Shown one piece after another: positions 1 through 64,000 of a stretch of 64,000 nucleotides of DNA; position 1 is the first letter of the stretch, and each line of letters starts with the position of its first letter. The stretch comes from Sphingobium sp. JS3065 (GTDB taxonomy: Bacteria > Pseudomonadota > Alphaproteobacteria > Sphingomonadales > Sphingomonadaceae): positions 613,501-677,500 of the forward strand of contig NZ_CP102665.1 of NCBI RefSeq assembly GCF_026427355.1. The letters run 5' to 3'. The notes beneath the pieces are model-generated. The model was not told the origin of the DNA and ran no database searches. It saw nothing but the letters and a program-made list of their open reading frames with translations. The translations under genes and the position numbers were made by a program.

Positions 1-725
1 CCTCCCTTCGCAACGTCTTTTACGGTGGAATGACGATGCCAGCTCCACGGCTGCGCCGTGCGCGCGCCGCGTTGGGGTGCAATTTCATCCAGATTTACGG
101 GATGACGGAAAATAATGGGTCGACCTGTTATCTCACGCCAGCCGATCATGCCGAGGGAAGCGAGGAACTGCTTAAATCCTGCGGCCGGCCGCTTCCGCCG
201 ATCGAGATGAAAATCATGAACGCTGATGGCGAGGAAATGGCGACCGGAGAAATTGGGGAGGTCTGCATCAAGTCGCCCTCTCTGATGAGTGGATATTGGA
301 ACCGGGACGACATCGCCCAAGAGACGCATCATGGAGATTTTTATCGGACCGGGGATGCCGGCTATCGAGATGAAAACGGCTATCTTTTCCTGGTGGACCG
401 GACCAAGGACATGATCGTATCCGGTGGCGAAAACGTCTATCCGGCCGAGATTGAGCGCGTGCTTGTCGAGCATCCTGGCGTCGTCGAATTGTCGGTCATA
501 GGCGTTCCCGACGACCGCTGGGGCGAAGCGGTCAAAGCCGTGGTCGTGCGTGGCGACGATAATCTGACCGGCGACGAGCTGATCGCCTTCGCCAGAGGCA
601 AGATCGCGGGTTACAAGGTGCCCAAGAGCGTCGATTTCGTCGATGCATTGCCGCGCAACGCCAACGGCAAGATCCTCAAGCGCGAACTGCGCGATCGTTA
701 TCGCAACCGCGCGGACATGAGTTGA
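1..725 (+). CDS. Acyl-CoA synthetase (AMP-forming), C-terminal part, 5' end outside window
   Basis: This is the 3' part of an ANL-superfamily acid:CoA ligase, which activates a carboxylic acid to its acyl-CoA through an acyl-adenylate. The frame is open from base 3, so the real start lies upstream of the window and the ATG codons near base 30 are internal. Visible motifs are YGMTE (adenylate-binding), YRTGD followed by VDRTKDMI (hinge to the C-terminal lid domain), GGENVYP, and the lid lysine in NGKILKREL. It is the first visible gene of a run of acyl-CoA catabolic genes on the same strand. The substrate cannot be read from this fragment; fatty, aromatic or terpenoid acids are all possible. 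Confidence 0.9.
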   Translation, partial: SLRNVFYGGMTMPAPRLRRARAALGCNFIQIYGMTENNGSTCYLTPADHAEGSEELLKSCGRPLPPIEMKIMNADGEEMATGEIGEVCIKSPSLMSGYWNRDDIAQETHHGDFYRTGDAGYRDENGYLFLVDRTKDMIVSGGENVYPAEIERVLVEHPGVVELSVIGVPDDRWGEAVKAVVVRGDDNLTGDELIAFARGKIAGYKVPKSVDFVDALPRNANGKILKRELRDRYRNRADMS

Positions 726-765
726 CGCGGCCGACCGCAGACACAAGACTTGACTTTGATAGATA

Positions 766-778
766 GCATATTATACGC
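766..778. promoter_or_regulatory. AT-rich palindrome upstream of the acyl-CoA dehydrogenase operon (candidate operator)
   Basis: The sequence GCATATTATACGC lies 30 bp upstream of the acyl-CoA dehydrogenase start. It overlaps a perfect inverted repeat TATTAT-ACGC-ATAATA at 769-784. It differs at one base from the pattern GCATATNATATGC seen at 16712-16724. Related sites occur before other operons of this island (3902, 16814, 20022, 25972). That it is an operator is inferred from position and repetition only. Confidence 0.4.
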
Positions 779-808
779 ATAATAACAACTTTTGATAGGA
801 GAGGACGA

Positions 809-2032
809 ATGGACTTCGCGTTGAGCGAACGCACCCGGGCGTTGCTAGACCGTGTCCAGACGTTCATGGACGAACATATCTTCCCCAACGAAGCTCTGTA
901 CGAAGAGCAGTTGCGGGCTGATCCCAACAACCCGTGGATCGTGCCGCCGATCTTGCTCGAACTTCAGGCCAAGGCGAAGGCGGCGGGGCTTTGGACGATG
1001 CACATGCATGGCCATGGCGCGGGCCTGACCAATCTGGAATATGCGCCGGTCGCCGAACTGATGGGCCATGTTCATTGGGCGTCCGAAGTGTTCAATTGCA
1101 ACGCGCCCGATTCCGGCAATATGGACGTGCTCGCGCTCTACGGCTCGGAGGCGCAGAAAGAGCGTTGGCTCAAGCCCATGCTCAACGCCGAAATCAAGTC
1201 CTCATTCGTGATGACCGAACCGGGAGTCGCCAGTTCGGACGCCACCAACGTCGAAACGCGGATAACGCGCGATGGCGATGATTATGTCATCAACGGGCGC
1301 AAGTGGTGGATCACCAACGCCTATAATCCTCGCACCAAGCTGTTCATTGTCATGGGCAAGACCGACCCGGACGCACCCAAGCACCAGCAGCAGTCCCAGA
1401 TCCTGGTCGAGCCTGGTACCCCCGGCATCACGATATTGCGACCGTTGACGATCTTTGGATATCTGGACCAGCCGCATGGCCATGCCGAAATCATTTTCGA
1501 CAACGTCCGCGTCCCGGCTGAGAACATCATATTGGGCGAAGGCCGTGGCTTCGAGATTGCGCAGGGGCGCCTCGGCCCCGGCCGCATCCATCATTGCATG
1601 CGGATCATCGGCGTGTCTGAGAAGCTGCTGCGACTGATGTGCGAGCGGTTGTCGACCCGCGTCGCCTTCGGCAAGATTCTGGCGGATGACGGCGTCTGGC
1701 AAGAGCGCATTGCTCAAGCTCGATTCAACATAGAGATGAGCCGCCTTCTGGTGCTCAAGACCGCTTGGCTCATGGATACGGTGGGCGTCCAGAATGCCCG
1801 CAGCGAAATTTCGCAGATCAAGGTCATCGTACCCCGTTTGGCCCAGCAACTATGCGACATTGTGCAGCAGGCGTTCGGCGCGGCCGGCATGACCGACGAT
1901 TATGGCCTGGCCTATATGTATGCGCGTCTGCGTATCATGCGCATCGGCGACGGGCCGGACGAAGTGCATAACCGCCTGATCGCGCGCGCGGAGTTGGCCA
2001 AGTACAGGCACCTGCGTCCGGAGAAAAGCTGA
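809..2032 (+). CDS. Acyl-CoA dehydrogenase (ACAD10/11-like), 407 aa
   Basis: This is a full-length FAD-dependent acyl-CoA dehydrogenase that would introduce an alpha,beta double bond into an acyl-CoA. The family signature MTEPGVASSD (residues about 132-141) and the C-terminal helix region GDGPDEVHNRLIAR are visible. The start ATG has the purine-rich ribosome site GGAGAGGA 6-8 bases upstream. The gene overlaps the following kinase gene by one base (TGATG), so the two are probably translated together. In mammals ACAD10/ACAD11 fuse the same two domains in one chain, and in Pseudomonas the lva operon pairs LvaC with LvaA. The dehydrogenase may therefore act on hydroxyacyl-CoA esters after phosphorylation; this is inferred from context. 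Confidence 0.92.
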   Translation: MDFALSERTRALLDRVQTFMDEHIFPNEALYEEQLRADPNNPWIVPPILLELQAKAKAAGLWTMHMHGHGAGLTNLEYAPVAELMGHVHWASEVFNCNAPDSGNMDVLALYGSEAQKERWLKPMLNAEIKSSFVMTEPGVASSDATNVETRITRDGDDYVINGRKWWITNAYNPRTKLFIVMGKTDPDAPKHQQQSQILVEPGTPGITILRPLTIFGYLDQPHGHAEIIFDNVRVPAENIILGEGRGFEIAQGRLGPGRIHHCMRIIGVSEKLLRLMCERLSTRVAFGKILADDGVWQERIAQARFNIEMSRLLVLKTAWLMDTVGVQNARSEISQIKVIVPRLAQQLCDIVQQAFGAAGMTDDYGLAYMYARLRIMRIGDGPDEVHNRLIARAELAKYRHLRPEKS

Positions 2033-3117
2033 TGCCGGCAATTGACAGGCAAGCGACTTTTTCCGGCACTGAGGCGCCACCCGAACATCTGGCGCTCGAC
2101 GTGCCGCGGCTGGCCGCTTACATGGCCGACAAGATTCCGGAGCTTGGCGACGACTTTTCGGTGGAAAAGTTCAAGGGCGGCCAGTCCAACCCGACCTACA
2201 AGCTGACCGGCCGAGATGTTACCATCGTGCTGCGCCGGCGCCCGCCCGGCAAGCTGCTGGCGTCGGCACATGCGATTGACCGCGAATATAGGGTGATGGA
2301 GGCGGTGGGCCTCGCCGGCGTGCCCGCACCGCAAACCTACTTTTACTGCACCGACGAAAGCATCATCGGATCGGAATTCTATGTCGTCGGCTTCAATGAA
2401 GGGACGGTTTACTGGAACGCCGACATGCCGGGCGCGGCACCGGCGGATCGCGCCGCCGTCTATGAGGACATGAACGGGCGTATCGCCCAGATCCACGGGC
2501 TGGACTATGCGGCCTATGGCCTCGGCAGCCTGGCCAAGGTGGGCGGCTACGCGGCGCGCAACCTGTCGCGCTGGTCGAAGATTTATGCGGATTCGACGCT
2601 GGTCGACATCCCCGACATGGACTGGCTGATGGACGCCTTGCCCGACATGCTGCCAGCGGAAGAGCGGGTCTGCCTCGTTCATGGCGATTTTGGCCTGTAC
2701 AACGTCATCGTCGCCCCGGAAGAGCCCAAGATCAGCGCGATCATCGATTGGGAAATGGCGACGCTGGGGGATCCGTTCATCGACCTCGCCCATCATGTCC
2801 GCGCCTGGTGGGAAGTGCCTGACCCTGAAGGCGGCGCCGCCACCAGCTTGAAGGGCATGGACGTGGCCGCGCTCGGCATCCCGACAATGGACGAATATAT
2901 CGACCGCTACTGCCGGCGCATGGGCCTGACCGAGCTGCCGCACCGCCGCTTTTACCTAGGTTATGCCCAGTTTCGCAATGCGGCCATGGTGCAGGGCATT
3001 TTGAAGCGCGCGGCGATCGGCACCGCGTCCTCCGCGCGCGCGTCGATCCATCGCCAGGAACGGGTTTTCGAGATTGCCGCGCTGGCGCGGGCGACGCTGG
3101 AAGGGCGCGAAGCATGA
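2032..3117 (+). CDS. APH-like phosphotransferase (LvaA/ACAD10-kinase-like), 361 aa
   Basis: The protein has the aminoglycoside-phosphotransferase/choline-kinase fold. It shows the catalytic loop HGDFGLYN (H217, D219, N224) and the metal-binding IIDWEMATLGDP (D239). Family members next to acyl-CoA dehydrogenases phosphorylate 4-hydroxyacyl-CoA thioesters so that the hydroxyl can leave, as shown for LvaA in levulinate catabolism and for mammalian ACAD10/11. Its start overlaps the dehydrogenase stop and its own stop overlaps the next gene (ATGA), so it belongs to a tightly coupled operon. Antibiotic resistance is an unlikely role in this context. The substrate is inferred. Confidence 0.85.
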   Translation: MPAIDRQATFSGTEAPPEHLALDVPRLAAYMADKIPELGDDFSVEKFKGGQSNPTYKLTGRDVTIVLRRRPPGKLLASAHAIDREYRVMEAVGLAGVPAPQTYFYCTDESIIGSEFYVVGFNEGTVYWNADMPGAAPADRAAVYEDMNGRIAQIHGLDYAAYGLGSLAKVGGYAARNLSRWSKIYADSTLVDIPDMDWLMDALPDMLPAEERVCLVHGDFGLYNVIVAPEEPKISAIIDWEMATLGDPFIDLAHHVRAWWEVPDPEGGAATSLKGMDVAALGIPTMDEYIDRYCRRMGLTELPHRRFYLGYAQFRNAAMVQGILKRAAIGTASSARASIHRQERVFEIAALARATLEGREA

Positions 3118-3860
3118 AGCCATATTTCGATTTCACGGATAGGGTCGTCGTCGTCACCGGAGGCAGTCGAGGACTCGGCGCAGCGCTGTGCCGCGCCTTC
3201 GCGGAGCATGGCGCCGATGTGGTCATCGCCAGCCGAAAGCTGGAAAATTGCGAGAAACTGGCGCGTGAGATCGAGGCGAATACAGGTCGCCGTGCGCTGC
3301 CCATCGCCGTCCACGCGGGCAACTGGGCCGATCTCGAGCGGCTGGTCGAAACCGTCTATGCAGAGTTCGGACGAATCGACGTTCTGATCAACAATGCCGG
3401 CATGTCACCGATCGCCTCCTCATCGGTCGACACGCCCGAGGGACTGTTCGACAAGGTGATCGACGTCAACTTCAAAGGCCCTTTCCGCTTGACTGCGCTG
3501 GTCGGCAGCAGGATGGCGGCTCGCGACGGCGGCGCCATCATCAACATCACCTCGATCGGGGCGATCCGGCCGCAACCGGCCTACGGCCCCTATGCGGGCG
3601 CGAAGGCGGCACTCAATGCGGTTACAGAAGCGTTCGCCCATGAATATGCGCCCAAGGTCCGCGTCAACGCGATCATGCCCGGTAGCTTCCGGACGGACAT
3701 TGCCAAGAGCTGGGATCCATCCAAGGAGGCGTCGACGCCGGCCGCACTCAAACGCTTTGGCGAGCCTGAGGAGATTGTCGGCACCGTCATGTATCTGGCC
3801 GGCGACGCCAGCAGCTTTACGACCGGAGCGGTCATCCGGGTCGACGGCGGAAGACCGTAA
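3114..3860 (+). CDS. SDR-family oxidoreductase, 248 aa
   Basis: This is a classical short-chain dehydrogenase of typical length. It has the nucleotide-binding TGGSRGLGAA near residue 15, NNAG near residue 92, a catalytic Ser in ITSIGAIR and the YxxxK pair in YGPYAGAKAA. It would interconvert a hydroxyl and a keto group using NAD(P). It overlaps the upstream kinase gene by four bases (ATGA) and completes a ligase, dehydrogenase, kinase, SDR series. This order of functions matches the lva pathway, where an SDR oxidises the 3-hydroxyacyl-CoA product, but the true substrate is unknown. Confidence 0.88.
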   Translation: MKPYFDFTDRVVVVTGGSRGLGAALCRAFAEHGADVVIASRKLENCEKLAREIEANTGRRALPIAVHAGNWADLERLVETVYAEFGRIDVLINNAGMSPIASSSVDTPEGLFDKVIDVNFKGPFRLTALVGSRMAARDGGAIINITSIGAIRPQPAYGPYAGAKAALNAVTEAFAHEYAPKVRVNAIMPGSFRTDIAKSWDPSKEASTPAALKRFGEPEEIVGTVMYLAGDASSFTTGAVIRVDGGRP

Positions 3861-3901
3861 GAGGATCGTAAGAGGACCGTTTGCCGAAATTATATTCGCA
3901 A

Positions 3902-3914
3902 GCGTATTATATCT
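3902..3914. promoter_or_regulatory. AT-rich site upstream of the E1 alpha gene (candidate operator)
   Basis: GCGTATTATATCT lies about 95 bp before the TTG start of the 2-oxoacid dehydrogenase E1 alpha gene, in the 148-bp gap after the SDR. A second, inverted half-site (ATTATATTCGC) precedes it by two bases, giving an imperfect dyad from about 3889 to 3912. It resembles the site upstream of fbiC more closely than the perfect palindrome at 16712. Function is inferred. Confidence 0.35.
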
Positions 3915-4008
3915 TGATCCGCCGCCCGACTTCAAGCATGGTCCGCCAGCAGTGGGCTGGCTACCGGCATCAGCGCGCAGCACGGACTTCTGTGAAGAGG
4001 CTTAAACT

Positions 4009-4992
4009 TTGTCAAACTATCCCAAACCCGACGGTGCGACGCTGGTGGACATCTACCGTCGCGCCTCGCTCATCAAGCAGAATGACGAACGCACTATCCG
4101 CGCTCTCAAGGCCGGAAAGCTCGTCATGCCTTATTACAGCGGACGTGGGCAGGAGATCATCCCATCGGCCCTGTCGGTCAACCTGACGGACGAAGATTAT
4201 ATCAGCACCATCTATCGCGGCATCCATGACATGCTGGCGAAGGGTTATCCTCTCAAGGAGCTGTGGGCTGAAATCGCCGGTCGTGTCGACGGCACCTGCA
4301 AGGGCAAGGGCGGACCGATGCACCTGACCTGCCCGGAAAAAGGCATTATGGTGACGACCGGGATAGTCGGATCATCCATGCCGATCGCCAACGGCTTGGG
4401 CTGGGCCGCGAAGCTGGAGGGCAAGGGGCGAGTTTCAATCGCCAATTTCGGCGACGGCGCGGCGAATATCGGCGCCTTCCACGAGTCGCTGAACATGGCG
4501 GCGCTGTGGAAGCTGCCGGTCATCTTCCTGTGCCAGAACAACCGCTATGCGGAACACACGACTTTCGCTGATTCGACTGCCGTGCAGCAACTGTCGACCC
4601 GCGCCGCCGGATATAATATGCCCGGCATCACCGTCGACGGCAACGATCCCGATGCCATGTATGGCGCGGCGAAGGTCGCGGTCGAAAGAGCGCGGGCGGG
4701 CGAAGGTCCGACCCTGATCGAAGCGATGACGTTCCGCTTCAATGGCCACGTCTACGGCGACCCGGGCCATTATATCACCAAGGAAGAACATGCCGCCGCA
4801 GTCCAGGCCGATCCGGTGCCACGGCTGCGCGCGCGCCTGATCGCCGAAGGTCACGCGACCGAAGCGGAGATCGCACAGATCGAAAGCGACATTGCCGCTC
4901 GGCTCGAAGATGCTGTCGCCTTTGCGATGGACAGCGCCTTCCCCGATGTCACGGAGCTGAAACGCGACGTCTATGCCACCGAAATCGCGTGA
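4009..4992 (+). CDS. 2-oxoacid dehydrogenase E1 component, alpha subunit, 327 aa
   Basis: This is a thiamine-diphosphate-dependent E1 alpha subunit of the pyruvate/acetoin dehydrogenase type, which decarboxylates a 2-oxoacid (or cleaves acetoin) and passes the acyl group to a lipoyl domain. The ThDP motif runs from GDG (148-150) to NN (177-178). The start is TTG, supported by the ribosome site GAAGAGG eight bases upstream and by the family-typical length. E1 beta follows after seven bases. The AT-rich site in the upstream gap suggests separate control from the preceding operon. Acetoin, pyruvate and branched 2-oxoacids cannot be told apart from sequence alone. Confidence 0.9.
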   Translation: MSNYPKPDGATLVDIYRRASLIKQNDERTIRALKAGKLVMPYYSGRGQEIIPSALSVNLTDEDYISTIYRGIHDMLAKGYPLKELWAEIAGRVDGTCKGKGGPMHLTCPEKGIMVTTGIVGSSMPIANGLGWAAKLEGKGRVSIANFGDGAANIGAFHESLNMAALWKLPVIFLCQNNRYAEHTTFADSTAVQQLSTRAAGYNMPGITVDGNDPDAMYGAAKVAVERARAGEGPTLIEAMTFRFNGHVYGDPGHYITKEEHAAAVQADPVPRLRARLIAEGHATEAEIAQIESDIAARLEDAVAFAMDSAFPDVTELKRDVYATEIA

Positions 4993-4999
4993 GGATGCC

Positions 5000-5983
5000 A
5001 TGAGCGATACACAACAGTTGAACATGATTCAGGCCGTCAATCGCGCGATTGACGACGCCATGGCCGCCAGCGACAAAGTGCTGATGTTGGGTGAAGAGGT
5101 CGGCGACAAGGAAGGCGGTGGCATCGTCGGCGTCAGCAAGGGCCTGTCCTCCAAATATGGCGACGAACGGGTGCGGTCGACGCCGATTTCCGAACAGGCG
5201 ATCGTGGGCGCCGCCATCGGCGCGTCACTGGCTGGCTATCGGCCGATCGCCGAGATCATGCTGATGAACTTTACCCCGGTGTGCATGGACATGATCACCA
5301 ACCATGCGGCCAAGCTGCGTTTCATGTCAGGCGGCCAGACCCATGTGCCGATGGTGCTGCGGACCATGACCGGAACTGGATTTGGCACCGGCGGCCAGCA
5401 TTCCGACTATTTGGAAGCCTGGTATGCACACACGCCGGGTCTGAAGGTCGTCTGCCCGTCGAACCCTGCTGACGCCTATGGCTTGATGTTGTCAGCGATC
5501 GAGGATGACGATCCGGTCATCTGGATCGAGCCGATGGCGCTTTACTGGACGCCGGGCCCGGTGGATTTTGTCAAGGTGCCTCTTGGTAAAGCCAGGATCG
5601 CACGCGAGGGTGCGGACGTCACCATCATCGCCCATGCCCGCATGGTCGTTGAAAGCCTCACCGCCGCCGAGACGCTCGCGGCTGAAGGTGTCTCAGTTGA
5701 AGTGATCGACCTCCGCACGATTTCGCCGTGGGACCGGGACACCGTCTTCGCGTCGGTCGGCAAGACGGGTCGCGCCGTCGTGGTGCATGAGGCTGTGCGA
5801 GAATTTGGCGTTGGCGCAGAAATTAGCGCGGAGATCGCAGAGGCGTTTTTCGGCAAGCTCAAGGCCCCGGTCAAGCGGCTGGGCGGTCCTTTTGCGCCAG
5901 TGCCCTTCTCAAAGCCACTCGAGTCCGCCTATGCGCCAAATGCCGGCGGAATTGCCGACACCATTCGTTCCATTATCGCCTGA
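5000..5983 (+). CDS. 2-oxoacid dehydrogenase E1 component, beta subunit, 327 aa
   Basis: This is the partner subunit of the E1 heterotetramer. It carries the transketolase-like pyrimidine domain at the N-terminus (GEEVGDKEGG, STPISEQAIVGAA) and the C-terminal domain with IDLRTISPWD and VVHEAVREFG. The ATG at 5000 is chosen because GAGGA lies just upstream and overlaps the E1 alpha stop region. An upstream ATG at 4973 would overlap E1 alpha and lacks a ribosome site. The lipoyl-protein gene follows after 17 bases, so E1 alpha, E1 beta and the lipoyl carrier form one operon. No E3 gene is seen in the window. Confidence 0.9.
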   Translation: MSDTQQLNMIQAVNRAIDDAMAASDKVLMLGEEVGDKEGGGIVGVSKGLSSKYGDERVRSTPISEQAIVGAAIGASLAGYRPIAEIMLMNFTPVCMDMITNHAAKLRFMSGGQTHVPMVLRTMTGTGFGTGGQHSDYLEAWYAHTPGLKVVCPSNPADAYGLMLSAIEDDDPVIWIEPMALYWTPGPVDFVKVPLGKARIAREGADVTIIAHARMVVESLTAAETLAAEGVSVEVIDLRTISPWDRDTVFASVGKTGRAVVVHEAVREFGVGAEISAEIAEAFFGKLKAPVKRLGGPFAPVPFSKPLESAYAPNAGGIADTIRSIIA

Positions 5984-6000
5984 AGGAGCCCGTTACCCAT

Positions 6001-6231
6001 ATGTCGACCCAGATCCTGTTGCCAAAGCTCGGCTTTTCCATGAATGAAGGTGTGTTGGTCGAGTGGCTGGCGGCTGATGGCGCGACCGTGACCGAGGGCG
6101 ATCCGCTCTTCTCGCTGGAAAGCGACAAGTCGGTCAACGAGGTCGAAGCCCCCGCGTCGGGCACCCTCAAGATCCTGAAGGAGGTTGGCGAAACCTACGA
6201 GGTCGGCACGGTGCTGGGTGAGATCAGTTAG
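6001..6231 (+). CDS. Free-standing lipoyl-domain protein, 76 aa
   Basis: The whole protein is a single biotinyl/lipoyl domain. The likely lipoylated lysine is K43 in ESDKSVNEVEAP, and the fold-typical GFSMNEG and APASGTLK turns flank it. It would carry the acyl group from the adjacent E1 to an E2 acyltransferase. A normal E2 fuses one to three such domains to a subunit-binding domain and a catalytic domain; here the gene stops after the lipoyl domain. A catalytic-only E2 lies at 14997-15758, so the E2 function appears split in two genes. GAAGGAG precedes the start. The transposable element begins shortly after the stop, but the protein ends at a natural domain border. Confidence 0.88.
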   Translation: MSTQILLPKLGFSMNEGVLVEWLAADGATVTEGDPLFSLESDKSVNEVEAPASGTLKILKEVGETYEVGTVLGEIS

Positions 6232-6369
6232 AGCATCGCGCTGATTTTATGAATCGAGGGATTGAACGAACTCGCTGACGCTCGACTGGTGCCTGGGGGC
6301 TGGCGAGAATGACCCCCTGGTGGGAGGATTTGGTTGCTGAAGACCAACCCCTCACCAGGAGTTCATCCC

Positions 6370-7242
6370 ATGACAGACGTCACAGTAACGGTCAGCCCGC
6401 TGCGCCGTCGTATGATCGACGACATGAGCTTGCGCAACCTGTCCCCCGCCACGCAACGCTCCTATCTGCACGCGGTGACGAAGTTCAGTCGCTATTTCGG
6501 GCGATCACCGGATCGGCTGGGGCCTGAAGATGTCCGCGCATTTCAGGTCTATCTGGTGTCGCAGGGCATTTCCTGGGGCTCTTTGAACCAGATCGTATGC
6601 GCGCTTCGCTTTTTCTACGGCGTCACGCTGGATCGGGCGGAGATCCCGGAGCGGATCGTCTATGCGCGCATGCCGCGCAAGCTGCCAACGATCCTGAGCG
6701 CCGACGAGGTCGTGCGCTTCCTGGAGGCGGTGCCATCATTGAAGGCGCGCGCCGCACTGACCACCGCCTATGCCGCAGGATTGCGCGCCTCTGAAGCTGC
6801 AAGTCTGAAGGTTACGGACATCGACAGCGACCGGATGGTGATCCAGGTTCGCCACGGCAAGGGCGCCAAGGATCGTACGGTCATGCTCTCGGCGCAGTTG
6901 CTTGGGATCCTGCGGACTTATTGGCGGCTCGCCCACCCGCAGGATTTTCTGTTCCCCGGACGCAGCGCCGATACGCCGATCACCACGACCTGTCTTCACG
7001 CCGCCTGCCGGTCAGCCACCAAGGCGGCAGGATTGACCAAGCGGGTCAGCGTTCACACGCTGCGGCATAGTTTCGCGACGCACCTGCTCGAGAACGGGGT
7101 CGATATCCGGATCATCCAGGTTTTGCTCGGGCACAGCCAGCTATCGACGACGGCGCGCTACACCCATGTCGCGACGACCACGATCGCCACGACTCAAAGC
7201 CCGCTCGACCGTCTCAGCCTGGACGTGGTGCCGCCCAGCTGA
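6370..7242 (+). CDS. Tyrosine recombinase/integrase of an IS91-type element, 290 aa
   Basis: This is a phage-integrase-family site-specific recombinase. It has an N-terminal SAM-like core-binding domain (about residues 10-95) and a C-terminal catalytic domain. The catalytic Arg is in YAAGLRASE, and HTLRHSFATHLLENG, LLGHSQLSTTARYTHV supply the box II His, Arg, His and the nucleophile Tyr. The ATG at 6370 is preferred over 6334 because CCAGGAG lies eight bases upstream. Such integrases travel with IS91-family transposases. The gene looks intact. Confidence 0.88.
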   Translation: MTDVTVTVSPLRRRMIDDMSLRNLSPATQRSYLHAVTKFSRYFGRSPDRLGPEDVRAFQVYLVSQGISWGSLNQIVCALRFFYGVTLDRAEIPERIVYARMPRKLPTILSADEVVRFLEAVPSLKARAALTTAYAAGLRASEAASLKVTDIDSDRMVIQVRHGKGAKDRTVMLSAQLLGILRTYWRLAHPQDFLFPGRSADTPITTTCLHAACRSATKAAGLTKRVSVHTLRHSFATHLLENGVDIRIIQVLLGHSQLSTTARYTHVATTTIATTQSPLDRLSLDVVPPS

Positions 7243-7252
7243 GGCCGCCGCT

Positions 7253-7846
7253 GTGCGTCCGGAGCTGGAGGTGGCGGATATATTCCGCCGCCATGGCCCT
7301 CCTTACCGCATTGCCCATGACGGCCACCTTGGCCGCGTTGAACGGCGCGTCATGGCGGCGATCGAGCTGTGCCGGACCCCAGCGCTCGGCGGCCATGTCG
7401 AGGCCTGCGACAACTGCGGCCATAGCCGGGTCTCGTACAATAGTTGCCGCAATCGGCACTGCCCAAAGTGTCAGGGGATCGCGCGCGAACGATGGCTGGC
7501 CGCGCGCGAAGCCGACCTTCTGCCGGTGCCCTATTTCCACGTCGTATTCACCGTGCCCGCCGAGGTTGCGGCGATCGCCTATCAAAACAAAGTTCTGGTC
7601 TACGCCATCTTGTTCGACGCGGTGGCCGAGACGCTCAAGACGCTCGGCGCTGATCCCAAGCATCTCGGCGGCGAGCTCGGCTTTATCGCCATTCTTCATA
7701 CCTGGGGGCAGACGCTCACGCACCATCCGCATATCCACTGCCTCGTTCCGGGCGGCGCACTGTCGGCCGACGGCTCCCGTTGGATCACCTGTAAACCGCG
7801 CTTCTTTCTACCGATCCCCGTGCTCTCGCGCCTTTTCCGCCTGTGA
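7253..7846 (+). pseudogene. IS91-family transposase, N-terminal part, interrupted by IS21
   Basis: This is the N-terminal half of a rolling-circle transposase. It carries the zinc-binding region CDNCGHSRVSYNSC followed by RHCPKCQ and the metal-binding HUH-type motif HHPHIHCLVPGG. The likely start is GTG at 7253, just after the integrase stop. The frame runs into the IS21 end at 7842 and stops there. Removing the IS21 and one copy of the 7-bp repeat restores the continuous frame VLSRLFRRLFLARL into the part at 10337. Confidence 0.88.
7835..7841. repeat. 7-bp target-site duplication, left copy (TTCCGCC)
   Basis: TTCCGCC directly precedes the TGT end of the IS21-type element and is repeated exactly at 10337-10343 after its ACA end. 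IS21-family elements generally duplicate 4-8 bp. The repeat lies inside the IS91 transposase frame. Confidence 0.88.
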
Positions 7847-7954
7847 ATAAGCCTGCAATGTTGACCCCAGTTTTGGGGTGATGGGCGTCCAAAGTTGACC
7901 CCCTGAACGGTTGCGGTTCAGGCTCTTGCACTTTGCTGCGGGAGCGGGTGGGAG

Positions 7955-9466
7955 ATGCTGATCGTGGAGACGGTGGCGCGCATCCGGCGCGAGTTTTTCG
8001 TCAAGGGCAAGTCGATCAAGGAGATCGTGCGGGACCTTGGCGTTTCGCGGAACACGGTTCGCAAGGTGCTGCGCTCGGGCGAGACGGCTTTCACATACGA
8101 ACGCAGCGTGCAGCCCTTGCCGAAGTTGGGGCCTTGGGCCTCCGATCTGAACAAGCTGCTGGAGGCGAACGACCACAAGGTCCGGCGCGAGCGGCTGACG
8201 ATGGTCAGGGTGTTCGAGGAGTTGCAGGGTCTTGGCTATCGTGGCGGCTATGACGCGGTCCGACGGTATGCGGCAAACTGGCATCGAGAGCGCTCAGCGG
8301 TGACAGCGGCGGCCTATGTGCCGCTGAGCTTCGCACCTGGTGAAGCCTACCAGTTCGACTGGAGCCATGAGATCGTCGTCATTGCCGGGGCGACGACCAC
8401 GGTGAAGGTCGCGCACATGCGGCTTTGCCATAGCCGGATGTTCTACGTGCGGGCTTATCCGCGTGAGAGCCAGGAGATGGTCTTCGATGCTCATGACAAG
8501 GCGTTCGCCTTCTTCGGTGGCGCCTGCCAGCGCGGTATTTACGACAACATGAAGACGGCGGTCGACGCGATCTTTGCCGGTCGCGAGCGCCAGTATAACC
8601 GCCGCTTCCAACAGATGTGCGGGCATTATCTGGTCGAGCCGGTTGCCTGCACGCCGGCGTCGGGGTGGGAAAAAGGCCAGGTCGAGAATCAGGTGGGCCT
8701 GGTGCGCGAACGCTTCTTCACACCCCGGTTGCGGTTCAAGAGCTACGCCGAGATGAACGCATGGCTGGAGGATCGCTGTGTCACGCGGGCGAAGCACGCG
8801 GCGCATCCCGAGTTGAAGGACCGGACGGTCTGGGAGGTGTTCGAGACCGCGGACCGTCCCGCCCTGATCGCCTATCGCGGACCCTTCGACGGCTTCCACG
8901 CTTTGCCCGCGTCGGTATCGAAGACGCTGTTGGTGCGGTTCGACTATAATAAATACTCGGTACATGCGGCGGCAGCGGGGCGGCCGGTGGATATCCACGC
9001 CTATGCCCACCGCATCGTCATCCGGCAGGAAGGCGAGATAGTCGGCGAACATGACCGCCGGTTCGGCCGTGACCAGACGATCTATGATCCCTGGCATTAC
9101 GTCCCTGTCCTGGCGAGAAAGCCCGGCGCGCTGCGCAACGGCGCACCGTTCAAGGACTGGGCGCTTCCACCCGCAATCGAGCGGGTACGTCGCCGCCTGA
9201 GTGGCCATTCTGATGGCGACCGCCAGATGGTCGGCATCCTGACGGCGGTCCTGAGCGATGGGCTTGATGCGGTCGAGGCAGCGTGCGCCGAGGCGCTGAT
9301 CGGCGGCACCGTCAGCCGCGATGTCGTGCTCAATATCCTGACCCGTCAGCGCCAGCCATCGGCGCCGCTGACCATCGCCACGCCCGAGGCGCTCCGGCTC
9401 CGTCACGAGCCCGTCGCCGACTGCGCCCGTTACGATAGCCTGAGGAGGTTCTATGGAACGCCATGA
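7955..9466 (+). CDS. istA: IS21-family transposase IstA, 503 aa
   Basis: This is the DDE transposase of the IS21 element. The N-terminal helix-turn-helix ([20 protein letters not shown], about residues 22-41) is followed by an rve integrase core. The core acids are D in QFDWSHE, D in [10 protein letters not shown] and E in GQVENQVG. The start has GGTGGGAG upstream. The length is normal for the family. The stop overlaps the istB start by 14 bases, the usual IS21 arrangement for coupled translation. Confidence 0.93.
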
Positions 9467-10187
9467 GATACTGGAGATGATGGGGACGCTCAAGCTCGCG
9501 GGCATGCGGCACGCCTATGATGAGGTGATCGCCGATGCGGTGAAGCGACAACATAGCCCAAGCCGCGTGGTCGGTGATCTGCTGAAGGCCGAGATCGACG
9601 AAAAGCAGGCGCGCTCGATCAAATATCAGATGACGATCGCCAAGCTGCCGCTGGCCAAGGAAATTACGGCGTTCGACTTTGCCGAAACGCCAATCAACGA
9701 AGGGCTGGTGCGCGATCTGGCCACCGGCGCCTTCCTGGCCAACCAGCGCAATGCCGTGCTGGTCGGAGGGACCGGGACCGGAAAAACCCACCTTGCCATT
9801 GCGATCGGACGCTCCTGTGTGCGCACCGGCGCCAGGGTCAGATATTACAACACCATCGACCTGGTGAACCGGCTCGAAGCTGAAACCCGCGCAGGAAAAG
9901 CGGGGCGCATTGCCGATCATCTGTCCCGGCTCGACCTGGTGATCCTCGACGAACTGGGCTATCTGCCGTTCGCGCTGTCTGGCGGTCAGTTGCTGTTCCA
10001 CCTGGTCAGCCGGCTCTACGAGCAGACCTCGATCATGGTAACCACCAACCTCGCGTTCGGCGAATGGCCCTCGGTGTTCGGCGACGCCAAGATGACCACC
10101 GCGCTGCTCGACCGGCTGACGCACCATTGCGATATCATCGAAACCGGCAACGAGAGCTGGCGCTTCAAGAACCGCGAAGCTGCCTGA
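9453..10187 (+). CDS. istB: IS21-family helper ATPase IstB, 244 aa
   Basis: This is the AAA+ ATPase (DnaC-like) that helps IstA choose and capture target DNA. It has the Walker A motif [11 protein letters not shown] near residue 107 and the Walker B motif [12 protein letters not shown] near residue 168. GAGGAGG lies upstream of the start within the end of istA. Length and organisation are typical, and no break was seen. Confidence 0.93.
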
Positions 10188-10336
10188 TAGCCCAGGAGAA
10201 ACGCCATCGGCATGGGGGTGAGCCGGCTCCGGGCTACGCCCTCCGCCGCCTCACCCCCATGCCGACGATCCTGGCGCACTATCAGGGGGTCAATGTTGGG
10301 CGCTTATCAGGGGTGAATATCCGGGGCCGATTGACA

Positions 10337-10343
10337 TTCCGCC
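10337..10343. repeat. 7-bp target-site duplication, right copy (TTCCGCC)
   Basis: This exact copy of the heptamer at 7835-7841 lies immediately after the ACA end of the IS21-type element. Confidence 0.88.
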
Positions 10344-10942
10344 GACTGTTCCTGGCGCGGCTACAGGCAGCGGATGAGGCCGGACGCCTGCAGTTCTTCG
10401 GGGCACTTGGCGGTCTCAGCGACAGCCGCGCCTTTGTCGCCACGCTCAGGTCGCTGCGCAAGATGTCCTGGGTGGTCTACGCCAAGCCGCCCTTTGGCTC
10501 ACCGGCGCATGTTCTCGCCTATCTGGGCCGCTACACCCACCGCGTCGCTATCTCCAACAGTCGTCTCGTCAGCATGGCCGATGCAACCGTCACCTTCCGT
10601 TGGCGCGACTATCGGCATGGCAATGCCCAAAAGCATATGGCTTTGGCTGCCGACGAGTTTATTCGCCGGTTCCTGCTCCATACTCTGCCCGACCGCTTCC
10701 ATCGCATCCGCCACTACGGTTTTCTCGCCAACGGGTGCCGTCGTGCCCGGCTTGCGACGATCCGCTCCCTGCTGGTGATTACGCGGCCGGTGACGTCCGA
10801 CCACGACATCGCCTTGCCACATCCCAAGTGCGCCGATTTCGATCCCACCGTCTGCCCATGTTGCGGCGGGACGTTACGGATCGTTGCGACAATGCCGCGC
10901 GATACGGCGTGGCGAGCGCGCGGACCGCCGGCAAAGCCATGA
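10337..10942 (+). pseudogene. IS91-family transposase, C-terminal part, interrupted by IS21
   Basis: This is the remainder of the IS91 transposase. It contains the family core with the probable catalytic tyrosine in YLGRYTHRVAISN, the conserved FRWRDYRHGNAQKHM, and RFHRIRHYGFLANGCR, then a C-terminal CPCCGG. It has no start of its own and continues the frame of the part ending at 7841. Confidence 0.88.
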
Positions 10943-11305
10943 ACCAGCGTTATTTCCTCCCTGATCATGACGGCACCACGGCGACGCAGCCAACTGGCGC
11001 ACGGAGGGCCGCAGTCATCCTCCGCCTAGACCGACATTACGGTACTTGCCGCTCACCCTTGCCCTCGCGCAACCATTGCCCACTTCGGCCTTCATACCGT
11101 CCCGGACGCCTCCGTCTCCGGTCAGCCCCCTCTCACGACCGCCTGTTCCTCGACAAGGACCGGGACAGAAGCCACTAACCCCATAGCGTCTGCCCAGCCA
11201 GCGAGTGCGCTCAATCCGGCTTCAATGAGGTCGCGCACCGCGCCATGACGCACAACCAACCCCGCGCGACCTCACAGAACCCTCTGGATTCCCATTGGGT
11301 CTGAT

Positions 11306-11590
11306 TTGCGATTCACCATCATTGGAGGTGGATCATGGGCCTATGTCGAGCAATTCCTCGCACCGGCCCTGTCACTAGGCGATATCGTCGTCCTCGACAA
11401 TCTGCCCGCGCATAAAGTTGCCGGCGTCCGAGAGGCCATTGTCGCCGTCGGCGCCAGCATCCTGTATCTTCCGCCTACTGCCCCGACCTCAATCCCATCG
11501 AAGAAATGTTCTCCAAACTCAAAGCGCTGCTGCGCAAGGCAGCGGCCCGCACCCGCAATGCACTCTGGGACACGATCGGACGCCTGCTCC
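11306..11590 (+). pseudogene. IS630-family transposase, C-terminal fragment with frameshift
   Basis: The stretch encodes the DDE end of an IS630-type transposase: [34 protein letters not shown] and ILYLPP. The frame then shifts near 11475 and continues one frame over as [20 protein letters not shown] and LWDTIGRLL. The N-terminal two thirds are missing. At about 11590 it is fused directly to the inverted start of an IS5-type transposase. It cannot encode a working enzyme. Confidence 0.8.
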
Positions 11591-11950
11591 AAGGCGGTCC
11601 GCTCTGGCGTCGCTTCATTTGCGGAAAATCCGCAAAAGCGACGGAAGGATGTCCGGTCGTCCAGAGCCTCGGCCAGCTTTACGTCGGACAGGTCATACCA
11701 GATCGATAGCGGCAGCGCCTTGAACATCGCCAGTGGCGGCCAGGCCGGTTCACCCTTGGCGGCCGGATAGAGCGGATCGAGCAGCGCCGCGACGGGATTC
11801 CAATCGATCAGCGATACCAGCGCATCGGGCGACGAAGCCGCTCGCTCGCGCCCTGCAAAACCAAACCGCTCCTGACCAATCGAACGTCGCGCCATACCTG
11901 CTCTCCAATTTGGAAAGCTCATAGAATCAGCTATTTTAGTCTAACCCGTA
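11590..11950 (-). pseudogene. IS5-family transposase, N-terminal fragment with left end
   Basis: Read on the minus strand from 11895 the frame gives MARRSIGQERFGFAGRE, a conserved LLDPLYPAAKGEPAWPPLAM segment and [15 protein letters not shown], the N-terminal part of an IS5-type transposase. It breaks off after ATPERTA at about 11591, where the IS630 fragment begins in the other direction. The sequence between the start and 11950 probably includes the outer terminal repeat. The fragment lies 5 bp from the gloB stop codon. Confidence 0.8.
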
Positions 11951-11954
11951 AACT

Positions 11955-12710
11955 CTAACCTTTGAACTCATCCTTGGCTGCGCGAACGCGGGCGAACGCC
12001 TCGGCTTCGCTCGCCGCATCCCGCGCGATCGCCAGCAGCGACGCACGCAAGAAGGGATTTGTGGCGCGCTCCTCCCCGATCGTGGTCGGCACCGTGGGCT
12101 CTCCCCTCGCGCGCATATCAGTCACCGTCGCGGCGCGCTCGATCACTGCATCGGACGGATCGACACTGCAGGCGAACTGCGCGTTGCCCAGCGTATATTC
12201 ATGGGCACTGTAGACGCGCGTCTCTTCAGGCAGGCGAGACAGGCGATCGAGCGATGCCCACATCTGTTCTGCCGTTCCTTCAAACACACGTCCACACCCC
12301 ATCGGGAACAGCGTGTCTCCCACGAACAGCATCGCGTCATCAGAAAGATGATAGACTATATGGCCCAGCGTATGGCCACCGCTGTCCATCACTCGAACAG
12401 CCGTTTCGCCCAGCACAAACTGGTCGCCGTCGGCAACGATCTCATCGACTGGATAATGGCCTTGAACCTCGGCCGGGCCGATCGCGCGCGCGCCGGTTGC
12501 CTCCATGAGCCGCGCATTGCCACCGGCGTGGTCCGGATGCCAATGTGTGTTGAGTATAAGGTCCAGTCCCCAGCCTAGCGCCTTCATCTCCGCCAGGATG
12601 CGGTCGGCGTCCGGCGTATCGACGCAAGCAACCATGCCACTGGCCCGATCCCGTAAAAGGAAGCCGTAATTATCGTCCAGACAAGGGAACTGATGGACGT
12701 CTACTGTCAT
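11955..12710 (-). CDS. gloB: Hydroxyacylglutathione hydrolase (glyoxalase II), 251 aa
   Basis: This metallo-beta-lactamase-fold thiolesterase hydrolyses S-D-lactoylglutathione (or a related glutathione thioester) to the acid and glutathione in the cytosol. The dinuclear metal motif THWHPDH spans residues 55-61, and GDTLFPMGCGR and SAHEYTLGN supply further ligands. Length matches the family. Its start overlaps the stop of the P450 gene by four bases (ATGA), so both are on one transcript. Its presence in a catabolic operon may reflect detoxification of reactive carbonyl by-products. Confidence 0.9.
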   Translation of the reverse strand: MTVDVHQFPCLDDNYGFLLRDRASGMVACVDTPDADRILAEMKALGWGLDLILNTHWHPDHAGGNARLMEATGARAIGPAEVQGHYPVDEIVADGDQFVLGETAVRVMDSGGHTLGHIVYHLSDDAMLFVGDTLFPMGCGRVFEGTAEQMWASLDRLSRLPEETRVYSAHEYTLGNAQFACSVDPSDAVIERAATVTDMRARGEPTVPTTIGEERATNPFLRASLLAIARDAASEAEAFARVRAAKDEFKG

Positions 12711-13999
12711 GAATTCACCACCCTTTCAACCTTCTCTCCCTTGTCATAAGCAATGTGCAGCGCATTGGTGGAGCGCAGAATGATGTGCCGGGGACGGCCA
12801 AGGTCACTCTTTTCCTCTATCAGACGGATATTTTCGAACCGTTCGATAACCTTCGTCAGGGCGATCACAACCTCCGTGCGGGCAAGCAGGTTGCCGATGC
12901 AATAATGCGGGCCCCAGCCGAAGGAGAGATGCGCGTTCAGGTTGCGCCGTTCCAGATCTATGCGATTCGGATTGGGGAAGGCGCGCGGATCGCGGTTAGC
13001 CGCATCCATGCGAACGAGGATAGTGGAACCGGCGGTAATCGCCACACCGCCTAGCTCCGTGTCCTGCGTCGCGATACGCCACATGCCGGCAACGGGCGTG
13101 AACAGGCGCAAGATTTCCTCCACCGCTCGGGGGATCAGATTGGGGGATGCCTTTAATCTGGCCAGCATCTCCGGATCGCGCAGCAGCAGGCCCAGCCCAC
13201 CGATGGTCGAATTACGAGCCGTTTCGTGGCCGGATACGGTGAGTTCGTGGATCAGGGTGCAGGCTTCATCTTCGGTCAGACGAAACCCGTCCTGTTCGAC
13301 ATGGACTATCTGCGAGGTCAGATCATCGCGCGGTTCGGCGCAGCGCGCCGCGGCAATAGCGCGGATGTAGTTCTGGAAATCCCGGATCAGGGTGGCGTAG
13401 CGAAAATCCTGCTGGGCCGACTGCGACTGGGAGATCCGCATGATCATGGCGTCGGACCAGACCGCCAGCTGGCTTACTATCTCGGGCTCATAGCCCATGA
13501 TGCGCGCGATCATCACGGTCGGGAACGGGACCGCGATGTCGCGGATGAAATCGCATTCGCCCTGCTCGATGACCTGGTCGATCAGGTCATCCATTATGGC
13601 GCCCAGCTCGTCCTTGAGAGGCGTTACATTCTTCGCGTTAAAGATGGGGCCCAGCAAGTTCCGATACCGTTTGTGATCAGGCGCGTCGATGTTGAGCAGC
13701 AACGGAGGCAAGGTATAGCCGCCCGCCAGCACCTCCTCCGACTCCACATAATGGTCTTTGGCCGGATGCAGGACATGATGGAACTCGCTCGAAAAGAGCG
13801 TCGCCGTGTCGAATACATATTTGACCAGATCATAGCTGGTGACGACGAACACAGGATTCTCGTGCCCGTCCAGGCGAACGGGAAAAACCGGGCTGGCCTC
13901 ATAAGTGTCTTCATAGAAGTCGAAAGGATCAGTCAGGCTCGCCTTGAACCTCTCGCCTAATGGAAATTCCATCTTCTCGTGAACCGTCGGCATCGCCAA
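12707..13999 (-). CDS. Cytochrome P450, 430 aa
   Basis: This is a soluble bacterial class I P450 monooxygenase. The haem-ligand loop FGWGPHYCIG places the cysteine at residue 367, the ExxR pair is E295-R298, and the I-helix oxygen groove is SGHETARN, where the usual second threonine is alanine (A261). No membrane anchor is present. A ferredoxin and reductase are not seen nearby, so electrons must come from elsewhere. It is transcribed away from the tetR gene, with gloB downstream on the same transcript. It probably hydroxylates the pathway substrate; which one is unknown. Confidence 0.92.
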   Translation of the reverse strand: MAMPTVHEKMEFPLGERFKASLTDPFDFYEDTYEASPVFPVRLDGHENPVFVVTSYDLVKYVFDTATLFSSEFHHVLHPAKDHYVESEEVLAGGYTLPPLLLNIDAPDHKRYRNLLGPIFNAKNVTPLKDELGAIMDDLIDQVIEQGECDFIRDIAVPFPTVMIARIMGYEPEIVSQLAVWSDAMIMRISQSQSAQQDFRYATLIRDFQNYIRAIAAARCAEPRDDLTSQIVHVEQDGFRLTEDEACTLIHELTVSGHETARNSTIGGLGLLLRDPEMLARLKASPNLIPRAVEEILRLFTPVAGMWRIATQDTELGGVAITAGSTILVRMDAANRDPRAFPNPNRIDLERRNLNAHLSFGWGPHYCIGNLLARTEVVIALTKVIERFENIRLIEEKSDLGRPRHIILRSTNALHIAYDKGEKVERVVNS

Positions 14000-14171
14000 A
14001 TCCTAATCCGCCGCTGATCGGAAGGAGCGGCTAACATGGGACAATCCCAACATAGGTGAACAACGAAAATCAAACGGCGATATGCACTACCGCGCCGCCT
14101 GCCAATTCCGGGACGGTCAAACAGCCCTTCAGAATACCCTTCCGCTGTCGCGCCCCTGTTCTTGATTTATG

Positions 14172-14183
14172 GGACGAACGTCC
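14172..14183. promoter_or_regulatory. Inverted repeat upstream of tetR-type gene (candidate operator)
   Basis: GGACGAACGTCC is a perfect dyad (GGACG-AA-CGTCC) about 100 bp before the TetR-family start, in the gap between the divergent P450 and regulator genes. Nearly the same sequence, GGACAAACGTCC, occurs at 24987-24998 upstream of the Rieske oxygenase. Binding by the local TetR protein is inferred. Confidence 0.35.
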
Positions 14184-14282
14184 GTACCGTCTTTGAGGCA
14201 TTGCGTCAAGATTGCAGGTTGCAGATTATGTCCTGTGACTGGCCCCTGCCGTCTGTTGAGAAACACTAACTGTAAGGCTATT

Positions 14283-14987
14283 ATGACAAGCGCCGTGAAA
14301 AAGTCGTCCGCCGCCAAGGTGAGGACCCGTCTTCTGGACGCAGCGGAGACGCTTTTCGCAGAGCATGGCTTCAGTGGCGTGTCGGTACGCGACATCGTGG
14401 CGTTGGCGGGCCTCCGCATCAGTTCTCTGACCTATCATTTCGAATCGAAGCGGGAGCTCTTCGCGCAGGTTATTGAGCGGCGCGCGGATCATTATATCCA
14501 GTCGGAACAGTCGTCGCTGATCAACGCCATCAACTCGTCGGCAGGCCACCCGACCGCAGCCGAACTGGTGCGGAGTTATCTTGAACCCAGCTTTCGCCTC
14601 AGCAGTTCATCAGGCGACGGATGGCGCAATTATATCGAACTGGCGATCCGATCGCTCAATGCCCGCAATAACGATGATGTGCTCGATCCGCTCTGGAAGA
14701 ATATGGTCACGACACAGAATATCCTCGTCGAATCCTTCGCGATGATCTATCCCGATGCCGAGCCCGAGGATCTTCATTGGGCCGTGCATTTCATCTCGGC
14801 TACCACAATGCACGTGCTGCTCCAGGTCGGCCTCGTGGACCGCCAGTCGGCAGGGTTGTGCAAGTCCAGCGATATGGACCGGATCCTGGAAAAAATGGTC
14901 CCCTTCCTGGCCGCTGGCTTCGACGCACTGGTCGGCAAGAAAGAGGCGGTGGCTCATGCCGCCGCGCCAGACGGGAAGGCAGACTAG
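14283..14987 (+). CDS. TetR/AcrR-family transcriptional regulator, 234 aa
   Basis: The N-terminal helix-turn-helix (LFAEHGFSGVSVRDIVALAG followed by SSLTYHFESKRELF, about residues 24-59) is typical of TetR repressors. The C-terminal ligand domain resembles the YcdC/CecR type. The ATG at 14283 is chosen because the family-specific sequence starts there; the frame is open further upstream but that part shows no similarity. It is divergent from the P450-gloB operon, the common layout for a local repressor. The inducer is probably a pathway acyl-CoA or hydrophobic intermediate, an inference. Confidence 0.88.
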   Translation: MTSAVKKSSAAKVRTRLLDAAETLFAEHGFSGVSVRDIVALAGLRISSLTYHFESKRELFAQVIERRADHYIQSEQSSLINAINSSAGHPTAAELVRSYLEPSFRLSSSSGDGWRNYIELAIRSLNARNNDDVLDPLWKNMVTTQNILVESFAMIYPDAEPEDLHWAVHFISATTMHVLLQVGLVDRQSAGLCKSSDMDRILEKMVPFLAAGFDALVGKKEAVAHAAAPDGKAD

Positions 14988-14996
14988 CGAGCGAGG

Positions 14997-15758
14997 TCAA
15001 CCGCCATCCAACAAGGTCGGATCGGCGAGCCGCATGCCGATGTACCGAACGAAATATGCCGCGTCCGCTCCGTTGATCGCTCGATGATCGTAGCTGAGCG
15101 AAAGCGGCATCATATCGCGCCACATAAGTTCGCCGTCGGGACCACGCGCCGGCACGGGCCGAGTGCGGGTAACGCCCAGTATCGCCACGTCGGGAGCGTT
15201 GACGATCGGCGTGAAGCTGGTGCCGCCGATATGGCCGAGTGAACTCAAGCTTATGCAACTCCCTGACATTTCCTGCATGTTCAGGCCCTTCGTCCGCGCC
15301 TTGTCGGCCAGCGCCTTGAGTTCATCAGCGATTTCAGACAGGCTTTTCCTGTCCACATCGCGAATGACCGGCACGACCAGCCCCGCAGGCGTATCGACCG
15401 CAATGCCGACATGATAGTAGGATTTGCGGATCAACGTCTGGTTCTGGGTATTGATCGACACGTTGAACTGCGGAAATTCGGCAAGCGCCTGAGCCAGAAC
15501 TTTCGCCAGAATGGCGACGGGCGTCAACTTGCTGTCCGGATGCGCAGCGTTCCAGGATTTACGGCGATGCTCCACATCCGTCACATCGACGTCATCATGA
15601 TAGGTGACATGCGGAATAGTGACCCAATTACGGCCGAGAAACTTGCCGGTCAGGGCCTGCATCCGGGGGAGTTTTTCGGCCTTTACTTCGCCGAACTCGG
15701 AAAAATCGACGTCGGGCCAAGGCGCTAGGCTGCTGATCAGCGTCGGGATGTCGCTCAC
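14997..15758 (-). CDS. 2-oxoacid dehydrogenase acyltransferase (E2), catalytic domain only, 253 aa
   Basis: The protein is only the catalytic (inner core) domain of a dihydrolipoamide acyltransferase. It has FLGRNWVTIPHVTYHD near the start and the active-site loop SYDHRAINGADAAYF near residue 225. No lipoyl domain and no E1/E3-binding domain precede it. The active-site motif normally reads DHRxxDG; here the aspartate is asparagine (N229) while H225 is kept. The GTG at 15758 is chosen because AAGAAAGAG lies upstream and it gives the expected core. It follows the thioesterase by 16 bases. It probably works with the lipoyl protein at 6001 and the E1 at 4009-5983. Confidence 0.85.
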   Translation of the reverse strand: MSDIPTLISSLAPWPDVDFSEFGEVKAEKLPRMQALTGKFLGRNWVTIPHVTYHDDVDVTDVEHRRKSWNAAHPDSKLTPVAILAKVLAQALAEFPQFNVSINTQNQTLIRKSYYHVGIAVDTPAGLVVPVIRDVDRKSLSEIADELKALADKARTKGLNMQEMSGSCISLSSLGHIGGTSFTPIVNAPDVAILGVTRTRPVPARGPDGELMWRDMMPLSLSYDHRAINGADAAYFVRYIGMRLADPTLLDGG

Positions 15759-15774
15759 GTTTGTAGCTCTTTCT

Positions 15775-16695
15775 TCAAGGTTCAACTGTCTGGAGGCGTG
15801 GCCGCACAATCACTTCCTGGGCCGTAATCGCGATCAGCCGCCCTGTTCGATCGAAAATGCGGCCCTGCGCCAATCCGGTACCCCCTGAAGCCACCGGACT
15901 GTCGGCTTCATATAGAAGCCATTCGTCGACCCGGGCATCGGCGTAAAACCACATCGTATGGTCGATACTGGCAAAGAAAAGCTTGCGATCCGGCGCCGGA
16001 GCACAGTGCGGCACCAGCATCACCCGCGCGAACCAGTAATCTGATAGATAGGCTAACAGGCAGCGATGAACATGCGCGTCGCGAATGGAGGCGGCGCTTG
16101 CCAACCGAAACCAGAAACTCTGCCGGGCTTCCCCCGGCATGTATCGGAGATGATCGCGCGAAAAAATCCGCACATCAACAGGTGAGCCCAACAGCAGAAA
16201 GTCGCCAAATTCGTTCAGAAGTCCGGGCTCGTCACGATGGATGTCCAGAAGCGACGGCAAATCGTCTGGCTGCGGGATGTTACGCGGTGCGCCAGCCTGA
16301 TGGAAATATCCCTCCGCCTCGCGGCGGAACAGGCAAGTGAGTTCAAAAATCGGCCGGCCATTCTGACTTGCGATCACACGCCGGGATCCGGACTGAGCGC
16401 TGTCGCGGAGCCGATCCACTTCAAAATCGACGGCGATTTCCCCCACCCCTCCCCTGAGGAAGTAAGCGTGCATCGAATGGAGTTGCCCTGCGGGATCAGT
16501 GCGGCCTGCGGCAGCCACGGCTTGCGCGAGCAGTTGTCCACCGAAAAGCACATTCTGAAAATTGGGCTGATTGTACCGGGAACGAAATCGGTCCGGCCCT
16601 ATGCGATCAAGATCCAGGAGCGAAGGGACATGATTTCCCCAGTCCTCCAGCGGAGCTTCGTCGAGCCGGCCAATCCGCAATTCCATGTTCACCAA
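15775..16695 (-). CDS. Acyl-CoA thioesterase II (TesB-like, double hotdog), 306 aa
   Basis: This is a TesB-type thioesterase that hydrolyses acyl-CoA to acid and CoA. Two hotdog domains are visible: the first with NVLFGGQLLAQAVAAAG and HSMHAYFLRGG, the second with SIDHTMWFYADARVDEWLLY and GLAQGRIFDRTGRLI. Length is normal. It heads an operon with the E2 catalytic gene and is divergent from the SDR gene at 16915. Two strong AT-rich palindromes lie in the shared promoter gap. Its role may be CoA recycling or release of dead-end intermediates. A start at 16686 is also possible. Confidence 0.9.
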   Translation of the reverse strand: MVNMELRIGRLDEAPLEDWGNHVPSLLDLDRIGPDRFRSRYNQPNFQNVLFGGQLLAQAVAAAGRTDPAGQLHSMHAYFLRGGVGEIAVDFEVDRLRDSAQSGSRRVIASQNGRPIFELTCLFRREAEGYFHQAGAPRNIPQPDDLPSLLDIHRDEPGLLNEFGDFLLLGSPVDVRIFSRDHLRYMPGEARQSFWFRLASAASIRDAHVHRCLLAYLSDYWFARVMLVPHCAPAPDRKLFFASIDHTMWFYADARVDEWLLYEADSPVASGGTGLAQGRIFDRTGRLIAITAQEVIVRPRLQTVEP

Positions 16696-16711
16696 TCAAC
16701 GTTATTAATTA

Positions 16712-16724
16712 GCATATGATATGC
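16712..16724. promoter_or_regulatory. Perfect AT-rich palindrome between thioesterase and SDR operons
   Basis: GCATATGATATGC is a perfect dyad around the central G, 17 bp upstream of the thioesterase start. It is the best member of a site family found before several operons of the island. The position would let a bound protein block the minus-strand promoter. Operator function is inferred. Confidence 0.45.
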
Positions 16725-16813
16725 ATGCTATATATCATATGGTCGAGGCGCAAGATTTTTATATAGGCTCTCGAATCCAAGGCGGTCCATGCGACCAAAT
16801 GCCAGATGTTGAT

Positions 16814-16826
16814 GCATATCATAAGC
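16814..16826. promoter_or_regulatory. Second AT-rich palindrome, upstream of the SDR operon
   Basis: GCATATCATAAGC lies 88 bp before the SDR start and differs from the perfect palindrome at 16712-16724 at two positions. Having one site near each end of the divergent gap fits control of both operons by one regulator, which is inferred. Confidence 0.4.
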
Positions 16827-16914
16827 AATCGATCTATTGATTTACATCCGGTGGCGGCCCAAGATGCGCAAGGACCGGTCAGAGAATCGGCTACAAAAAG
16901 ATGGAGGATTCCGT

Positions 16915-17676
16915 ATGCCCGATCTTTTCACAGGTAAGGTCGCCGTGGTTACCGGCGGCAGCGCCGGTATCGGGCGCGCCGCTGCCCACCTGTTCGCCAA
17001 GCACGACGCCCGCGTGATCGTGTCGGATATCAGCGAGGCCGCGGGCGAAGCTGTGGCCGACGAAATCCGTGGTGCGGGAGGCGAAGCCCGCTTCGTACGT
17101 TGCGATGTCAGCGACCGCGCTTCCGTCGCGGCGTTGATCGCAGCCGTCGTCGCTACCTATGACCGCCTTGACTGCGCCTTCAACAATGCGGGCGTGTGCC
17201 TGGACGAAGGCGAGGATTGGAATGACGACGTGTTCGATCGCACGTTCGAGATCAATGTGAAGGGGGTGATGTCCTGCATGAAGGCGCAGATCCCCCACAT
17301 GTTGAACAATGGTGGCGGAACGATAGTCAACACCGCATCTACCAACGGCATCGTTTCATCCGGCATGCCTTCTCTGCCCGCATATACCGGGAGCAAGCAC
17401 GCCGTCATCGGACTTACCAAGACCGCGGCGCTGACTTATGCGCGGCGGGGAATCCGGGTGAACGCACTTTGCCCGGGCGTGACCTTCACGCCCATGGTCG
17501 AACAGGTCGCTGCGCTCGGTCCTGCGGTCAAGGAAACGCTGGACAACTACTCGCCCATGGGTCGCATGGCTCGACCGGAGGAAATGGCTGAGGCCGCGAT
17601 CTGGCTCTGTTCCGACAAGTCCAGCTTCGTCAACGGCCACGCACTGGTGGTCGATGGAGGTGCGGTCATTCAGTGA
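16915..17676 (+). CDS. SDR-family oxidoreductase, 253 aa
   Basis: This is a classical short-chain dehydrogenase with TGGSAGIGRAAA at the nucleotide site, NNAG near residue 87, and the catalytic Ser and YxxxK in TASTNGIVSSG and YTGSKHAVIG. It ends in the usual VDGGAVIQ. The ATG at 16915 has GGAGGA seven bases upstream; the longer frame from 16837 has no family sequence. It starts an operon with a SnoaL-like protein, an MDR dehydrogenase and a second SnoaL-like protein. It probably oxidises an alcohol intermediate using NAD(P). Confidence 0.88.
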   Translation: MPDLFTGKVAVVTGGSAGIGRAAAHLFAKHDARVIVSDISEAAGEAVADEIRGAGGEARFVRCDVSDRASVAALIAAVVATYDRLDCAFNNAGVCLDEGEDWNDDVFDRTFEINVKGVMSCMKAQIPHMLNNGGGTIVNTASTNGIVSSGMPSLPAYTGSKHAVIGLTKTAALTYARRGIRVNALCPGVTFTPMVEQVAALGPAVKETLDNYSPMGRMARPEEMAEAAIWLCSDKSSFVNGHALVVDGGAVIQ

Positions 17677-17713
17677 CGCGGCCAATCGCAAGCATCATCG
17701 CAAGGGAGAGGAC

Positions 17714-18298
17714 ATGGTTAGTTTCAAGGAAAAGCTGCGCCGGTTGATCGATCGGCAGGAAATCATGGACTGCCTGACCCGTTATTGCCGTGGCGTCGAT
17801 CGGCTGGACAAGGACCTCCTGCTGTCCGCCTATCATGCCGATGCACAGGATGACCACGGCGTCTTCGTTGGAAAGGCGGCGGACTTCTGGGACTGGGTTC
17901 ATGAAGCCCATAGCATCGGCCAAAAGCGGACGATGCACACGATCATGAACCATATGTGCGAGATTGACGGCGATGTTGCCCATGGCGAGACCTATTGCGT
18001 CTATTATGGCCATAATGCGGATGACAGTTTCGACATAACCGGTTGTCGCTATATCGACCGTTTCGAGCGTCGCGATGGCGTATGGCGCATCGCCGATCGC
18101 ATCTGCGTGATCGAATGGTTCCGCGACCTGTCATCCCGGCCCGACGCCAACCCCTTCTATCTCGAAGCCATGGCGGAAATGATGCACAACGCACCCAACC
18201 GTCGCGACAATCACGATGTTTCCTATATGCGACCACTGCGGCAGCTGCGCGAGCCACGCAGGTTGAATGCGTCCGCTCCCTTTCCCACGGAGTCATGA
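17714..18298 (+). CDS. SnoaL-like/NTF2-fold protein, 194 aa
   Basis: The protein matches the SnoaL-like (NTF2 cone) fold seen in small hydrolases, isomerases and dehydratases and in ring-hydroxylase small subunits. It begins with a helix containing the typical IMDCLTRYCRGVDRLDKDLL, followed by strands with YIDRFERRDGVWRIADR. The ATG at 17714 follows GGGAGAGG. Its stop overlaps the start of the MDR gene. The reaction is not known; a dehydratase or isomerase role on a ring compound is a guess from the fold and neighbours. Confidence 0.78.
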   Translation: MVSFKEKLRRLIDRQEIMDCLTRYCRGVDRLDKDLLLSAYHADAQDDHGVFVGKAADFWDWVHEAHSIGQKRTMHTIMNHMCEIDGDVAHGETYCVYYGHNADDSFDITGCRYIDRFERRDGVWRIADRICVIEWFRDLSSRPDANPFYLEAMAEMMHNAPNRRDNHDVSYMRPLRQLREPRRLNASAPFPTES

Positions 18299-19314
18299 TG
18301 AAAAGCTATCATCTCAAAAAACTGGGCGGCCTCGATGGCCTGTCATGCCAGGATGCGGAAGGCAAAGCGATCGGATCGAATGAGGTGCGGGTGCGCATGC
18401 GCGCCGCCTCTCTCAATTATCGCGATCTTCTTATACTCCTGGACATGGTCCCTGGCGGTGGCACGATTGCCGACGTGGTTCCCCTGTCGGATGGGGCAGG
18501 CGAGGTTCTCGAAGTCGGCTCGGACGTGCGTGACATCGCTATTGGCGACCGCGTCGTCGCGGTTATGCTTCCCCGTTGGGTTGATGGCCCACCCGTACAA
18601 GCCTATCTGACTGATGCATTGGGCGGGTCGTTGCACGGAACGCTTCGGCAAGAGGCGATATTGAGCGGCGATGGCGTGCTGCGCCTGCCCGATCATCTCT
18701 CCTTCGAAGAAGGGGCGGCCCTTGGCTGCGCCAGCGTCACCGCCTGGTCCTCATTGGTCGGGGGTCGCGGGCTCCTGCCGGGTCAGACTGTGCTGGTGCA
18801 GGGCACGGGCGGCGTATCGCTGTTCGCGCTGCAATATGCCAAAGCCGCGGGCGCGACCGTGATCGCAACCACATCTTCCGCGGCCAAGGCCGAACAATTG
18901 CGCGCGCTCGGCGCCGATGCGGTGGTCAATTATGTCGAACAGCCCGAATGGGCCGGCGCCGTCCGCGCTCTTACCGGCGGAACCGGGGTGGATCGCGTGG
19001 TGGAGGTCGGCGGCCCTGGCACGATACAGCAGACCATCGCCGCCAGCGCGATCGGCGGCCATATCTCCATCGTAGGTTTCAGCGGCGGGGCGGATGGCGT
19101 GTTCAGCCCCCTTGCGCTGCTGGGCAACGGACTGACGTTGGAGGGCATTGTCGTCGGCAGCCGCCGGAACTTCGTCGACTCCCTGCGAGCAATGGACAGC
19201 GCGAAATTGAGGCCGGTACTCGATGAGGTCTTCGCCTTCGATCGTGCGGCCGACGCCTATCGGCACATGCTGGAGCGCAAGCATGTCGGAAAAGTGATCG
19301 TGCGGATCGATTGA
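18295..19314 (+). CDS. Zinc-binding-family (MDR) NADPH:quinone-oxidoreductase-like dehydrogenase, 339 aa
   Basis: This is a medium-chain dehydrogenase/reductase of the quinone oxidoreductase/crotonyl-CoA reductase type. It has a GroES-like N-terminal domain (SLNYRDLLILLDMVPGG) and a Rossmann domain with VLVQGTGGVSLFALQYAKAA. The structural-zinc cysteine cluster of alcohol dehydrogenases is absent, so it is probably a zinc-free NADPH-dependent enone or enoyl reductase. Two adjacent ATG codons (18295, 18298) can start it and overlap the preceding stop. It is in the middle of the SDR-SnoaL-MDR-SnoaL operon. Confidence 0.85.
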   Translation: MMKSYHLKKLGGLDGLSCQDAEGKAIGSNEVRVRMRAASLNYRDLLILLDMVPGGGTIADVVPLSDGAGEVLEVGSDVRDIAIGDRVVAVMLPRWVDGPPVQAYLTDALGGSLHGTLRQEAILSGDGVLRLPDHLSFEEGAALGCASVTAWSSLVGGRGLLPGQTVLVQGTGGVSLFALQYAKAAGATVIATTSSAAKAEQLRALGADAVVNYVEQPEWAGAVRALTGGTGVDRVVEVGGPGTIQQTIAASAIGGHISIVGFSGGADGVFSPLALLGNGLTLEGIVVGSRRNFVDSLRAMDSAKLRPVLDEVFAFDRAADAYRHMLERKHVGKVIVRID

Positions 19315-19403
19315 GCCGCTTCGACGGCTCCCGGCAGGCAACCGCTCGCGATACCCGCCGTCGGAACGGGTCAACACCAGGCCATGACAAGGAAACCAAT
19401 CCC

Positions 19404-19904
19404 ATGAACAATGTTGCTGACGAACTGGCGCTTCGCAAGTTGCTCGCGATCTACAGCGATGCCTGCTGGCGTAAGGACGGCGATAGCTTTGCCAGCGCCT
19501 GGGCTGAAGACGGCGAATGGCTGCTTGTCGGGCAAAAGCTGGTGGGCAAGGCGATGATTCTCGGCTTCTGGGAACAGTTCATGCAGAATTTCACCAGCAC
19601 TTGGCAGGTGCAGCATACGATGATCCTTGAACTGGACGGCGACCTTGGGCGCGGCCGGATTTATGTCGATGAACATGTCGTGCTTCCCAATGGCGGCGGG
19701 ATGTTCAATAGGGGCATCTACCATGACGACTATGCGAAAGTGGATGGTCGGTGGCTATTCAAGCGCCGGCACTTCGACCTCGTCCACAAATCCATGCTAG
19801 CCGACGCGGGGACAGCTTATTCGACCCTGCCCTACGGCCCTGCGCCGGTTGACCCGGATCGCAACCGTCCCGCCACTCCTCCACTCGAACAAGTGCTGCC
19901 CTGA
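19404..19904 (+). CDS. SnoaL-like/NTF2-fold protein, 166 aa
   Basis: This is a second SnoaL-like protein. The N-terminal helix (LALRKLLAIYSDACWRKDGD) and the strand-rich remainder ending in VDGRWLFKRRHFDLVHKSM fit the NTF2 fold. The ATG at 19404 starts the family sequence. It is the last gene of this operon before the gap leading to fbiC. It differs clearly from the SnoaL protein at 17714, so it is not a tandem duplicate. Its reaction is unknown. Confidence 0.75.
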   Translation: MNNVADELALRKLLAIYSDACWRKDGDSFASAWAEDGEWLLVGQKLVGKAMILGFWEQFMQNFTSTWQVQHTMILELDGDLGRGRIYVDEHVVLPNGGGMFNRGIYHDDYAKVDGRWLFKRRHFDLVHKSMLADAGTAYSTLPYGPAPVDPDRNRPATPPLEQVLP

Positions 19905-20021
19905 CCATAGGATAAGAGGACTGATCCAATTTCATGGCATGGACGATAAGACGAGCGAACGTGGGGCGCCCTGGGCGCTGGTCGACTCTCCGCCCTTGCC
20001 TGACGATCATGCTGTGCTAGA

Positions 20022-20046
20022 AGAAATAATAAGCATGAGTATTATT
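20022..20046. promoter_or_regulatory. AT-rich inverted repeat just upstream of fbiC (candidate operator)
   Basis: A perfect inverted repeat with arms AATAATA (20025-20031) and TATTATT (20040-20046) lies 14 bases before the GTG start of fbiC. On the minus strand 20034-20022 reads GCTTATTATTTCT, close to GCGTATTATATCT at 3902-3914. A protein bound here would overlap the ribosome site region. Function is inferred. Confidence 0.4.
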
Positions 20047-20060
20047 CCAGGATCGATCAG

Positions 20061-22454
20061 GTGAATGAAGCCGCCGCATTGATGATGAGCATCGCCCGGA
20101 AAGCGCCGGAGCGCCTGCTCGATGTTCCCGTGCCCGAACTCATCGCATCGGCCGGCATGCTGCGTGACGAGGGTCACAGATCGCACATCAGCTATTCACG
20201 CAAAGTCTTTATTCCGCTCACCAGATTGTGTCGGGACGTCTGCCATTATTGCACCTTCGCCCAGCCTCCGCGCAAAGGCCATCGCGCGTTCCTTACACCC
20301 GCCGAGGTGCTGGATATCGCACGCGCAGGCGCGGCGGCGGGGTGCCATGAAGCGCTGTTCACTCTCGGCGACAAACCCGAACTGCGTTATCGCGTCGCAC
20401 GTGAGGAGTTGGCCGCGCTCGGGCACGGCACAACATTGTCCTATCTTACCGCCATGTGCCGACTGGTTCTGGAGGAAACCGGGCTGCTGCCGCACGCCAA
20501 CCCTGGATTGATGACGGCAGAGGAGATCGCTGCTCTGCGCGAAGTCACCGTGTCGCAGGGCATCATGCTGGAATCGAGCGCCGAGCGGTTATGCCAACGG
20601 GGCGGCCCGCATCATGGATCGCCCGACAAGATACCGGCACGGCGGCTCAAGACGATTGCACTTGCAGGCGAGCAGGCCGTTCCGTTCACCACGGGCATTC
20701 TCATCGGCATCGGTGAAACGCGCGCCGAGCGGCTCGACTCCCTGCTTGCCATCCGTGAATTGCATGACCGCCATGGTCACATCCAGGAAATCATCGTCCA
20801 GAATTTCCGATCGAAGCCGGGAACGCGGATGATGGCGGCGGCCGAGCCGGACATCGACGACCTTAAATGGACGATCGCGCTGGCTCGCATCCTGTTCGGA
20901 CCGGCGATGAACATCCAGGCTCCGCCCAATCTTACCGAGCATTTCGGTTCGCTGGTGGAAGCGGGCCTCAATGACTGGGGCGGCGTCTCCCCGGTCACGC
21001 CGGACCATGTCAATCCTGAAGCGGCATGGCCGCAGATCGCCGTGCTGGCGCGCGAAACGGAAAAGGCCGGAAAGCAACTGGTCCAGCGGCTGGCTGTCTA
21101 TCCTCCCTATGCCCTGGAAGCCGGGCATTGGCAGGCGCCGGCCGTCCGCCCTGCCTTGTTGCGCGCGATGGATAGCGGAGGGCTGGCGCGCGATCATAAC
21201 TGGTCGCCCGGCGTCACCTTGGTCCAGCCACCTCGCCGGGCGCCTGCATTGGGGTTGCTGGATCCACGGATCGGCCGAGGCATCGCTCTTGCAGCGCGGA
21301 ACGAACCGCTTGACGCAATGATGATCGAGACGCTGTTTGGCGCACGCGGTGTCGATCTGGAAGCGATCTGCGAGGCCGCCGATGGAATCCGCAGCGAGAG
21401 ATCGGGCGACGTCGTGCGTTATGTCGTGAACCGCAACATCAACTACACCAATGTCTGCAGCTTCAAGTGCGGCTTCTGCGCGTTTTCCAAAGGCAAGACG
21501 TCGGAGGCGCTGCGCGGAGCGCCCTATGACCTGGCTTTGGACGAAATCAGCCGCCGGACGGTCGAGGCGTGGGAACGCGGCGCAAGCGAAGTGTGCATGC
21601 AGGGCGGCATCCATCCCGCCTATAATGGCGACACCTACCGCACGCTCTGCCGCACGGTAAAGCAGGCAGAGCCTGAAATGCACATCCATGCTTTCTCCCC
21701 GTTGGAGATCGCGCATGGAGCTTCATCGCTTGGCCTGTCGATAGGCGATTATCTGGCCAGTCTGAAGGAGGCGGGCCTTGGCACGCTGCCGGGCACGGCC
21801 GCCGAGGTGCTCGATGACGAGGTACGAGCGGTCATTTGCCCGGACAAGCTGACGACGGCTCAATGGCTCGACATCGTCGGCACGGCGCATGAAGTGGGGC
21901 TGCGGACGACATCCACGATCATGTTCGGTCATGTGGACAGGCCGCGCCATTGGGCACGGCACCTGATCGTGCTGCGCGACTTGCAGGCGCGCACCGGCGG
22001 CATCACGGAATTCGTTCCCCTGCCCTTTGTCCATATGGAAGCTCCCATCTATCTCAAGGGTCGCGCGCGGCGCGGGCCGACCTGGCGCGAAACGCTGCTG
22101 ATGCATGCGGTCGCTCGGCTGGCGCTCAACCCGCTTATCACGAACATACAGGCGAGTTGGGTCAAGATTGGCCCGGCAGGGGTCGGCGCGCTGCTCAACG
22201 CGGGTGTCAACGATCTTGGCGGCACGCTGATGAATGAGAGCATTTCGCGCGCGGCCGGGACAGGCCATGGCCAGGAGATGCCGCCCGAGGCGATGGAGCA
22301 GCTGATCCGCGCACATGGCCGCATACCGATCCAGAGGACAACGCTTTACCGCGATGCGGATCCGACTCAACGCGCCCGGTCTTACGCAGCGCAAGCCTTG
22401 TCGCAGGTCGTGCAGACGCCCGTCGCTCGCCGATGGCCCGCCACCGCCGCCTGA
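20061..22454 (+). CDS. fbiC: FO synthase, bifunctional CofG-CofH (7,8-didemethyl-8-hydroxy-5-deazariboflavin synthase), 797 aa
   Basis: This is a double radical-SAM enzyme that makes FO, the deazaflavin chromophore of coenzyme F420, from tyrosine and a ribityl-aminouracil. The CofG-like half has the cluster cysteines C57, C61 and C64 in CRDVCHYCTF. The CofH-like half has C466, C470 and C473 in CSFKCGFCAF. The fused length is that of actinobacterial FbiC; archaea and cyanobacteria use separate proteins. The likely start is GTG at 20061 with CAGGA before it. An F420-dependent NADP-reductase-like gene follows. CofC, CofD and CofE, needed to turn FO into F420, are not in the window. Confidence 0.93.
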   Translation: MNEAAALMMSIARKAPERLLDVPVPELIASAGMLRDEGHRSHISYSRKVFIPLTRLCRDVCHYCTFAQPPRKGHRAFLTPAEVLDIARAGAAAGCHEALFTLGDKPELRYRVAREELAALGHGTTLSYLTAMCRLVLEETGLLPHANPGLMTAEEIAALREVTVSQGIMLESSAERLCQRGGPHHGSPDKIPARRLKTIALAGEQAVPFTTGILIGIGETRAERLDSLLAIRELHDRHGHIQEIIVQNFRSKPGTRMMAAAEPDIDDLKWTIALARILFGPAMNIQAPPNLTEHFGSLVEAGLNDWGGVSPVTPDHVNPEAAWPQIAVLARETEKAGKQLVQRLAVYPPYALEAGHWQAPAVRPALLRAMDSGGLARDHNWSPGVTLVQPPRRAPALGLLDPRIGRGIALAARNEPLDAMMIETLFGARGVDLEAICEAADGIRSERSGDVVRYVVNRNINYTNVCSFKCGFCAFSKGKTSEALRGAPYDLALDEISRRTVEAWERGASEVCMQGGIHPAYNGDTYRTLCRTVKQAEPEMHIHAFSPLEIAHGASSLGLSIGDYLASLKEAGLGTLPGTAAEVLDDEVRAVICPDKLTTAQWLDIVGTAHEVGLRTTSTIMFGHVDRPRHWARHLIVLRDLQARTGGITEFVPLPFVHMEAPIYLKGRARRGPTWRETLLMHAVARLALNPLITNIQASWVKIGPAGVGALLNAGVNDLGGTLMNESISRAAGTGHGQEMPPEAMEQLIRAHGRIPIQRTTLYRDADPTQRARSYAAQALSQVVQTPVARRWPATAA

Positions 22455-22479
22455 ACATCATTTTCCGAAGGACGAACTC

Positions 22480-23157
22480 ATGACCAAGACCAGCAATCCC
22501 ATAACCATCGCCGTCCTGGGGGGCACAGGTCATGAAGGCGGCGGACTCGCACTGCGTTGGGCGCGGGCCGGTCATCGCGTCATCATCGGTTCGCGCGATG
22601 GTGGGCGCGCCGCCACGCACGCCGCCGACCTGACAGCGACCGCCGGAACGACCATTGAAGGCATGGGCAATCGCGAAGCCGCCGCCGCCGCGCAGATCGT
22701 GGTGCTGGCTGTTCCTTTCAGCGCGCAAATGGCGACCGCACTGGGCGTGGGCGACGAACTGATCGGCAAGATCCTGATCGACGTGACGGTGCCGCTGGTG
22801 CCCCCCAAGGTCGGACGGGTGCAGTTGCCCGGCGGGGGATCAGCCGTCGTTCTCCTTCAGGAAAAGCTGGGCGAAGCGGTCAAGGTTGTCGCAGCCTTCC
22901 AGAATATTTCCGCCCACCAACTCGCGGATCTGGATCGCGAGATCGATTGCGACGTTCTGGTGAGCGGTGATGACGAGGCCGCGCGGCAAATCGTCGTCGG
23001 ATTGGCGGAGGACGGCGGGATGCTAGCCTGGCATGCCGGCCCGCTCGCCAATTCGGCCGCCGCCGAGGCGCTGACTTCGGTTCTCATCTCGATCAATCGC
23101 CGGTATAAGATCGCCACGGGTTCGGGTATCCGGATCACCGGTGCGAGAAGCGCGTGA
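22480..23157 (+). CDS. npdG: F420:NADPH oxidoreductase-like protein (NpdG/Fno family), 225 aa
   Basis: This is an NADP-binding Rossmann protein of the F420-dependent NADP reductase family. ITIAVLGGTGHEGGGLALRW is the nucleotide site and VIIGSRDGGRA the NADP-specific region. In picrate degraders and methanogens such enzymes transfer hydride between NADPH and F420. It starts 25 bases after fbiC with CGAAGGACG upstream, so the two form an operon. The pairing supports local supply and reduction of a deazaflavin. A generic NADP oxidoreductase/F420-independent role cannot be excluded, because the family also contains proteins of other function. Confidence 0.8.
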   Translation: MTKTSNPITIAVLGGTGHEGGGLALRWARAGHRVIIGSRDGGRAATHAADLTATAGTTIEGMGNREAAAAAQIVVLAVPFSAQMATALGVGDELIGKILIDVTVPLVPPKVGRVQLPGGGSAVVLLQEKLGEAVKVVAAFQNISAHQLADLDREIDCDVLVSGDDEAARQIVVGLAEDGGMLAWHAGPLANSAAAEALTSVLISINRRYKIATGSGIRITGARSA

Positions 23158-23250
23158 ACAGGCAGTCTGCCATGTAGTAGCGAAGGCGGCGTATTCCGCG
23201 GCCTGCGGCTATCGCCTGCCCTCTCTGAGGCCTGAGCCTCAGAAAGCTGG

Positions 23251-23284
23251 AGCATGATCCGATCAGACTTAATCGGATCATGCT
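23251..23284. terminator. Hairpin terminator between convergent npdG and Rieske genes
   Basis: Perfect 13-base arms AGCATGATCCGAT and ATCGGATCATGCT flank a short loop, followed by CTATTTGATTT on the plus strand. A smaller hairpin (CTGAGG/CCTCAG, 23225-23242) precedes it. The position after npdG fits transcript ending for the fbiC operon. The rest of the 256-bp gap shows no gene. Confidence 0.65.
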
Positions 23285-23376
23285 CTATTTGATTTATCGT
23301 CTGTTTTTCATATCTTTCGCGTAGCGACACGCATGCCGATCAGCTATTCGCTGGTTAATCGGCAGGCGGCGAAGTC

Positions 23377-23404
23377 CGGGAGGCGCCGTCAGGACGCCTC
23401 CCGG
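23377..23404 (-). terminator. Hairpin after the Rieske oxygenase gene
   Basis: Perfect 10-base arms CCGGGAGGCG (23377-23386) and CGCCTCCCGG (23395-23404) lie just past the Rieske stop codon on the minus strand. No long T-run follows, so ending may be weak or Rho-assisted. Confidence 0.5.
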
Positions 23405-23413
23405 AATTAAATT

Positions 23414-24856
23414 CTAACCTGCATTGAGCGCCGCTTGCTTGGCGGCCGCGCCTTCGGCGATCTTGCGATCGATCAGGGCGTTCCAGTGCTGGATGATCAT
23501 TTCCTGATACGCGCCCAGTTGCGAATGCGTACGCCTGGGATCGGCCGCCTGAAGGCCCTGCTGCACGCGCGGCATGTTCGCCATGTCCTGATCGAACACA
23601 TAGGCTAGGAAACCGAAGGCCGGCATATGTTCCTTCAAGCTCGCGTCATTGCCGAGATGGACCATGGGGGACGGTGCCGGCCGCGGCTTGCTCTCGTCAT
23701 AGGGCAGAAGCATGTGCACTTCGTAATAGGATTTTTGCGGATCGGTTTCGTGCGGTGTGAAGCGGTACACGAAGGGCAGAGACTCGGAGAGCCAGAACGC
23801 GTAATTGGGGAACACGAAATAAAGGATGGCGTCGAGCATGACCGCGTCGGGCGCCTTGCAATCGACCCCATAGAACTGCTTCTGCACTTCGCGATGCCAT
23901 GCCGCAGCCTGCTGGCGCAGATCCTTGGACGTATCGAAATCCGGCAGCTTCGCGCCGGGATAATGCCACTGCTCCATGATCTGAGCGTAGACATTTACCG
24001 CCTCCAGCGGGGTTGCCGAGGCATCCGCATGCATGCTGGGAACGGCCGAAGGCGTCACCTGCCGCCCGATTGCGCCGTGCGGTAAATCCCAAACGTCATA
24101 TTGGGACTGGCTGTCGCCATTATAGGGCACTGCTTCGGGATGCGTCTCGATCACATGATAGGATTCGTGGAACGCCTCCTGCACGATCTTCCAGTTGGCG
24201 TCGACCAGCCTGCGGAAGCGCGCGGCGGTGTATCGCTTTGTATAGTCAAATTCAGCAAAATGTTCGATGACGGGGCCAAGCGCCTCTTCCAGCGGAGCGG
24301 CATCCGGATCGGCATTAATGAAGATGAAGCCGCCCCAACGGCCGATATTCGCTTCGCGCAGACGGCCGTTCTTGGCAGTGACCGCTTTGAAGTCCCAATG
24401 GCTGGGAATATATTTGAGCGACCCGTCAAGCTTCCATTCCCACGCATGGTAGGGGCATTTGATCGTGTCTCCCGACGCGTGATCGTCGCAAAGCCGCGTT
24501 CCGCGATGTATGCAGGAATTGAAATAGGCCTTGAATTCGTTTTCGGCTGTGCGGACAATCAGGAACGAACGGTTGCCCAGCGGGAAGGCCAGACGATCGC
24601 CGACATTGGGCAGATCCTCGTCCCGGCAAGCGAACTGCCACGTCTTCATGAAGACGTTTTCGAATTCCTCCGCAGCGAAGCCGGCATCATAATAGCGTTT
24701 GAAATCGACCTGCTGGTTTTCGGGATCGTGGTTGCCGACCGCAAGCATCGCGGCATTCTTCTCGACCGCGTCGCGATCCCACAATATTTGCGTTACCGGC
24801 CGTTCTTCGTTGCCATAACCACGCTGCAGATCCTGGCGTCTGGAAACCACTCTCAT
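23414..24856 (-). CDS. Rieske [2Fe-2S] aromatic-ring-hydroxylating oxygenase, alpha subunit, 480 aa
   Basis: This is a non-haem iron oxygenase large subunit. The Rieske cluster ligands are C115-x-H117 and C134-xx-H137 (SCIHRGT and KCPYHAW). The mononuclear iron site is in QEAFHESYHVIETH with H234 and H239. Length is typical. The start has AGGAGAG upstream. No beta subunit, ferredoxin or reductase gene is nearby, so it is probably an alpha-only oxygenase fed by a distant reductase. It follows the DUF849 gene on the same strand after 158 bases. The substrate is unknown; ring or side-chain oxidation is likely. Confidence 0.9.
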   Translation of the reverse strand: MRVVSRRQDLQRGYGNEERPVTQILWDRDAVEKNAAMLAVGNHDPENQQVDFKRYYDAGFAAEEFENVFMKTWQFACRDEDLPNVGDRLAFPLGNRSFLIVRTAENEFKAYFNSCIHRGTRLCDDHASGDTIKCPYHAWEWKLDGSLKYIPSHWDFKAVTAKNGRLREANIGRWGGFIFINADPDAAPLEEALGPVIEHFAEFDYTKRYTAARFRRLVDANWKIVQEAFHESYHVIETHPEAVPYNGDSQSQYDVWDLPHGAIGRQVTPSAVPSMHADASATPLEAVNVYAQIMEQWHYPGAKLPDFDTSKDLRQQAAAWHREVQKQFYGVDCKAPDAVMLDAILYFVFPNYAFWLSESLPFVYRFTPHETDPQKSYYEVHMLLPYDESKPRPAPSPMVHLGNDASLKEHMPAFGFLAYVFDQDMANMPRVQQGLQAADPRRTHSQLGAYQEMIIQHWNALIDRKIAEGAAAKQAALNAG

Positions 24857-24984
24857 AACCTCTCTCCTTTATTACTGAGTCGACGCGCCGACCTTCGACT
24901 GGCACTTCTGCCCCCGAATATCTACTGGCCGCAGCTTGGTCTGCCCTCGGCAGGAAATATGATCCGCAAGCACACCGGATACAA

Positions 24985-25000
24985 TAGGACAAACGTCCTA
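24985..25000. promoter_or_regulatory. Inverted repeat upstream of the Rieske gene (candidate operator)
   Basis: TAGGAC-AAAC-GTCCTA is a perfect 6-base dyad located 129 bp before the Rieske start and just after the DUF849 stop. Its core GGACAAACGTCC differs by one base from the dyad at 14172-14183 in front of the TetR gene. Shared regulation is inferred. Confidence 0.35.
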
Positions 25001-25014
25001 AATCTGCAAATGCA

Positions 25015-25944
25015 TTAAAACGCCACTTGGTCGCCGCCCTTGGTGGCGAGCATCGCGCGCGCTTCCTGTGGTGTCGCTATTTCAAGGCCGAGCGCTTCGA
25101 CGATGGTGCGAATTTTAGTCACCTGCTCGGCATTTGAGCGAGCCAGTTGGCCCCTGCCGATGTAGAGACTGTCTTCCAGGCCGACCCGCACCGATCCGCC
25201 GAGCAGGGCCGATAGCGTGACCAACGGCAACTGGTGACGACCAGCTGCAAGCGCGGAAAAGAGATAATCCTTGCCGAACAGACGGTCCGCCGTGGACTTC
25301 ATATGCACGACATTTTCCGGATCAGCGCCGATGCCGCCGAGAATGCCAAACACGCCCTGCACGAAGAAGGGCGGCTCCACGAGCTTGCGATCGGCAAAAT
25401 GCGCAAGATTATAAAGGTGGCCGACGTCATAACATTCAAACTCGAATCGCGCGCCGGTGTCGCGCATCTCCATCATCGCCCGCTCGATTTGGGAGAAGGT
25501 GTTCGAAAGAATGAAGTCCTTCGTCATCTCCAGATAGGGCTTTTCCCAATCGTGCCGCCAATCGGCAATCTTGCCGCCGGCGCCGGAGATGTTGAAGTTG
25601 ATCGACCCCATGTTCATCGACACGACCTCAGGCTGCGCCCATTTCGCGGGCGCGAGTCGCTGTTCCAGCGACATGCCCAGCCCTCCGCCGGTCGTGACGT
25701 TCAGGATGGCGTCGGTCGACTGCTTGATGCGCGGCATGAACTGTTCGAACAATTCAGGCGACTGATCGGGCTTGCCGGTCTTTGGATCACGCGCATGCAG
25801 ATGCAGCATCGCGGCTCCCGCCTCCGCGGCCGCGATCGCATCCGCGGCGATCTGATCGGGGGTGATCGGCAGGTGCGGCGACATGCTGGGCGTGTGGATA
25901 GAGCCGGTGATCGCACATGTGATGATGACTTTGCGATTGGGCAT
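25015..25944 (-). CDS. Beta-keto acid cleavage enzyme (BKACE, DUF849), 309 aa
   Basis: The protein belongs to the 3-keto-5-aminohexanoate cleavage enzyme family. These zinc-dependent TIM-barrel enzymes react a beta-keto acid with acetyl-CoA to give acetoacetate and a new CoA ester. MLHLHARDP near residue 47 and FECYDVGHLY near residue 165 hold metal ligands and family residues. Length is typical. Its operon partner downstream is the Rieske oxygenase. It is divergent from the MarR gene, with an AT-rich dyad in the gap. The keto acid used is unknown, but the enzyme implies a beta-keto intermediate in the pathway. Confidence 0.9.
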   Translation of the reverse strand: MPNRKVIITCAITGSIHTPSMSPHLPITPDQIAADAIAAAEAGAAMLHLHARDPKTGKPDQSPELFEQFMPRIKQSTDAILNVTTGGGLGMSLEQRLAPAKWAQPEVVSMNMGSINFNISGAGGKIADWRHDWEKPYLEMTKDFILSNTFSQIERAMMEMRDTGARFEFECYDVGHLYNLAHFADRKLVEPPFFVQGVFGILGGIGADPENVVHMKSTADRLFGKDYLFSALAAGRHQLPLVTLSALLGGSVRVGLEDSLYIGRGQLARSNAEQVTKIRTIVEALGLEIATPQEARAMLATKGGDQVAF

Positions 25945-25971
25945 CCCGCTTCTCCATTTCGGTATATTAAA

Positions 25972-25984
25972 GCTAATAATTTGC
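25972..25984. promoter_or_regulatory. AT-rich dyad between the DUF849 and marR genes (candidate operator)
   Basis: GCTAATAATTTGC lies 28 bp upstream of the DUF849 start and about 160 bp before the MarR start. It has the same 13-base layout (GC-AT-rich-GC) as the palindrome at 16712-16724, with three differences. A site next to the regulator's own gene fits autoregulation; this is inferred. Confidence 0.35.
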
Positions 25985-26146
25985 TTAGGTACTATATGAC
26001 CGTGGTTTCATAGCGATTATGCCGGACAATTCAACCGCCATGTACCAGCATGGTCGAAGCCAAAGGCGATTATGAAAAAACTGTTCGGTTGCAAATCAGC
26101 TCGGCTCGACGCAAAGTCCGCAGTCAGGGAAACGTTAAGGAAGAGA

Positions 26147-26719
26147 ATGGCCGAGATGGCTAAGACTGATGTGCAAGATATGCTGGCAAACGCCGGGCGG
26201 GGTAACGGCGGCAAGGGCGCTGGCAGGTCGAAAAAAGTGCCGCGTACGGCAAAGCCGGTCGCCCCGAACTCGTTCCGGTTAGGCTACCTTATCCACGACG
26301 TTTCACGCATGAGGCGGACGCTGGTCGATCAGCATATGCGACCCGAAGGAATCACCAGGTCGCAATGGTGGGTGTTGGCGAACCTCTCGCGCCACGGCGC
26401 GGACGGCATCATGAGCACCGAGCTGGCGCGGCTGCTGGACGTCGGCAAGGTCACCCTGGGCGGCCTGATCGACCGGCTGGAAATCGCCGGCTATGTCTAT
26501 CGCCGCCCCGACAAGCAGGATCGGCGCGCCAAGCATATCTTCATCACTGAAGCGGGTTACGCGCTGATCGATCGGATGCGCCACATCGCAGAAGATCTCA
26601 ACACCCAGATGTGCGCCGGGCTGTCCAAGGAAGATATCTCGACGACTGAACTTAACCTCATTCGGCTCAAGGACAATCTGCGCGATCTGCTGGGTGACGC
26701 CAAGATCGAGGATGACTGA
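26147..26719 (+). CDS. MarR-family transcriptional regulator, 190 aa
   Basis: The MarR winged-helix core begins at FRLGYLIHDVSRMRR. It includes the recognition region STELARLLDVGKVTLGGLID and the wing RRPDKQDRRAKHIFIT. About 40 residues rich in Gly, Lys and Arg precede it, unusual for the family. The ATG at 26147 is preferred because AAGGAAG lies just upstream; an ATG at 26072 would add 25 residues. It is divergent from the DUF849-Rieske operon. MarR proteins bind AT-rich dyads and often respond to aromatic acids or acyl-CoA, so it is the best candidate for the shared sites of this island. Confidence 0.87.
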   Translation: MAEMAKTDVQDMLANAGRGNGGKGAGRSKKVPRTAKPVAPNSFRLGYLIHDVSRMRRTLVDQHMRPEGITRSQWWVLANLSRHGADGIMSTELARLLDVGKVTLGGLIDRLEIAGYVYRRPDKQDRRAKHIFITEAGYALIDRMRHIAEDLNTQMCAGLSKEDISTTELNLIRLKDNLRDLLGDAKIEDD

Positions 26720-26759
26720 GACGCAGTCCTGACCCATTTCTCATCGGAGCCTGGAGCAT

Positions 26760-27122
26760 ATGTCGAATATCGGACTGATCGAAAACTTCATCGCGGCGTG
26801 GAACCGGCTCGACATCCCCGCCATCGAATCCATGATGGCCGAGGACATCTTCTATCATAACATCCCCATGGAGCCTGCTTACGGCATAGAGGGGTTCCGC
26901 AAGTTCATAGCGGTCACACCTCCCCAGAAGGCGGAATGGTTTCTGCACGCGATCGCGGAAACCGGCAACAAGGTGCTGACCGAAAGAACCGACAACTTCA
27001 TCATCGGCGACAAACCCGTCTCGATCCCCGTCATGGGCATATTCGAGATCGAGGATGGCAAGATCAAGCAATGGCGCGATTATTTCGACCTTGGCCAGAT
27101 GGTCAGCCAGATGGAAGCCTGA
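26760..27122 (+). CDS. Limonene-1,2-epoxide hydrolase-like (NTF2-fold) protein, 120 aa
   Basis: This short protein resembles the limonene-epoxide hydrolase branch of the NTF2 fold. The C-terminal strand-turn FEIEDGKIKQWRDYFDLGQ matches the region that supplies Arg and Asp of the catalytic triad, and ENFIAAWNRLDIPAI opens the fold. CTGGAGC lies before the ATG at 26760. It follows the MarR gene by 40 bases and is third of three NTF2-fold proteins in the island. Epoxide hydrolysis is plausible next to oxygenases but not proven; SnoaL-type isomerase is the alternative. Confidence 0.78.
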   Translation: MSNIGLIENFIAAWNRLDIPAIESMMAEDIFYHNIPMEPAYGIEGFRKFIAVTPPQKAEWFLHAIAETGNKVLTERTDNFIIGDKPVSIPVMGIFEIEDGKIKQWRDYFDLGQMVSQMEA

Positions 27123-27153
27123 TCCCTTCGGCGGGCGGGCCGCCCGCTCGCAG

Positions 27154-27177
27154 ACGCCCGGCGATCATGCCGGGCGT
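27154..27177. terminator. Bidirectional hairpin terminator between convergent genes
   Basis: Arms ACGCCCGGC (27154-27162) and GCCGGGCGT (27169-27177) form a perfect 9-bp stem ending at the enoyl-CoA hydratase stop codon. A second GC-rich dyad (GCGGGCG/CGCCCGC) precedes it. It separates the epoxide-hydrolase-like gene from the convergent hydratase gene. Confidence 0.6.
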
Positions 27178-27986
27178 TACTGTGCGGATGGATAGGACGG
27201 TTTGCGCTTGTCCAGGAACGCGCGAACGCCTTCTTCGAAATCAGGATCGGCGACGCAATCAGCGACGCCCTTCCGCTCCATCTCCAGCAATTCGCCAAGG
27301 GTGGTGGTCATCGACCGACCGAGCAGGTGCTTGGCCGTCCGCATGGCCTGCTGCGGACCTCTCGCCAGCCGACGCGCGAGCTTCAGCGCCTCATCCTCCA
27401 GCGCCTCTGCTTCCACGATCCGCGATACTATCCCAAGCGCGCTGGCTTCCTCCGCGCCGATGAAGGCGCCGCCCAGAACAAGTTCGCGCGCCTTGCGCTC
27501 ACCCACGACGCGAGGCAGCAGGTAGGTGACGCCGCAATCGGGGCTTAGTCCGAAACGCTGGTGCGCGAACATGATGGAGAGCGTGTCGTCGGCGTACAAG
27601 AAGTCGGCGCCCAGCGGCCAGAGAAGGCCTCCGCCTGCGACCCCGCCGCGGCAGGCGACGATCACCGGCACCGGTATCGCAAGATAGGTTTCGACCATCG
27701 TCCGTACCAAGGCCAGCCGGTCAAGGAAGTCCTGGGATCGCGCCGATGGCGACATCTCCAGCGAGCGGCCGAAGCCCTTGACGTCGCCGCCCGCCGAGAA
27801 GTTCTTGCCCTTGGCATTCAGCAGGAAGCAGCGAACGGAGGGATCGTCGCGGACCTGCGTTAGTGCGTCGACGAGCGACGGCGTCGCCGAAGGGGGCATG
27901 GCATTGCCGAAATCCGGCCGGTTGAAAGTGAGGGTGAAAACCCCCTCCTCCAGCGAGGTCAGAAACGGCGGCGCTTCGCTACTCAT
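27177..27986 (-). CDS. Enoyl-CoA hydratase/isomerase, 269 aa
   Basis: This crotonase-fold enzyme would hydrate or isomerise an enoyl-CoA. The oxyanion-hole segments are GKNFSAGGDVKGFG (about residue 64) and ACRGGVAGGGLLWPLGADF (about residue 113). The family catalytic glutamates are not obvious in the second segment (LPRVVGERKA), so isomerase or another crotonase reaction is possible. Its start codon lies only 19 bp from the end of the second IS21-type element, so its native promoter has probably been replaced or lost. Confidence 0.88.
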   Translation of the reverse strand: MSSEAPPFLTSLEEGVFTLTFNRPDFGNAMPPSATPSLVDALTQVRDDPSVRCFLLNAKGKNFSAGGDVKGFGRSLEMSPSARSQDFLDRLALVRTMVETYLAIPVPVIVACRGGVAGGGLLWPLGADFLYADDTLSIMFAHQRFGLSPDCGVTYLLPRVVGERKARELVLGGAFIGAEEASALGIVSRIVEAEALEDEALKLARRLARGPQQAMRTAKHLLGRSMTTTLGELLEMERKGVADCVADPDFEEGVRAFLDKRKPSYPSAQ

Positions 27987-28168
27987 GCTATCTTTTCCTT
28001 CAGAATGTCAACGCCGGGATAAAAACGGGCCAGGCACCGGTTTAAAATGGGGCCAGTTGGTTTGAACAAAAAGCCCCAAGGTTGAGGCTGGGCAGCATCG
28101 GCAGCGGGGAAGCGGCTGGAGCGGAGCGGAAGCCGATTTCCCGCTGCCGATGGCCGCCCGTTCTTAGG

Positions 28169-28984
28169 TCATTTATCCTCCCCCTTGTCCTTCTGGCGCT
28201 TGCGGCTGCTGGCGAGACGGAAGCTGTCACCATTCATCTCGAGAATGTGGACGTGGTGTGTCAGCCGGTCGAGCAGGGCGCCGGTCAGGCGTTCGGAGCC
28301 GAACACCGATGTCCATTCATCGAAGGGCAGATTGCTGGTGATCAGCGTGCTGCCGCGTTCATAGCGCTGGCTGAGTACCTCGAACAGCAACTCGCCGCCC
28401 ACGGCGGTGAATGGTACATATCCCAACTCGTCGAGGATCAGCAGCTTTACAGATGCCAGATGCTTTTGCAGGCTGCGCAAGCGACGCTCGTCGCGAGCCT
28501 CCATCAGGTCATGGACCAACGCCGCGGCCGTTGTGAAGGCCACGCTGTGCCCTTTCTGGCACGCAGCCAGTCCTAGCGCGAGGGCGGTGTGGGTCTTACC
28601 GGTGCCGCTGGGGCCCAGCGCAATGACATTACGCCGCCGCTCGATCCATTCACCGCGCGCCAGTTCCAGAACCAAGGCCTTGTTCAGTGATGGCTGGGCT
28701 GCAAAGTCGAAGGTGTCAAAGCTCTTGGTGTGCGGGAAGCGAGCCATGCGGATACGGCGCTCCACCATCCGGCGCTCGCGATCAATCCGTTCAAGTTCGC
28801 ACAGGCGCAGCAGATAGCGGGGGTAATCGGCCCGATCCTGCGCGGCCTCGAAGGCGACCTTCTCATACTCGCGCACAAAGGTGGGCAGCTTGAGCGCTTT
28901 GAGATGGTTGGCCAGTAGTACAGCGGGCGGCACGCTGGTGGGTTCGGCCTCGATGGCTGGCAGCGGCATCATGGGATCACTCAT
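28169..28984 (-). CDS. istB: IS21-family helper ATPase IstB, 271 aa
   Basis: This is an AAA+ ATPase of the IS21 helper type. It has a Walker A motif ALGPSGTGKTHTALALG near residue 118 and Walker B LLILDELGYVPF near residue 180. The ATG at 28984 overlaps the istA stop by four bases (ATGA). It shares the family but little detailed sequence with the IstB at 9453, so the two IS21 elements are distinct. The C-terminus is basic. It appears intact. Confidence 0.93.
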   Translation of the reverse strand: MSDPMMPLPAIEAEPTSVPPAVLLANHLKALKLPTFVREYEKVAFEAAQDRADYPRYLLRLCELERIDRERRMVERRIRMARFPHTKSFDTFDFAAQPSLNKALVLELARGEWIERRRNVIALGPSGTGKTHTALALGLAACQKGHSVAFTTAAALVHDLMEARDERRLRSLQKHLASVKLLILDELGYVPFTAVGGELLFEVLSQRYERGSTLITSNLPFDEWTSVFGSERLTGALLDRLTHHVHILEMNGDSFRLASSRKRQKDKGEDK

Positions 28985-30501
28985 GCTGCCACTCCCGTCG
29001 CTGGAGTGCCTGCCTGCGAGAGCAGGCCCATGTAGGTGCGCGGATCGGTACGCCCGACATTCGCGCGCGGCAAATGCGGGTAAAATTGCAGATCGAGGCG
29101 CGGCACACGCTGTTCGAGGCGGGCCAGCGCGATCATCTTGATCGCATCGAAGCTGATTGCCCCCATCTCCAGCGCGCGGGCCACTGCCCATTCCACCAGG
29201 GACTGCTCGAAGCGTTCGCATAGCCGCAGCACCTGGATGAACTCGCGCCGTCCCTCTTTGCCGCTGCGCGCCTCCATCAGTCGTCGGATGCGATGCATCG
29301 GTTCAGCCAGCACCCAGCCATCGAGCGGCGCTGCCTGATCAAGCGCGCGGGGTTTCTGTTCTAACAGCGCCAGATAGTGCAGCGGGTTGGCAATGAAGTC
29401 CTCCCGCTCATAGCTGCGCGGATGCACTGCGATCAGCTCCCCGCCACAGATGATCGCAACCCGATCGACATAGCCTTTGATTACGACCTCCTGGTGGGCA
29501 TAGGCCGTCGGCACCGAATAATCATTGGTACGATAGCGCACCAGCGACATCGACGAGGCCCGCCCCGTCACCATATGGCAGGGATCGAACGGCACCGCCG
29601 GTAGCGGCATAAAGGCCGCCAGATCAGCCACCAGCCTGTCACCGATGCTGCGCTCATGCCCGCGCAAGATGGCCTGTCGTCGCTCCATGCATTGTTCGAC
29701 AAAGCGCGCGTTCAGCGCATCAAAGCTGGGCGCCTCTGGCCTCGGCACCATGAAGTGGCGCCGGGAATAACCGACCAGCCCCTCGACCTTGCCCTTGTCG
29801 TTACCCTTGCCGGGGCGCCCGAATTTGTCTTCGAACAGGTAATGGCTCTGGAGGGTCGAGAACATCCGGCTGCGCTCGCGCTTCCCGTCGCCCAGGATCT
29901 GCGCCACTGCCAGCTTGGTGTTGTCATACAGGATCGACTGCGGGATGCCGCCGAAGAAGGCAAAGGCCGCCACGTGCCCTTCGCAAAATGCCTCAGCCAC
30001 CTCGGCAGGATAGGCTTTAACGAACGGCGCATCGCTGTGCGGCAGGTCCATGCAGAAATAGTGGAACCGCACCAACTTGCCGTCGATGATCCCGTCCGCC
30101 TCACCAAAATCCACCTGCGCATGCCCCGGCTTGTGGCTCAATGGTATGAACACCTCGCGGCTGCGCAACTTGGCGCCCGCCACATAGTCGCGAACAATGG
30201 TGATGCCGCCGGTGAAGCCATGTTCATCGCGCAGACGCTCGAAAATACGCGCGGCAGTGTGTCGCTGTTTGATGTGAACCTTGCGGTCATCCACCAGGAT
30301 TTGGTCAATGATGTCGGTAAATCCGGACAGCTTGCGGCTGTAGGTTTGCCCGCTCCGGCCGTGCGCTGCTGGCTCTGGAAAGCACAGCATCTTGTCGACG
30401 GTCTTGCGATTGATCCCAAAATACCGGGCGGCAGCGCGACGGCTCATCCCGTCAATCAGCACGGCGCGGCGGACCTTCTGATAAAGCTCCACTCTCTTCA
30501 T
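28981..30501 (-). CDS. istA: IS21-family transposase IstA, 506 aa
   Basis: This is the DDE transposase of the second IS21 element. An N-terminal helix-turn-helix (MSRRAAARYFGINRKTVDKM) is followed by the integrase core with D in AQVDFGEADG, D in ILYDNTKLAV and E in GKVEGLVGYSRRHF. GGAGGTGGAGGATG lies at the start. It is intact and of normal size, so with its IstB this copy could still move. Confidence 0.93.
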   Translation of the reverse strand: MKRVELYQKVRRAVLIDGMSRRAAARYFGINRKTVDKMLCFPEPAAHGRSGQTYSRKLSGFTDIIDQILVDDRKVHIKQRHTAARIFERLRDEHGFTGGITIVRDYVAGAKLRSREVFIPLSHKPGHAQVDFGEADGIIDGKLVRFHYFCMDLPHSDAPFVKAYPAEVAEAFCEGHVAAFAFFGGIPQSILYDNTKLAVAQILGDGKRERSRMFSTLQSHYLFEDKFGRPGKGNDKGKVEGLVGYSRRHFMVPRPEAPSFDALNARFVEQCMERRQAILRGHERSIGDRLVADLAAFMPLPAVPFDPCHMVTGRASSMSLVRYRTNDYSVPTAYAHQEVVIKGYVDRVAIICGGELIAVHPRSYEREDFIANPLHYLALLEQKPRALDQAAPLDGWVLAEPMHRIRRLMEARSGKEGRREFIQVLRLCERFEQSLVEWAVARALEMGAISFDAIKMIALARLEQRVPRLDLQFYPHLPRANVGRTDPRTYMGLLSQAGTPATGVAA

Positions 30502-30608
30502 CCTCCACCTCCGCCCAAAAACGGAGGTCTAGCAGGACTGGCCCCTTTTTAATCCGGTGAGACTGGCCGATCCGTGGCCCCTTTTATTCCCGGTGTTCTC
30601 ACATCCTT

Positions 30609-32111
30609 GTGGACTGCGGCCTCTTCCAGGGATCCCGCACGCTCGAAACGCTGAACCATGGCGCCTTCAGCTTCGACCCCGGCACAATCGACGCGGTCGT
30701 CCTCACCCACGCCCATATCGACCATTGCGGCCTGCTTCCCAAGCTCGCGGCGCAAGGCTTCGACAAGCCCATCTGGTGCACCCCCGCCACCTCGGACCTG
30801 CTCGAATATATGCTCGCCGACGCCGGGCGCATTCAGGAAAGCGAAGCCGATCGCCGCAACCGCCGCCGCGACCGCGCGGGCGAAAGCCTGTTCGAGCCGC
30901 TCTATACCGAACAGGACGCGCTCGACGCCTGGCGTCTCACCCGCCCAACGCCGCTCTGCGAATGGTTCGACCCCGCCCCCGGCTTTCGGGCGCGCTTCTG
31001 GAACGCGGGACATATATTGGGCGCGGCCTCGGTCGAGGTCGAAGCGGCGGGCATGCGCCTCCTGTTGTCGGGAGACTTGGGACCGATCAACAAGGCCTTC
31101 CATCCCGACCCGCAATCCCCGTCCGGCCTGGACCATGTCGTCTGCGAATCCACCTATGGCGACCGCAGCCGCGACAAGTTCACCATCGAACAGCGCCGCA
31201 CCCAACTGGAAGCAGAGATAAGGGACGCCCTTTCGCGCGGCGGCAACCTCATCATCCCCAGCTTCGCGCTCGAACGCACGCAGGAACTGCTGCTCGACCT
31301 TGCCAAGCTGGCCGACGCCGACCGCATTCCCAACATCCCGATCTTCGTCGACTCCCCCCTCGCCAGCCGCGCGACCAAGGTGTTCGCCGCCCATGCGTCG
31401 GAGCTGGAGGATACCGGCGGCGAAAACGTCTTCCGCCACCCCTCCATCCATTATGTCGAGGATGTCGCGGAATCGATCCGCCTCAACAGCATGTCCGGCG
31501 CGATCATCATGGCCGCGTCGGGCATGTGCGAAGCGGGCCGCATCCGCCATCATCTGAAGCATAACCTATTCCGCCGGGATTCCACCGTCCTGTTCGTGGG
31601 CTTCCAGGCAAAGGGAACGCTCGGCCGCGTCATCCTGGACGGGGCGCAGCGCGTCCGCATCTCTGGCGAGGACATCAATGTCCGCGCCCGCATCCGCCGC
31701 ATCGACAGCTATTCCGCCCATGCGGACCGGGATGAACTGCACAACTGGATCAAAGCCCGCAGGCCGATTTGCGGCAGCCTGTTCCTAGACCATGGCGAAC
31801 CCGAAGCTGTCACGGCCCTGCGCACGCTGACGCAGGCGGACGAACCCGCCGCCAGCATCATCGCCCCCCAGATCGGCGAAGTCTATGCGCTGGAACCCGG
31901 CAAGCCCGCCCGCCGCATCCAGACCGGCCGGGTCGACATGGAACAGCTCAGCGGCCCCGACTGGCAGAATGACTATGCCGACTTCATCACCCACCTGAAA
32001 CAGCATCTCGGCCGCATCCGCAGCGAACGCGCCCGCCGCGATGCGCTGGCGCAGATGCGGCGCGTGCTCGACGCCTATGAAGAGGCGAAGCAGCGCCAGC
32101 ACGCCAGATGA
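30609..32111 (+). CDS. MBL-fold/beta-CASP ribonuclease-like protein, N-terminus removed by IS21
   Basis: This is a metallo-beta-lactamase with a beta-CASP domain, the fold of RNA-processing nucleases such as CPSF73 homologues. Metal motifs THAHIDHCG, SAHADRDEL and the late LDHGEPEA are present. The frame is open back through HILVDCGLFQG to the IS21 end at 30601-30603, and family members start about 20-25 residues before this segment. The true N-terminus is therefore missing and GTG at 30609 is only a possible new start. The first strand of the MBL fold is lost, so activity is doubtful. It overlaps the next gene (ATGA). Confidence 0.82.
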   Translation: MDCGLFQGSRTLETLNHGAFSFDPGTIDAVVLTHAHIDHCGLLPKLAAQGFDKPIWCTPATSDLLEYMLADAGRIQESEADRRNRRRDRAGESLFEPLYTEQDALDAWRLTRPTPLCEWFDPAPGFRARFWNAGHILGAASVEVEAAGMRLLLSGDLGPINKAFHPDPQSPSGLDHVVCESTYGDRSRDKFTIEQRRTQLEAEIRDALSRGGNLIIPSFALERTQELLLDLAKLADADRIPNIPIFVDSPLASRATKVFAAHASELEDTGGENVFRHPSIHYVEDVAESIRLNSMSGAIIMAASGMCEAGRIRHHLKHNLFRRDSTVLFVGFQAKGTLGRVILDGAQRVRISGEDINVRARIRRIDSYSAHADRDELHNWIKARRPICGSLFLDHGEPEAVTALRTLTQADEPAASIIAPQIGEVYALEPGKPARRIQTGRVDMEQLSGPDWQNDYADFITHLKQHLGRIRSERARRDALAQMRRVLDAYEEAKQRQHAR

Positions 32112-32794
32112 GGGATATGCCCATGCCCAGCGCTTCCCCATCGCCGATCCGCCACGCGGTGGTGCTCGCCCATCCCGATCCCCGCAGCTTCAACGCCGCC
32201 ATCGCGCAAACCTATTGCGCGGCGGTGGAGACAGCAGGCCAGCAGGCGATCCTGCGCGACCTCTACGCCATGCATTTCGATCCGGTGCTGAAGGCGCAGG
32301 AACGGCCGGGACGCAGCGACTTTCGCCTGTCCCCCGACGTGCAGGCCGAACTCGCCCTGCTGTGCGGCGCGCATGTCGTCACCTTCGTCTTTCCCGTCTG
32401 GTTCGGCATGCCGCCTGCCATCCTCGTCGGCTATATCGACCGGGTGCTGGGGGCAGGAACGACCGTGGGGCAGGTCCAGCATGGCGCTGGCCGGGGCTTG
32501 CTCGATAACGGCCATCTGTGCGCCATCACCACCTCCGGCGCGCCGGAAGACTGGCTGCAAGCGCAGGGCCAGACCCAGGCGCTGCGCGATCTCGCCGGAA
32601 CCTACCTCTTCCGCGCCTTCGCCATGCAATCGGCCGGGGCGCTGCATATCGGCAATGTCGTGGACGGCGCGCCCGCCGACTTCTTCGAAGACAATCTCGC
32701 CCGCGTGCGCCAGCGGGCAGCAAATATCTGCGCCCGCGTCGCGCAGGAACTGCACGGCACCCCCCTCCCGCCCCAGCTTGGCGACGGCAGTTGA
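32108..32794 (+). CDS. NAD(P)H oxidoreductase, flavodoxin-like fold (MdaB/KefF-like), 228 aa
   Basis: This is an FMN- or FAD-binding quinone reductase of the flavodoxin-2 fold. Visible features are VVLAHPDPRSFNAAIAQTY at the phosphate loop, VFPVWFGMPPAILVGYIDRV at the flavin site and CAITTSGAPEDW. It would reduce quinones by two electrons, avoiding semiquinone stress. It overlaps the MBL gene by four bases and is followed by the phosphorylase after six bases, so all belong to one operon. Start codons at 32108 and 32117 are both possible. Confidence 0.87.
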   Translation: MRDMPMPSASPSPIRHAVVLAHPDPRSFNAAIAQTYCAAVETAGQQAILRDLYAMHFDPVLKAQERPGRSDFRLSPDVQAELALLCGAHVVTFVFPVWFGMPPAILVGYIDRVLGAGTTVGQVQHGAGRGLLDNGHLCAITTSGAPEDWLQAQGQTQALRDLAGTYLFRAFAMQSAGALHIGNVVDGAPADFFEDNLARVRQRAANICARVAQELHGTPLPPQLGDGS

Positions 32795-32800
32795 ACCCCC

Positions 32801-34288
32801 ATGCTGACGATCAAGCGCCTCGCCATCGATACCTATCCCGAAAACACCGCCTTCCTGCTGCGAGAGAGCAACGGCTATTCCGCCGAGCAATTCCAGGCCC
32901 TGCGCAAGATCCGCATCAGTGACGGCAGCGCCGAAATCCTGGCCACGCTCGCGCTGGTGGATGAACCCGCGATGCTGAAGCCGGGTGAAATAGGTCTGGG
33001 CGAGCAGGCCTTCCGGCGGCTCGCCCTGCCCGAAGGCGCATCCGTCGCGATCGAACAAGCGATGCCGCCCCCCAGCCTGGAATTTGTCCGGCGCAAGATC
33101 GACGGCGACACGCTTCAGGATGATGAGATGTCCGCGATCATCCGCGACATTGCCGTCCACCGCTATTCGCCGATGGAAATCGGCGCATTCCTGGTCGCCT
33201 GCGCCGGGTTCATGAGCACGCAGGAAACCCTCGCCGTCACCCGCGCCATGGCAGATGTGGGCAACCGCTTCGACTGGAAAGCCCCGCTCGTCGTCGACAA
33301 GCATTGCATCGGCGGCATCCCCGGCAACCGCACGTCGATGATAGTCGTGCCGATCGTGGCGGCGCACGGGCTCATCATGCCCAAGACATCGTCCCGCGCG
33401 ATCACCTCCCCCTCCGGCACCGCCGACACGATGGAGGTGCTGGCGAGCGTCGATCTCAGCGAAGAGGCGATGCGCGCCATCGTCGCGAAGGAAAAGGCCG
33501 TGCTCGCCTGGGGCGGCAAGGTGAACCTGTCGCCCGCCGACGATGTGCTGATCTCCGTCGAACGTCCGCTGCGCATCGACACATTCGATCAGATGGTCGC
33601 TTCCATCCTGTCGAAGAAGCTGGCCGCCGGCTCCACCCATCTGGTCCTCGACATACCGCTCGGTCCCACGGCCAAGGTCCGCACGCAGGACGACGCGGTT
33701 CGCCTGCGCAAGCTGTTCGAACATGTCGCGGACAAGATCGGCCTCGTCATCGACATCGTCATCACCGACGGATCGCAGCCCGTGGGCCGGGGCGTCGGCC
33801 CGGTGCTGGAGGCGCGCGATGTCATGGCGGTGCTGCGCAACGATGCCGACGCGCCGCAGGACTTGCGCGAACATGCGCTGTTCCTCGCGGGCCGCGTCCT
33901 CGATTTCGATCCCGCCCTGCGCGGCGGCCGGGGCTATGCGCGGGCGATGGACCTGCTCGCTTCGGGCAAGGCGCTCGCCGCCATGGAGCGGCTGATCGAC
34001 GCGCAGGGGCGGCAGCCGGTGAAGTTCGCCCTCGGCGACCATGTCCATGAGGTGCTCGCCACGCAGGAGGGGCGAGTGAGCGCCATCGACTGCCACCGCA
34101 TCGCGCGCATCGCTCGCCTGGCGGGCGCGCCGATGGACAAGGGCGCGGGCATCGACCTGCTGCACAAGGTCGGCGCGCAGGTGCGAAAAGGTCAGGCGCT
34201 CTACCGCATCCACGCCCAGTCGCGCACCGGCCTCGGCTTCGCGCGCGATCTGGCCGTGGAAGACTCCGGCTATGAGGTGGCGCGGTGA
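32801..34288 (+). CDS. Thymidine/AMP phosphorylase-family protein (long form), 495 aa
   Basis: This is a pyrimidine-nucleoside or NMP phosphorylase of the DeoA superfamily. The substrate-binding region VVDKHCIGGIPGNRTSM and PKTSSRAITSPSGTADTMEV are clear. It is about 60 residues longer than bacterial thymidine phosphorylase, because of an 80-90 residue N-terminal domain, and matches the size of archaeal AMP phosphorylase. PRPP synthetase is the next gene (ATGA overlap), so the pair may salvage ribose phosphate from nucleotides. Whether it acts on thymidine or on AMP/CMP/UMP cannot be read here. Confidence 0.85.
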   Translation: MLTIKRLAIDTYPENTAFLLRESNGYSAEQFQALRKIRISDGSAEILATLALVDEPAMLKPGEIGLGEQAFRRLALPEGASVAIEQAMPPPSLEFVRRKIDGDTLQDDEMSAIIRDIAVHRYSPMEIGAFLVACAGFMSTQETLAVTRAMADVGNRFDWKAPLVVDKHCIGGIPGNRTSMIVVPIVAAHGLIMPKTSSRAITSPSGTADTMEVLASVDLSEEAMRAIVAKEKAVLAWGGKVNLSPADDVLISVERPLRIDTFDQMVASILSKKLAAGSTHLVLDIPLGPTAKVRTQDDAVRLRKLFEHVADKIGLVIDIVITDGSQPVGRGVGPVLEARDVMAVLRNDADAPQDLREHALFLAGRVLDFDPALRGGRGYARAMDLLASGKALAAMERLIDAQGRQPVKFALGDHVHEVLATQEGRVSAIDCHRIARIARLAGAPMDKGAGIDLLHKVGAQVRKGQALYRIHAQSRTGLGFARDLAVEDSGYEVAR

Positions 34289-35169
34289 GTGCGGTCATCC
34301 TTGCCTTCGCGGACAGCATGGCGGCGGCGGGCAGGCTGGGAGCATCGCTCGACCTGGCGGTCCATGAAGTCGCCGCTCGCCGCTTCCCCGACAATGAAGC
34401 CCTCATCCGCATCCCGGCATCGGCGCAAAGCGTCATCCTCTACCGATCGCTCGACGATCCGGACCACAAGCTCATCGAACTCCTGCTCGCCGCCTCCGCC
34501 GCGCGCGACGGCGGGGCGGAACGCATCATCCTCGTCGCGCCCTATCTCGCCTATATGCGGCAGGACAAAGCCTTTCACCCCGGCGAAGCGGTCAGCCAGA
34601 AGGTCATTGGCGGCCTGCTCGCCAGCCATTTCGATGCGCTTCTGACGGTCGACCCCCACCTCCACCGCGTCGCCACGCTTTCCGAAGCTATCCCCGATAT
34701 CCCGGCCATCAGCCTGTCCGCAGCCCCCCTGCTCACGGCGCTGATCGACGCGCAGGACGATCCGATCATCATCGGCCCGGACAGTGAATCCCGCCAATGG
34801 ACCGAAGCGATCGCCAGACCGCTCGGCCTTCAAACCCTGATCGCGACGAAGCAGCGCCTGGGCGACCGTCAGGTGAGCCTCGCCATCCCGGAGGTGGAGC
34901 GCGCAAGGGGCCGCCGCGCCATCATCGTGGACGACATGATCTCCAGCGGTCGCACGCTGGCAGAGGCGGCGAAATCGCTGCGTCAGGCTGGCGCGACCTC
35001 CATCGAAGCCATCGCCACCCACTGCCTCGCTCGCCCCGACGATCTGGCCTTCATGGCCACCCATGGAATCGCGCGCATCGCCAGCAGCGACAGCATAGAC
35101 GGACCGACAAGCCAGGCAGCGCTCGCCCCCCTCATCGCCCACGCACTGAGGGACAACGGACTAGCCTAG
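34285..35169 (+). CDS. Ribose-phosphate pyrophosphokinase (PRPP synthetase-like), 294 aa
   Basis: The protein transfers pyrophosphate from ATP to ribose 5-phosphate to make PRPP. VAPYLAYMRQDKAFHPGEAV near residue 87 and the PRPP loop RAIIVDDMISSGRTLAEAA near residue 211 are present. It is slightly short for the housekeeping enzyme and lies in a stress operon, so it is probably an accessory copy. It overlaps the phosphorylase stop by four bases. After it come 22 bases and then the convergent CBS gene. Confidence 0.88.
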   Translation: MSAVILAFADSMAAAGRLGASLDLAVHEVAARRFPDNEALIRIPASAQSVILYRSLDDPDHKLIELLLAASAARDGGAERIILVAPYLAYMRQDKAFHPGEAVSQKVIGGLLASHFDALLTVDPHLHRVATLSEAIPDIPAISLSAAPLLTALIDAQDDPIIIGPDSESRQWTEAIARPLGLQTLIATKQRLGDRQVSLAIPEVERARGRRAIIVDDMISSGRTLAEAAKSLRQAGATSIEAIATHCLARPDDLAFMATHGIARIASSDSIDGPTSQAALAPLIAHALRDNGLA

Positions 35170-35191
35170 AGCGATTTCCAGTCAGATGGCT

Positions 35192-35611
35192 CTACTCCCC
35201 CAACAAAGCCCGCAAGATATCCGCCCGGCTGATCAGCCCCACCAGCTTGCCCTTCGCCATGACCGGCAACCGCTTCACCCCATGCCGCTCCATCAGCCCG
35301 ATGGCCTCCCCGATCGGGGCGTCGCCATCGACGCTGATCAGTGCCGTCGTCATGATCTCGGCCACGCGCCGCCCCTCCAGCGCGCGCGCCGCGCTGCCCA
35401 CGCTCGATCGGGCAAGTTCCTCAAGCCGGAACCCCTGCCCGTCCCTTCGAAAAAAGTCGCCTTCGGACAGGATGCCGCACAGATTTCCTTCCGCGTCGAC
35501 CACAGGCAGCGCGCTGATGCGATGATCGCCCATGCAGCGGATTGCGCTTGCGAGCGAACTGTCCGGCGTCGTCGTCGCCGCGCCCAGCGTCATGATGTCA
35601 CTGGCCTTCAT
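35192..35611 (-). CDS. CBS-domain protein (tandem CBS pair), 139 aa
   Basis: The whole protein is one Bateman module. The first CBS motif is MTLGAATTTPDSSLASAIRC with ISALPVVDAEGNLCGILSEG, the second ISVDGDAPIGEAIGLMERHG with RLPVMAKGKLVGLISRADIL. Such stand-alone pairs bind adenine nucleotides or other ligands and often respond to stress; the mycobacterial hypoxic response protein Hrp1 is of this type. It overlaps the pfkB stop by 14 bases, so it is translated with that gene. Confidence 0.9.
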   Translation of the reverse strand: MKASDIMTLGAATTTPDSSLASAIRCMGDHRISALPVVDAEGNLCGILSEGDFFRRDGQGFRLEELARSSVGSAARALEGRRVAEIMTTALISVDGDAPIGEAIGLMERHGVKRLPVMAKGKLVGLISRADILRALLGE

Positions 35612-36572
35612 GCGCCTGCTCCTTTTCCATGAGTTGAGGATCGCCCGGCTTGGACACCAGCTTCAGCAGCCGCTCGACGTCCGCGCGGTGGCAAAGGTCG
35701 GTGCCCGGCGTCAGCACCGCCGCCGCGCCCGCCGCGATGCCAAGGCGAAAGGCCTCGACCGGGTCTTGCTCGCATCCCAGGGCAAACACCATCGCCGCCA
35801 GGAAACTGTCGCCCGCGCCCACCGCGCTCTTCGCCTCGGCCGGAATTGCGGGCAGCCGCCATGTCCCCGACCGGCTCGCCAGCAGCGCGCCGTCGTGACC
35901 CATCGTCACGGCGACATGCTCCGCCTTGCCGCTGTCCACTATCTCCCGCGCCGCCGCGGCGATCTCGCTTTCCCCGGCCAGCACCTTGCCGGTAAGCTGG
36001 CGCAATTCCCCAATGCTCGGCTTGATGAGGTAAAGCCCGCCGCCCCGCACCGCCGCGCGCAGGGCATCGCCCGAACTGTCAAGGACGATGCGCATCCCAT
36101 GCCGCTGTCCAAGCTCGCAGACGCGGCAATAGAAATCCTCCGGCACGCCCTGCGGCAGGGAACCGCTGGCGACCAGATAGTCCGCCTGCGGCCCGTCCAG
36201 ATGGTGGAGCGCGGCCTCCCATTCCTCCGCCTTCACCTCCGGCCCCCGGGGCACGACGCGATATTCCTTGCCCGTCTCCTTTTCATAAAGCGACGTGCTG
36301 ATGCGCGTGTCACCCTCTATGGGAATGCGGAAGCGGACCAGCGCATGCTTGTCCAGCAGCCCGTCGAGCGCGCAGCCCGTCGCGCCGCCCGACAGATAAT
36401 AGGCCCGCGCCGTCCCGCCCAGCCGCGCGATCACCCGCGCCACATTGATGCCGCCGCCGCCCGGATCATAATGTTCCTGCTGGGTCCGCATCTTGCGCGT
36501 GTGGAAAACCCGGTCCGTCTCATAGGCGACGTCGATCGCCGGGTTCATCGTCAGGGTGATGATCCTCTTCAT
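35598..36572 (-). CDS. pfkB: PfkB-family phosphofructokinase/sugar kinase, 324 aa
   Basis: This ribokinase-fold enzyme is most like 1-phosphofructokinase or phosphofructokinase 2. The N-terminal MNPAIDVAYETD and the glycine-rich GGGGINVARVIARLGG (about 37-53) are signature 1. VGAGDSFLAAMVFALG holds the catalytic base D255. The ATG at 36572 starts the conserved MKRIITLTMNPA; the frame is open upstream but without similarity. The CBS gene follows with overlap. A pfkB next to stress-protein genes is also a feature of the mycobacterial DosR regulon. Confidence 0.9.
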   Translation of the reverse strand: MKRIITLTMNPAIDVAYETDRVFHTRKMRTQQEHYDPGGGGINVARVIARLGGTARAYYLSGGATGCALDGLLDKHALVRFRIPIEGDTRISTSLYEKETGKEYRVVPRGPEVKAEEWEAALHHLDGPQADYLVASGSLPQGVPEDFYCRVCELGQRHGMRIVLDSSGDALRAAVRGGGLYLIKPSIGELRQLTGKVLAGESEIAAAAREIVDSGKAEHVAVTMGHDGALLASRSGTWRLPAIPAEAKSAVGAGDSFLAAMVFALGCEQDPVEAFRLGIAAGAAAVLTPGTDLCHRADVERLLKLVSKPGDPQLMEKEQAHEGQ

Positions 36573-36689
36573 GGGTGAGGAAGCTATCCGCCCCTCTCCG
36601 CCGCCGGTATAAGTATATGTCCCCATTGGTCCCGCGCGGCGCGCGTGGAAAAAGGGGGATGCCGATATTCCAGGAAAGGACAAGGTGCG

Positions 36690-37022
36690 ATGCGGACAAT
36701 GGCTATACTGGCGACGGCGCTGCTGGCGGTCGCATGCAAGCCCGCCCAGAAGGCGGAGGCTCCCGCCCCCGACAGCAACGCATCGGCGATGAACTACGCC
36801 ACAGAGGTCGCCGCGCTGCCCAAGCAGGCCCGCGACGCCGTCTTCTTCCGCGCCATCCGCGACGCGGGCCTGCCGTGCCAGACGATCGTGAGCAGCAACC
36901 CCATGCCCGGCGCTCCGGCGCCCTCCGTCGTCTGGCGTGCCCAGTGCGAGGACAAGGCCTATCACCTGATCCAGATCCAGCCCAACGGATCGGCGGTCGT
37001 CACCAGCCGCACCACCCCCTGA
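36690..37022 (+). CDS. Small lipoprotein of unknown function, 110 aa
   Basis: The protein begins MRTMAILATALLAVACKPAQ, a signal peptide with a lipobox ending in the acylated cysteine at about residue 16. The mature part contains two further cysteines (GLPCQ and AQCED) and no known domain. The ATG at 36690 is chosen for its lipobox position and for the purine-rich CAGGAAAGGACAAGG before it. It is divergent from pfkB. Likely cell-envelope location; function not recognised. Confidence 0.7.
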   Translation: MRTMAILATALLAVACKPAQKAEAPAPDSNASAMNYATEVAALPKQARDAVFFRAIRDAGLPCQTIVSSNPMPGAPAPSVVWRAQCEDKAYHLIQIQPNGSAVVTSRTTP

Positions 37023-37035
37023 GGCGGCGCGCCCC

Positions 37036-37164
37036 ATGCGTTACCGGCTCATCCTCGCCACCCTTGCCGTAGCGCTGATCCTTGCCGTCCTCGTCCTGCA
37101 ACTGATCGGCGTGGAGTGGCTCTGGGTCATCCTCAACGGCGTCATGCAGCACGAGCTGCCTTAG
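37036..37164 (+). CDS. Small single-pass membrane protein, 42 aa
   Basis: A short frame 13 bases after the lipoprotein gene encodes MRYRLILATLAVALILAVLV followed by LQLIGVEWLWVILNGVMQHELP. Residues 5-22 form a strong transmembrane helix and a second hydrophobic stretch follows. A short purine-poor leader makes the start uncertain; GGCGGCGC precedes it. No family recognised. Confidence 0.5.
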   Translation: MRYRLILATLAVALILAVLVLQLIGVEWLWVILNGVMQHELP

Positions 37165-37171
37165 CCGCTGA

Positions 37172-37849
37172 TCAAGCCGACTGCCCGCTCCGCAATTGCC
37201 GCGCCTCGCTGAGCAGGCTCACCACTTCCTCATCGCTCGTCTGGTCGAACTCGACATAATGCGCCCCCACCGCGTAGAAGGGATAAGGTTCATACAGGCA
37301 TATCACCTCGTCGCACTCCTCCCGCAGACCCGCGACGACATCGGCCGGAGCCACCGGCACCGCCAGGATCAGCCGCGCGGGATGCGCCTTGCTCAGTCCC
37401 TTGAGCGCGGCCTTCACCGTCCCGCCGGTAGCAATCCCGTCATCGACGATGATCACCGTGCGCCCGGCCACCGCCATCGGCTCCCGGTCGCCCAGATAGG
37501 CCCGCCGACGCCGGTCGATCTCGGCCAGTTGCCTGCGCATTTCGGCCCGGACATATTCGGGCGTCGGCCCCAATTGCCGCACCACATCCTCGTTGAGGAC
37601 AAGCTGCGGGGCGGCCCCGTCGACCACCGCGCCGATGCCCAGCTCCTCATATCCCGGTGCGCCCAGCTTGCGGACGAACAGCAGGTCCAGGTCCGCCTTC
37701 AGCGCCTTCGCCACCTCGACAGCCACGGGCACGCCACCACGCGGCAGCGCCAATATCAGAGGATTATGGTCGGCAAGACGGGACAGCACCTTCGCCAGAC
37801 GCACGCCAGCATCGCGGCGATCCTGGAACAGCATCGATTGCAGCTTCAT
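37172..37849 (-). CDS. Phosphoribosyltransferase-domain protein, 225 aa
   Basis: A type I phosphoribosyltransferase fold is shown by the PRPP loop VIIVDDGIATGGT (132-144) and PRGGVPVAVEVAKAL near residue 36. The base substrate is unknown. In Mycobacterium tuberculosis Rv2030c this domain is fused to an erythromycin-esterase domain; here the esterase-like gene lies two genes away in the same operon. Its start overlaps the stop of the alpha/beta-hydrolase gene by four bases. Confidence 0.88.
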   Translation of the reverse strand: MKLQSMLFQDRRDAGVRLAKVLSRLADHNPLILALPRGGVPVAVEVAKALKADLDLLFVRKLGAPGYEELGIGAVVDGAAPQLVLNEDVVRQLGPTPEYVRAEMRRQLAEIDRRRRAYLGDREPMAVAGRTVIIVDDGIATGGTVKAALKGLSKAHPARLILAVPVAPADVVAGLREECDEVICLYEPYPFYAVGAHYVEFDQTSDEEVVSLLSEARQLRSGQSA

Positions 37850-38508
37850 CGCGCCGCTCCTTTCAGGTGAGAGGTGAACCAGCGCGCCGCAAGCCCGATC
37901 ACCTGGTCGAGCGTCCCCGGCTCCTCGAACAGGTGGCTTGCGCCCGACACCACCACCAGTTCCGCAGGCGCCTTCATCAACGCCTTGGCATCATGGTTGA
38001 GCGCCAGCACATCCTGGTCCAGGCTGCCGACGATCATCAGCGTGGGCGCCTTCACGCCCCCCAATGCCGCCGCGCCCGCAAGGTCCGGCCGCCCGCCGCG
38101 CGACACGATGGCGGCGGCGCGATCGCCCGGCATGGACGCCGCGATGATCGCCGCAGCCGCGCCCGTGCTCGCGCCGAAATAGCCGAGCGGCAAGGCCCCA
38201 AGCTGCGGCACCTCCTGCGCCCATGCCGCCGCTTCGCGCAACCGCCCGGCGAGCAGGCGCACGTCGAACACGTTGCGGCGGTCCCGCTCCTCCTCCGGAG
38301 TCAACAGGTCGACCAGCAAGGTCGCCATGCCCGCGCGATTAAGGCCCGCCGCCACATGCTGGTTGCGCGGGGAGTGCCGTCCGCTGCCGCTGCCATGGGC
38401 GAATATCACCAGCCCGGCGGCGTTTTCCGGCACGTCCAGGAATCCGGACAGGCGATGCCCGCCAATGACCACATCATGTCTGTTCGCGATAAGCTCTGTC
38501 ATGATCAT
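37846..38508 (-). CDS. Alpha/beta-hydrolase (dienelactone-hydrolase-like), 220 aa
   Basis: This serine hydrolase has the nucleophile elbow GASTG in LGYFGASTGAAAAI, the acid in VGSLDQDVLAL and a C-terminal histidine in SGASHLFEEPG. It lacks a signal peptide. The ATG at 38508 overlaps the erythromycin-esterase-like stop (ATGA) and replaces a longer frame without similarity. The triple of esterase-like, hydrolase and phosphoribosyltransferase recurs in stress islands of other bacteria as far as known. The substrate is unknown. Confidence 0.85.
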   Translation of the reverse strand: MIMTELIANRHDVVIGGHRLSGFLDVPENAAGLVIFAHGSGSGRHSPRNQHVAAGLNRAGMATLLVDLLTPEEERDRRNVFDVRLLAGRLREAAAWAQEVPQLGALPLGYFGASTGAAAAIIAASMPGDRAAAIVSRGGRPDLAGAAALGGVKAPTLMIVGSLDQDVLALNHDAKALMKAPAELVVVSGASHLFEEPGTLDQVIGLAARWFTSHLKGAAR

Positions 38509-39851
38509 AATCCAAAAGGCCAGGTTTCCGGCGCGCCATGCGGCCGTTCGGCGCCCAGCGGCACGACCGCCGTCGTCTGATCGAACCACACCCACGCATC
38601 GAACTGCTCCGCCATCACGGCCTCGAAATAATGGCTGAGCCTCTCGGTTTCGGGCCGGTAGATGACGCCTATGGCCCGCTCCAGCAGCAATTGGCTGAGC
38701 GCGTCGCGCAACGCCGCCTTGTCCCGCCCGCGCCAGTCGGTCAGGCTGCGCGCCACGCCCGTCCGGCGGAAGGCATGCTCATAGCTGTCGGGCCGCGCAG
38801 GGCGCACGGTCTTGATCTCCATCGCGCTGCCCCAATCGCTCGCCGCCGCGACCAGACCCGTGTCGGTGCCGAACCCGATCGACACCGCATCGTCGCCATA
38901 GGCAAGGCGGCAAAGCTGCCCGATGTTGAATTCGCCCTGCCACCCCATCGCCGTGGCGGCGGCGTTGCCGATATGGCTGTTATGCGCCCAGATGACCGCT
39001 TTCGCGCCATTGCCGCGATGCGCCATCAGGCTTTGCAGCGTTTCGAACATATGCCGGTCGCGCAGATTCCAGCTCTCGGTCGAGCTGCGATACATCGCCC
39101 GGTAATAGCGTTCCGCCGCCCGCACGATGCGCGCATTCTGATAGGCGTCGAACCACGCCTCGCCATCCTGTTTCAGCAGGTCCAGCCGCTGGTCGAGCAG
39201 CTCGCGAAGCTGCGCCACGACGCCATCCTCGCACCCGTTGCCGCCCGACATCATGACCGCGCGGCCATATTGGGCCGGTTCGTCCTGCCATGGCGTCAGG
39301 CATCCATATCGGCGGCGGGCCTGCTCCGCTTCCTGCGGATCGGCCTTGTCCAGATAGGCCAGCACGGCATGGATGGATTCGCTTAAGGAATAGACGTCCA
39401 GCCCATGGAAGGACGCCTGCCGCTGTTCCTCCAACCCCTGATTATGCCCACGCAGCCAGTCGGCAAAGGCCAGCACTTCCTGATTGCGCCACATCCATGT
39501 GGGAAAGCGGACGAACACATCGCCTTTCCTGGGGCGTGGAGCCTGATGCCGGACATAATCGTCGATGCGCGCCGCGTCGGGCCAATCCGCCTCCACCGCC
39601 ACCAGCGTAAAGCCGTGCCGTTCGATCAGCCGCCGCGTGATCGCCGCCCGGGCGCGGTAGAATTCCGATGTGCCATGGCTCGCCTCGCCCAGCAGGACGA
39701 CGCGCGCATCCCCGAAACGGTCGAAGAAACTTCCGAACGCCTCCACCTCGTCGGGGGAAGGCAGCGGCTCGGCATGGCGGCGCAGCATCTGCACCAGTTC
39801 GTCGGACGCTTCCATGGTCGAATGGCGGGCTGTGCCTGCATCAGTCATCAT
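38505..39851 (-). CDS. Erythromycin-esterase-family protein, 448 aa
   Basis: The protein belongs to the EreA/ChaN-like family. VVLLGEASHGTSEFYRARAA near residue 53 contains the characteristic E and H, and IWAHNSHIGNA supplies a further histidine. Macrolide inactivation is known only for a few members; this lineage usually sits with phosphoribosyltransferase and DLH genes in stress clusters, so a drug-resistance role is unlikely. It heads the three-gene operon. The 154-bp gap upstream has no clear gene. Confidence 0.85.
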   Translation of the reverse strand: MMTDAGTARHSTMEASDELVQMLRRHAEPLPSPDEVEAFGSFFDRFGDARVVLLGEASHGTSEFYRARAAITRRLIERHGFTLVAVEADWPDAARIDDYVRHQAPRPRKGDVFVRFPTWMWRNQEVLAFADWLRGHNQGLEEQRQASFHGLDVYSLSESIHAVLAYLDKADPQEAEQARRRYGCLTPWQDEPAQYGRAVMMSGGNGCEDGVVAQLRELLDQRLDLLKQDGEAWFDAYQNARIVRAAERYYRAMYRSSTESWNLRDRHMFETLQSLMAHRGNGAKAVIWAHNSHIGNAAATAMGWQGEFNIGQLCRLAYGDDAVSIGFGTDTGLVAAASDWGSAMEIKTVRPARPDSYEHAFRRTGVARSLTDWRGRDKAALRDALSQLLLERAIGVIYRPETERLSHYFEAVMAEQFDAWVWFDQTTAVVPLGAERPHGAPETWPFGL

Positions 39852-40005
39852 CTTCCTCGCACGAAATCACTGAAGATCGAGGGGCCGCAATGCCGGGGCC
39901 CGGCCGCCATGATCCCACAATCCATACCCAGCGACATTGGGGATTATACGAGGTGCGCCAGCGCCGGGGCCGGCTGCTCCCGACAAGATGGGCAGACGGT
40001 CTGCC

Positions 40006-40278
40006 TCAATATGGCGGCCTGTCGCCATGACCGGCTTGCGACTGGCCGTGAAGAACATAAAGGGCAACGAGCTGGGCCACTGACTGCACATCCAGCTTCC
40101 GCATCAACCGGGCGCGATGGACCTCCACCGTCCTGTGGCTGATGCCCAGCAGCTCACCTGTCTGGCGGTTGGTCAAGCCCTTTGCCACTGCGGCCAATAC
40201 TTCGCGCTCGCGCGGCGACAACAGGTCCATGGCGGCGAAAGGCCGACCGGCTCCCTGTCTTTTCACCGCGTTCGTCAT
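40006..40278 (-). CDS. LuxR/FixJ-type DNA-binding domain protein, 90 aa
   Basis: The protein is a bare GerE helix-turn-helix: LSPREREVLAAVAKGLTNRQ, then [20 protein letters not shown]. It has no receiver domain. Its ATG overlaps the stop of the receiver-only gene by four bases (ATGA), so the two together equal one FixJ-like regulator cut at the linker. Because the overlap is a normal coupling signal and both frames are intact, it may be a real two-protein regulator, but a frameshift that split a former fused gene is equally possible. Confidence 0.8.
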   Translation of the reverse strand: MTNAVKRQGAGRPFAAMDLLSPREREVLAAVAKGLTNRQTGELLGISHRTVEVHRARLMRKLDVQSVAQLVALYVLHGQSQAGHGDRPPY

Positions 40279-40673
40279 GGCGACGGCTGTTCCCCGCCGG
40301 TGTCGCGCATCGTCGCGCCCATGACGGCGTGCATCAGCGCGGAGTCCTTGCACGGTTTGTCAAGAACCGCGTCGAAACCGTGCGCCATCGCCCTTTGCAA
40401 AAGGTCGGCCGAATAAAAGGCGGTAACCAGGATCGCCCGTCCGGTCCACCCCGCCGCGCGCAGCCGGTGCAATACTTCCAGTCCGTCGCATTCCGCCATC
40501 CGGTAATCCGTCACCAAACAGGCGGGATTGTTTGCCTTGGCATCGGCGATCAGCGCTTCGGGACTTGCGAAGGAACGCACCTGGAATCCCCGCCCCTGCA
40601 ACAGCAGCTGCATCGATCGCCGCGCCCCGGCATCATCATCCAATATTGAGACAGGGATGGGGAAGCCTGCCAT
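40275..40673 (-). CDS. Stand-alone response-regulator receiver domain, 132 aa
   Basis: This is a CheY-like receiver of the FixJ subfamily. The acid pair is in SILDDDAG, the phospho-acceptor is D56 in CLVTDYRM, the switch Thr is in ILVTAF and the Lys is in VLDKPCKDS. The ATG at 40673 has GAGAAG upstream; an earlier ATG at 40709 adds 12 residues without similarity. The DNA-binding part is encoded by the overlapping next gene. The gene follows fixL and fixJ on the same strand, so the FixL kinase may also address it. Confidence 0.83.
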   Translation of the reverse strand: MAGFPIPVSILDDDAGARRSMQLLLQGRGFQVRSFASPEALIADAKANNPACLVTDYRMAECDGLEVLHRLRAAGWTGRAILVTAFYSADLLQRAMAHGFDAVLDKPCKDSALMHAVMGATMRDTGGEQPSP

Positions 40674-40744
40674 TCTTCTCGCGCCTTGAGCCGTAGATGT
40701 GAGCAACATGCCAAAAAGGTGACATGGGAGGCGCCCCTAAATCT

Positions 40745-41383
40745 TTACGTATTGATCACAGTTTCGTCCTTGCGTCCCATTCCGGCTGCAAAGGCTATGC
40801 GCAGCGCATCGGACAGGCTATGCACATGCAGCTTCGCCATCAGGTTGGCGCGATGCACTTCGACCGTCCGGGATGAAATGCCAAGGTCATAGGCGATCGT
40901 CTTGTTGGGCAATCCTTGCGCCAGCCCCTCCAGCACTTCCCGCTCCCGCCCCGTCAGCGCCCCGATGATTACGTTCGCGCGCGCCCCATCCGCCGCCACG
41001 CCTTGAGCAGAATGCACCCGGTCGAACGCCCGCTCGATCGCATCGATCAGGACCGTCTTCTCGAACGGCTTTTCCAGGAAATCGACCGCACCCGCCTTCA
41101 TCGCCTGCACCGCTATGGATATGTCTCCATGACCGGTCATGATGATGATCGGCATGGCGATCCCGCGCTCCGCCAGGATGCGCTGGACTTCCAGTCCGTC
41201 GATGTCGGGCATGCGGACGTCCAGCAGGATACAGCCTTCTTCGGCCGACTTCGCATCCTTCAGGAAAGCGGTTCCCGACATCCATGCCTCCACCGAATAG
41301 CCGGCTGTCTTGAGCATGTATCCCGACGATCGCCGGATGGCGTCCTCGTCATCAATTATGTGAACAAGCTTCTTGTTCGTCAT
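40745..41383 (-). CDS. fixJ: FixJ-family two-component response regulator, 212 aa
   Basis: This is a full-length FixJ-type regulator. The receiver has [12 protein letters not shown], phospho-acceptor D55 in [13 protein letters not shown], the Thr in IIIMTGHGD and the Lys in [10 protein letters not shown]. The LuxR-type helix-turn-helix follows with [20 protein letters not shown] and [16 protein letters not shown]. The ATG at 41383 lies inside the 3' end of fixL (32-base overlap), so kinase and regulator are co-translated. In rhizobia phospho-FixJ activates low-oxygen genes; here it probably switches on the surrounding stress genes. Confidence 0.92.
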
Positions 41384-43244
41384 ATGCCTCCGCCTGCGCT
41401 CGAATGAGGGTGAAGTGGAAATCGGTGCCTTTTCCCTTGCGGCTTTCCATCCAGATCTTGCCGCCATTCACCTCGACGATGGTGCGGCATATGGAAAGGC
41501 CAAGGCCCATGCCGTTGGGCTTGGTGCTGACGAACGCGGTGAATAATTGCTGTGCCACGCCCGGCGCGATGCCGCAGCCGGTGTCCGATACGATGACCTC
41601 GATCAGGTCATCCTTGGCCATGCGGGTGGCGATCGTCAGCTGTTTCACCGCGCCGTCCGCCATCGCTTCGCATGCATTGCGGACCAGGTTGATGAGGACC
41701 TGCTGGATCTGCACCCTATCGACCAGCACGGGCGACGCCCGGGGGTCGAGGTCGAACTGGACATCGATCCCATTCTCGCGCGCGCCTGCAAGGCCCAACG
41801 TCGATGCTTCCTCCACCAGTTGGGGCAGGCTCTCGATCGTCTTTTCCACTTCGCCCCGCGACACGAATTCCCGCAACCTGCGCACGATCTGCCCGGCCCG
41901 CAAAGCCTCGCTTGCGGCTTCCACCAATGCCTCGCGCATCATCGGCCATTCGCTTTCCAGCGGCTGCGCCATCTGGTCGCGCACCGCCGCGACATAATTG
42001 GCGACAGCCGCGATCGGCTGATTGAGTTCATGCGCCAGCGTCGACGCCATCGTCCCCATGGCGCTCACCCGCGTCACATGGGTCAGCTCGGCCTGCAACA
42101 TCGCCATATGATCTGCGACCGCCCGCCTCTCGGTCAGGTCGCGGATGAAGCCGGTGAAGATGCGCTCATTCCCGCGCATCGCCTCACCGATATACAGTTC
42201 CATGGGGAACAATGAGCCTTCGGCCCGCCGGCCCGACACGACCCTGCCCTTGCCGATGATGCGCTTTTCCCCGGTTTCCAGATAGCGCTGGATATAGCTG
42301 TCATGCCGTTCCCGGTCCGGAGACGGCATCAACATGCGCACGTTCCGCCCCAGCACCTCTTCCTCGGCATAGCCGAACAACGCCTCCGCCGCCGCGCTGA
42401 AAGACAGCATCGTGCCCGCCTCGTCGATCACCACCATCGCGTCGGGCACGGTCGACAGGATCGCGCGCAGCTGGCTTTCATGGGCGCGCAGATGGTCTTC
42501 GGCCGACCGCTTTTCGGTGATGTCGGACACGATCTTCGCAAAACCGCGCAGCGCGCCATCTTTGTCATAAAGCGCGGTCCAGCTAACCGCCGCCAGGAAT
42601 TCCGACCCGTCCTTGCGGACGCGCCAATCCTCTTCCTCGAACCGCCCTTCTGCGCGGGCACGCTCGATATCGGCCTCGGGCTTGCCCGCCACAACGGCTT
42701 CGCGGGGATAGAATAGGGAAGATGGCTTGCCCAGCACCTCCTGCTCGGTCCAGCCCTTCAGCCGCTCGGTGCCCCGGTTCCAGATCGTCACCCGGCCAGC
42801 CGGATCCAACATGTAGATCGCCAGCCCGTGCGCGCCATCGATCAACAGGTTTAGCTCGACCGCCAACTGCTCGTTCGCCGCGCCGCCACGTTCGACGGCG
42901 ACTTCAGCCACCTCCCGCCGCTGGTTCGACCGGCGGACGAGGCGGCTCATCAGGATGATGCCGGCAGCGGTCACGACGAACAGCGCGATCTCGATCAGGT
43001 CGCGGTTCTGTAGCGTCGACCGATGGGTAATCGCCACCCCTGCCGCAACGCTCAGCAGGGTAGCGAGGATCGCCGGTCCCTCGCCCAGCCAGAGCGCGAT
43101 GCCCACGATTGCGATGACATAGGGCAGATAGGCCGACCGGTCGTTCAGCCATGGATCAAGAAGCAGCCGGACCGCCGCTACTAAAGCAACCCCCAGAATG
43201 GCGAGGGCGTAATATTGCGGACGCGCTGTTTTCCATGACGGCAT
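41352..43244 (-). CDS. fixL: FixL-type oxygen-sensing histidine kinase, 630 aa
   Basis: Domain order is about four N-terminal membrane helices (residues 10-100), a first PAS domain (about 130-245), a second FixL-type PAS (about 258-375), then the histidine kinase core. The second PAS has RHDSY with H314 and GRVVSGRR with R334. The 20-residue spacing equals that of haem ligand His200 and Arg220 in Bradyrhizobium FixL. The H-box is LAHELNQP (H405), the N-box VRNACEAM, and the G-boxes SDTGCGIA and GMGLGLSI. It should bind haem, be inhibited by oxygen and phosphorylate FixJ when oxygen is low. It overlaps fixJ. Confidence 0.92.
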
Positions 43245-43491
43245 GGCCTCACCCTATGCGGGATTTTGACGTCAGCCTGGCAAGGCCCTGCGCACCCTAA
43301 CATCATTGACCGTATTGCAACACACGACTTATCCATTTCCTCGCAAGTCTTTGATATGGCGCAGATGATATTTCAGCCATGTCCGTGTAAACCCGGATGG
43401 TCATTACACTACCCAAACGACTCCATGATCTACGCCTTCAGGTTGGACAACCTCCCCCCGCCATTTCAATTGACGCTTTCATTATGGGATT

Positions 43492-44292
43492 TCAGTGAGC
43501 CAGGAACAACGGAACATTCGCTTCCCCCAGCATTATCCGGGTGATTCCGCCGAACAGACTCTCGCGCAACCGCGAATGTCCAAATGCTCCCATGATGCAG
43601 AAAGCCGGCCGCCGCCTGTTCATCTCGGCCAGCAGTCCCGCCGCGACACCCGCTTCCGGCTCGTCCAGCCGCTCCACACGCGGCCGCACGCCATGCCGGG
43701 AAAGATAGGCCGCCGCATCTTCGGCAAGCTCGCCGCTCACTTCGCCCATCTCGATGATCGTCACGCCCTGCGCGCTTGCCAGCAGCGGCGCCGCCGCCCG
43801 CAGCGCTTCGGCAGCCGGCCTCGATCCGTCCCAGGCGGCAAGGACATGGCCGCCAAAATCGATGCCCCGGCTATCGTCGGGAACCGCCAATATCGGCTTC
43901 CCGGATTTCAGCACCGCATCTGACACGATCGGGATCATGTCGGGCATCATACGATCGGCGAGCGACGTATTGAGGACGATGATGTCCGCCAATGCCGCGC
44001 TGTCCTGTATCAGCGGAGCGATATAGCCCGTCTGGTCAACCCAGTTCCAAGCCACATCTTCCGCCTGAAGCCGCGCCCGGATCCGTCCCGCATTGACCTC
44101 TTCCCGCTTCCGCGCATCCTGAAGCAGCATCAGTTCGGCGTCCGGATAATATTCGCTGCCCGCCAGCACCGGGATCTGCACGACGTCGAGGCAGGTCAGA
44201 TGGCCCGACAAGCATCTGGTCAGGTCCAGCGCCGCCTGGAGCCGCGCTTCCTGACCGGCATCATCATGGACGAGCAAGAGCACGTTCTTCAT
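43492..44292 (-). CDS. Universal stress protein, tandem UspA domains, 266 aa
   Basis: Two UspA-like domains are present. The first starts MKNVLLLVHDDAGQEARLQA, the second at HVLAAWDGSRPAAEALRAAA and ends in the ATP-type loop GAFGHSRLRESLFGGITR. The second domain keeps the G-x2-G-x9-G-S/T-like loop and probably binds ATP; the first looks degenerate. Double-domain USPs are typical of low-oxygen and dormancy regulons. The 247-bp gap between it and fixL contains no convincing gene. Confidence 0.9.
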   Translation of the reverse strand: MKNVLLLVHDDAGQEARLQAALDLTRCLSGHLTCLDVVQIPVLAGSEYYPDAELMLLQDARKREEVNAGRIRARLQAEDVAWNWVDQTGYIAPLIQDSAALADIIVLNTSLADRMMPDMIPIVSDAVLKSGKPILAVPDDSRGIDFGGHVLAAWDGSRPAAEALRAAAPLLASAQGVTIIEMGEVSGELAEDAAAYLSRHGVRPRVERLDEPEAGVAAGLLAEMNRRRPAFCIMGAFGHSRLRESLFGGITRIMLGEANVPLFLAH

Positions 44293-44333
44293 GTCGATTT
44301 CCTCATGATAAGATGTTCGCTATCCAACGGACG

Positions 44334-44447
44334 TCATCCCGGCATCCGGGCCAGGATCATCGCCGCGATGGCGATCATCAGCCCGATGGTCATCGCTGCC
44401 TGAAACATGACGTCTACGGATCGGCGCACGCGATCTATGACGGGCAT
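44334..44447 (-). CDS. Small single-pass membrane protein, 37 aa
   Basis: The frame encodes MPVIDRVRRSVDVMFQAAMT followed by IGLMIAIAAMILARMPG, with one transmembrane helix at about residues 15-33 after a basic N-terminus. A strong ribosome site (GGAGGAG) lies just before the start at 44447, which supports translation. It sits 41 bases upstream of the usp gene on the same strand and may be co-transcribed. No family recognised. Confidence 0.6.
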   Translation of the reverse strand: MPVIDRVRRSVDVMFQAAMTIGLMIAIAAMILARMPG

Positions 44448-44494
44448 ATGCTCCTCCAATGAAATAGCGTCAGGAACCGACCCGCAATGGAGCG

Positions 44495-44521
44495 CCCCGG
44501 CAAGCGTGACGCCTGCCGGGG
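44495..44521 (-). terminator. Hairpin after the BON-domain gene
   Basis: Arms CCCCGGCA (44495-44502) and TGCCGGGG (44514-44521) form a perfect 8-bp stem ten bases past the BON gene stop. It would separate that transcript from the small membrane protein and usp genes. Confidence 0.5.
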
Positions 44522-44530
44522 ACACCGGGG

Positions 44531-45187
44531 TCAGAATGTCGATACGACGATATTGTCCTCGACCTTGGTCACGCCGGGCGCGGCCCAGGCCGCCCGCTCC
44601 GCTACGCCGCGTTCGTGCCAGGCCTTCACCCGGCCGCCCAGGCGTACGGTGTTCCCATCCGTGGCGATCGTGACGCCAGCAGCGTCCAGATCCGCCTGAC
44701 GCTTGAAAGCGGCGGCGATCCGGTCCCGGATGTCGGCGCTGACGGGCAGCTTCTTCACCTCGATAAGGTTGCTGACGCCGGTCACGCCTGAAATCCTTGC
44801 GGTCGCCCTTCTCGCCTCATCGCTCTGATAATAGGCATCGACAACGCCCGACAGCGTGACCCAGCCCTTCTCGACCTTCACATTGATCTTGTCGTGCGGG
44901 ATGGAGACATTCCACGAAAACATGTCGAGGATGCGCTTGGCTATTTCGTGGTCCGCCGTTTTGGGTTCGGACTTGAAGCGCACCTGGATCTCCTCGGCGA
45001 TCGCCTTGACCCCGCTGACGCGCCGAGCCGCCTTTTCCGCCGCCATCTTCTCCAGATAGTTGGAAACATAGCCGGACAGGGTCACCACCCCGTCATTCAC
45101 CGCCACGCCGATATCCGCATGATCGACGCTGGGGTCCCACTCCAGCTCGTCCATGACATCATGCTGCAACTGTCCATCGGTCTTCAT
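44531..45187 (-). CDS. Protein with three BON domains (OsmY-like), 218 aa
   Basis: Three BON repeats follow each other: residues about 7-75 (VNDGVVTLSGYVSNYLEKMA), 80-150 (VEKGWVTLSGVVDAYYQSDE) and 150-215 (TDGNTVRLGGRVKAWHERGV). BON domains bind phospholipid surfaces, and OsmY-like proteins protect the envelope in osmotic stress. No signal peptide is visible, so a cytoplasmic or membrane-surface place is likely. The ATG at 45187 overlaps the 3' end of the histidine kinase gene, so both are coupled. Confidence 0.87.
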   Translation of the reverse strand: MKTDGQLQHDVMDELEWDPSVDHADIGVAVNDGVVTLSGYVSNYLEKMAAEKAARRVSGVKAIAEEIQVRFKSEPKTADHEIAKRILDMFSWNVSIPHDKINVKVEKGWVTLSGVVDAYYQSDEARRATARISGVTGVSNLIEVKKLPVSADIRDRIAAAFKRQADLDAAGVTIATDGNTVRLGGRVKAWHERGVAERAAWAAPGVTKVEDNIVVSTF

Positions 45188-45914
45188 CGCAACTCTCCTC
45201 GTTGGTGGGTGACGCGCTCCAATGCCGGGCGCGTGATTTGCTGGCGGCTGGAAGCGCCACCGGCAAAAGCATGGCGACCACTGTGCCCGAACCTGATCGG
45301 GCACTGCCGCGAATGAATATTTTGCCCCTCATGTCGCGGATCGCCCCGCAGACCCGCTGCAAGCCATTTCCACGGCCGCCGCTTCCTGCGTCGAGTGGCG
45401 GTCGGGCAGCACCGTTGGCCGGCAAGCCCGGGCCATCGTCCGCAATCACCAGCCAGACCCGATCTCCGATCCTGCGGCAGCGGAGCAAGATATGCCGCGC
45501 GCCCGCCCTGACGGCATTGGCGACCAACTCCAGCATCACCGCTTCCAGTTCGGCCGGATCGGCGCTTACCCGCGCATCGGGCAAGGCCATCTGCGTGTCG
45601 ATTTCCAATGACGCGGGGTGCTTCACTATGGCGTGGAGCAAGGGCGCGGCGTGGACGACCTGCGCGCCCACATCCACGGGGAAGCACTGTCCCCCCGCCT
45701 GCCTTGCAAGCAGCCGGGTCGTGAGTTCGCTGCCCCGCACCGCCGCCTTCTCCAGCCCGCGCAGGATGGTTTTCCCCACTGGGCCGTCTTGATGCTTATC
45801 CAACAGATGCCTGATCGAGGCGATGACAGCGAAAAGGTTGCGCAGATCGTGAGCCGTTTGCCGGACAGGATCGTGCCGTGGAGCACCGCCTTCCGTGTCT
45901 CCTGAACGCTGCAT
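45159..45914 (-). CDS. Soluble sensorless histidine kinase, 251 aa
   Basis: The protein is a histidine kinase core with no membrane or sensor domain. The phospho-acceptor helix has AHDLRNLFAVIASIRH with a likely active His near residue 22, the N-box is LELVANAVRAGA, and the ATP lid has IADDGPGLP and GGRGNGLQRVCG. It may receive signals through a partner or act as a phosphotransfer or phosphatase subunit. Its 3' end overlaps the BON gene by 29 bases. No own response regulator is adjacent; FixJ and the split regulator are the nearest. Confidence 0.82.
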   Translation of the reverse strand: MQRSGDTEGGAPRHDPVRQTAHDLRNLFAVIASIRHLLDKHQDGPVGKTILRGLEKAAVRGSELTTRLLARQAGGQCFPVDVGAQVVHAAPLLHAIVKHPASLEIDTQMALPDARVSADPAELEAVMLELVANAVRAGARHILLRCRRIGDRVWLVIADDGPGLPANGAARPPLDAGSGGRGNGLQRVCGAIRDMRGKIFIRGSARSGSGTVVAMLLPVALPAASKSRARHWSASPTNEESCDEDRWTVAA

Positions 45915-45962
45915 GTTCGCCTCCTCGCTGATGAGGCCATTTTAGGGACTGCGCATCGCCAC

Positions 45963-45982
45963 CCTATTCGCAACTTCCCGTA
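45963..45982. promoter_or_regulatory. Motif shared with the adh/hdeD gap (candidate regulator site)
   Basis: CCTATTCGCAACTTCCCGTA lies in the gap between the divergent histidine kinase and acyl-CoA synthetase genes, 49 bp from the former. A close relative, CCTATTCGTAGATTCACGAA, lies at 50006-50025 in another divergent gap of this island. Fourteen of 20 bases agree. Binding by a local FixJ-type protein is a guess. Confidence 0.3.
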
Positions 45983-46101
45983 AGTAGCTTTTCATTAACC
46001 GAGCCAGGACGCCCTGCGGCATTTACGAATATCGCCATGGACACCGCCCTTCCTAGGATCGCTCCGCGTTCGCGCGATCCCAGCCAAGGACGAGATTAGC
46101 C

Positions 46102-48777
46102 ATGACCATCCGCAACCTGTCGCCGCTTCTTCACGCCAGGACCATCGCCCTGATCGGAGGGTCGCAGGAAAAGGGCGCCGTCGGCACGCTCGTCCTCGAC
46201 AATCTGCTGGCGGGCGGGTTCGAAGGCAGCGTCCATGTCGTCAATCCGCACCCGGTGTCGCGACTAGGCACGACATGGGTCGCCAGCGTCACCGACCTGC
46301 CCGCCGCGCCCGAACTTGCGATCATCATGACGCCCGAACAGACCGTGGCGGGCATCATCGACGAGCTGGGAAGCCTCGGCACGCGCTGCGCCGTCATCCT
46401 GTCGGCGGGCCTTCACGATGCCAGCGCATTCCGCCAGGCGATCAGGGCTGCGGCCCAACGGCACGACATGCGGATCGTCGGACCCAATTGCCTTGGCATC
46501 ATGGCGCCCCATGCGCGGATCAACGCTACCTTCGCCTGCGCCCCGGTGCTGCCGGGCAATCTTGGCCTCATCTCGCAGAGCGGCGCGCTTATCACCGCCG
46601 TGCTCGATTGGGCGCAAACCCGCCGGGTGGGCTTTTCCAGCGTTATTTCCGCAGGCGACATGACGGATGCGAACCTTGGCGACCTGATCGACCTGCTTGC
46701 GGCCGATCCCCACACCCACGCCATTCTGCTCTATGTGGAGGGTGTCACCGAGGCGGCCGAGTTCATGATCGCTGCCCGCGCCGCCGCGCTCCATAAGCCC
46801 ATCATTGCGATCAAGGCCGGCAAGAGCCAGCTCGCCGCGCAAGCGACCCTTTCCCACACTGGCGCCATGATCGGTTCCTATGACGTGTATGAAGCCGCCT
46901 TTGCACGCGCCGGAATCCTGCTGGTAGACAGCCTGACGGAACTGTTCGACGCCGCCGAGATCCTATGCGCCTGTGCGCCGGTGCCCGGCAACCGGCTGGC
47001 GATCCTGACCAACGGCGGCGGCGCTGGCATATTGGCGGTCGATGCCTTGGCGCAGGCGGATGGGCGGCTCGCGGCATTGACCACCGAAACGATCACCGCG
47101 CTTGCGGAGGTGACGCCCGCAGCTTCACCGCGCGCCAATCCCGTCGATATATTGGGCGACGCGGACGCGGACCGCTATGCCGCTGCGGTACGAGCCATCC
47201 TGCGCGACAGCGGGAGCGACGCGGTGCTGCTCATGAACTGCCCCACCGCGCGCAGCGAAGCGAAGGAAACGGCGCTGGCGATCTGCGGCGAAGTCGCGGC
47301 GGCAGCGCAGGAGCGTATCCACAAGCCTGTCCTTGCCTGCTGGCTGGGTGAGGCCAACAGCGATAGGGTAAGGCCTGTGTTCGCAGCGGCGGGCATTCCG
47401 GTCTTTTCAACGCCGGACGACGCCGTGCGCGCCTTTGGCTATCTGGCCCAGGCTCGCCGCCTTCGCGAGAGCCTGACGGAAGCGCCCGCTCGGTCGCGTG
47501 AGGTCCAGGCCGACCGTGCCGCCGCCCGCGCCATCATCTCCGATGCGCAGGCGGATGGATGCACGACGCTTTCCGAAATCAAGGTGAAGAAACTGCTGGA
47601 GGCCTATGGCATCCCCGTCGCTCCCACGCGCTTTGCCGCTTCGGCGGACGCGGTGGAAGAGGCTTGCTGCCGGCTGAGCGCGCCCTATGCGGTGAAGATC
47701 GTCTCGCGCGACCTGCCGCACAAATCGGATGTGGGCGGGGTCGCGCTCGACCTGCCGGACGCCCGGGCTGCCGTGGCGGCCGCGCGGGAGATGGAACGGC
47801 GTATCCGCCGCGATTTCCCGCAAGCGAGAATCCAGGGGTTCGCCGTCGAGGACATGATAAGGGTGAAAGACGGCAGGGAGATGATCGTGGGCCTTAGCAC
47901 CGATCCGGTTTTCGGACCCATGATCATGGCTGGGGCGGGCGGCACCGCGACGGAGCTTCTAGATGACAAGGCCATCGACCTCCTGCCCATAGACCATGCG
48001 CAGGCTCGCGCCCTGATTGAGGGGACGCATATGTCCCGGATGCTCGCCGGGTATCGGAACGTCCCGGCAGCCGATGTCGAAAGCGTCGCTGATGTGCTGG
48101 ACGCCGTGTCGGCCATGGCGGTCGACCTTCCCAGCCTGCTGGAACTCGACATCAACCCCTTGATCGTGAGCGCCGCAGGCGTCATCGCTCTGGATGCGCG
48201 GGCGCGGATCACCGCCGAGGCGGCAACAGCATCCCGCTTAGTCCTGCGCGCGCCGCCGGAAGGCTGGGCGTCCGACCTCGTGACAGAACAGGGGGTTCGT
48301 TTCCATGTACGGCCGGTGCGCCCTGACGACGAGCCAGCGGTCGCGGCCTTCTTCGACCATGTCTCGCCCGAAGACCTGCGCTTCCGCTTCATGTCGGGGC
48401 TTTGCAAGGTCAGCCACGACCAGATCGTGATGATGACGCGAGTGGACTATGTCCGCACCATCAGCTTCCTCGCCTTCGGAGAGGAAGGCGAACTCCTCGC
48501 CATCGCCATGCTCGCGACCGACCCTGATCGCGCCCACGCGGAAATAGCGCTCACCACCCGCACGGACCTGAAGGGCAAGGGCATCAGCTGGACCTTGTTC
48601 GAACATGTGCTTCGCTATGCGAAGGCGGAAGGGATCGAAACGGTCGAGTCGATCGAATCCACCGACCATGACGCGGCGCTACGCATGGAACGGGAGCTTG
48701 GCTTCGTGACCATCGCGGACCCCGACGATCCCACCGTCCGGATCGCCAGGAAGAGCTTGGCGGCTCATGCCAGTTGA
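46102..48777 (+). CDS. NDP-forming acyl-CoA synthetase fused to GNAT acetyltransferase (PatZ/Pka-like), 891 aa
   Basis: Domains in order are a CoA-binding Rossmann domain (about 10-100), a succinyl-CoA-ligase-like domain with the phospho-histidine loop LSHTGAMIGS (about 250), an ATP-grasp domain (about 470-690) with PYAVKIVSRDLPHKSDVGGV, and a C-terminal GNAT (about 720-880). The architecture is that of protein lysine acetyltransferases Pat/PatZ, in which the synthetase part senses acetyl-CoA, and also of some acetate-CoA ligases. Because the ligase histidine is kept, both activities are possible. It probably tunes acetyl-CoA use or protein acetylation in the stress state. Confidence 0.88.
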   Translation: MTIRNLSPLLHARTIALIGGSQEKGAVGTLVLDNLLAGGFEGSVHVVNPHPVSRLGTTWVASVTDLPAAPELAIIMTPEQTVAGIIDELGSLGTRCAVILSAGLHDASAFRQAIRAAAQRHDMRIVGPNCLGIMAPHARINATFACAPVLPGNLGLISQSGALITAVLDWAQTRRVGFSSVISAGDMTDANLGDLIDLLAADPHTHAILLYVEGVTEAAEFMIAARAAALHKPIIAIKAGKSQLAAQATLSHTGAMIGSYDVYEAAFARAGILLVDSLTELFDAAEILCACAPVPGNRLAILTNGGGAGILAVDALAQADGRLAALTTETITALAEVTPAASPRANPVDILGDADADRYAAAVRAILRDSGSDAVLLMNCPTARSEAKETALAICGEVAAAAQERIHKPVLACWLGEANSDRVRPVFAAAGIPVFSTPDDAVRAFGYLAQARRLRESLTEAPARSREVQADRAAARAIISDAQADGCTTLSEIKVKKLLEAYGIPVAPTRFAASADAVEEACCRLSAPYAVKIVSRDLPHKSDVGGVALDLPDARAAVAAAREMERRIRRDFPQARIQGFAVEDMIRVKDGREMIVGLSTDPVFGPMIMAGAGGTATELLDDKAIDLLPIDHAQARALIEGTHMSRMLAGYRNVPAADVESVADVLDAVSAMAVDLPSLLELDINPLIVSAAGVIALDARARITAEAATASRLVLRAPPEGWASDLVTEQGVRFHVRPVRPDDEPAVAAFFDHVSPEDLRFRFMSGLCKVSHDQIVMMTRVDYVRTISFLAFGEEGELLAIAMLATDPDRAHAEIALTTRTDLKGKGISWTLFEHVLRYAKAEGIETVESIESTDHDAALRMERELGFVTIADPDDPTVRIARKSLAAHAS

Positions 48778-48912
48778 AAGCATGTGCGACGCTATCGCTG
48801 CGCAGGACGGCTCCGCCCGGCATCCTCATGGTGACGGCGGCCTTGTTCGCCGCCTACTCCTCTGCGCCGAAGCGCTCAAGCGGGCGGCGATGCGATAGGC
48901 CCTGGGGACCGA

Positions 48913-49950
48913 TCAGGGCGTGATCAGCACCTTGAGCGCCTGCGTCTCCGCCGCCCGGTCAAATACGTCATAGGCTTCCATAATGCCGTCCAGCGTGAAG
49001 CGATGAGTAATAAGCTTCTTTGCGTCAACCTTCCCGCTCGCAACCGTCTTCAGCAGCATCGAAGTGGTGGCAGTATCCACCAGCCGGGTCGTGATCGTGA
49101 TATTATGCGACCAGAGCCGTTCCAGATGCAGGTCGGCCTTCACGCCATGCACGCCAATGTTCGCGATGACCCCACCCGGTGCGACCAGGTCTTCGCACAG
49201 TTCAAAGGTCGCAGGCACGCCGACAGCCTCTATGGCCGTGTCCACGCCCCTGCCGTCGGTCAACGACTTGACCACTGCCACGGCGTCTTCCGACCGGCTG
49301 TCGATAGTGCGCGTCGCGCCGAACCGTTCCGCCACGGCCAACCGGTTGGCGTCGAGGTCGATCATGATGATCTGGCTGGGCGAATAGAATTGCGCCGTCA
49401 GCAAGGTGGCCAGCCCGATAGGGCCCGCGCCCACGATGGCGACGCTGCTCCCGGGCGCGACCTTGCCATTCAGCACGCCGCATTCAAAGCCGGTCGGCAA
49501 TATGTCGCTCAGCATCACCAGCGCTTCCTCGTCGGACCCAGCGGGAACCGGATAGAGGCTGGTGTCGGCATGAGGGATGCGCACATATTCGGCCTGCGTG
49601 CCGTCGATGGCATTGCCCAGGAGCCACCCCCCGCTCACGCAATGCGAATAGATGCCCCGGCGGCAATAGTCGCACCGCCCGCATGAGGTGATGCAGGAAA
49701 TCAGCACATGATCGCCGAGCTTGAAATTCGCGACCGCCGATCCGACCGCCTCCACAACGCCGACGCCCTCATGCCCCAATGTCCGTCCCGGATCGCAAGT
49801 GGGCACGTCGCCCTTCAATATATGGAGGTCGGTGCCGCATATGGTCGTATGCGTGACGCGGACGATGGCGTCTCCCACATCCTTGATCTCTGGCCTTTCT
49901 CGCTCGCCCAGATGCTTCTGACCGGGCTCATCATAGATCAACGCTTTCAT
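48913..49950 (-). CDS. Zinc-dependent alcohol dehydrogenase, 345 aa
   Basis: This is an MDR alcohol dehydrogenase. The catalytic zinc ligands are in TTICGTDLHI and GHEGVGVVEAVG, the four structural-zinc cysteines are in CGRCDYCRRGIYSHC, and the NAD site is VAIVGAGPIGLATLL. It would oxidise or form small alcohols. The ATG at 49950 starts the family sequence MKALIYDEPGQ; the frame is open for 92 codons more without similarity. It is divergent from the hdeD-like gene. The 135-bp gap after the preceding gene shows only a weak GC-rich dyad (48836-48854). Confidence 0.9.
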   Translation of the reverse strand: MKALIYDEPGQKHLGERERPEIKDVGDAIVRVTHTTICGTDLHILKGDVPTCDPGRTLGHEGVGVVEAVGSAVANFKLGDHVLISCITSCGRCDYCRRGIYSHCVSGGWLLGNAIDGTQAEYVRIPHADTSLYPVPAGSDEEALVMLSDILPTGFECGVLNGKVAPGSSVAIVGAGPIGLATLLTAQFYSPSQIIMIDLDANRLAVAERFGATRTIDSRSEDAVAVVKSLTDGRGVDTAIEAVGVPATFELCEDLVAPGGVIANIGVHGVKADLHLERLWSHNITITTRLVDTATTSMLLKTVASGKVDAKKLITHRFTLDGIMEAYDVFDRAAETQALKVLITP

Positions 49951-50005
49951 GGCAACGCTCCTTGAAAGATTATCACCAGGATGATCGCGCCGCCATGGAA
50001 GCCAT

Positions 50006-50025
50006 CCTATTCGTAGATTCACGAA
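50006..50025. promoter_or_regulatory. Motif between adh and hdeD-like genes (candidate regulator site)
   Basis: CCTATTCGTAGATTCACGAA is 56 bp from the alcohol dehydrogenase start and 58 bp from the hdeD-like start, central in the divergent gap. It resembles the sequence at 45963-45982. Function is inferred from repetition and position only. Confidence 0.3.
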
Positions 50026-50083
50026 CATCATCCCTTCGTTTCCAGCGCTAAACTCGCGGTCTCGCATCTTGAGGAGGGCGATC

Positions 50084-50647
50084 ATGAACTTGAAAATGGC
50101 CTTGGAACCGGGGGCATCCCTACCGGGACAGCAGCTATGGCGCACTTTCCTGGGCATCGGCGCCGCTCTTGCGTTGCTCGGCATCCTCGCCAGCGCCAAC
50201 CTGCTCCTCGCGACGATCCTTGCCACCTATATCGTAGGCGCGGCCATGTTCGCGGGCGGTATATTCCAGCTGTTCCACGCCTTCAGCGTCCAGCGCTTTT
50301 CATCGGGAGTCCTATGGGGCCTCGCCGCGCTGCTCTACCTCATCACGGCCAGCATCATGCTCGTCGATCCCCTCCTTGGCGCGAGCGTCCTTACGGTCTT
50401 CATCGGCATTACCCTGGCGGCGTCAGGTTTCGCCCGCCTCATCCTTGCCTTCCGGCACAACGAAGGCAGGGTGTGGATGATCCTGTCCGGGGTAATCAGC
50501 ATCGTGGCCGCAGCGCTGGTGGCCGTCTCATGGCCGTGGAACAGCCTCTGGCTGCTCGGGATGGTGCTCGCCATAGACCTCATATCGCAAGGCGTGATGC
50601 TCATGCTCTTCGGCTTTTCCCTGCATTCGGCGGCCAGCGTACAGTGA
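50084..50647 (+). CDS. HdeD-family (DUF308) membrane protein, 187 aa
   Basis: The protein has about six transmembrane helices arranged as repeated DUF308 units, for example FLGIGAALALLGILASANLL and LWGLAALLYLITASIMLVDP. HdeD proteins are linked to acid or general stress resistance in the inner membrane. The ATG at 50084 has GAGGAGG nine bases upstream. Its stop overlaps the following alcohol dehydrogenase start (GTGA), so the two are coupled. Confidence 0.85.
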   Translation: MNLKMALEPGASLPGQQLWRTFLGIGAALALLGILASANLLLATILATYIVGAAMFAGGIFQLFHAFSVQRFSSGVLWGLAALLYLITASIMLVDPLLGASVLTVFIGITLAASGFARLILAFRHNEGRVWMILSGVISIVAAALVAVSWPWNSLWLLGMVLAIDLISQGVMLMLFGFSLHSAASVQ

Positions 50648-51648
50648 AGCCGATGGTGGCGATGCAGATTCCCGCGCCGGGCGCTGCACTCGTGCGGATC
50701 GAACGTCCCATGCCCAATCCCGGACCCGGCGAACTGCTGATCGAAGTCGCCGCCTGCGGCGTATGCCGGACCGATCTGCACGTTCTCGACGGGGAAATCC
50801 CGGCACGCTACCCCATCATACCGGGCCATGAGATCGTCGGCCGGGTCGCGGCATTGGGCAGCGGCGTTGAAGGTTTCGCCATCGGCCAGCGTGTCGGCGT
50901 CCCCTGGCTAGGACATACATGTGGCGTCTGCCCCTATTGCCGGGCGGGGCGGGAAAATCTGTGCGACGCTCCGCTCTTCACCGGAGCCACGCGGGACGGC
51001 GGCTATGCCACCCATGCGATTGCCGACGCGCAATATTGCTTCGATCTGCCCGATCGCTTTTCGGACGTGGAGGCCGCGCCCCTGCTCTGCGCTGGCCTGA
51101 TCGGGTGGAGAGCGTTGCGGCTGGCTGGTCCGGCAAGCGTCATCGGCCTATATGGCTTTGGCGCCGCCGCGCACATATTGGCGCAGGTCGCCCGACATCA
51201 GCAGCGCACCGTCTACGCCTTCACGCGGGACGGCGACACGGCCGGACAGGACTTTGCCCGTTCGCTCGGCTGCGCCTGGGCGGGCGGCTCATCTCAGACG
51301 CCGCCTACGCTCATCGACGCCGCCCTGATCTTCGCCCCGGCGGGCGAACTCGTTCCCCGGGCCCTACGAGCGGTTAGAAAAGGCGGCCGCGTCATATGCG
51401 CGGGCATCCACATGAGCGACATCCCCTCCTTCCCCTATGCCGATCTGTGGCAGGAAAGGCAGATCCTCTCGGTCGCCAACCTGACGCGGGAAGACGGCAC
51501 CTCCTTTTTCGACCTGGTAGGCGGCATGCAGCTGCACACCGTCACCCAAAGCTTCCCCCTCGCGCAAGCCAATCAGGCGCTGCAAAGTCTGCGCGCAGGC
51601 AGGGTTCAGGGCGCGGCGGTCATTATGCCGCCAACAGCGACTGCGTGA
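50644..51648 (+). CDS. Zinc-binding alcohol dehydrogenase, AdhA-type, 334 aa
   Basis: This is a second MDR alcohol dehydrogenase. The catalytic zinc is bound through AACGVCRTDLHVLDGE and PGHEIVGRV, the structural zinc through CGVCPYCRAGRENLC, and the nucleotide site is GLYGFGAAAHILAQ. The family resembles propanol-preferring AdhA enzymes. The GTG at 50644 overlaps the hdeD-like stop; an ATG at 50653 is an alternative. It differs clearly from the dehydrogenase at 48913. Fermentative alcohol formation under low oxygen is a plausible role. Confidence 0.88.
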   Translation: MKPMVAMQIPAPGAALVRIERPMPNPGPGELLIEVAACGVCRTDLHVLDGEIPARYPIIPGHEIVGRVAALGSGVEGFAIGQRVGVPWLGHTCGVCPYCRAGRENLCDAPLFTGATRDGGYATHAIADAQYCFDLPDRFSDVEAAPLLCAGLIGWRALRLAGPASVIGLYGFGAAAHILAQVARHQQRTVYAFTRDGDTAGQDFARSLGCAWAGGSSQTPPTLIDAALIFAPAGELVPRALRAVRKGGRVICAGIHMSDIPSFPYADLWQERQILSVANLTREDGTSFFDLVGGMQLHTVTQSFPLAQANQALQSLRAGRVQGAAVIMPPTATA

Positions 51649-51718
51649 CTCTACTTATGGCGTGGCATCCCGTGTCGGGCGACAATTCGATGCAGAGTCT
51701 TTCAAAGGATAATTGCCC

Positions 51719-52015
51719 ATGCGCCGCCATTTCGCCAGCGCCGCGCTCCTCAACCTGTTGCTCATTGCCGGAGCATCCGCGCAGACCGCACCTCCCCGTG
51801 CGCCACCGCCCGCGGCCGCGCCAGCGGAGCACGATCCGGCAGGCGAGCATATGATGCAGACCGGCACCATGCCCATGCAGCCGGGCCATCCGATGCCCGG
51901 AGCGATGGAGCATTGCCGTGCGATGCATGACTCAGCCGAACACAGACAACAGCATCGGATGATGCACCATTCCGGTGAACCGCCACTTTCACAAAAGCAG
52001 GAGAAGGACAAATGA
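51719..52015 (+). CDS. Small exported His/Met-rich protein, 98 aa
   Basis: The protein starts MRRHFASAALLNLLLIAGAS, a clear signal peptide cut after ASAQ. The mature part is rich in proline, then in histidine and methionine (EHMMQTGTMPMQPGHPM, RAMHDSAEHRQQHRMMHHSG), a composition often seen in copper or other metal binding. AAAGGA lies nine bases before the ATG. Its stop overlaps the Hsp20 start by four bases, an odd pairing of a periplasmic protein with a cytosolic chaperone. No defined family recognised. Confidence 0.72.
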   Translation: MRRHFASAALLNLLLIAGASAQTAPPRAPPPAAAPAEHDPAGEHMMQTGTMPMQPGHPMPGAMEHCRAMHDSAEHRQQHRMMHHSGEPPLSQKQEKDK

Positions 52016-52509
52016 CCGATTTCCGTTCCCTCATCCCCTTTGGCCGCAGCACTATCTTCCGCAGCGGCTTTGATCCCTTTACCGATCTGCGCAAGGAAAT
52101 GGATCGCCTAAGCGACGATTTCGGCCGGGGCTGGCTCACCACCAGCGGCGATGGCGGCAGCAGGGGCTTCAACCTCCCCCGCGTCGACATCGCGGAAACA
52201 GACAAGGGCCTTGAATTGACCGCCGAACTGCCGGGCTTCGACGAACAGGATGTATCGCTCGACGTGCAGGACGATGTCCTCACCATCAAGGCCGAGCATA
52301 AGGAAGACCGCGAGGAGAAGGATGAAAAGAAGAATTATCATCTGATCGAGCGCAGCCGGGGAAGCTATCTGCGCCGCGTCGCCCTACCGTTCGAAGCGGA
52401 TGCGGACAAGGCCAGCGCCCATTTGGAAAAAGGCCTGCTGAAGGTCATCGTCCCTCGTCTCGCCACGGAACAGAGCAAGCCGCGCCAGATTCCGGTTGGA
52501 TCGAAATAG
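52012..52509 (+). CDS. Hsp20/alpha-crystallin small heat-shock protein, 165 aa
   Basis: The alpha-crystallin domain spans about residues 53-155, with VDIAETDKGLELTAELPGFD, LTIKAEHKEDREEKDEKKNY, SYLRRVALPF and a C-terminal LEKGLLKVIVPR; the IPV tail motif is near the end. Such proteins hold unfolded proteins without ATP. The N-terminal arm is about 50 residues. It is coupled to the preceding small exported protein gene. A small heat-shock protein is also the hallmark member of the mycobacterial dormancy regulon. Confidence 0.93.
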   Translation: MTDFRSLIPFGRSTIFRSGFDPFTDLRKEMDRLSDDFGRGWLTTSGDGGSRGFNLPRVDIAETDKGLELTAELPGFDEQDVSLDVQDDVLTIKAEHKEDREEKDEKKNYHLIERSRGSYLRRVALPFEADADKASAHLEKGLLKVIVPRLATEQSKPRQIPVGSK

Positions 52510-52566
52510 CAGGGCACAATCGATACGGGCGGGCAATGATCTTCGCGTGATGCTATATACCCTCTT

Positions 52567-53565
52567 ATGAAACGCATCGCGCTCTGGCTGTTGCCGCTCG
52601 CGCTGGTCGCGGCGACCGCGGCATGGTGGTTGCTCGCGGGCCGGGCGCAGGAGGTGGAGCTTGCGCCCGTCCGCATCGGCCATGCGGTCGAGCTGGTCTA
52701 TGCGACCGGCTTTGTTGAGGCGCGACAACCCGTGTCGGTCTCCGCCCGCCTCACCGCTCCGGTCCGCCAAGTCCTCGCCGACGAAGCGCAGCGCGTCGTG
52801 CGCGGCCAGCCGCTCGTCCTTCTCGATGACGAGGAACAGCGACACGCGCTACAGCAGGCAGCGGCCCAACGCCGCTTCGCGCAGCAGGACGAACAGCGCA
52901 CGCTCTCGCTCTTCGCGAAAGGATGGGTCACCCGCGCCGCTCGGGATTCGGCTGTCGCCGCCGCCGACGGCGCGAGGGCGTCGGAGAAAAGCGCCAGCGC
53001 CCGGCTCGACCAGATGATCGTGCGATCGGGCATAGATGGCATCGTCTTGCGTAAGGACGTGGAGCCAGGCGACCTCGCAAGCCCCGGCCGCATCCTGATG
53101 ACGCTGGGCGATCCTTCCCGCATCTGGATCACGGCCACCATAGACGAACGCGACGTCGCCCGCGTCCATGCCGGTCAGGAAGCTTTGATGTCGAGCGACG
53201 CCTGGCCCGGCCGAGTGCTGCGCGGTCATGTCCGGGAAGTAACACCGGGCGGCGATCCTGAACAGCGCGCCTTTCGCGCCCGCATCGTGACGAACGGCGC
53301 AGTGGCGCTGCCGCTGGGCCTGACGTTGGAGGTCAACATCGTCACGCGCAGGGCGCAACGAGCGCTACTGGCGCCAGCGAGCGCGATTGAAGACGGCAAG
53401 GTCTGGATCGTTCGCGGCCACCGCGTTCATGCGAAAACTGTCCGCACCGGGATTGCCGGGACCAGCGACGTTCAAATCCTCTCCGGGTTGTCGCGCGATG
53501 ACATGGTGGTTAAAATGCCGGAGGGGAAGCTCAAGGACGATATGCGCGTTCGGGTGCGGCAATGA
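52567..53565 (+). CDS. HlyD-type periplasmic adaptor of an ABC exporter, 332 aa
   Basis: This is a membrane-fusion protein with an N-terminal anchor (ALWLLPLALVAATAAWWLLA), a split biotinyl-lipoyl-like hairpin region (VSVSARLTAPVRQVLADEAQ and RSGIDGIVLRKDVEPGDLAS) and a beta-barrel. It would link the inner-membrane ABC permease to an outer-membrane channel. The permease starts within its stop (ATGA). Together with the next two genes it forms a MacAB/DevBCA-like exporter; no outer-membrane TolC gene is near. Confidence 0.88.
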   Translation: MKRIALWLLPLALVAATAAWWLLAGRAQEVELAPVRIGHAVELVYATGFVEARQPVSVSARLTAPVRQVLADEAQRVVRGQPLVLLDDEEQRHALQQAAAQRRFAQQDEQRTLSLFAKGWVTRAARDSAVAAADGARASEKSASARLDQMIVRSGIDGIVLRKDVEPGDLASPGRILMTLGDPSRIWITATIDERDVARVHAGQEALMSSDAWPGRVLRGHVREVTPGGDPEQRAFRARIVTNGAVALPLGLTLEVNIVTRRAQRALLAPASAIEDGKVWIVRGHRVHAKTVRTGIAGTSDVQILSGLSRDDMVVKMPEGKLKDDMRVRVRQ

Positions 53566-54812
53566 TCGGTCAGCTACGGCTGCTGGCCAGCGTCGCCGCC
53601 CGTCACCTTGTCGGCCGCCGCCGCCAGACCATCGTCGCGGTGAGCGGCGTGGCCGTCGGCGTCGGCTTCTTTCTCGCCGTTTCCGCCATGATGATCGGCA
53701 GCCAGAATGACTTCATCAAGACGCTGATCGACGCCGCCCCGCATATCATCATTTCCGACGAGCTGCGCAGCCCGCCGCCCCAGCCTGGCGTCAGTCTTTA
53801 CAAGGGCGCGGCAGTCGATCTTCGCCACTACAAGGTCCGCAACGAGGTGCGCGGGCTTAAAGGCTGGGCGGAGATATTGCGCACCGTCAACGCGCTGCCC
53901 GGGGCCATCGGCTCGCCTAGTCTCAGCGGCGCGATAACGCTGCGCAGCGGCGGACGCGAGGAAGCGCTCACCATCGTCGGCGTCGATCCCGCGATCGAGG
54001 AAAAGGTCAGCACCATCCAGGACCAACTGCGCGTCGGAAGGCTGCGCGACCTGGAAAGCACGCAAGGCGGCATCATCATCGGTGAGGAAATGGCCCGGCG
54101 GCTTGGCCTTGGCGTGGGTGACGTGGTTGGGGCGACCTCTGCTTCGGCAAAGAGCCGGTCGCTCCGCATCGTCGGCCTGTTCAAGCGCGGCCAGACGCAG
54201 ATTTCATCGGGGCTGGGCTATGTCCTGCTGAGGGAAGCACAATCGCTGCTTGGCCGTCCATTCATCATCAACCGCATCGGCGTACGCCTTTCCGACCCCT
54301 ATGAGGCCGAACCGATCAGCCGCCGCCTGGAGGCGCGCTACGCCTACAAGGCGGAAAGCTGGCAGGAGCGTTCCGCCGACTTTCTCTCCCTGCTCGTGAC
54401 CCGCAACGTCATCATGTACAGCGTCGTGTCGGCCATCCTGCTGGTCGCCAGCTTCGGCATCTATACGGTCGTGTCCAACAGCGTGTCGGACAAAAGGCGA
54501 GACATCGCGATCATGCGATCCATGGGCTTTTCAGAGCGCGATCTTCAACTGATCTTCGTGTTCGAGGGTCTGGCTCTGGCATTGATCGGCATCATCGCCG
54601 GATGGTTGCTCGGCTACGGACTGATGGCCATCCTAGGCTCGCTCAAATTCCCCATCGCCGGGGAAGACCAACGTCTTCCGCTTGATCGCTCCGCCCGCCA
54701 GTACGCAATCGCTGCGGCCGCCTCCCTGCTCTCAGGCGTAATCGCCGCATGGTTGCCTGCGCGCAAAGCCGCGCGGGTCGATCCGGTCGACATATTGCGG
54801 GGCGCGGTATGA
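53562..54812 (+). CDS. ABC transporter permease, MacB/FtsX family, 416 aa
   Basis: The permease has one N-terminal membrane helix (residues about 20-45), a large periplasmic domain and three C-terminal helices with the FtsX segment SVVSAILLVASFGIYTVVSN and SDKRRDIAIMRSMGFSERDL. This layout is typical for mechanotransmission exporters that push substrates across the periplasm. Its start overlaps the adaptor and its stop overlaps the ATPase (ATGA). Substrate unknown; lipids, peptides or heterocyst-type glycolipids are exported by relatives. Confidence 0.88.
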   Translation: MIGQLRLLASVAARHLVGRRRQTIVAVSGVAVGVGFFLAVSAMMIGSQNDFIKTLIDAAPHIIISDELRSPPPQPGVSLYKGAAVDLRHYKVRNEVRGLKGWAEILRTVNALPGAIGSPSLSGAITLRSGGREEALTIVGVDPAIEEKVSTIQDQLRVGRLRDLESTQGGIIIGEEMARRLGLGVGDVVGATSASAKSRSLRIVGLFKRGQTQISSGLGYVLLREAQSLLGRPFIINRIGVRLSDPYEAEPISRRLEARYAYKAESWQERSADFLSLLVTRNVIMYSVVSAILLVASFGIYTVVSNSVSDKRRDIAIMRSMGFSERDLQLIFVFEGLALALIGIIAGWLLGYGLMAILGSLKFPIAGEDQRLPLDRSARQYAIAAAASLLSGVIAAWLPARKAARVDPVDILRGAV

Positions 54813-55501
54813 GCGCGATTATAGAAGTTGAGGGCGTTTCCCGTAGCCTTCCGGGCACGCCTCCCGTCACGCTGGTCGCTGACGTTTCCCTATCCATCCA
54901 GCCTGCGACCTTTGTCGCGATCGTGGGACCGTCCGGCTGCGGCAAGTCCTCGCTGCTCTATCTCCTTGGTCTGCTGGACCGTCCAACAGAGGGCAATGTG
55001 CTGTTCAACGGACGGGACATGAATGCATTGCGCGGCGACGCGCGCGCCCAAATCCGGCTGGCAAGCTTCGGTTTCGTCTTCCAGTTCCATTTTCTTCTGC
55101 CAGAATTCACGGCGCTCGAAAATGTCATGCTGCCCATGCGCAGGCTCGGCAAATTTTCGCTTGGCGAGATACAGGCCAAGGCGCAAGCGCTGCTTGAGGG
55201 CATGGGTCTTGGAGAGAAAAGCGCGAAGACCCCCGATCGCCTGTCTGGCGGTGAGCGCCAGCGCGTCGCCATCGCCCGCGCCATCGCCAATGATCCGGCG
55301 CTGGTGCTGGGGGACGAACCCACAGGCAATCTCGACAGCCAGAACAGCGCCCGCGTGGTCGAGATGTTTCGCAACCTTGCCCATGATCAGGGCCGCGCGG
55401 TCGTCTGCGTCACCCATGATCCCGATGTCGCGGCGGCGGCCGATGTGCAAATCTCCATGCTGGACGGCCGTATCAAGGAAACGAGCGTGAGGCCGCGATG
55501 A
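54809..55501 (+). CDS. ABC transporter ATP-binding protein, LolD/MacB type, 230 aa
   Basis: This ATPase has Walker A GPSGCGKSSLLYLL near residue 36, a Q-loop in FVFQFHFLLPEFTALENVML, the signature LSGGERQRVAIARAIA and Walker B ALVLGDEPTGNLD. It drives the permease encoded just upstream. The ATG at 54809 overlaps the permease stop. It overlaps the MgtC-like gene start by four bases, so that gene is part of the same operon. Confidence 0.92.
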   Translation: MSAIIEVEGVSRSLPGTPPVTLVADVSLSIQPATFVAIVGPSGCGKSSLLYLLGLLDRPTEGNVLFNGRDMNALRGDARAQIRLASFGFVFQFHFLLPEFTALENVMLPMRRLGKFSLGEIQAKAQALLEGMGLGEKSAKTPDRLSGGERQRVAIARAIANDPALVLGDEPTGNLDSQNSARVVEMFRNLAHDQGRAVVCVTHDPDVAAAADVQISMLDGRIKETSVRPR

Positions 55502-56760
55502 CTGCTGGCGTCAGCCCCTCGATCATACAGCCTTATATGCCACTGCTGGCCGCCATAGCCATCGGATTGCTGATCGGCATGCAAAGGGGCTGGGCGCAAA
55601 GATCTTTCGGCACCGGCCGCCGCGTAGCCGGTTTTCGCACCTTCGGGCTGATCGGCCTGATCGGCGGTATCGGGGGTCTGGCGCCGGACATGATGGCCGC
55701 CGCGCTCGCGATCGGCGTGGCGGCGGTGCTGACCGCAGGCTATGTCCGCAGCGTGGATCAGGACCACCTGTCGGCTACCACGACGCTGGCGGGCATATTG
55801 ACCTTCGCCGCCAGCTTCTGCGCAACCCGCTTCTCTCCGGTATTGGGCCTGGCGATTGGCGGCGCAACTTTCGCCATGCTGAGCGCCCGGCAGTCAATGC
55901 ACGCACTGCTCAGGGGCATGGATGATCAGGAGATCGAAGGCGTCTCGCGCTTCCTGCTGGTCTCGCTCGTCATCCTGCCCCTGCTGCCGGATCGAGCGAT
56001 GGGCCCCTATGAAGCCTGGAACCCGCGCAACATCTGGCTGGTCGTCGTGTTCGTCATCGGCCTGTCCTTCGCGGGCTATGCCCTGTCCCGGCGGCTGGGA
56101 CAGGGCAGGAGCATTCTGCTGGTTGCGCTGACCGGCGCGATCGTATCTTCCACCGCCGTAACAGCCGAATATGCGCGGCGCCTGCGGGACGAACCCACCA
56201 TTCGTGGCCCACTCGCCGCTGGCATCGCCATCGCTTCGATCGTGATGTTCGTCCGGGTTCAACTGCTGGCACTGGCGCTTATCCCCCGCGCGCTGCCGAC
56301 CCTGGCCCTTACCATGGCGCCCGCAACGTTCGTCGCCATCTTGTTCGCCCTTTTCGCCTTCCGCCATCATCGCGGCGACAGCGCAAAGGTGAGCATCGCC
56401 AACCCGCTTGGCTTCGGCCCCGCGCTGATCCTGGCGGCCATGGTGATCGTGTTGTCGCTGGTGGCAAGATGGGCGCTCCATCATTTCGGGCAGCAGGGGA
56501 TGGCGGTGGTGCTGACGCTCACCGGCATCTCCGATGTCGATGCGGCGGTCATCACCATGTCGGGACTGCCAGCCCATATGCTCAACGATCGGACCGCCGG
56601 GCTGTCACTGGGTGGCGCGGTGCTCGCCAACACGCTGGCCAAGGCCATCATGACAGTGGTGATCGGCTGGGGCCATGGCGGCGTCCGGGCATCGATCCCG
56701 CTCTTTGCAGCGTTGGGGACGGCAGCAGCCAGCATCCTGGCTTGGGCGATTGTCATCTGA
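55498..56760 (+). CDS. MgtC/SapB-family membrane protein with DUF4010, 420 aa
   Basis: The N-terminal 130 residues are MgtC-like (AIAIGLLIGMQRGW, FRTFGLIGLIGGIGGLAPDM, TLAGILTFAASFCATRF); the rest is the DUF4010 membrane domain. About 12 transmembrane helices are seen. MgtC proteins act in magnesium stress and control of ATP synthase; the role of the DUF4010 fusion is not known. It overlaps the ABC ATPase gene (ATGA), ending the exporter operon. Confidence 0.88.
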   Translation: MTAGVSPSIIQPYMPLLAAIAIGLLIGMQRGWAQRSFGTGRRVAGFRTFGLIGLIGGIGGLAPDMMAAALAIGVAAVLTAGYVRSVDQDHLSATTTLAGILTFAASFCATRFSPVLGLAIGGATFAMLSARQSMHALLRGMDDQEIEGVSRFLLVSLVILPLLPDRAMGPYEAWNPRNIWLVVVFVIGLSFAGYALSRRLGQGRSILLVALTGAIVSSTAVTAEYARRLRDEPTIRGPLAAGIAIASIVMFVRVQLLALALIPRALPTLALTMAPATFVAILFALFAFRHHRGDSAKVSIANPLGFGPALILAAMVIVLSLVARWALHHFGQQGMAVVLTLTGISDVDAAVITMSGLPAHMLNDRTAGLSLGGAVLANTLAKAIMTVVIGWGHGGVRASIPLFAALGTAAASILAWAIVI

Positions 56761-56832
56761 TGGATGCGGATAATTCCGTAGTGCATCGCGCTGCGAAAAG
56801 CGCAGGATGGATGGAAGGTGGTGGAGAAGCGC

Positions 56833-57750
56833 ATGCCCGACGATGCACTCGCAAAGGCGACGCGGCAGGTGATCACGGCGCAAAAGGCCGTGCCCGTGAT
56901 TCGGAGCTTTTTCGACGCTCCGACCTTCACAGTCACTTATGTCGTCCGCGATGCCGCAACCCGGCGCGCCGCCGTCATCGACAGTGTCCTCACCTATGAT
57001 CCGGCGTCCGGCCGGACCAGCCTGGATGCCGCCAAACCCATCATCGATTATGTCGAAAAGGAAGGGCTGACGGTCGACTGGCATCTGGAAACGCACGCCC
57101 ATGCCGATCATTTGTCGGCTGCCCCCTATCTTCAGCGCCAGCTCGGCGGCAAAATCGCCATCGGCGCGCGTATCCGGGAAGTGCAGCAGACGTTCGGCAA
57201 GCTGTTCAACGCGGGCGCCGGGTTCCCGCACGACGGATCACAGTTCGATCATCTCTGGCAGGATGGCGAAAGCTTCTCCATCGGCGATCTTCCCGTCACT
57301 GTGCTGCACGTTCCGGGTCACACGCCTGCTTGCGTCGCCTATGTCGTCGGCGATGCGGTGTTCGTGGGCGACACGATGTTCATGCCCGATTATGGCACCG
57401 CGCGTGCCGATTTCCCCGGCGGCGATGCGCGCCAGCTATTCCGGTCCCTCCGTCGTCTGCTGGAAATGCCGCCCGAAACGCGCCTCTTCCTGTGCCATGA
57501 TTATCTGCCGGAGGGGCGCGACCATTATCTGTGGGAAACGACAGTCGCGGAGCAGCGCCGCCACAATGTCCACGCCCATGACGGCATCAGCGAAGATGAA
57601 TTCGTCGCCATGCGCGAAGCGCGCGACCGCACGCTCGACATGCCGCGCCTCATCCTGCCGTCAGTGCAGGTGAACATGCGCGCGGGCCGCCTTCCGCCGC
57701 CAGAAGATAATGGCATCGTCTATCTCAAGATTCCGGTGAACCAGCTATGA
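56833..57750 (+). CDS. MBL-fold persulfide dioxygenase-like protein (Blh/ETHE1 type), 305 aa
   Basis: This is a metallo-beta-lactamase-fold protein of the Blh/ETHE1 lineage, which oxidises glutathione persulfide to sulfite with a single iron. LETHAHADHLSAAPYLQRQL holds the HxHxDH motif, and HVPGHTPACVAYVV, GDTMFMPDYGTARADFPGGD supply further ligands. The ATG at 56833 is preferred to GTG at 56818 since GGTGGAGAAG lies before it. No rhodanese domain is fused. It is followed by two YeeE/YedE-type genes and a TauE gene, as in the BigR sulfide-response operon. Confidence 0.9.
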   Translation: MPDDALAKATRQVITAQKAVPVIRSFFDAPTFTVTYVVRDAATRRAAVIDSVLTYDPASGRTSLDAAKPIIDYVEKEGLTVDWHLETHAHADHLSAAPYLQRQLGGKIAIGARIREVQQTFGKLFNAGAGFPHDGSQFDHLWQDGESFSIGDLPVTVLHVPGHTPACVAYVVGDAVFVGDTMFMPDYGTARADFPGGDARQLFRSLRRLLEMPPETRLFLCHDYLPEGRDHYLWETTVAEQRRHNVHAHDGISEDEFVAMREARDRTLDMPRLILPSVQVNMRAGRLPPPEDNGIVYLKIPVNQL

Positions 57751-58184
57751 TCCCCGCCTTCCCCCAAGCGCAACCCGTCGAAGGCCTGATTGGCGGCCTG
57801 ATGATCGGCATCGCCGCCGCCATCATGCTGCTCGGCCTTGGCCGCATAGCAGGTGTCAGCGGCCTTGCGGCCCGCGCGACTGGGCTTGCTGACAGCGGAG
57901 CGCCGCGCAACGTCGCAATTGCCTTCATCATCGGCCTGCCTGTTGGCGCGCTTATCGCATCCTTGCTGTCGGGCGGAGTGCCGGCGCGCTTCCCTTCGAT
58001 CGGGCTGTTGCTGATCGCCGGCCTCATCGTCGGCTTCGGCACGCGACTGGGGTCCGGCTGCACCAGCGGCCATGGCGTATGCGGCGTGTCCCGCCTCTCT
58101 CCCCGCTCTCTCCTCGCGACGGCGCTCTTCATGGCCAGCGGCTTTGCGACAGTCGCGGTTCTTCGCCTCACAGGTGCGCTATGA
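57747..58184 (+). CDS. YeeE/YedE-family sulfur-transport-like membrane protein, 145 aa
   Basis: This is the first half of a split YeeE/YedE (TsuA-like) transporter with about four helices. GLIGGLMIGIAAAIMLLGLG and the conserved cysteine signature FGTRLGSGCTSGHGVCGVSR are visible; the CTSGHG cysteine takes part in thiosulfate or sulfide transfer in relatives. It overlaps its neighbours on both sides (ATGA), so it forms a strict operon with the persulfide dioxygenase and the second half-protein. Confidence 0.88.
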   Translation: MIPAFPQAQPVEGLIGGLMIGIAAAIMLLGLGRIAGVSGLAARATGLADSGAPRNVAIAFIIGLPVGALIASLLSGGVPARFPSIGLLLIAGLIVGFGTRLGSGCTSGHGVCGVSRLSPRSLLATALFMASGFATVAVLRLTGAL

Positions 58185-58666
58185 TAAAGGTCGTCCTCGC
58201 CCTGATCTCAGGCGCACTGTTCGGCGCGGGCCTTGCGCTATCCGGTATGACGGACCCGATGCGGGTGCGCGCCTTCCTGGACCTTCTCGGCCCTTGGGAT
58301 CCGACGCTCGCCTTCGTCATGGGCGGAGCGATGATCCCGATGTCGATCGCCTGGGTGGTGCAGAAACGACTTGAGCGCCCGCTGGCCGGAGCAACCTTCA
58401 ACCTGCCGGAAACACGGAGTCTCGACTGGAAGCTGGCGGTGGGCGCGGTGCTCTTTGGCATTGGCTGGGGCCTCGGCGGACTCTGCCCCGGACCTGCGAT
58501 CGCCAGCCTGGCGCTGAAGCCGATTCATGCCGCGCCCTTCGTGCTGGCGATGCTCGCGGGCATGGCGCTCAATCATTTTGTCCCCAGCGGCACCACAGGC
58601 ACAAGCCAACGAGCAAAATGGACGGGCAGGCACCGGCCCCCGGCCTCCGAAACGCCGCGGGGCTGA
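58181..58666 (+). CDS. DUF6691/YeeE-family membrane protein, 161 aa
   Basis: This is the second half-transporter of the pair, with helices ALISGALFGAGLALSGMTDP, LAFVMGGAMIPMSIAWVV and FGIGWGLGGLCPGPAIASLA. The GLCPGPA cysteine is the counterpart of CTSGHG in the partner. The ATG at 58181 overlaps the partner's stop. The C-terminal 25 residues after FVPSGTTG look unrelated to the family and overlap a small frame at 58618. It probably joins the upstream protein to move sulfur compounds across the inner membrane. Confidence 0.87.
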   Translation: MIKVVLALISGALFGAGLALSGMTDPMRVRAFLDLLGPWDPTLAFVMGGAMIPMSIAWVVQKRLERPLAGATFNLPETRSLDWKLAVGAVLFGIGWGLGGLCPGPAIASLALKPIHAAPFVLAMLAGMALNHFVPSGTTGTSQRAKWTGRHRPPASETPRG

Positions 58667-58755
58667 AGGGCGGCCTTGTCGGCTTCGTCCTCGGTCTGGT
58701 CAGCGGGCTGATGCTCAAGGACCGGCGCAATCCCGGCGATCCCGGCGCGGAATGA
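58618..58755 (+). CDS. Possible small membrane protein, 45 aa
   Basis: This short frame encodes MDGQAPAPGLRNAAGLKGGL followed by VGFVLGLVSGLMLKDRRNPG and an acidic tail, with one glycine-rich membrane helix. It overlaps the end of the previous gene and its stop overlaps the TauE-like start (ATGA). The coupling on both sides supports translation, but no homologous family is recognised, so it could be a chance frame. Confidence 0.35.
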   Translation: MDGQAPAPGLRNAAGLKGGLVGFVLGLVSGLMLKDRRNPGDPGAE

Positions 58756-59085
58756 ATCGCGAAAAAGCGCCCCAGGTGATCGCCTATGGCCCTGGATCGG
58801 GTGCATTTTCCGGCTTCTTCGGGATTGGCGGCGGGTTTCTGATCGTGCCCGGCCTGGTCGCATCGACCGGCATGCCGATGCTGATGGCGGCCGGCACCTC
58901 GCTGATCGCCGTCACAGCGTTCGGCCTCACCACAGCAGCCAACTACGCCTTTTCCGGCCTGGTCGACTGGCTGCTGGCGCTCGTGTTCGCCCTCGGCGGA
59001 GTGGCGGGCAGCCTCGCGGGAACGCGGGCGGCGGAAAAGCTGGGTGAGCGGACCGCACGCCTCACCAGCATCTTTGCGTGGCGCA
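58752..59085 (+). pseudogene. TauE/SafE (TSUP) sulfite exporter, C-terminally truncated
   Basis: The frame starts well with YGPGSGAFSGFFGIGGGFLI, AGTSLIAVTAFGLTTAANYA and VAGSLAGTRAAEKLGERTAR, a TSUP repeat with its glycine signature. Similarity ends near LTSIFA at about 59080 and the frame stops at 59102 after foreign codons. TSUP proteins normally have about 250 residues or more and seven to eight helices; only about 110 residues remain. The sequence beyond is an inverted NUDIX fragment, so a recombination has cut the gene. In BigR-type operons this protein exports the sulfite made by the dioxygenase. Confidence 0.75.
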
Positions 59086-59236
59086 TCCCCACCTCCTCCT
59101 GAAACTCTCGCAAAGCCGTATTGGGCAGCGCCTCCCCCGGCAGCGGCGCGCCCTTTGCAATCTGCCAGGTACCCTCGTCTTCACGCTGCCAGTATGGGCC
59201 GCCGGATGCGCCAGGAAGACCTGTAATCTCCTTCAT
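59081..59236 (-). pseudogene. NUDIX hydrolase fragment
   Basis: On the minus strand the frame reads GGPYWQREDEGTWQIAKG followed by a complete NUDIX box, GAPLPGEA then ALREFQEEVGM. The part before the box is short and the part after it is lost at the junction with the TauE fragment. It has neither a normal start nor an end. The 257 bases from 59237 to 59493 show no convincing gene. Confidence 0.65.
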
Positions 59237-59493
59237 GCCAGCGATAGGGAAGCAGTCCTGCACTCTCCTGCACGTTTCTCACCCCAACCTCACCAGCGGA
59301 CTCATGTCGGCGGCCAAGCCGATGGACCCATCTTCCCCATGGCCACATCCGGGACCATAAGGGAAAGCCCCAATATCGCGTATCGGGCTTAACGACCCAT
59401 AATGCGCTTGCAGACCGGCCGGGACTCTCCCGCGTCCTCGTCCGAAAGGTTCACGACCTGCATTGCGGGTCTGCAGTCGAGGGAAGATTGATC

Positions 59494-59943
59494 ATGAAAA
59501 TCGCCTATGGAACGATCCTGCTCGTTACTGACGGTTCAAGGATGCTGGTGTTGAGGAATGAGGGCGACGCCCTTAACCCTGAACTGTCAGTCGTCGCCCA
59601 TCGCCAGATCGACAACCCGCCTAATCGGGAACAGCTGACCGACGCGCCAGGCGTCAGCTTTTCCAGCATGGGCGGCACCAGAAGCAGCTACCGGCAGGCC
59701 GATATCCATCAACTGCGGGAAGATCGTTTGGCTATCGAAGCGGCACAAGTTCTAGCGGAAACCGTCGCCGGGCATGAAGCCGACATCATCGTCGTCGCAC
59801 CACCGGCGACGCTTCATATCCTGCGGGACCATTATACCCCGGCGATCAGAAAAAGGCTGATCGCAGAAGTGGACAAAGACCTTGTCAAACATCCTGCGAC
59901 CGACATCGTCCAGATTCTGACGAAGTGGCCGCGCAGGTTCTGA
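59494..59943 (+). CDS. Host-attachment-like protein (AtsE/Host_attach family), 149 aa
   Basis: The protein resembles the Host_attach family, named after an Agrobacterium attachment gene and common in proteobacterial stress clusters. Conserved segments are GTILLVTDGSRMLVLRNEGD and the C-terminal IIVVAPPATLHILRDHYTPA with EVDKDLVKHPATDI. The ATG at 59494 follows GAGGGAAG. It is intact, but its stop lies at the edge of an integrase remnant, so its natural downstream neighbour is gone. Biochemical function is unknown. Confidence 0.8.
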   Translation: MKIAYGTILLVTDGSRMLVLRNEGDALNPELSVVAHRQIDNPPNREQLTDAPGVSFSSMGGTRSSYRQADIHQLREDRLAIEAAQVLAETVAGHEADIIVVAPPATLHILRDHYTPAIRKRLIAEVDKDLVKHPATDIVQILTKWPRRF

Positions 59944-59944
59944 C

Positions 59945-60176
59945 GGAGTGGCGGCTCCGCGAGCCCTTTTCGCTCCTGCTTTTCCAGAAGCATTTCTGCT
60001 ACCTTTGAAAAGCTGTTCTCCGCGCTGATCCTGGCGGCAGCCTTCGCCTTCTGCTTTTCGAGAGCGGGATCCAGGCCAGCAGCATGGGCTTCCCTCGCCT
60101 CATCCCGCAATATACGGGCTCGCTTGAGTGACACGTCCGGATATGGCGGCTTACGTGACTCGAATAGTACCTTGAT
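59945..60176 (-). pseudogene. Tyrosine integrase (DUF4102 type), N-terminal fragment
   Basis: The minus-strand frame gives PYPDVSLKRARILRDEARE, then GLDPALEKQKAKAAARI and NSFSKVAEMLLEKQE, the arm-binding region of prophage or island integrases. There is no start codon in a suitable place and the catalytic domain is missing. It marks a former genomic-island integration or a recombination remnant near the rRNA operon. Confidence 0.7.
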
Positions 60177-60265
60177 TTAACTGATTTTTCGCCTTCCTGA
60201 AAAGTCAAGTTGACCGATAGTTAGCGTCCGCGCTCGTGGTGTAATTTCCGGTGTAGATTGAGGCG

Positions 60266-60300
60266 ATCGCATGGGGTGGGCATGCCCCACCCCATGCGAT
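60266..60300. repeat. 35-bp perfect palindrome with 15-bp arms
   Basis: Arms ATCGCATGGGGTGGG and CCCACCCCATGCGAT flank the five bases CATGC. It lies about 80 bp before the IS256-type transposase start. It may be a hairpin belonging to that element's left end or a separate short repeat; no poly-T follows. Confidence 0.7.
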
Positions 60301-60378
60301 TTCGATCTCGGTGGCCACCGGGCTCATCGGTAAGGTGGAGTTACCACACTTCACACGCCCACCGAGGAGTTGATCCCG

Positions 60379-60540
60379 ATGACCGACGACAGACTACCGC
60401 TTGCAGAGCTGATGACGAAGACCGGAGATGGAGATTTCCTGCGGACGATCGCCGAGAGCGTATTGCAGATCATCATGGAGGCCGACGTCGATGGCCTGGT
60501 CGGCGCCGGCCGGCACGAGCGTTCCGGCGACCGGATGACT
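60379..60540 (+). pseudogene. IS256-family transposase, N-terminal fragment
   Basis: The frame begins MTDDRLPLAELMTKTGDGDF and continues LRTIAESVLQIIMEADVDGL and HERSGDRMTW, the N-terminus of IS256-type transposases. GAGGAG precedes the ATG. It ends at about 60540, where it joins an inverted IS110 fragment at a shared ACTTGG/CTTGG sequence. About 50 of the usual 400 residues remain. Confidence 0.75.
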
Positions 60541-60799
60541 TGGCAAACGCGCGCATCTGCCGCACCTCGATACAGATCGCCGGCAGGCCTAGATCGGCGA
60601 TACCTGCATAGAGCCAGGGCGCCAGGGGGCCGGCTTCGAGGCCCACGCGCCGGAAGGACGGCGCGACATCGTAAAGCGCTTGCGCAATCGCCGCCGGATC
60701 GCTGGCAACCACCAGTTCCCGGATGACAACGCCATCTTCATTGAGGATGCATATCGCCGTCTTCTCCAGCGAGACATCCAGTCCTGCATAATGGTTCAT
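60539..60799 (-). pseudogene. IS110-family transposase, N-terminal fragment
   Basis: On the minus strand the frame starts MNHYAGLDVSLEKTAICILN and runs to VRQMRAFAK at about 60539, the first part of the DEDD catalytic domain of IS110-type transposases. The remainder is replaced by the IS256 fragment. The stretch 60800-61000 between this and the IS5 remnant shows no gene and may be the IS110 and IS5 end sequences. Confidence 0.75.
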
Positions 60800-61000
60800 G
60801 AGCGAGTCTCCTTCATTCCTGATATCGGCAGTCTGGCGCACATCAGCGAAGCAGAGCAGCGATTAACTCAGCTCGAAAAACCGGATGATTTTGGCCTGAT
60901 GGGTTAGGACGGGGCACGCGGGTCTGACGAAGTACGTTTTTTCGTCGCTCCTGGCGGCGTGATTGTCGTATTGAGGCGCGCTCTGCACACCGATTTCCTG

Positions 61001-61395
61001 TCATGCAGGCGCAGTTCGGGCTTCAAGCCATGCAAGGCGCTGGAAATTATAGACCAGGTTGGCCATACCGATCTTGATCCTGGCGCGAGTGATGCCGATG
61101 GTGCGGACGACCAGGCCCATACGGTGCTTTTGCCCGGCAAAGACGTGCTCGACGGCAGCGCGGACCTTTGAGCGTTTTGCGTTGGCCTTGGCGATCCGTT
61201 CGGGTAGCGGCCGACGGGGCAGTCGCTTCTGGTGGATATTGCTGGTGAACATGCCCTTGGCGAGGAATGCCTCATTCTTCTTCGATCGATAGGCAGTATC
61301 GGCCCAAACGCCGGAGGCGGTGTTCTCCTTGCTGATCAGATCGGGCAGTCGCGCGCCATCATGGGCATTGGCGGCGCTCGCAGGCGCGTCGGACG
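61001..61395 (-). pseudogene. IS5-family transposase, C-terminal fragment
   Basis: The minus-strand frame reads HDGARLPDLISKENTASGVW, ADTAYRSKKNEAFLAKGM, VEHVFAGQKHRMGLVVRTIG and KIGMANLVYNFQRLAWLE, the C-terminal half of an IS5-type transposase with its DDE glutamate region. The N-terminal half is missing. It is not the missing part of the fragment at 11590 by position, but it may be of the same IS group. Confidence 0.75.
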
Positions 61396-61452
61396 TGATG
61401 GGTCCGCGCGCGCAGGCGGCGTTTGGGTGGATATGTTGGGAATGGAACGAGC

Positions 61453-61484
61453 AAAGGCCCAGTCTTTGCGGGACTGGGCCTTTT
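61453..61484 (-). terminator. rRNA operon terminator
   Basis: Perfect 12-base arms AAAGGCCCAGTC (61453-61464) and GACTGGGCCTTT (61472-61483) with a seven-base loop lie about 55 bases past the 5S gene in its direction of transcription. The stem ends in TTT, as for intrinsic terminators. No tRNA gene lies between it and the 5S gene. Confidence 0.8.
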
Positions 61485-61536
61485 GCGGTGCGTTGTTTTG
61501 TGATTGGGTTTTTATTTCAAAGCGCGAGCTTCAATG

Positions 61537-61652
61537 CCTGGCGACGCCCTACTCTTCCGGGGCTTGAGCCACAGTACCATCGGCGCAGACTGGTTTCACG
61601 GCCGAGTTCGGGATGGGATCGGGTGGGTCACAGACGCTATGGTCACCAAGCA
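61537..61652 (-). rRNA. rrf: 5S ribosomal RNA
   Basis: Read on the minus strand, the sequence contains the conserved TGGTGACCATAGCG, CCCGATCCCATCCCGAACTC and GGTACTGTGGCTCAAG blocks of 5S rRNA, ending GGGCGTCGCCAGGC. The ends pair with each other over about 10 bases. It is downstream of the 23S gene in the usual order. Confidence 0.95.
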
Positions 61653-61784
61653 ATGAAGCTTGCGCTTTGGGTTTTTCGATGCCGTGCACGTTTTGCTATG
61701 TGTGTTTGTTATCTGGCATGAGCTTATCACCACGCTCGATGGCTGACGCTGGGTTTTATTCCAGTGTTGTCATTGATGGTGGGA

Positions 61785-64000
<2,216 letters not shown>

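Follow-up and report, generated by a model that had tools for sequence, protein, structure and literature searches.

Around fixL and fixJ, within 22 kb of a 64-kb stretch of DNA from Sphingobium sp. JS3065 (the whole stretch analysed, here called the window), lie genes for stress proteins, nucleotide and sugar enzymes and dehydrogenases. Do these genes form a unit, and does the oxygen sensor in their midst control them directly? A sequence-only reading had taken them for a proteobacterial counterpart of the dormancy regulon of Mycobacterium tuberculosis, in which a haem kinase works through DosR on many promoters.

The genes around fixL and fixJ

Pfam hits and a search of the genome located the families named in that reading between 30.6 and 52.5 kb of the window (Table 1). 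One entry needs rewording: both halves of its "second FixJ-like pair" are present, but as two ORFs, a receiver (40275) and a GerE helix-turn-helix (HTH; 40006), and four relatives have them split in the same way. The second PAS domain of the kinase aligns to FixL haem domains of known structure (E = 2.4e-45 to 1d06, 3.5e-42 to 1dp6) and retains the RHDSY and G-G-R segments, and HisKA and HATPase domains complete the architecture expected of FixL, with 525 bits for the NCBIfam rhizobial FixL model against a cut-off of 850; GAF is absent among the families listed for this kinase (DUF4118, two PAS and HisKA are present). By sequence it is a FixL-type haem PAS kinase, for which haem binding and oxygen-dependent kinase activity are predicted. 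The adjoining gene encodes the receiver and GerE HTH of a FixJ, at a score slightly under the model's cut-off (Table 1). Among the enzymes, the phosphorylase scores 478 bits with the NCBIfam AMP_phos model, below its cut-off of 535. Identity of the erythromycin-esterase superfamily protein (38505) as a macrolide esterase (Ere) was rejected, as it scores 26-53 bits with the EreA, EreB and EreD models, whose NCBIfam cut-offs are 750-800.

Table 1 Features of the island and predicted FixJ-type sites (positions in the window)
Feature	Position	Strand	Evidence
IS21-family element (istA, istB)	28006..30601	-	Pfam Mu-transpos_C_2, IstB_IS21
MBL/beta-CASP/RMMBL nuclease-like gene, 5' end lost to IS21	30609..32111	+	Pfam, alignment
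Flavodoxin_2 family reductase	32108..32794	+	Pfam
Thymidine phosphorylase family, archaeal/AMP-phosphorylase-like	32801..34288	+	NF003338, TIGR02645 above cut-off
Ribose-phosphate diphosphokinase (PRPP synthetase) paralogue	34285..35169	+	Pfam, NCBIfam
CBS-pair protein	35192..35611	-	genome profile search
PfkB-family hexose kinase	35598..36572	-	Pfam, NCBIfam
Weak predicted FixJ-type site, between PfkB and orf 36699	36609..36626	+	9.1 bits
Phosphoribosyltransferase (PRT)	37172..37849	-	Pfam
Probable alpha/beta hydrolase	37846..38508	-	23.2 bits, under Pfam cut-off 27
Erythromycin-esterase superfamily protein	38505..39851	-	Pfam
Predicted FixJ-type site, before esterase-hydrolase-PRT operon	39936..39953	-	15.2 bits
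GerE HTH-only ORF, second half of split FixJ-like regulator	40006..40230	-	
Receiver-only ORF, FixT-like candidate	40275..40709	-	
FixJ	40745..41383	-	Pfam; NCBIfam FixJ 246.4 bits, cut-off 255
FixL: DUF4118, two PAS (second haem-type), HisKA, HATPase	41352..43244	-	
Universal stress protein (USP), tandem length	43492..44292	-	Pfam
Triple BON-domain protein	44531..45187	-	Pfam
HATPase-domain protein, probably short histidine kinase	45159..45914	-	Pfam
Predicted FixJ-type site, divergent kinase / acyl-CoA ligase promoter	45966..45983	+	14.3 bits
Acyl-CoA ligase, ADP-forming type, with GNAT domain	46102..48777	+	Pfam; NCBIfam scores under cut-offs
Zinc alcohol dehydrogenase 1 (ADH1)	48913..49950	-	Pfam
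Predicted FixJ-type site, divergent ADH1 / DUF308 promoter	50009..50026	+	20.2 bits
DUF308 protein	50084..50647	+	
Zinc alcohol dehydrogenase 2	50653..51648	+	Pfam
Hsp20 / alpha-crystallin chaperone	52012..52509	+	Pfam

The left edge of the island has been remodelled. The IS21 copy, whose 2596 bp are identical to a copy at C1 of the same genome, ends by alignment 7 bp upstream of the GTG of the MBL ORF; the MBL protein of pTomMM15a is longer than this ORF by 31 N-terminal codons, and the Lactamase_B profile begins at position 36 of 196 in the window protein and at 4 of 196 in that of pTomMM15a. In this strain IS21 has removed the start of the MBL gene and the promoter region of the first operon. 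Island-type genes also occur on plasmids, and copies of IS21 lie nearby. Another carrier of the island is the culturable S. chlorophenolicum NBRC 16172.

Gene order is kept in all four Sphingobium loci compared, each with 16-17 of the 19 genes, and three Sphingobium FixL loci each hold 15 of the 19 island families; the same genome contains a second island, of 22 kb, with FixLJ and 10 of these families. Against this, 20 arbitrary 20-kb stretches of the genome, placed by position and not including the USP-rich stretches mentioned next, comprised 19 with none of the families and one with a single family. The USP-rich stretches at C1:460-496 kb gave only USP and ADH1-like hits among the island families. 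The adjacency is thus not random, and these comparisons of sequence indicate that the genes have been kept together as a unit with a haem-type FixL/FixJ in its midst.

A promoter motif and the known FixJ site

A shared promoter motif was first spotted by eye, on comparison of two divergent promoters of the window; a palindrome listing of upstream regions returned only matches between both strands of one divergent promoter. Because the initial matrices took the window as their seed, and were hence circular for it, we replaced them with a matrix from an unseeded search, which is the sole source of the figures given here. That search, of 70 regions from seven Sphingomonas/Novosphingobium loci with the window excluded, yielded TNCGTAaNtTcCCNaA at 15.3 bits, and two control sets gave motifs of only 9-10 bits. 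Regions were counted as hits at a threshold of 12 bits. With this matrix 2 of 74,522 control 16-mers score as high as the published FixJ site of S. meliloti or higher, and across the 45 kb of pSymA that surround fixLJ the sole place to reach at least 12 bits is that published site, before fixK. The promoter regions of pSymA, a set that cut through the fixK site, contain one hit in 52 (12.5 bits, before an acyl-CoA ligase homologue); since these promoters are almost devoid of the site, its broad direct use is not a general trait of FixJ.

Sites are present in 3 of 10 island regions, in none of the 15 other window regions and in 2 of 173 control regions (Fisher p=0.001), and a fourth island region has the weak site at 9 bits. 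The site at 45966 sits within 27 bp that five genomes share without a difference, and the place orthologous to the weak site at 36609 scores 11.2 bits in locus L019 and 10.3 bits in L034. Within the window, scores stay under the threshold at the promoters of Hsp20 (-0.7 bits), USP (4.3) and FixL (8.5), and one region outside the island carries a site of 11.0 bits (56764). The second island has sites in 3 of 10 regions and the other Sphingobium island loci in 13 of 41. At 20 held-out FixL loci, 31 of 166 regions were hits compared with 4 of 170 control regions (p=4e-7; mean lengths 249 and 206 bp, the held-out regions being the longer), 16 of the loci had a site, and the targets include USP, FixL, receiver and Hsp20 genes; 200 column-permuted matrices gave at most 7 hits on this set. 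Elsewhere in the genome, the matrix found at least 12 bits in 1 of 18 regions at C1:460-496 kb and 1 of 19 at C2:745-800, the latter before a Crp-family gene at C2:754725, and in none of the regions at C1:1001-1020 (10), C1:40-60 (9) and C2:677-697 (4). A strict pattern matched three places genome-wide, none at the islands, as did its reversed control (three); the window sites deviate from the consensus, so the strict pattern misses the islands and its result is no evidence for a regulon. With two mismatches allowed there were 14 matches and 13 for the reversed control, and the only exact matches of the pattern used in that search were the two window sites from which it was drawn. Taken together, these results show a motif that is concentrated around FixL and agrees with the known FixJ site, with predicted FixJ sites at several island promoters. 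The true binder could be the split HTH ORF or any regulator of the NarL/FixJ family with FixJ-like specificity.

Direct control by FixJ or relay through FixK

Since several island promoters carry a site of the kind that FixJ recognises, around the island's own oxygen sensor, loss of oxygen probably activates the block directly. We consider it likely that FixLJ here governs a sphingomonad island for survival at low oxygen, and that FixJ, like DosR, works on many promoters directly and not mainly via FixK. We infer the following course. As oxygen falls, the haem PAS of FixL would lose O2 and FixL would phosphorylate FixJ, which would then bind TNCGTAaNtTcCCNaA at the esterase-hydrolase-PRT operon, at the promoter shared by the BON-kinase operon and the acyl-CoA ligase gene, at that of ADH1 and DUF308, and probably also at PfkB-CBS. 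FixJ might in addition bind before the distant Crp/FNR-type gene, whose product would use FNR boxes to serve the cbb3 oxidase. Nucleotides and sugars may be spared and recycled by the AMP/thymidine phosphorylase, PRPP synthetase, PRT and PfkB kinase; the acyl-CoA ligase and the dehydrogenases may supply ATP from acyl-CoA and reoxidise NADH; and Hsp20, USP and BON proteins may protect proteins and the envelope.

Alternatively, an ordinary cascade as in rhizobia might operate, with FixJ controlling only the Crp/FNR-type gene (and itself) and the protein made from that gene activating the island. The FixJ-type site at C2:754725 fits such a relay, as do the predicted FixK regulons of alphaproteobacteria, which include Hsp20, CBS, FixL, FixJ and Zn-ADH (PMC2908626, Table 1). 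FixK-like sites with two mismatches are also somewhat over expectation in the window (24, with 16.1 expected; 4 of 100 shuffles reach 24), and a usp gene with an Fnr box in Sphingopyxis granuli (PMC7713065) indicates that FNR control of such genes also occurs in this group. However, the FixJ-type sites stand at the island promoters themselves, and the exact FNR/FixK box TTGA-N6-TCAA, present three times in 20 kb around cbb3 and one Crp gene (0.07 expected), is found neither in the stretches holding the second island nor in the 64-kb window, where 0.44 are expected and absence is unremarkable; degenerate boxes are possible. A stretch with another Crp/FNR gene also has no exact box. On balance we regard the relay as unlikely. 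More doubtful still is that this is a general stress and maintenance island, mobile on large plasmids, with FixLJ and the motif as passengers and other signals (stationary phase, nitrosative stress) as inducers: the plasmid-borne genes and nearby IS21 copies would suit it, as would those sphingomonad stress genes whose anaerobic induction does not depend on Fnr (PMC7713065), whereas the enrichment of the motif around FixL and its match to FixJ's known site speak against it. That common stress genes simply came to lie together by chance in one strain, as the frequency of USP and CBS domains in this genome (18 and 22 matches) might suggest, is scarcely credible given the conserved order and the nearly empty arbitrary stretches.

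Likeness to DosR and to other low-oxygen gene sets

DosS and DosT are sensors of the GAF-haem type, whereas the island has a FixL-type haem PAS, and in M. tuberculosis Rv2028c is a USP. The DosR box consensus, GGGACTWWAGTCCC, has one match with three mismatches in the window (14171, outside the island), not above the 3.4 expected by chance. The overlap claimed for the two gene sets agrees with PMC4410610, which describes a PfkB-like protein (Rv2029c) and a protein with PRT and erythromycin-esterase domains (Rv2030c) in an operon with HspX, the same neighbours as PfkB, PRT, esterase and Hsp20 here; the PRT and esterase are fused in Rv2030c and separate in the island. No such fusion was seen among the 120 esterase homologues listed of 7,999 scored, all with the esterase domain alone, so for Rv2030c the comparison relies on PMC4410610. 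"Same toolkit, different sensor family" is apt for the kinase, but FixJ and DosR both belong to the NarL/FixJ family (PMC3029386), so one of the circuit's two halves is alike in both.

What is new here is the promoter motif and not the DosR analogy. The lxa locus of B. cenocepacia, reportedly induced by low oxygen, has already been likened to DosR, and its cluster of USPs, Hsp20, a BON protein, Zn-ADH, a ~51-kDa MBL protein and phosphofructokinase (PMC6127331) has its counterparts in the island for each of these six types. In that account, FixLJ homologues lie elsewhere (BCAL2210/2211) and not inside the cluster as here, and lxa has six USP genes where the island has one; the scan of island ORFs turned up no phbB, phosphotransacetylase or cytochrome c, all of which lxa has, and the PRT-hydrolase-erythromycin-esterase operon is not named in the lxa table, which gives examples only (PMC6127331). 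Microoxia-induced proteins of Bradyrhizobium likewise include USP, CBS, a PfkB-type kinase and Hsp20 (PMC6515984), and the FixLJ-FixK2 system of Bradyrhizobium and the FixLJ region of pSymA resemble the island in haem FixL, FixJ, Hsp20, USPs, CBS, PfkB-type kinase and ADH (PMC2908626, PMC6515984). In rhizobia, however, FixLJ reaches its targets mainly via FixK, whereas several of the promoters here have FixJ-type sites of their own. According to published comparisons FixJ has few direct targets, chiefly fixK: sites are predicted at four genes in Rhizobiales and only at fixK in Caulobacterales. FixLJ is reported there from these two orders, and the section on it names no Sphingomonadales (PMC4999443).

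Whether sphingomonad FixLJ constitutes a one-step dormancy regulon, with FixJ and not FixK binding the promoters of a mobile, often duplicated island, seems to us evenly poised. On that reading the logic of DosR, in which a haem kinase and a NarL/FixJ-family regulator directly control USP, PfkB, PRT/erythromycin-esterase and Hsp20 genes, would have emerged or survived in another phylum under a different sensor. If true, a broad direct FixJ regulon would help to explain how this large group of mostly aerobic pollutant-degraders survives oxygen loss, and would provide a harmless model for a DosR-type gene set and exact sites for binding tests.

In 31 kb, Variovorax paradoxus plasmid CP063167 combines a PAS kinase and response regulator with a Crp/Fnr gene, USPs, MBL, ADH, BON and cbb3 genes; its kinase and regulator are only 24-26% identical to the window FixL and FixJ, and the region has no motif site at 12 bits. 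An Azospirillum plasmid, with no FixL match in 31 kb, carries the phosphorylase-MBL pair.

Gene content and conservation of the FixLJ island

Profile and genome searches found all of the families listed in the sequence-only reading within the window (G000:C2:613501-677500, on a 1.02-Mb contig; the genome totals 5.11 Mb over five contigs), and the observation of this gene set stands. The FixL kinase, 630 aa long, combines DUF4118 with two PAS domains, HisKA and HATPase; its closest named matches are in Sphingobium chlorophenolicum and S. arseniciresistens (89%). Its description as haem-type was borne out: the second PAS domain matches solved FixL haem domains (E 2.4e-45 for 1d06, 3.5e-42 for 1dp6) and retains the RHDSY segment and the arginine replaced in entry 1y28, which we take to be the haem ligand and O2-signalling residue. 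FixJ scores 246.4 bits on the NCBI FixJ model, against a cut-off of 255. The second FixJ-like item is present but split into a receiver ORF (40275) and then an HTH-only ORF (40006), a split kept in four relatives, where the two are separate tblastn hits (L017, L018, L019 and L034). Because a receiver-only inhibitor of FixL, FixT, is known from Caulobacter (PMC7078487), the receiver ORF may be FixT-like.

The island genes are not chance neighbours, as 16 or 17 of the 19 were found in window order, at ≥60% identity, in each of four Sphingobium loci (L017, L018, L019 and L034, the last being plasmid pTomMM15a). Counting families by tblastn with island proteins (E ≤ 1e-5, half of the query covered) gave 15 in each of three Sphingobium FixL loci, 2-8 in nine Sphingomonas/Novosphingobium FixL loci and 1-2 in four distant FixL-like loci, some of these loci being shorter than 20 kb; by the same count, 20-kb stretches taken arbitrarily from the own genome scored zero of the 19 families in 19 cases out of 20 and a single family in the remaining one. 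USP-rich stretches of C1:460-496 kb, separate from these 20, gave USP and ADH1-like matches only. Elsewhere in the genome, a second FixLJ island lies at C1:938-960 kb, where ten of the families recur (Hsp20, two ADHs, phosphorylase, PRPP synthetase and PfkB among them), and a third FixL adjoins a USP at C2:779 kb. Of the 119 family genomes, this one counted, 41 have a FixL match at E ≤ 1e-100, and long island stretches lie on eleven Sphingobium plasmid records (47-67% covered, 78-79% identity). The conjugative Sphingopyxis plasmid pDB-2 (NZ_CP102386.1) carries ppsA, USPs, PfkB, MBL, PRPP synthetase, phosphorylase and two ADHs, with a FixL match absent from the 31 kb examined (L073).

In the window an archaeal-type AMP/thymidine phosphorylase adjoins a PRPP synthetase paralogue, and the pair, found again in the second island and on plasmids, hints at a bacterial AMP-to-ribose-bisphosphate or PRPP salvage route. 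The MBL/beta-CASP protein has type VII Cas14 and archaeal aCPSF1 as best NCBIfam matches, both far below cut-off, and perhaps represents a separate bacterial branch of such nucleases. The window's Host_attach/baeRF12 protein belongs to a family that is also found near another FixL locus (L120) and is microoxia-induced in Bradyrhizobium (PMC6515984).

A FixJ-type motif and its predicted sites

The sequence CTATTCGNANNTTCNCGNA is common to two divergent window promoters; its copy between the kinase and acyl-CoA ligase genes is part of a 27-bp block that is identical in five genomes and has diverged flanks. To avoid circularity, the motif search used no seed and covered 70 upstream regions from seven Sphingomonas/Novosphingobium FixL loci (L020-L022 and L024-L027), with near-duplicates (L023, L028) and all window and Sphingobium sequence omitted. 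The top motif was aTNCGTAaNtTcCCNaA (15.3 bits); control sets of 88 and 85 own-genome regions gave motifs of only 9-10 bits. The published Sinorhizobium meliloti FixJ site, TAAGTAATTTCCCTTA as quoted in PMC4999443, scores 13.6 bits on the resulting matrix, a value equalled or beaten by 2 of 74,522 control 16-mers and 4 of 20,000 shuffles, and is the single match ≥12 bits in the fully scanned 45 kb of pSymA holding fixLJ; the neighbouring 49 kb, scored at upstream regions alone, added one more region (12.5 bits). Because the published site scores high and is the sole 12-bit match around fixLJ, the motif is, as far as sequence can say, a FixJ box.

At 12 bits, sites occur in 3 of 10 regions of the island, 0 of 15 in the rest of the window and 2 of 173 controls (Fisher p=0.0011). 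The Hsp20, USP and FixL promoters of the window score below threshold, which counts against direct action of FixJ.

Features of the window and scores of predicted FixJ-type sites
Feature	Position	Score (bits)	Gene, promoter or remark
IS21 copy	28006-30601		2596 bp
MBL/beta-CASP protein	30609-32111		
Phosphorylase and PRPP synthetase paralogue	32801-35169		
FixJ-type site	36609	9.1	PfkB; 11.2 and 10.3 bits in L019 and L034
FixJ-type site	39936	15.2	esterase-hydrolase-PRT operon
Split FixJ-like regulator	40006-40709		receiver-only and HTH-only ORFs
FixJ-type site	45966	14.3	kinase-BON / acyl-CoA ligase promoter
FixJ-type site	50009	20.2	ADH1/DUF308 promoter
FixJ-type site	56764	11.0	outside island
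Host_attach/baeRF12 protein	59488-59943		

We then scored held-out loci: 20 of the 52 listed FixL matches, drawn from 16 genomes, each taken as a stretch of 20 kb (in one case 17 kb) around the gene. They were hand-picked among the first 30 rows, leaving aside the three of the 52 that lie in the own genome; controls were 20 stretches elsewhere in 13 of the 16 genomes. Regions reaching 12 bits numbered 31 of 166 around FixL versus 4 of 170 in controls (p=3.7e-7), and 16 of the 20 loci carry such sites; in 200 trials, matrices with permuted columns never exceeded 7 hits. Targets include USP (8), FixL (6), receiver (5) and Hsp20 (2), among others, with 23 target labels lacking an island-family match. 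Only one held-out locus, L117, overlaps earlier FixL loci (>800 bp, 88% identity), via an IS21 copy, and it adds no site to the count.

Proposed direct control by FixJ and a proposed Crp/FNR branch

The analogy with the mycobacterial DosR dormancy regulon is sound but not new, having been made for the low-oxygen-induced lxa locus of Burkholderia cenocepacia: PMC6127331 describes that locus and states that the DosR regulon has genes homologous to it. Other sources report microoxia induction of USP, CBS, PfkB-type kinase, ADH and Hsp20 in Bradyrhizobium (PMC6515984), predicted FixK regulons including Hsp20, CBS, FixL, FixJ and ADH (PMC2908626), Burkholderia FixLJ responding to low O2 and acting on fixK (PMC5234846), Rhodopseudomonas FixJ binding the nifA, nifH and fixK promoters (PMC13327599), and FixJ sites predicted for four Rhizobiales genes and for a single gene in Caulobacterales (PMC4999443). 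Among the matches listed in the literature searched, no paper describes a hypoxia island or a FixJ regulon for sphingomonads, the nearest work concerning Fnr in Sphingopyxis granuli (PMC7713065). The added, testable point beyond the DosR analogy is that the predicted sites suggest broad, direct control of the island by FixJ; we infer FixJ binding, a hypoxia function and dormancy.

Three Crp-type HTH genes in the genome score well above the cut-off and a fourth lies at it. The one at C2:754725 has a FixJ-type site of 21.4 bits and adjoins genes with ccoN, ccoO, ccoP, ccoG and fixI domains. Three exact FNR boxes (0.07 expected) lie around it in L065 (G000:C2:745001-765000), a stretch holding the cbb3 oxidase operon, this Crp gene with its site, and an OmpW gene; no such box occurs in the 64-kb window (0.44 expected) or in the stretch holding a different Crp-type gene. 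We infer two branches, in which FixJ would act on the survival island directly and on the oxidase through the Crp protein.

IS21 copies at FixL loci

The IS21 copy of the window, identical to a C1 copy near the second FixLJ island, stops 7 bp short of the MBL ORF. Since the MBL gene in pTomMM15a has 31 extra N-terminal codons and an upstream FixJ-type site of 21 bits, the first operon of Sphingobium sp. JS3065 evidently no longer has its promoter region or the start of that gene. In L117 (from a 163.6-kb contig), two IS21 copies in opposite orientation (1-2404 and 17500-20000), both running to the ends of the stretch examined and 100% identical to that of the window, enclose 15 kb with FixL, FixJ, receiver and two ADH matches, an arrangement that looks like a composite transposon.
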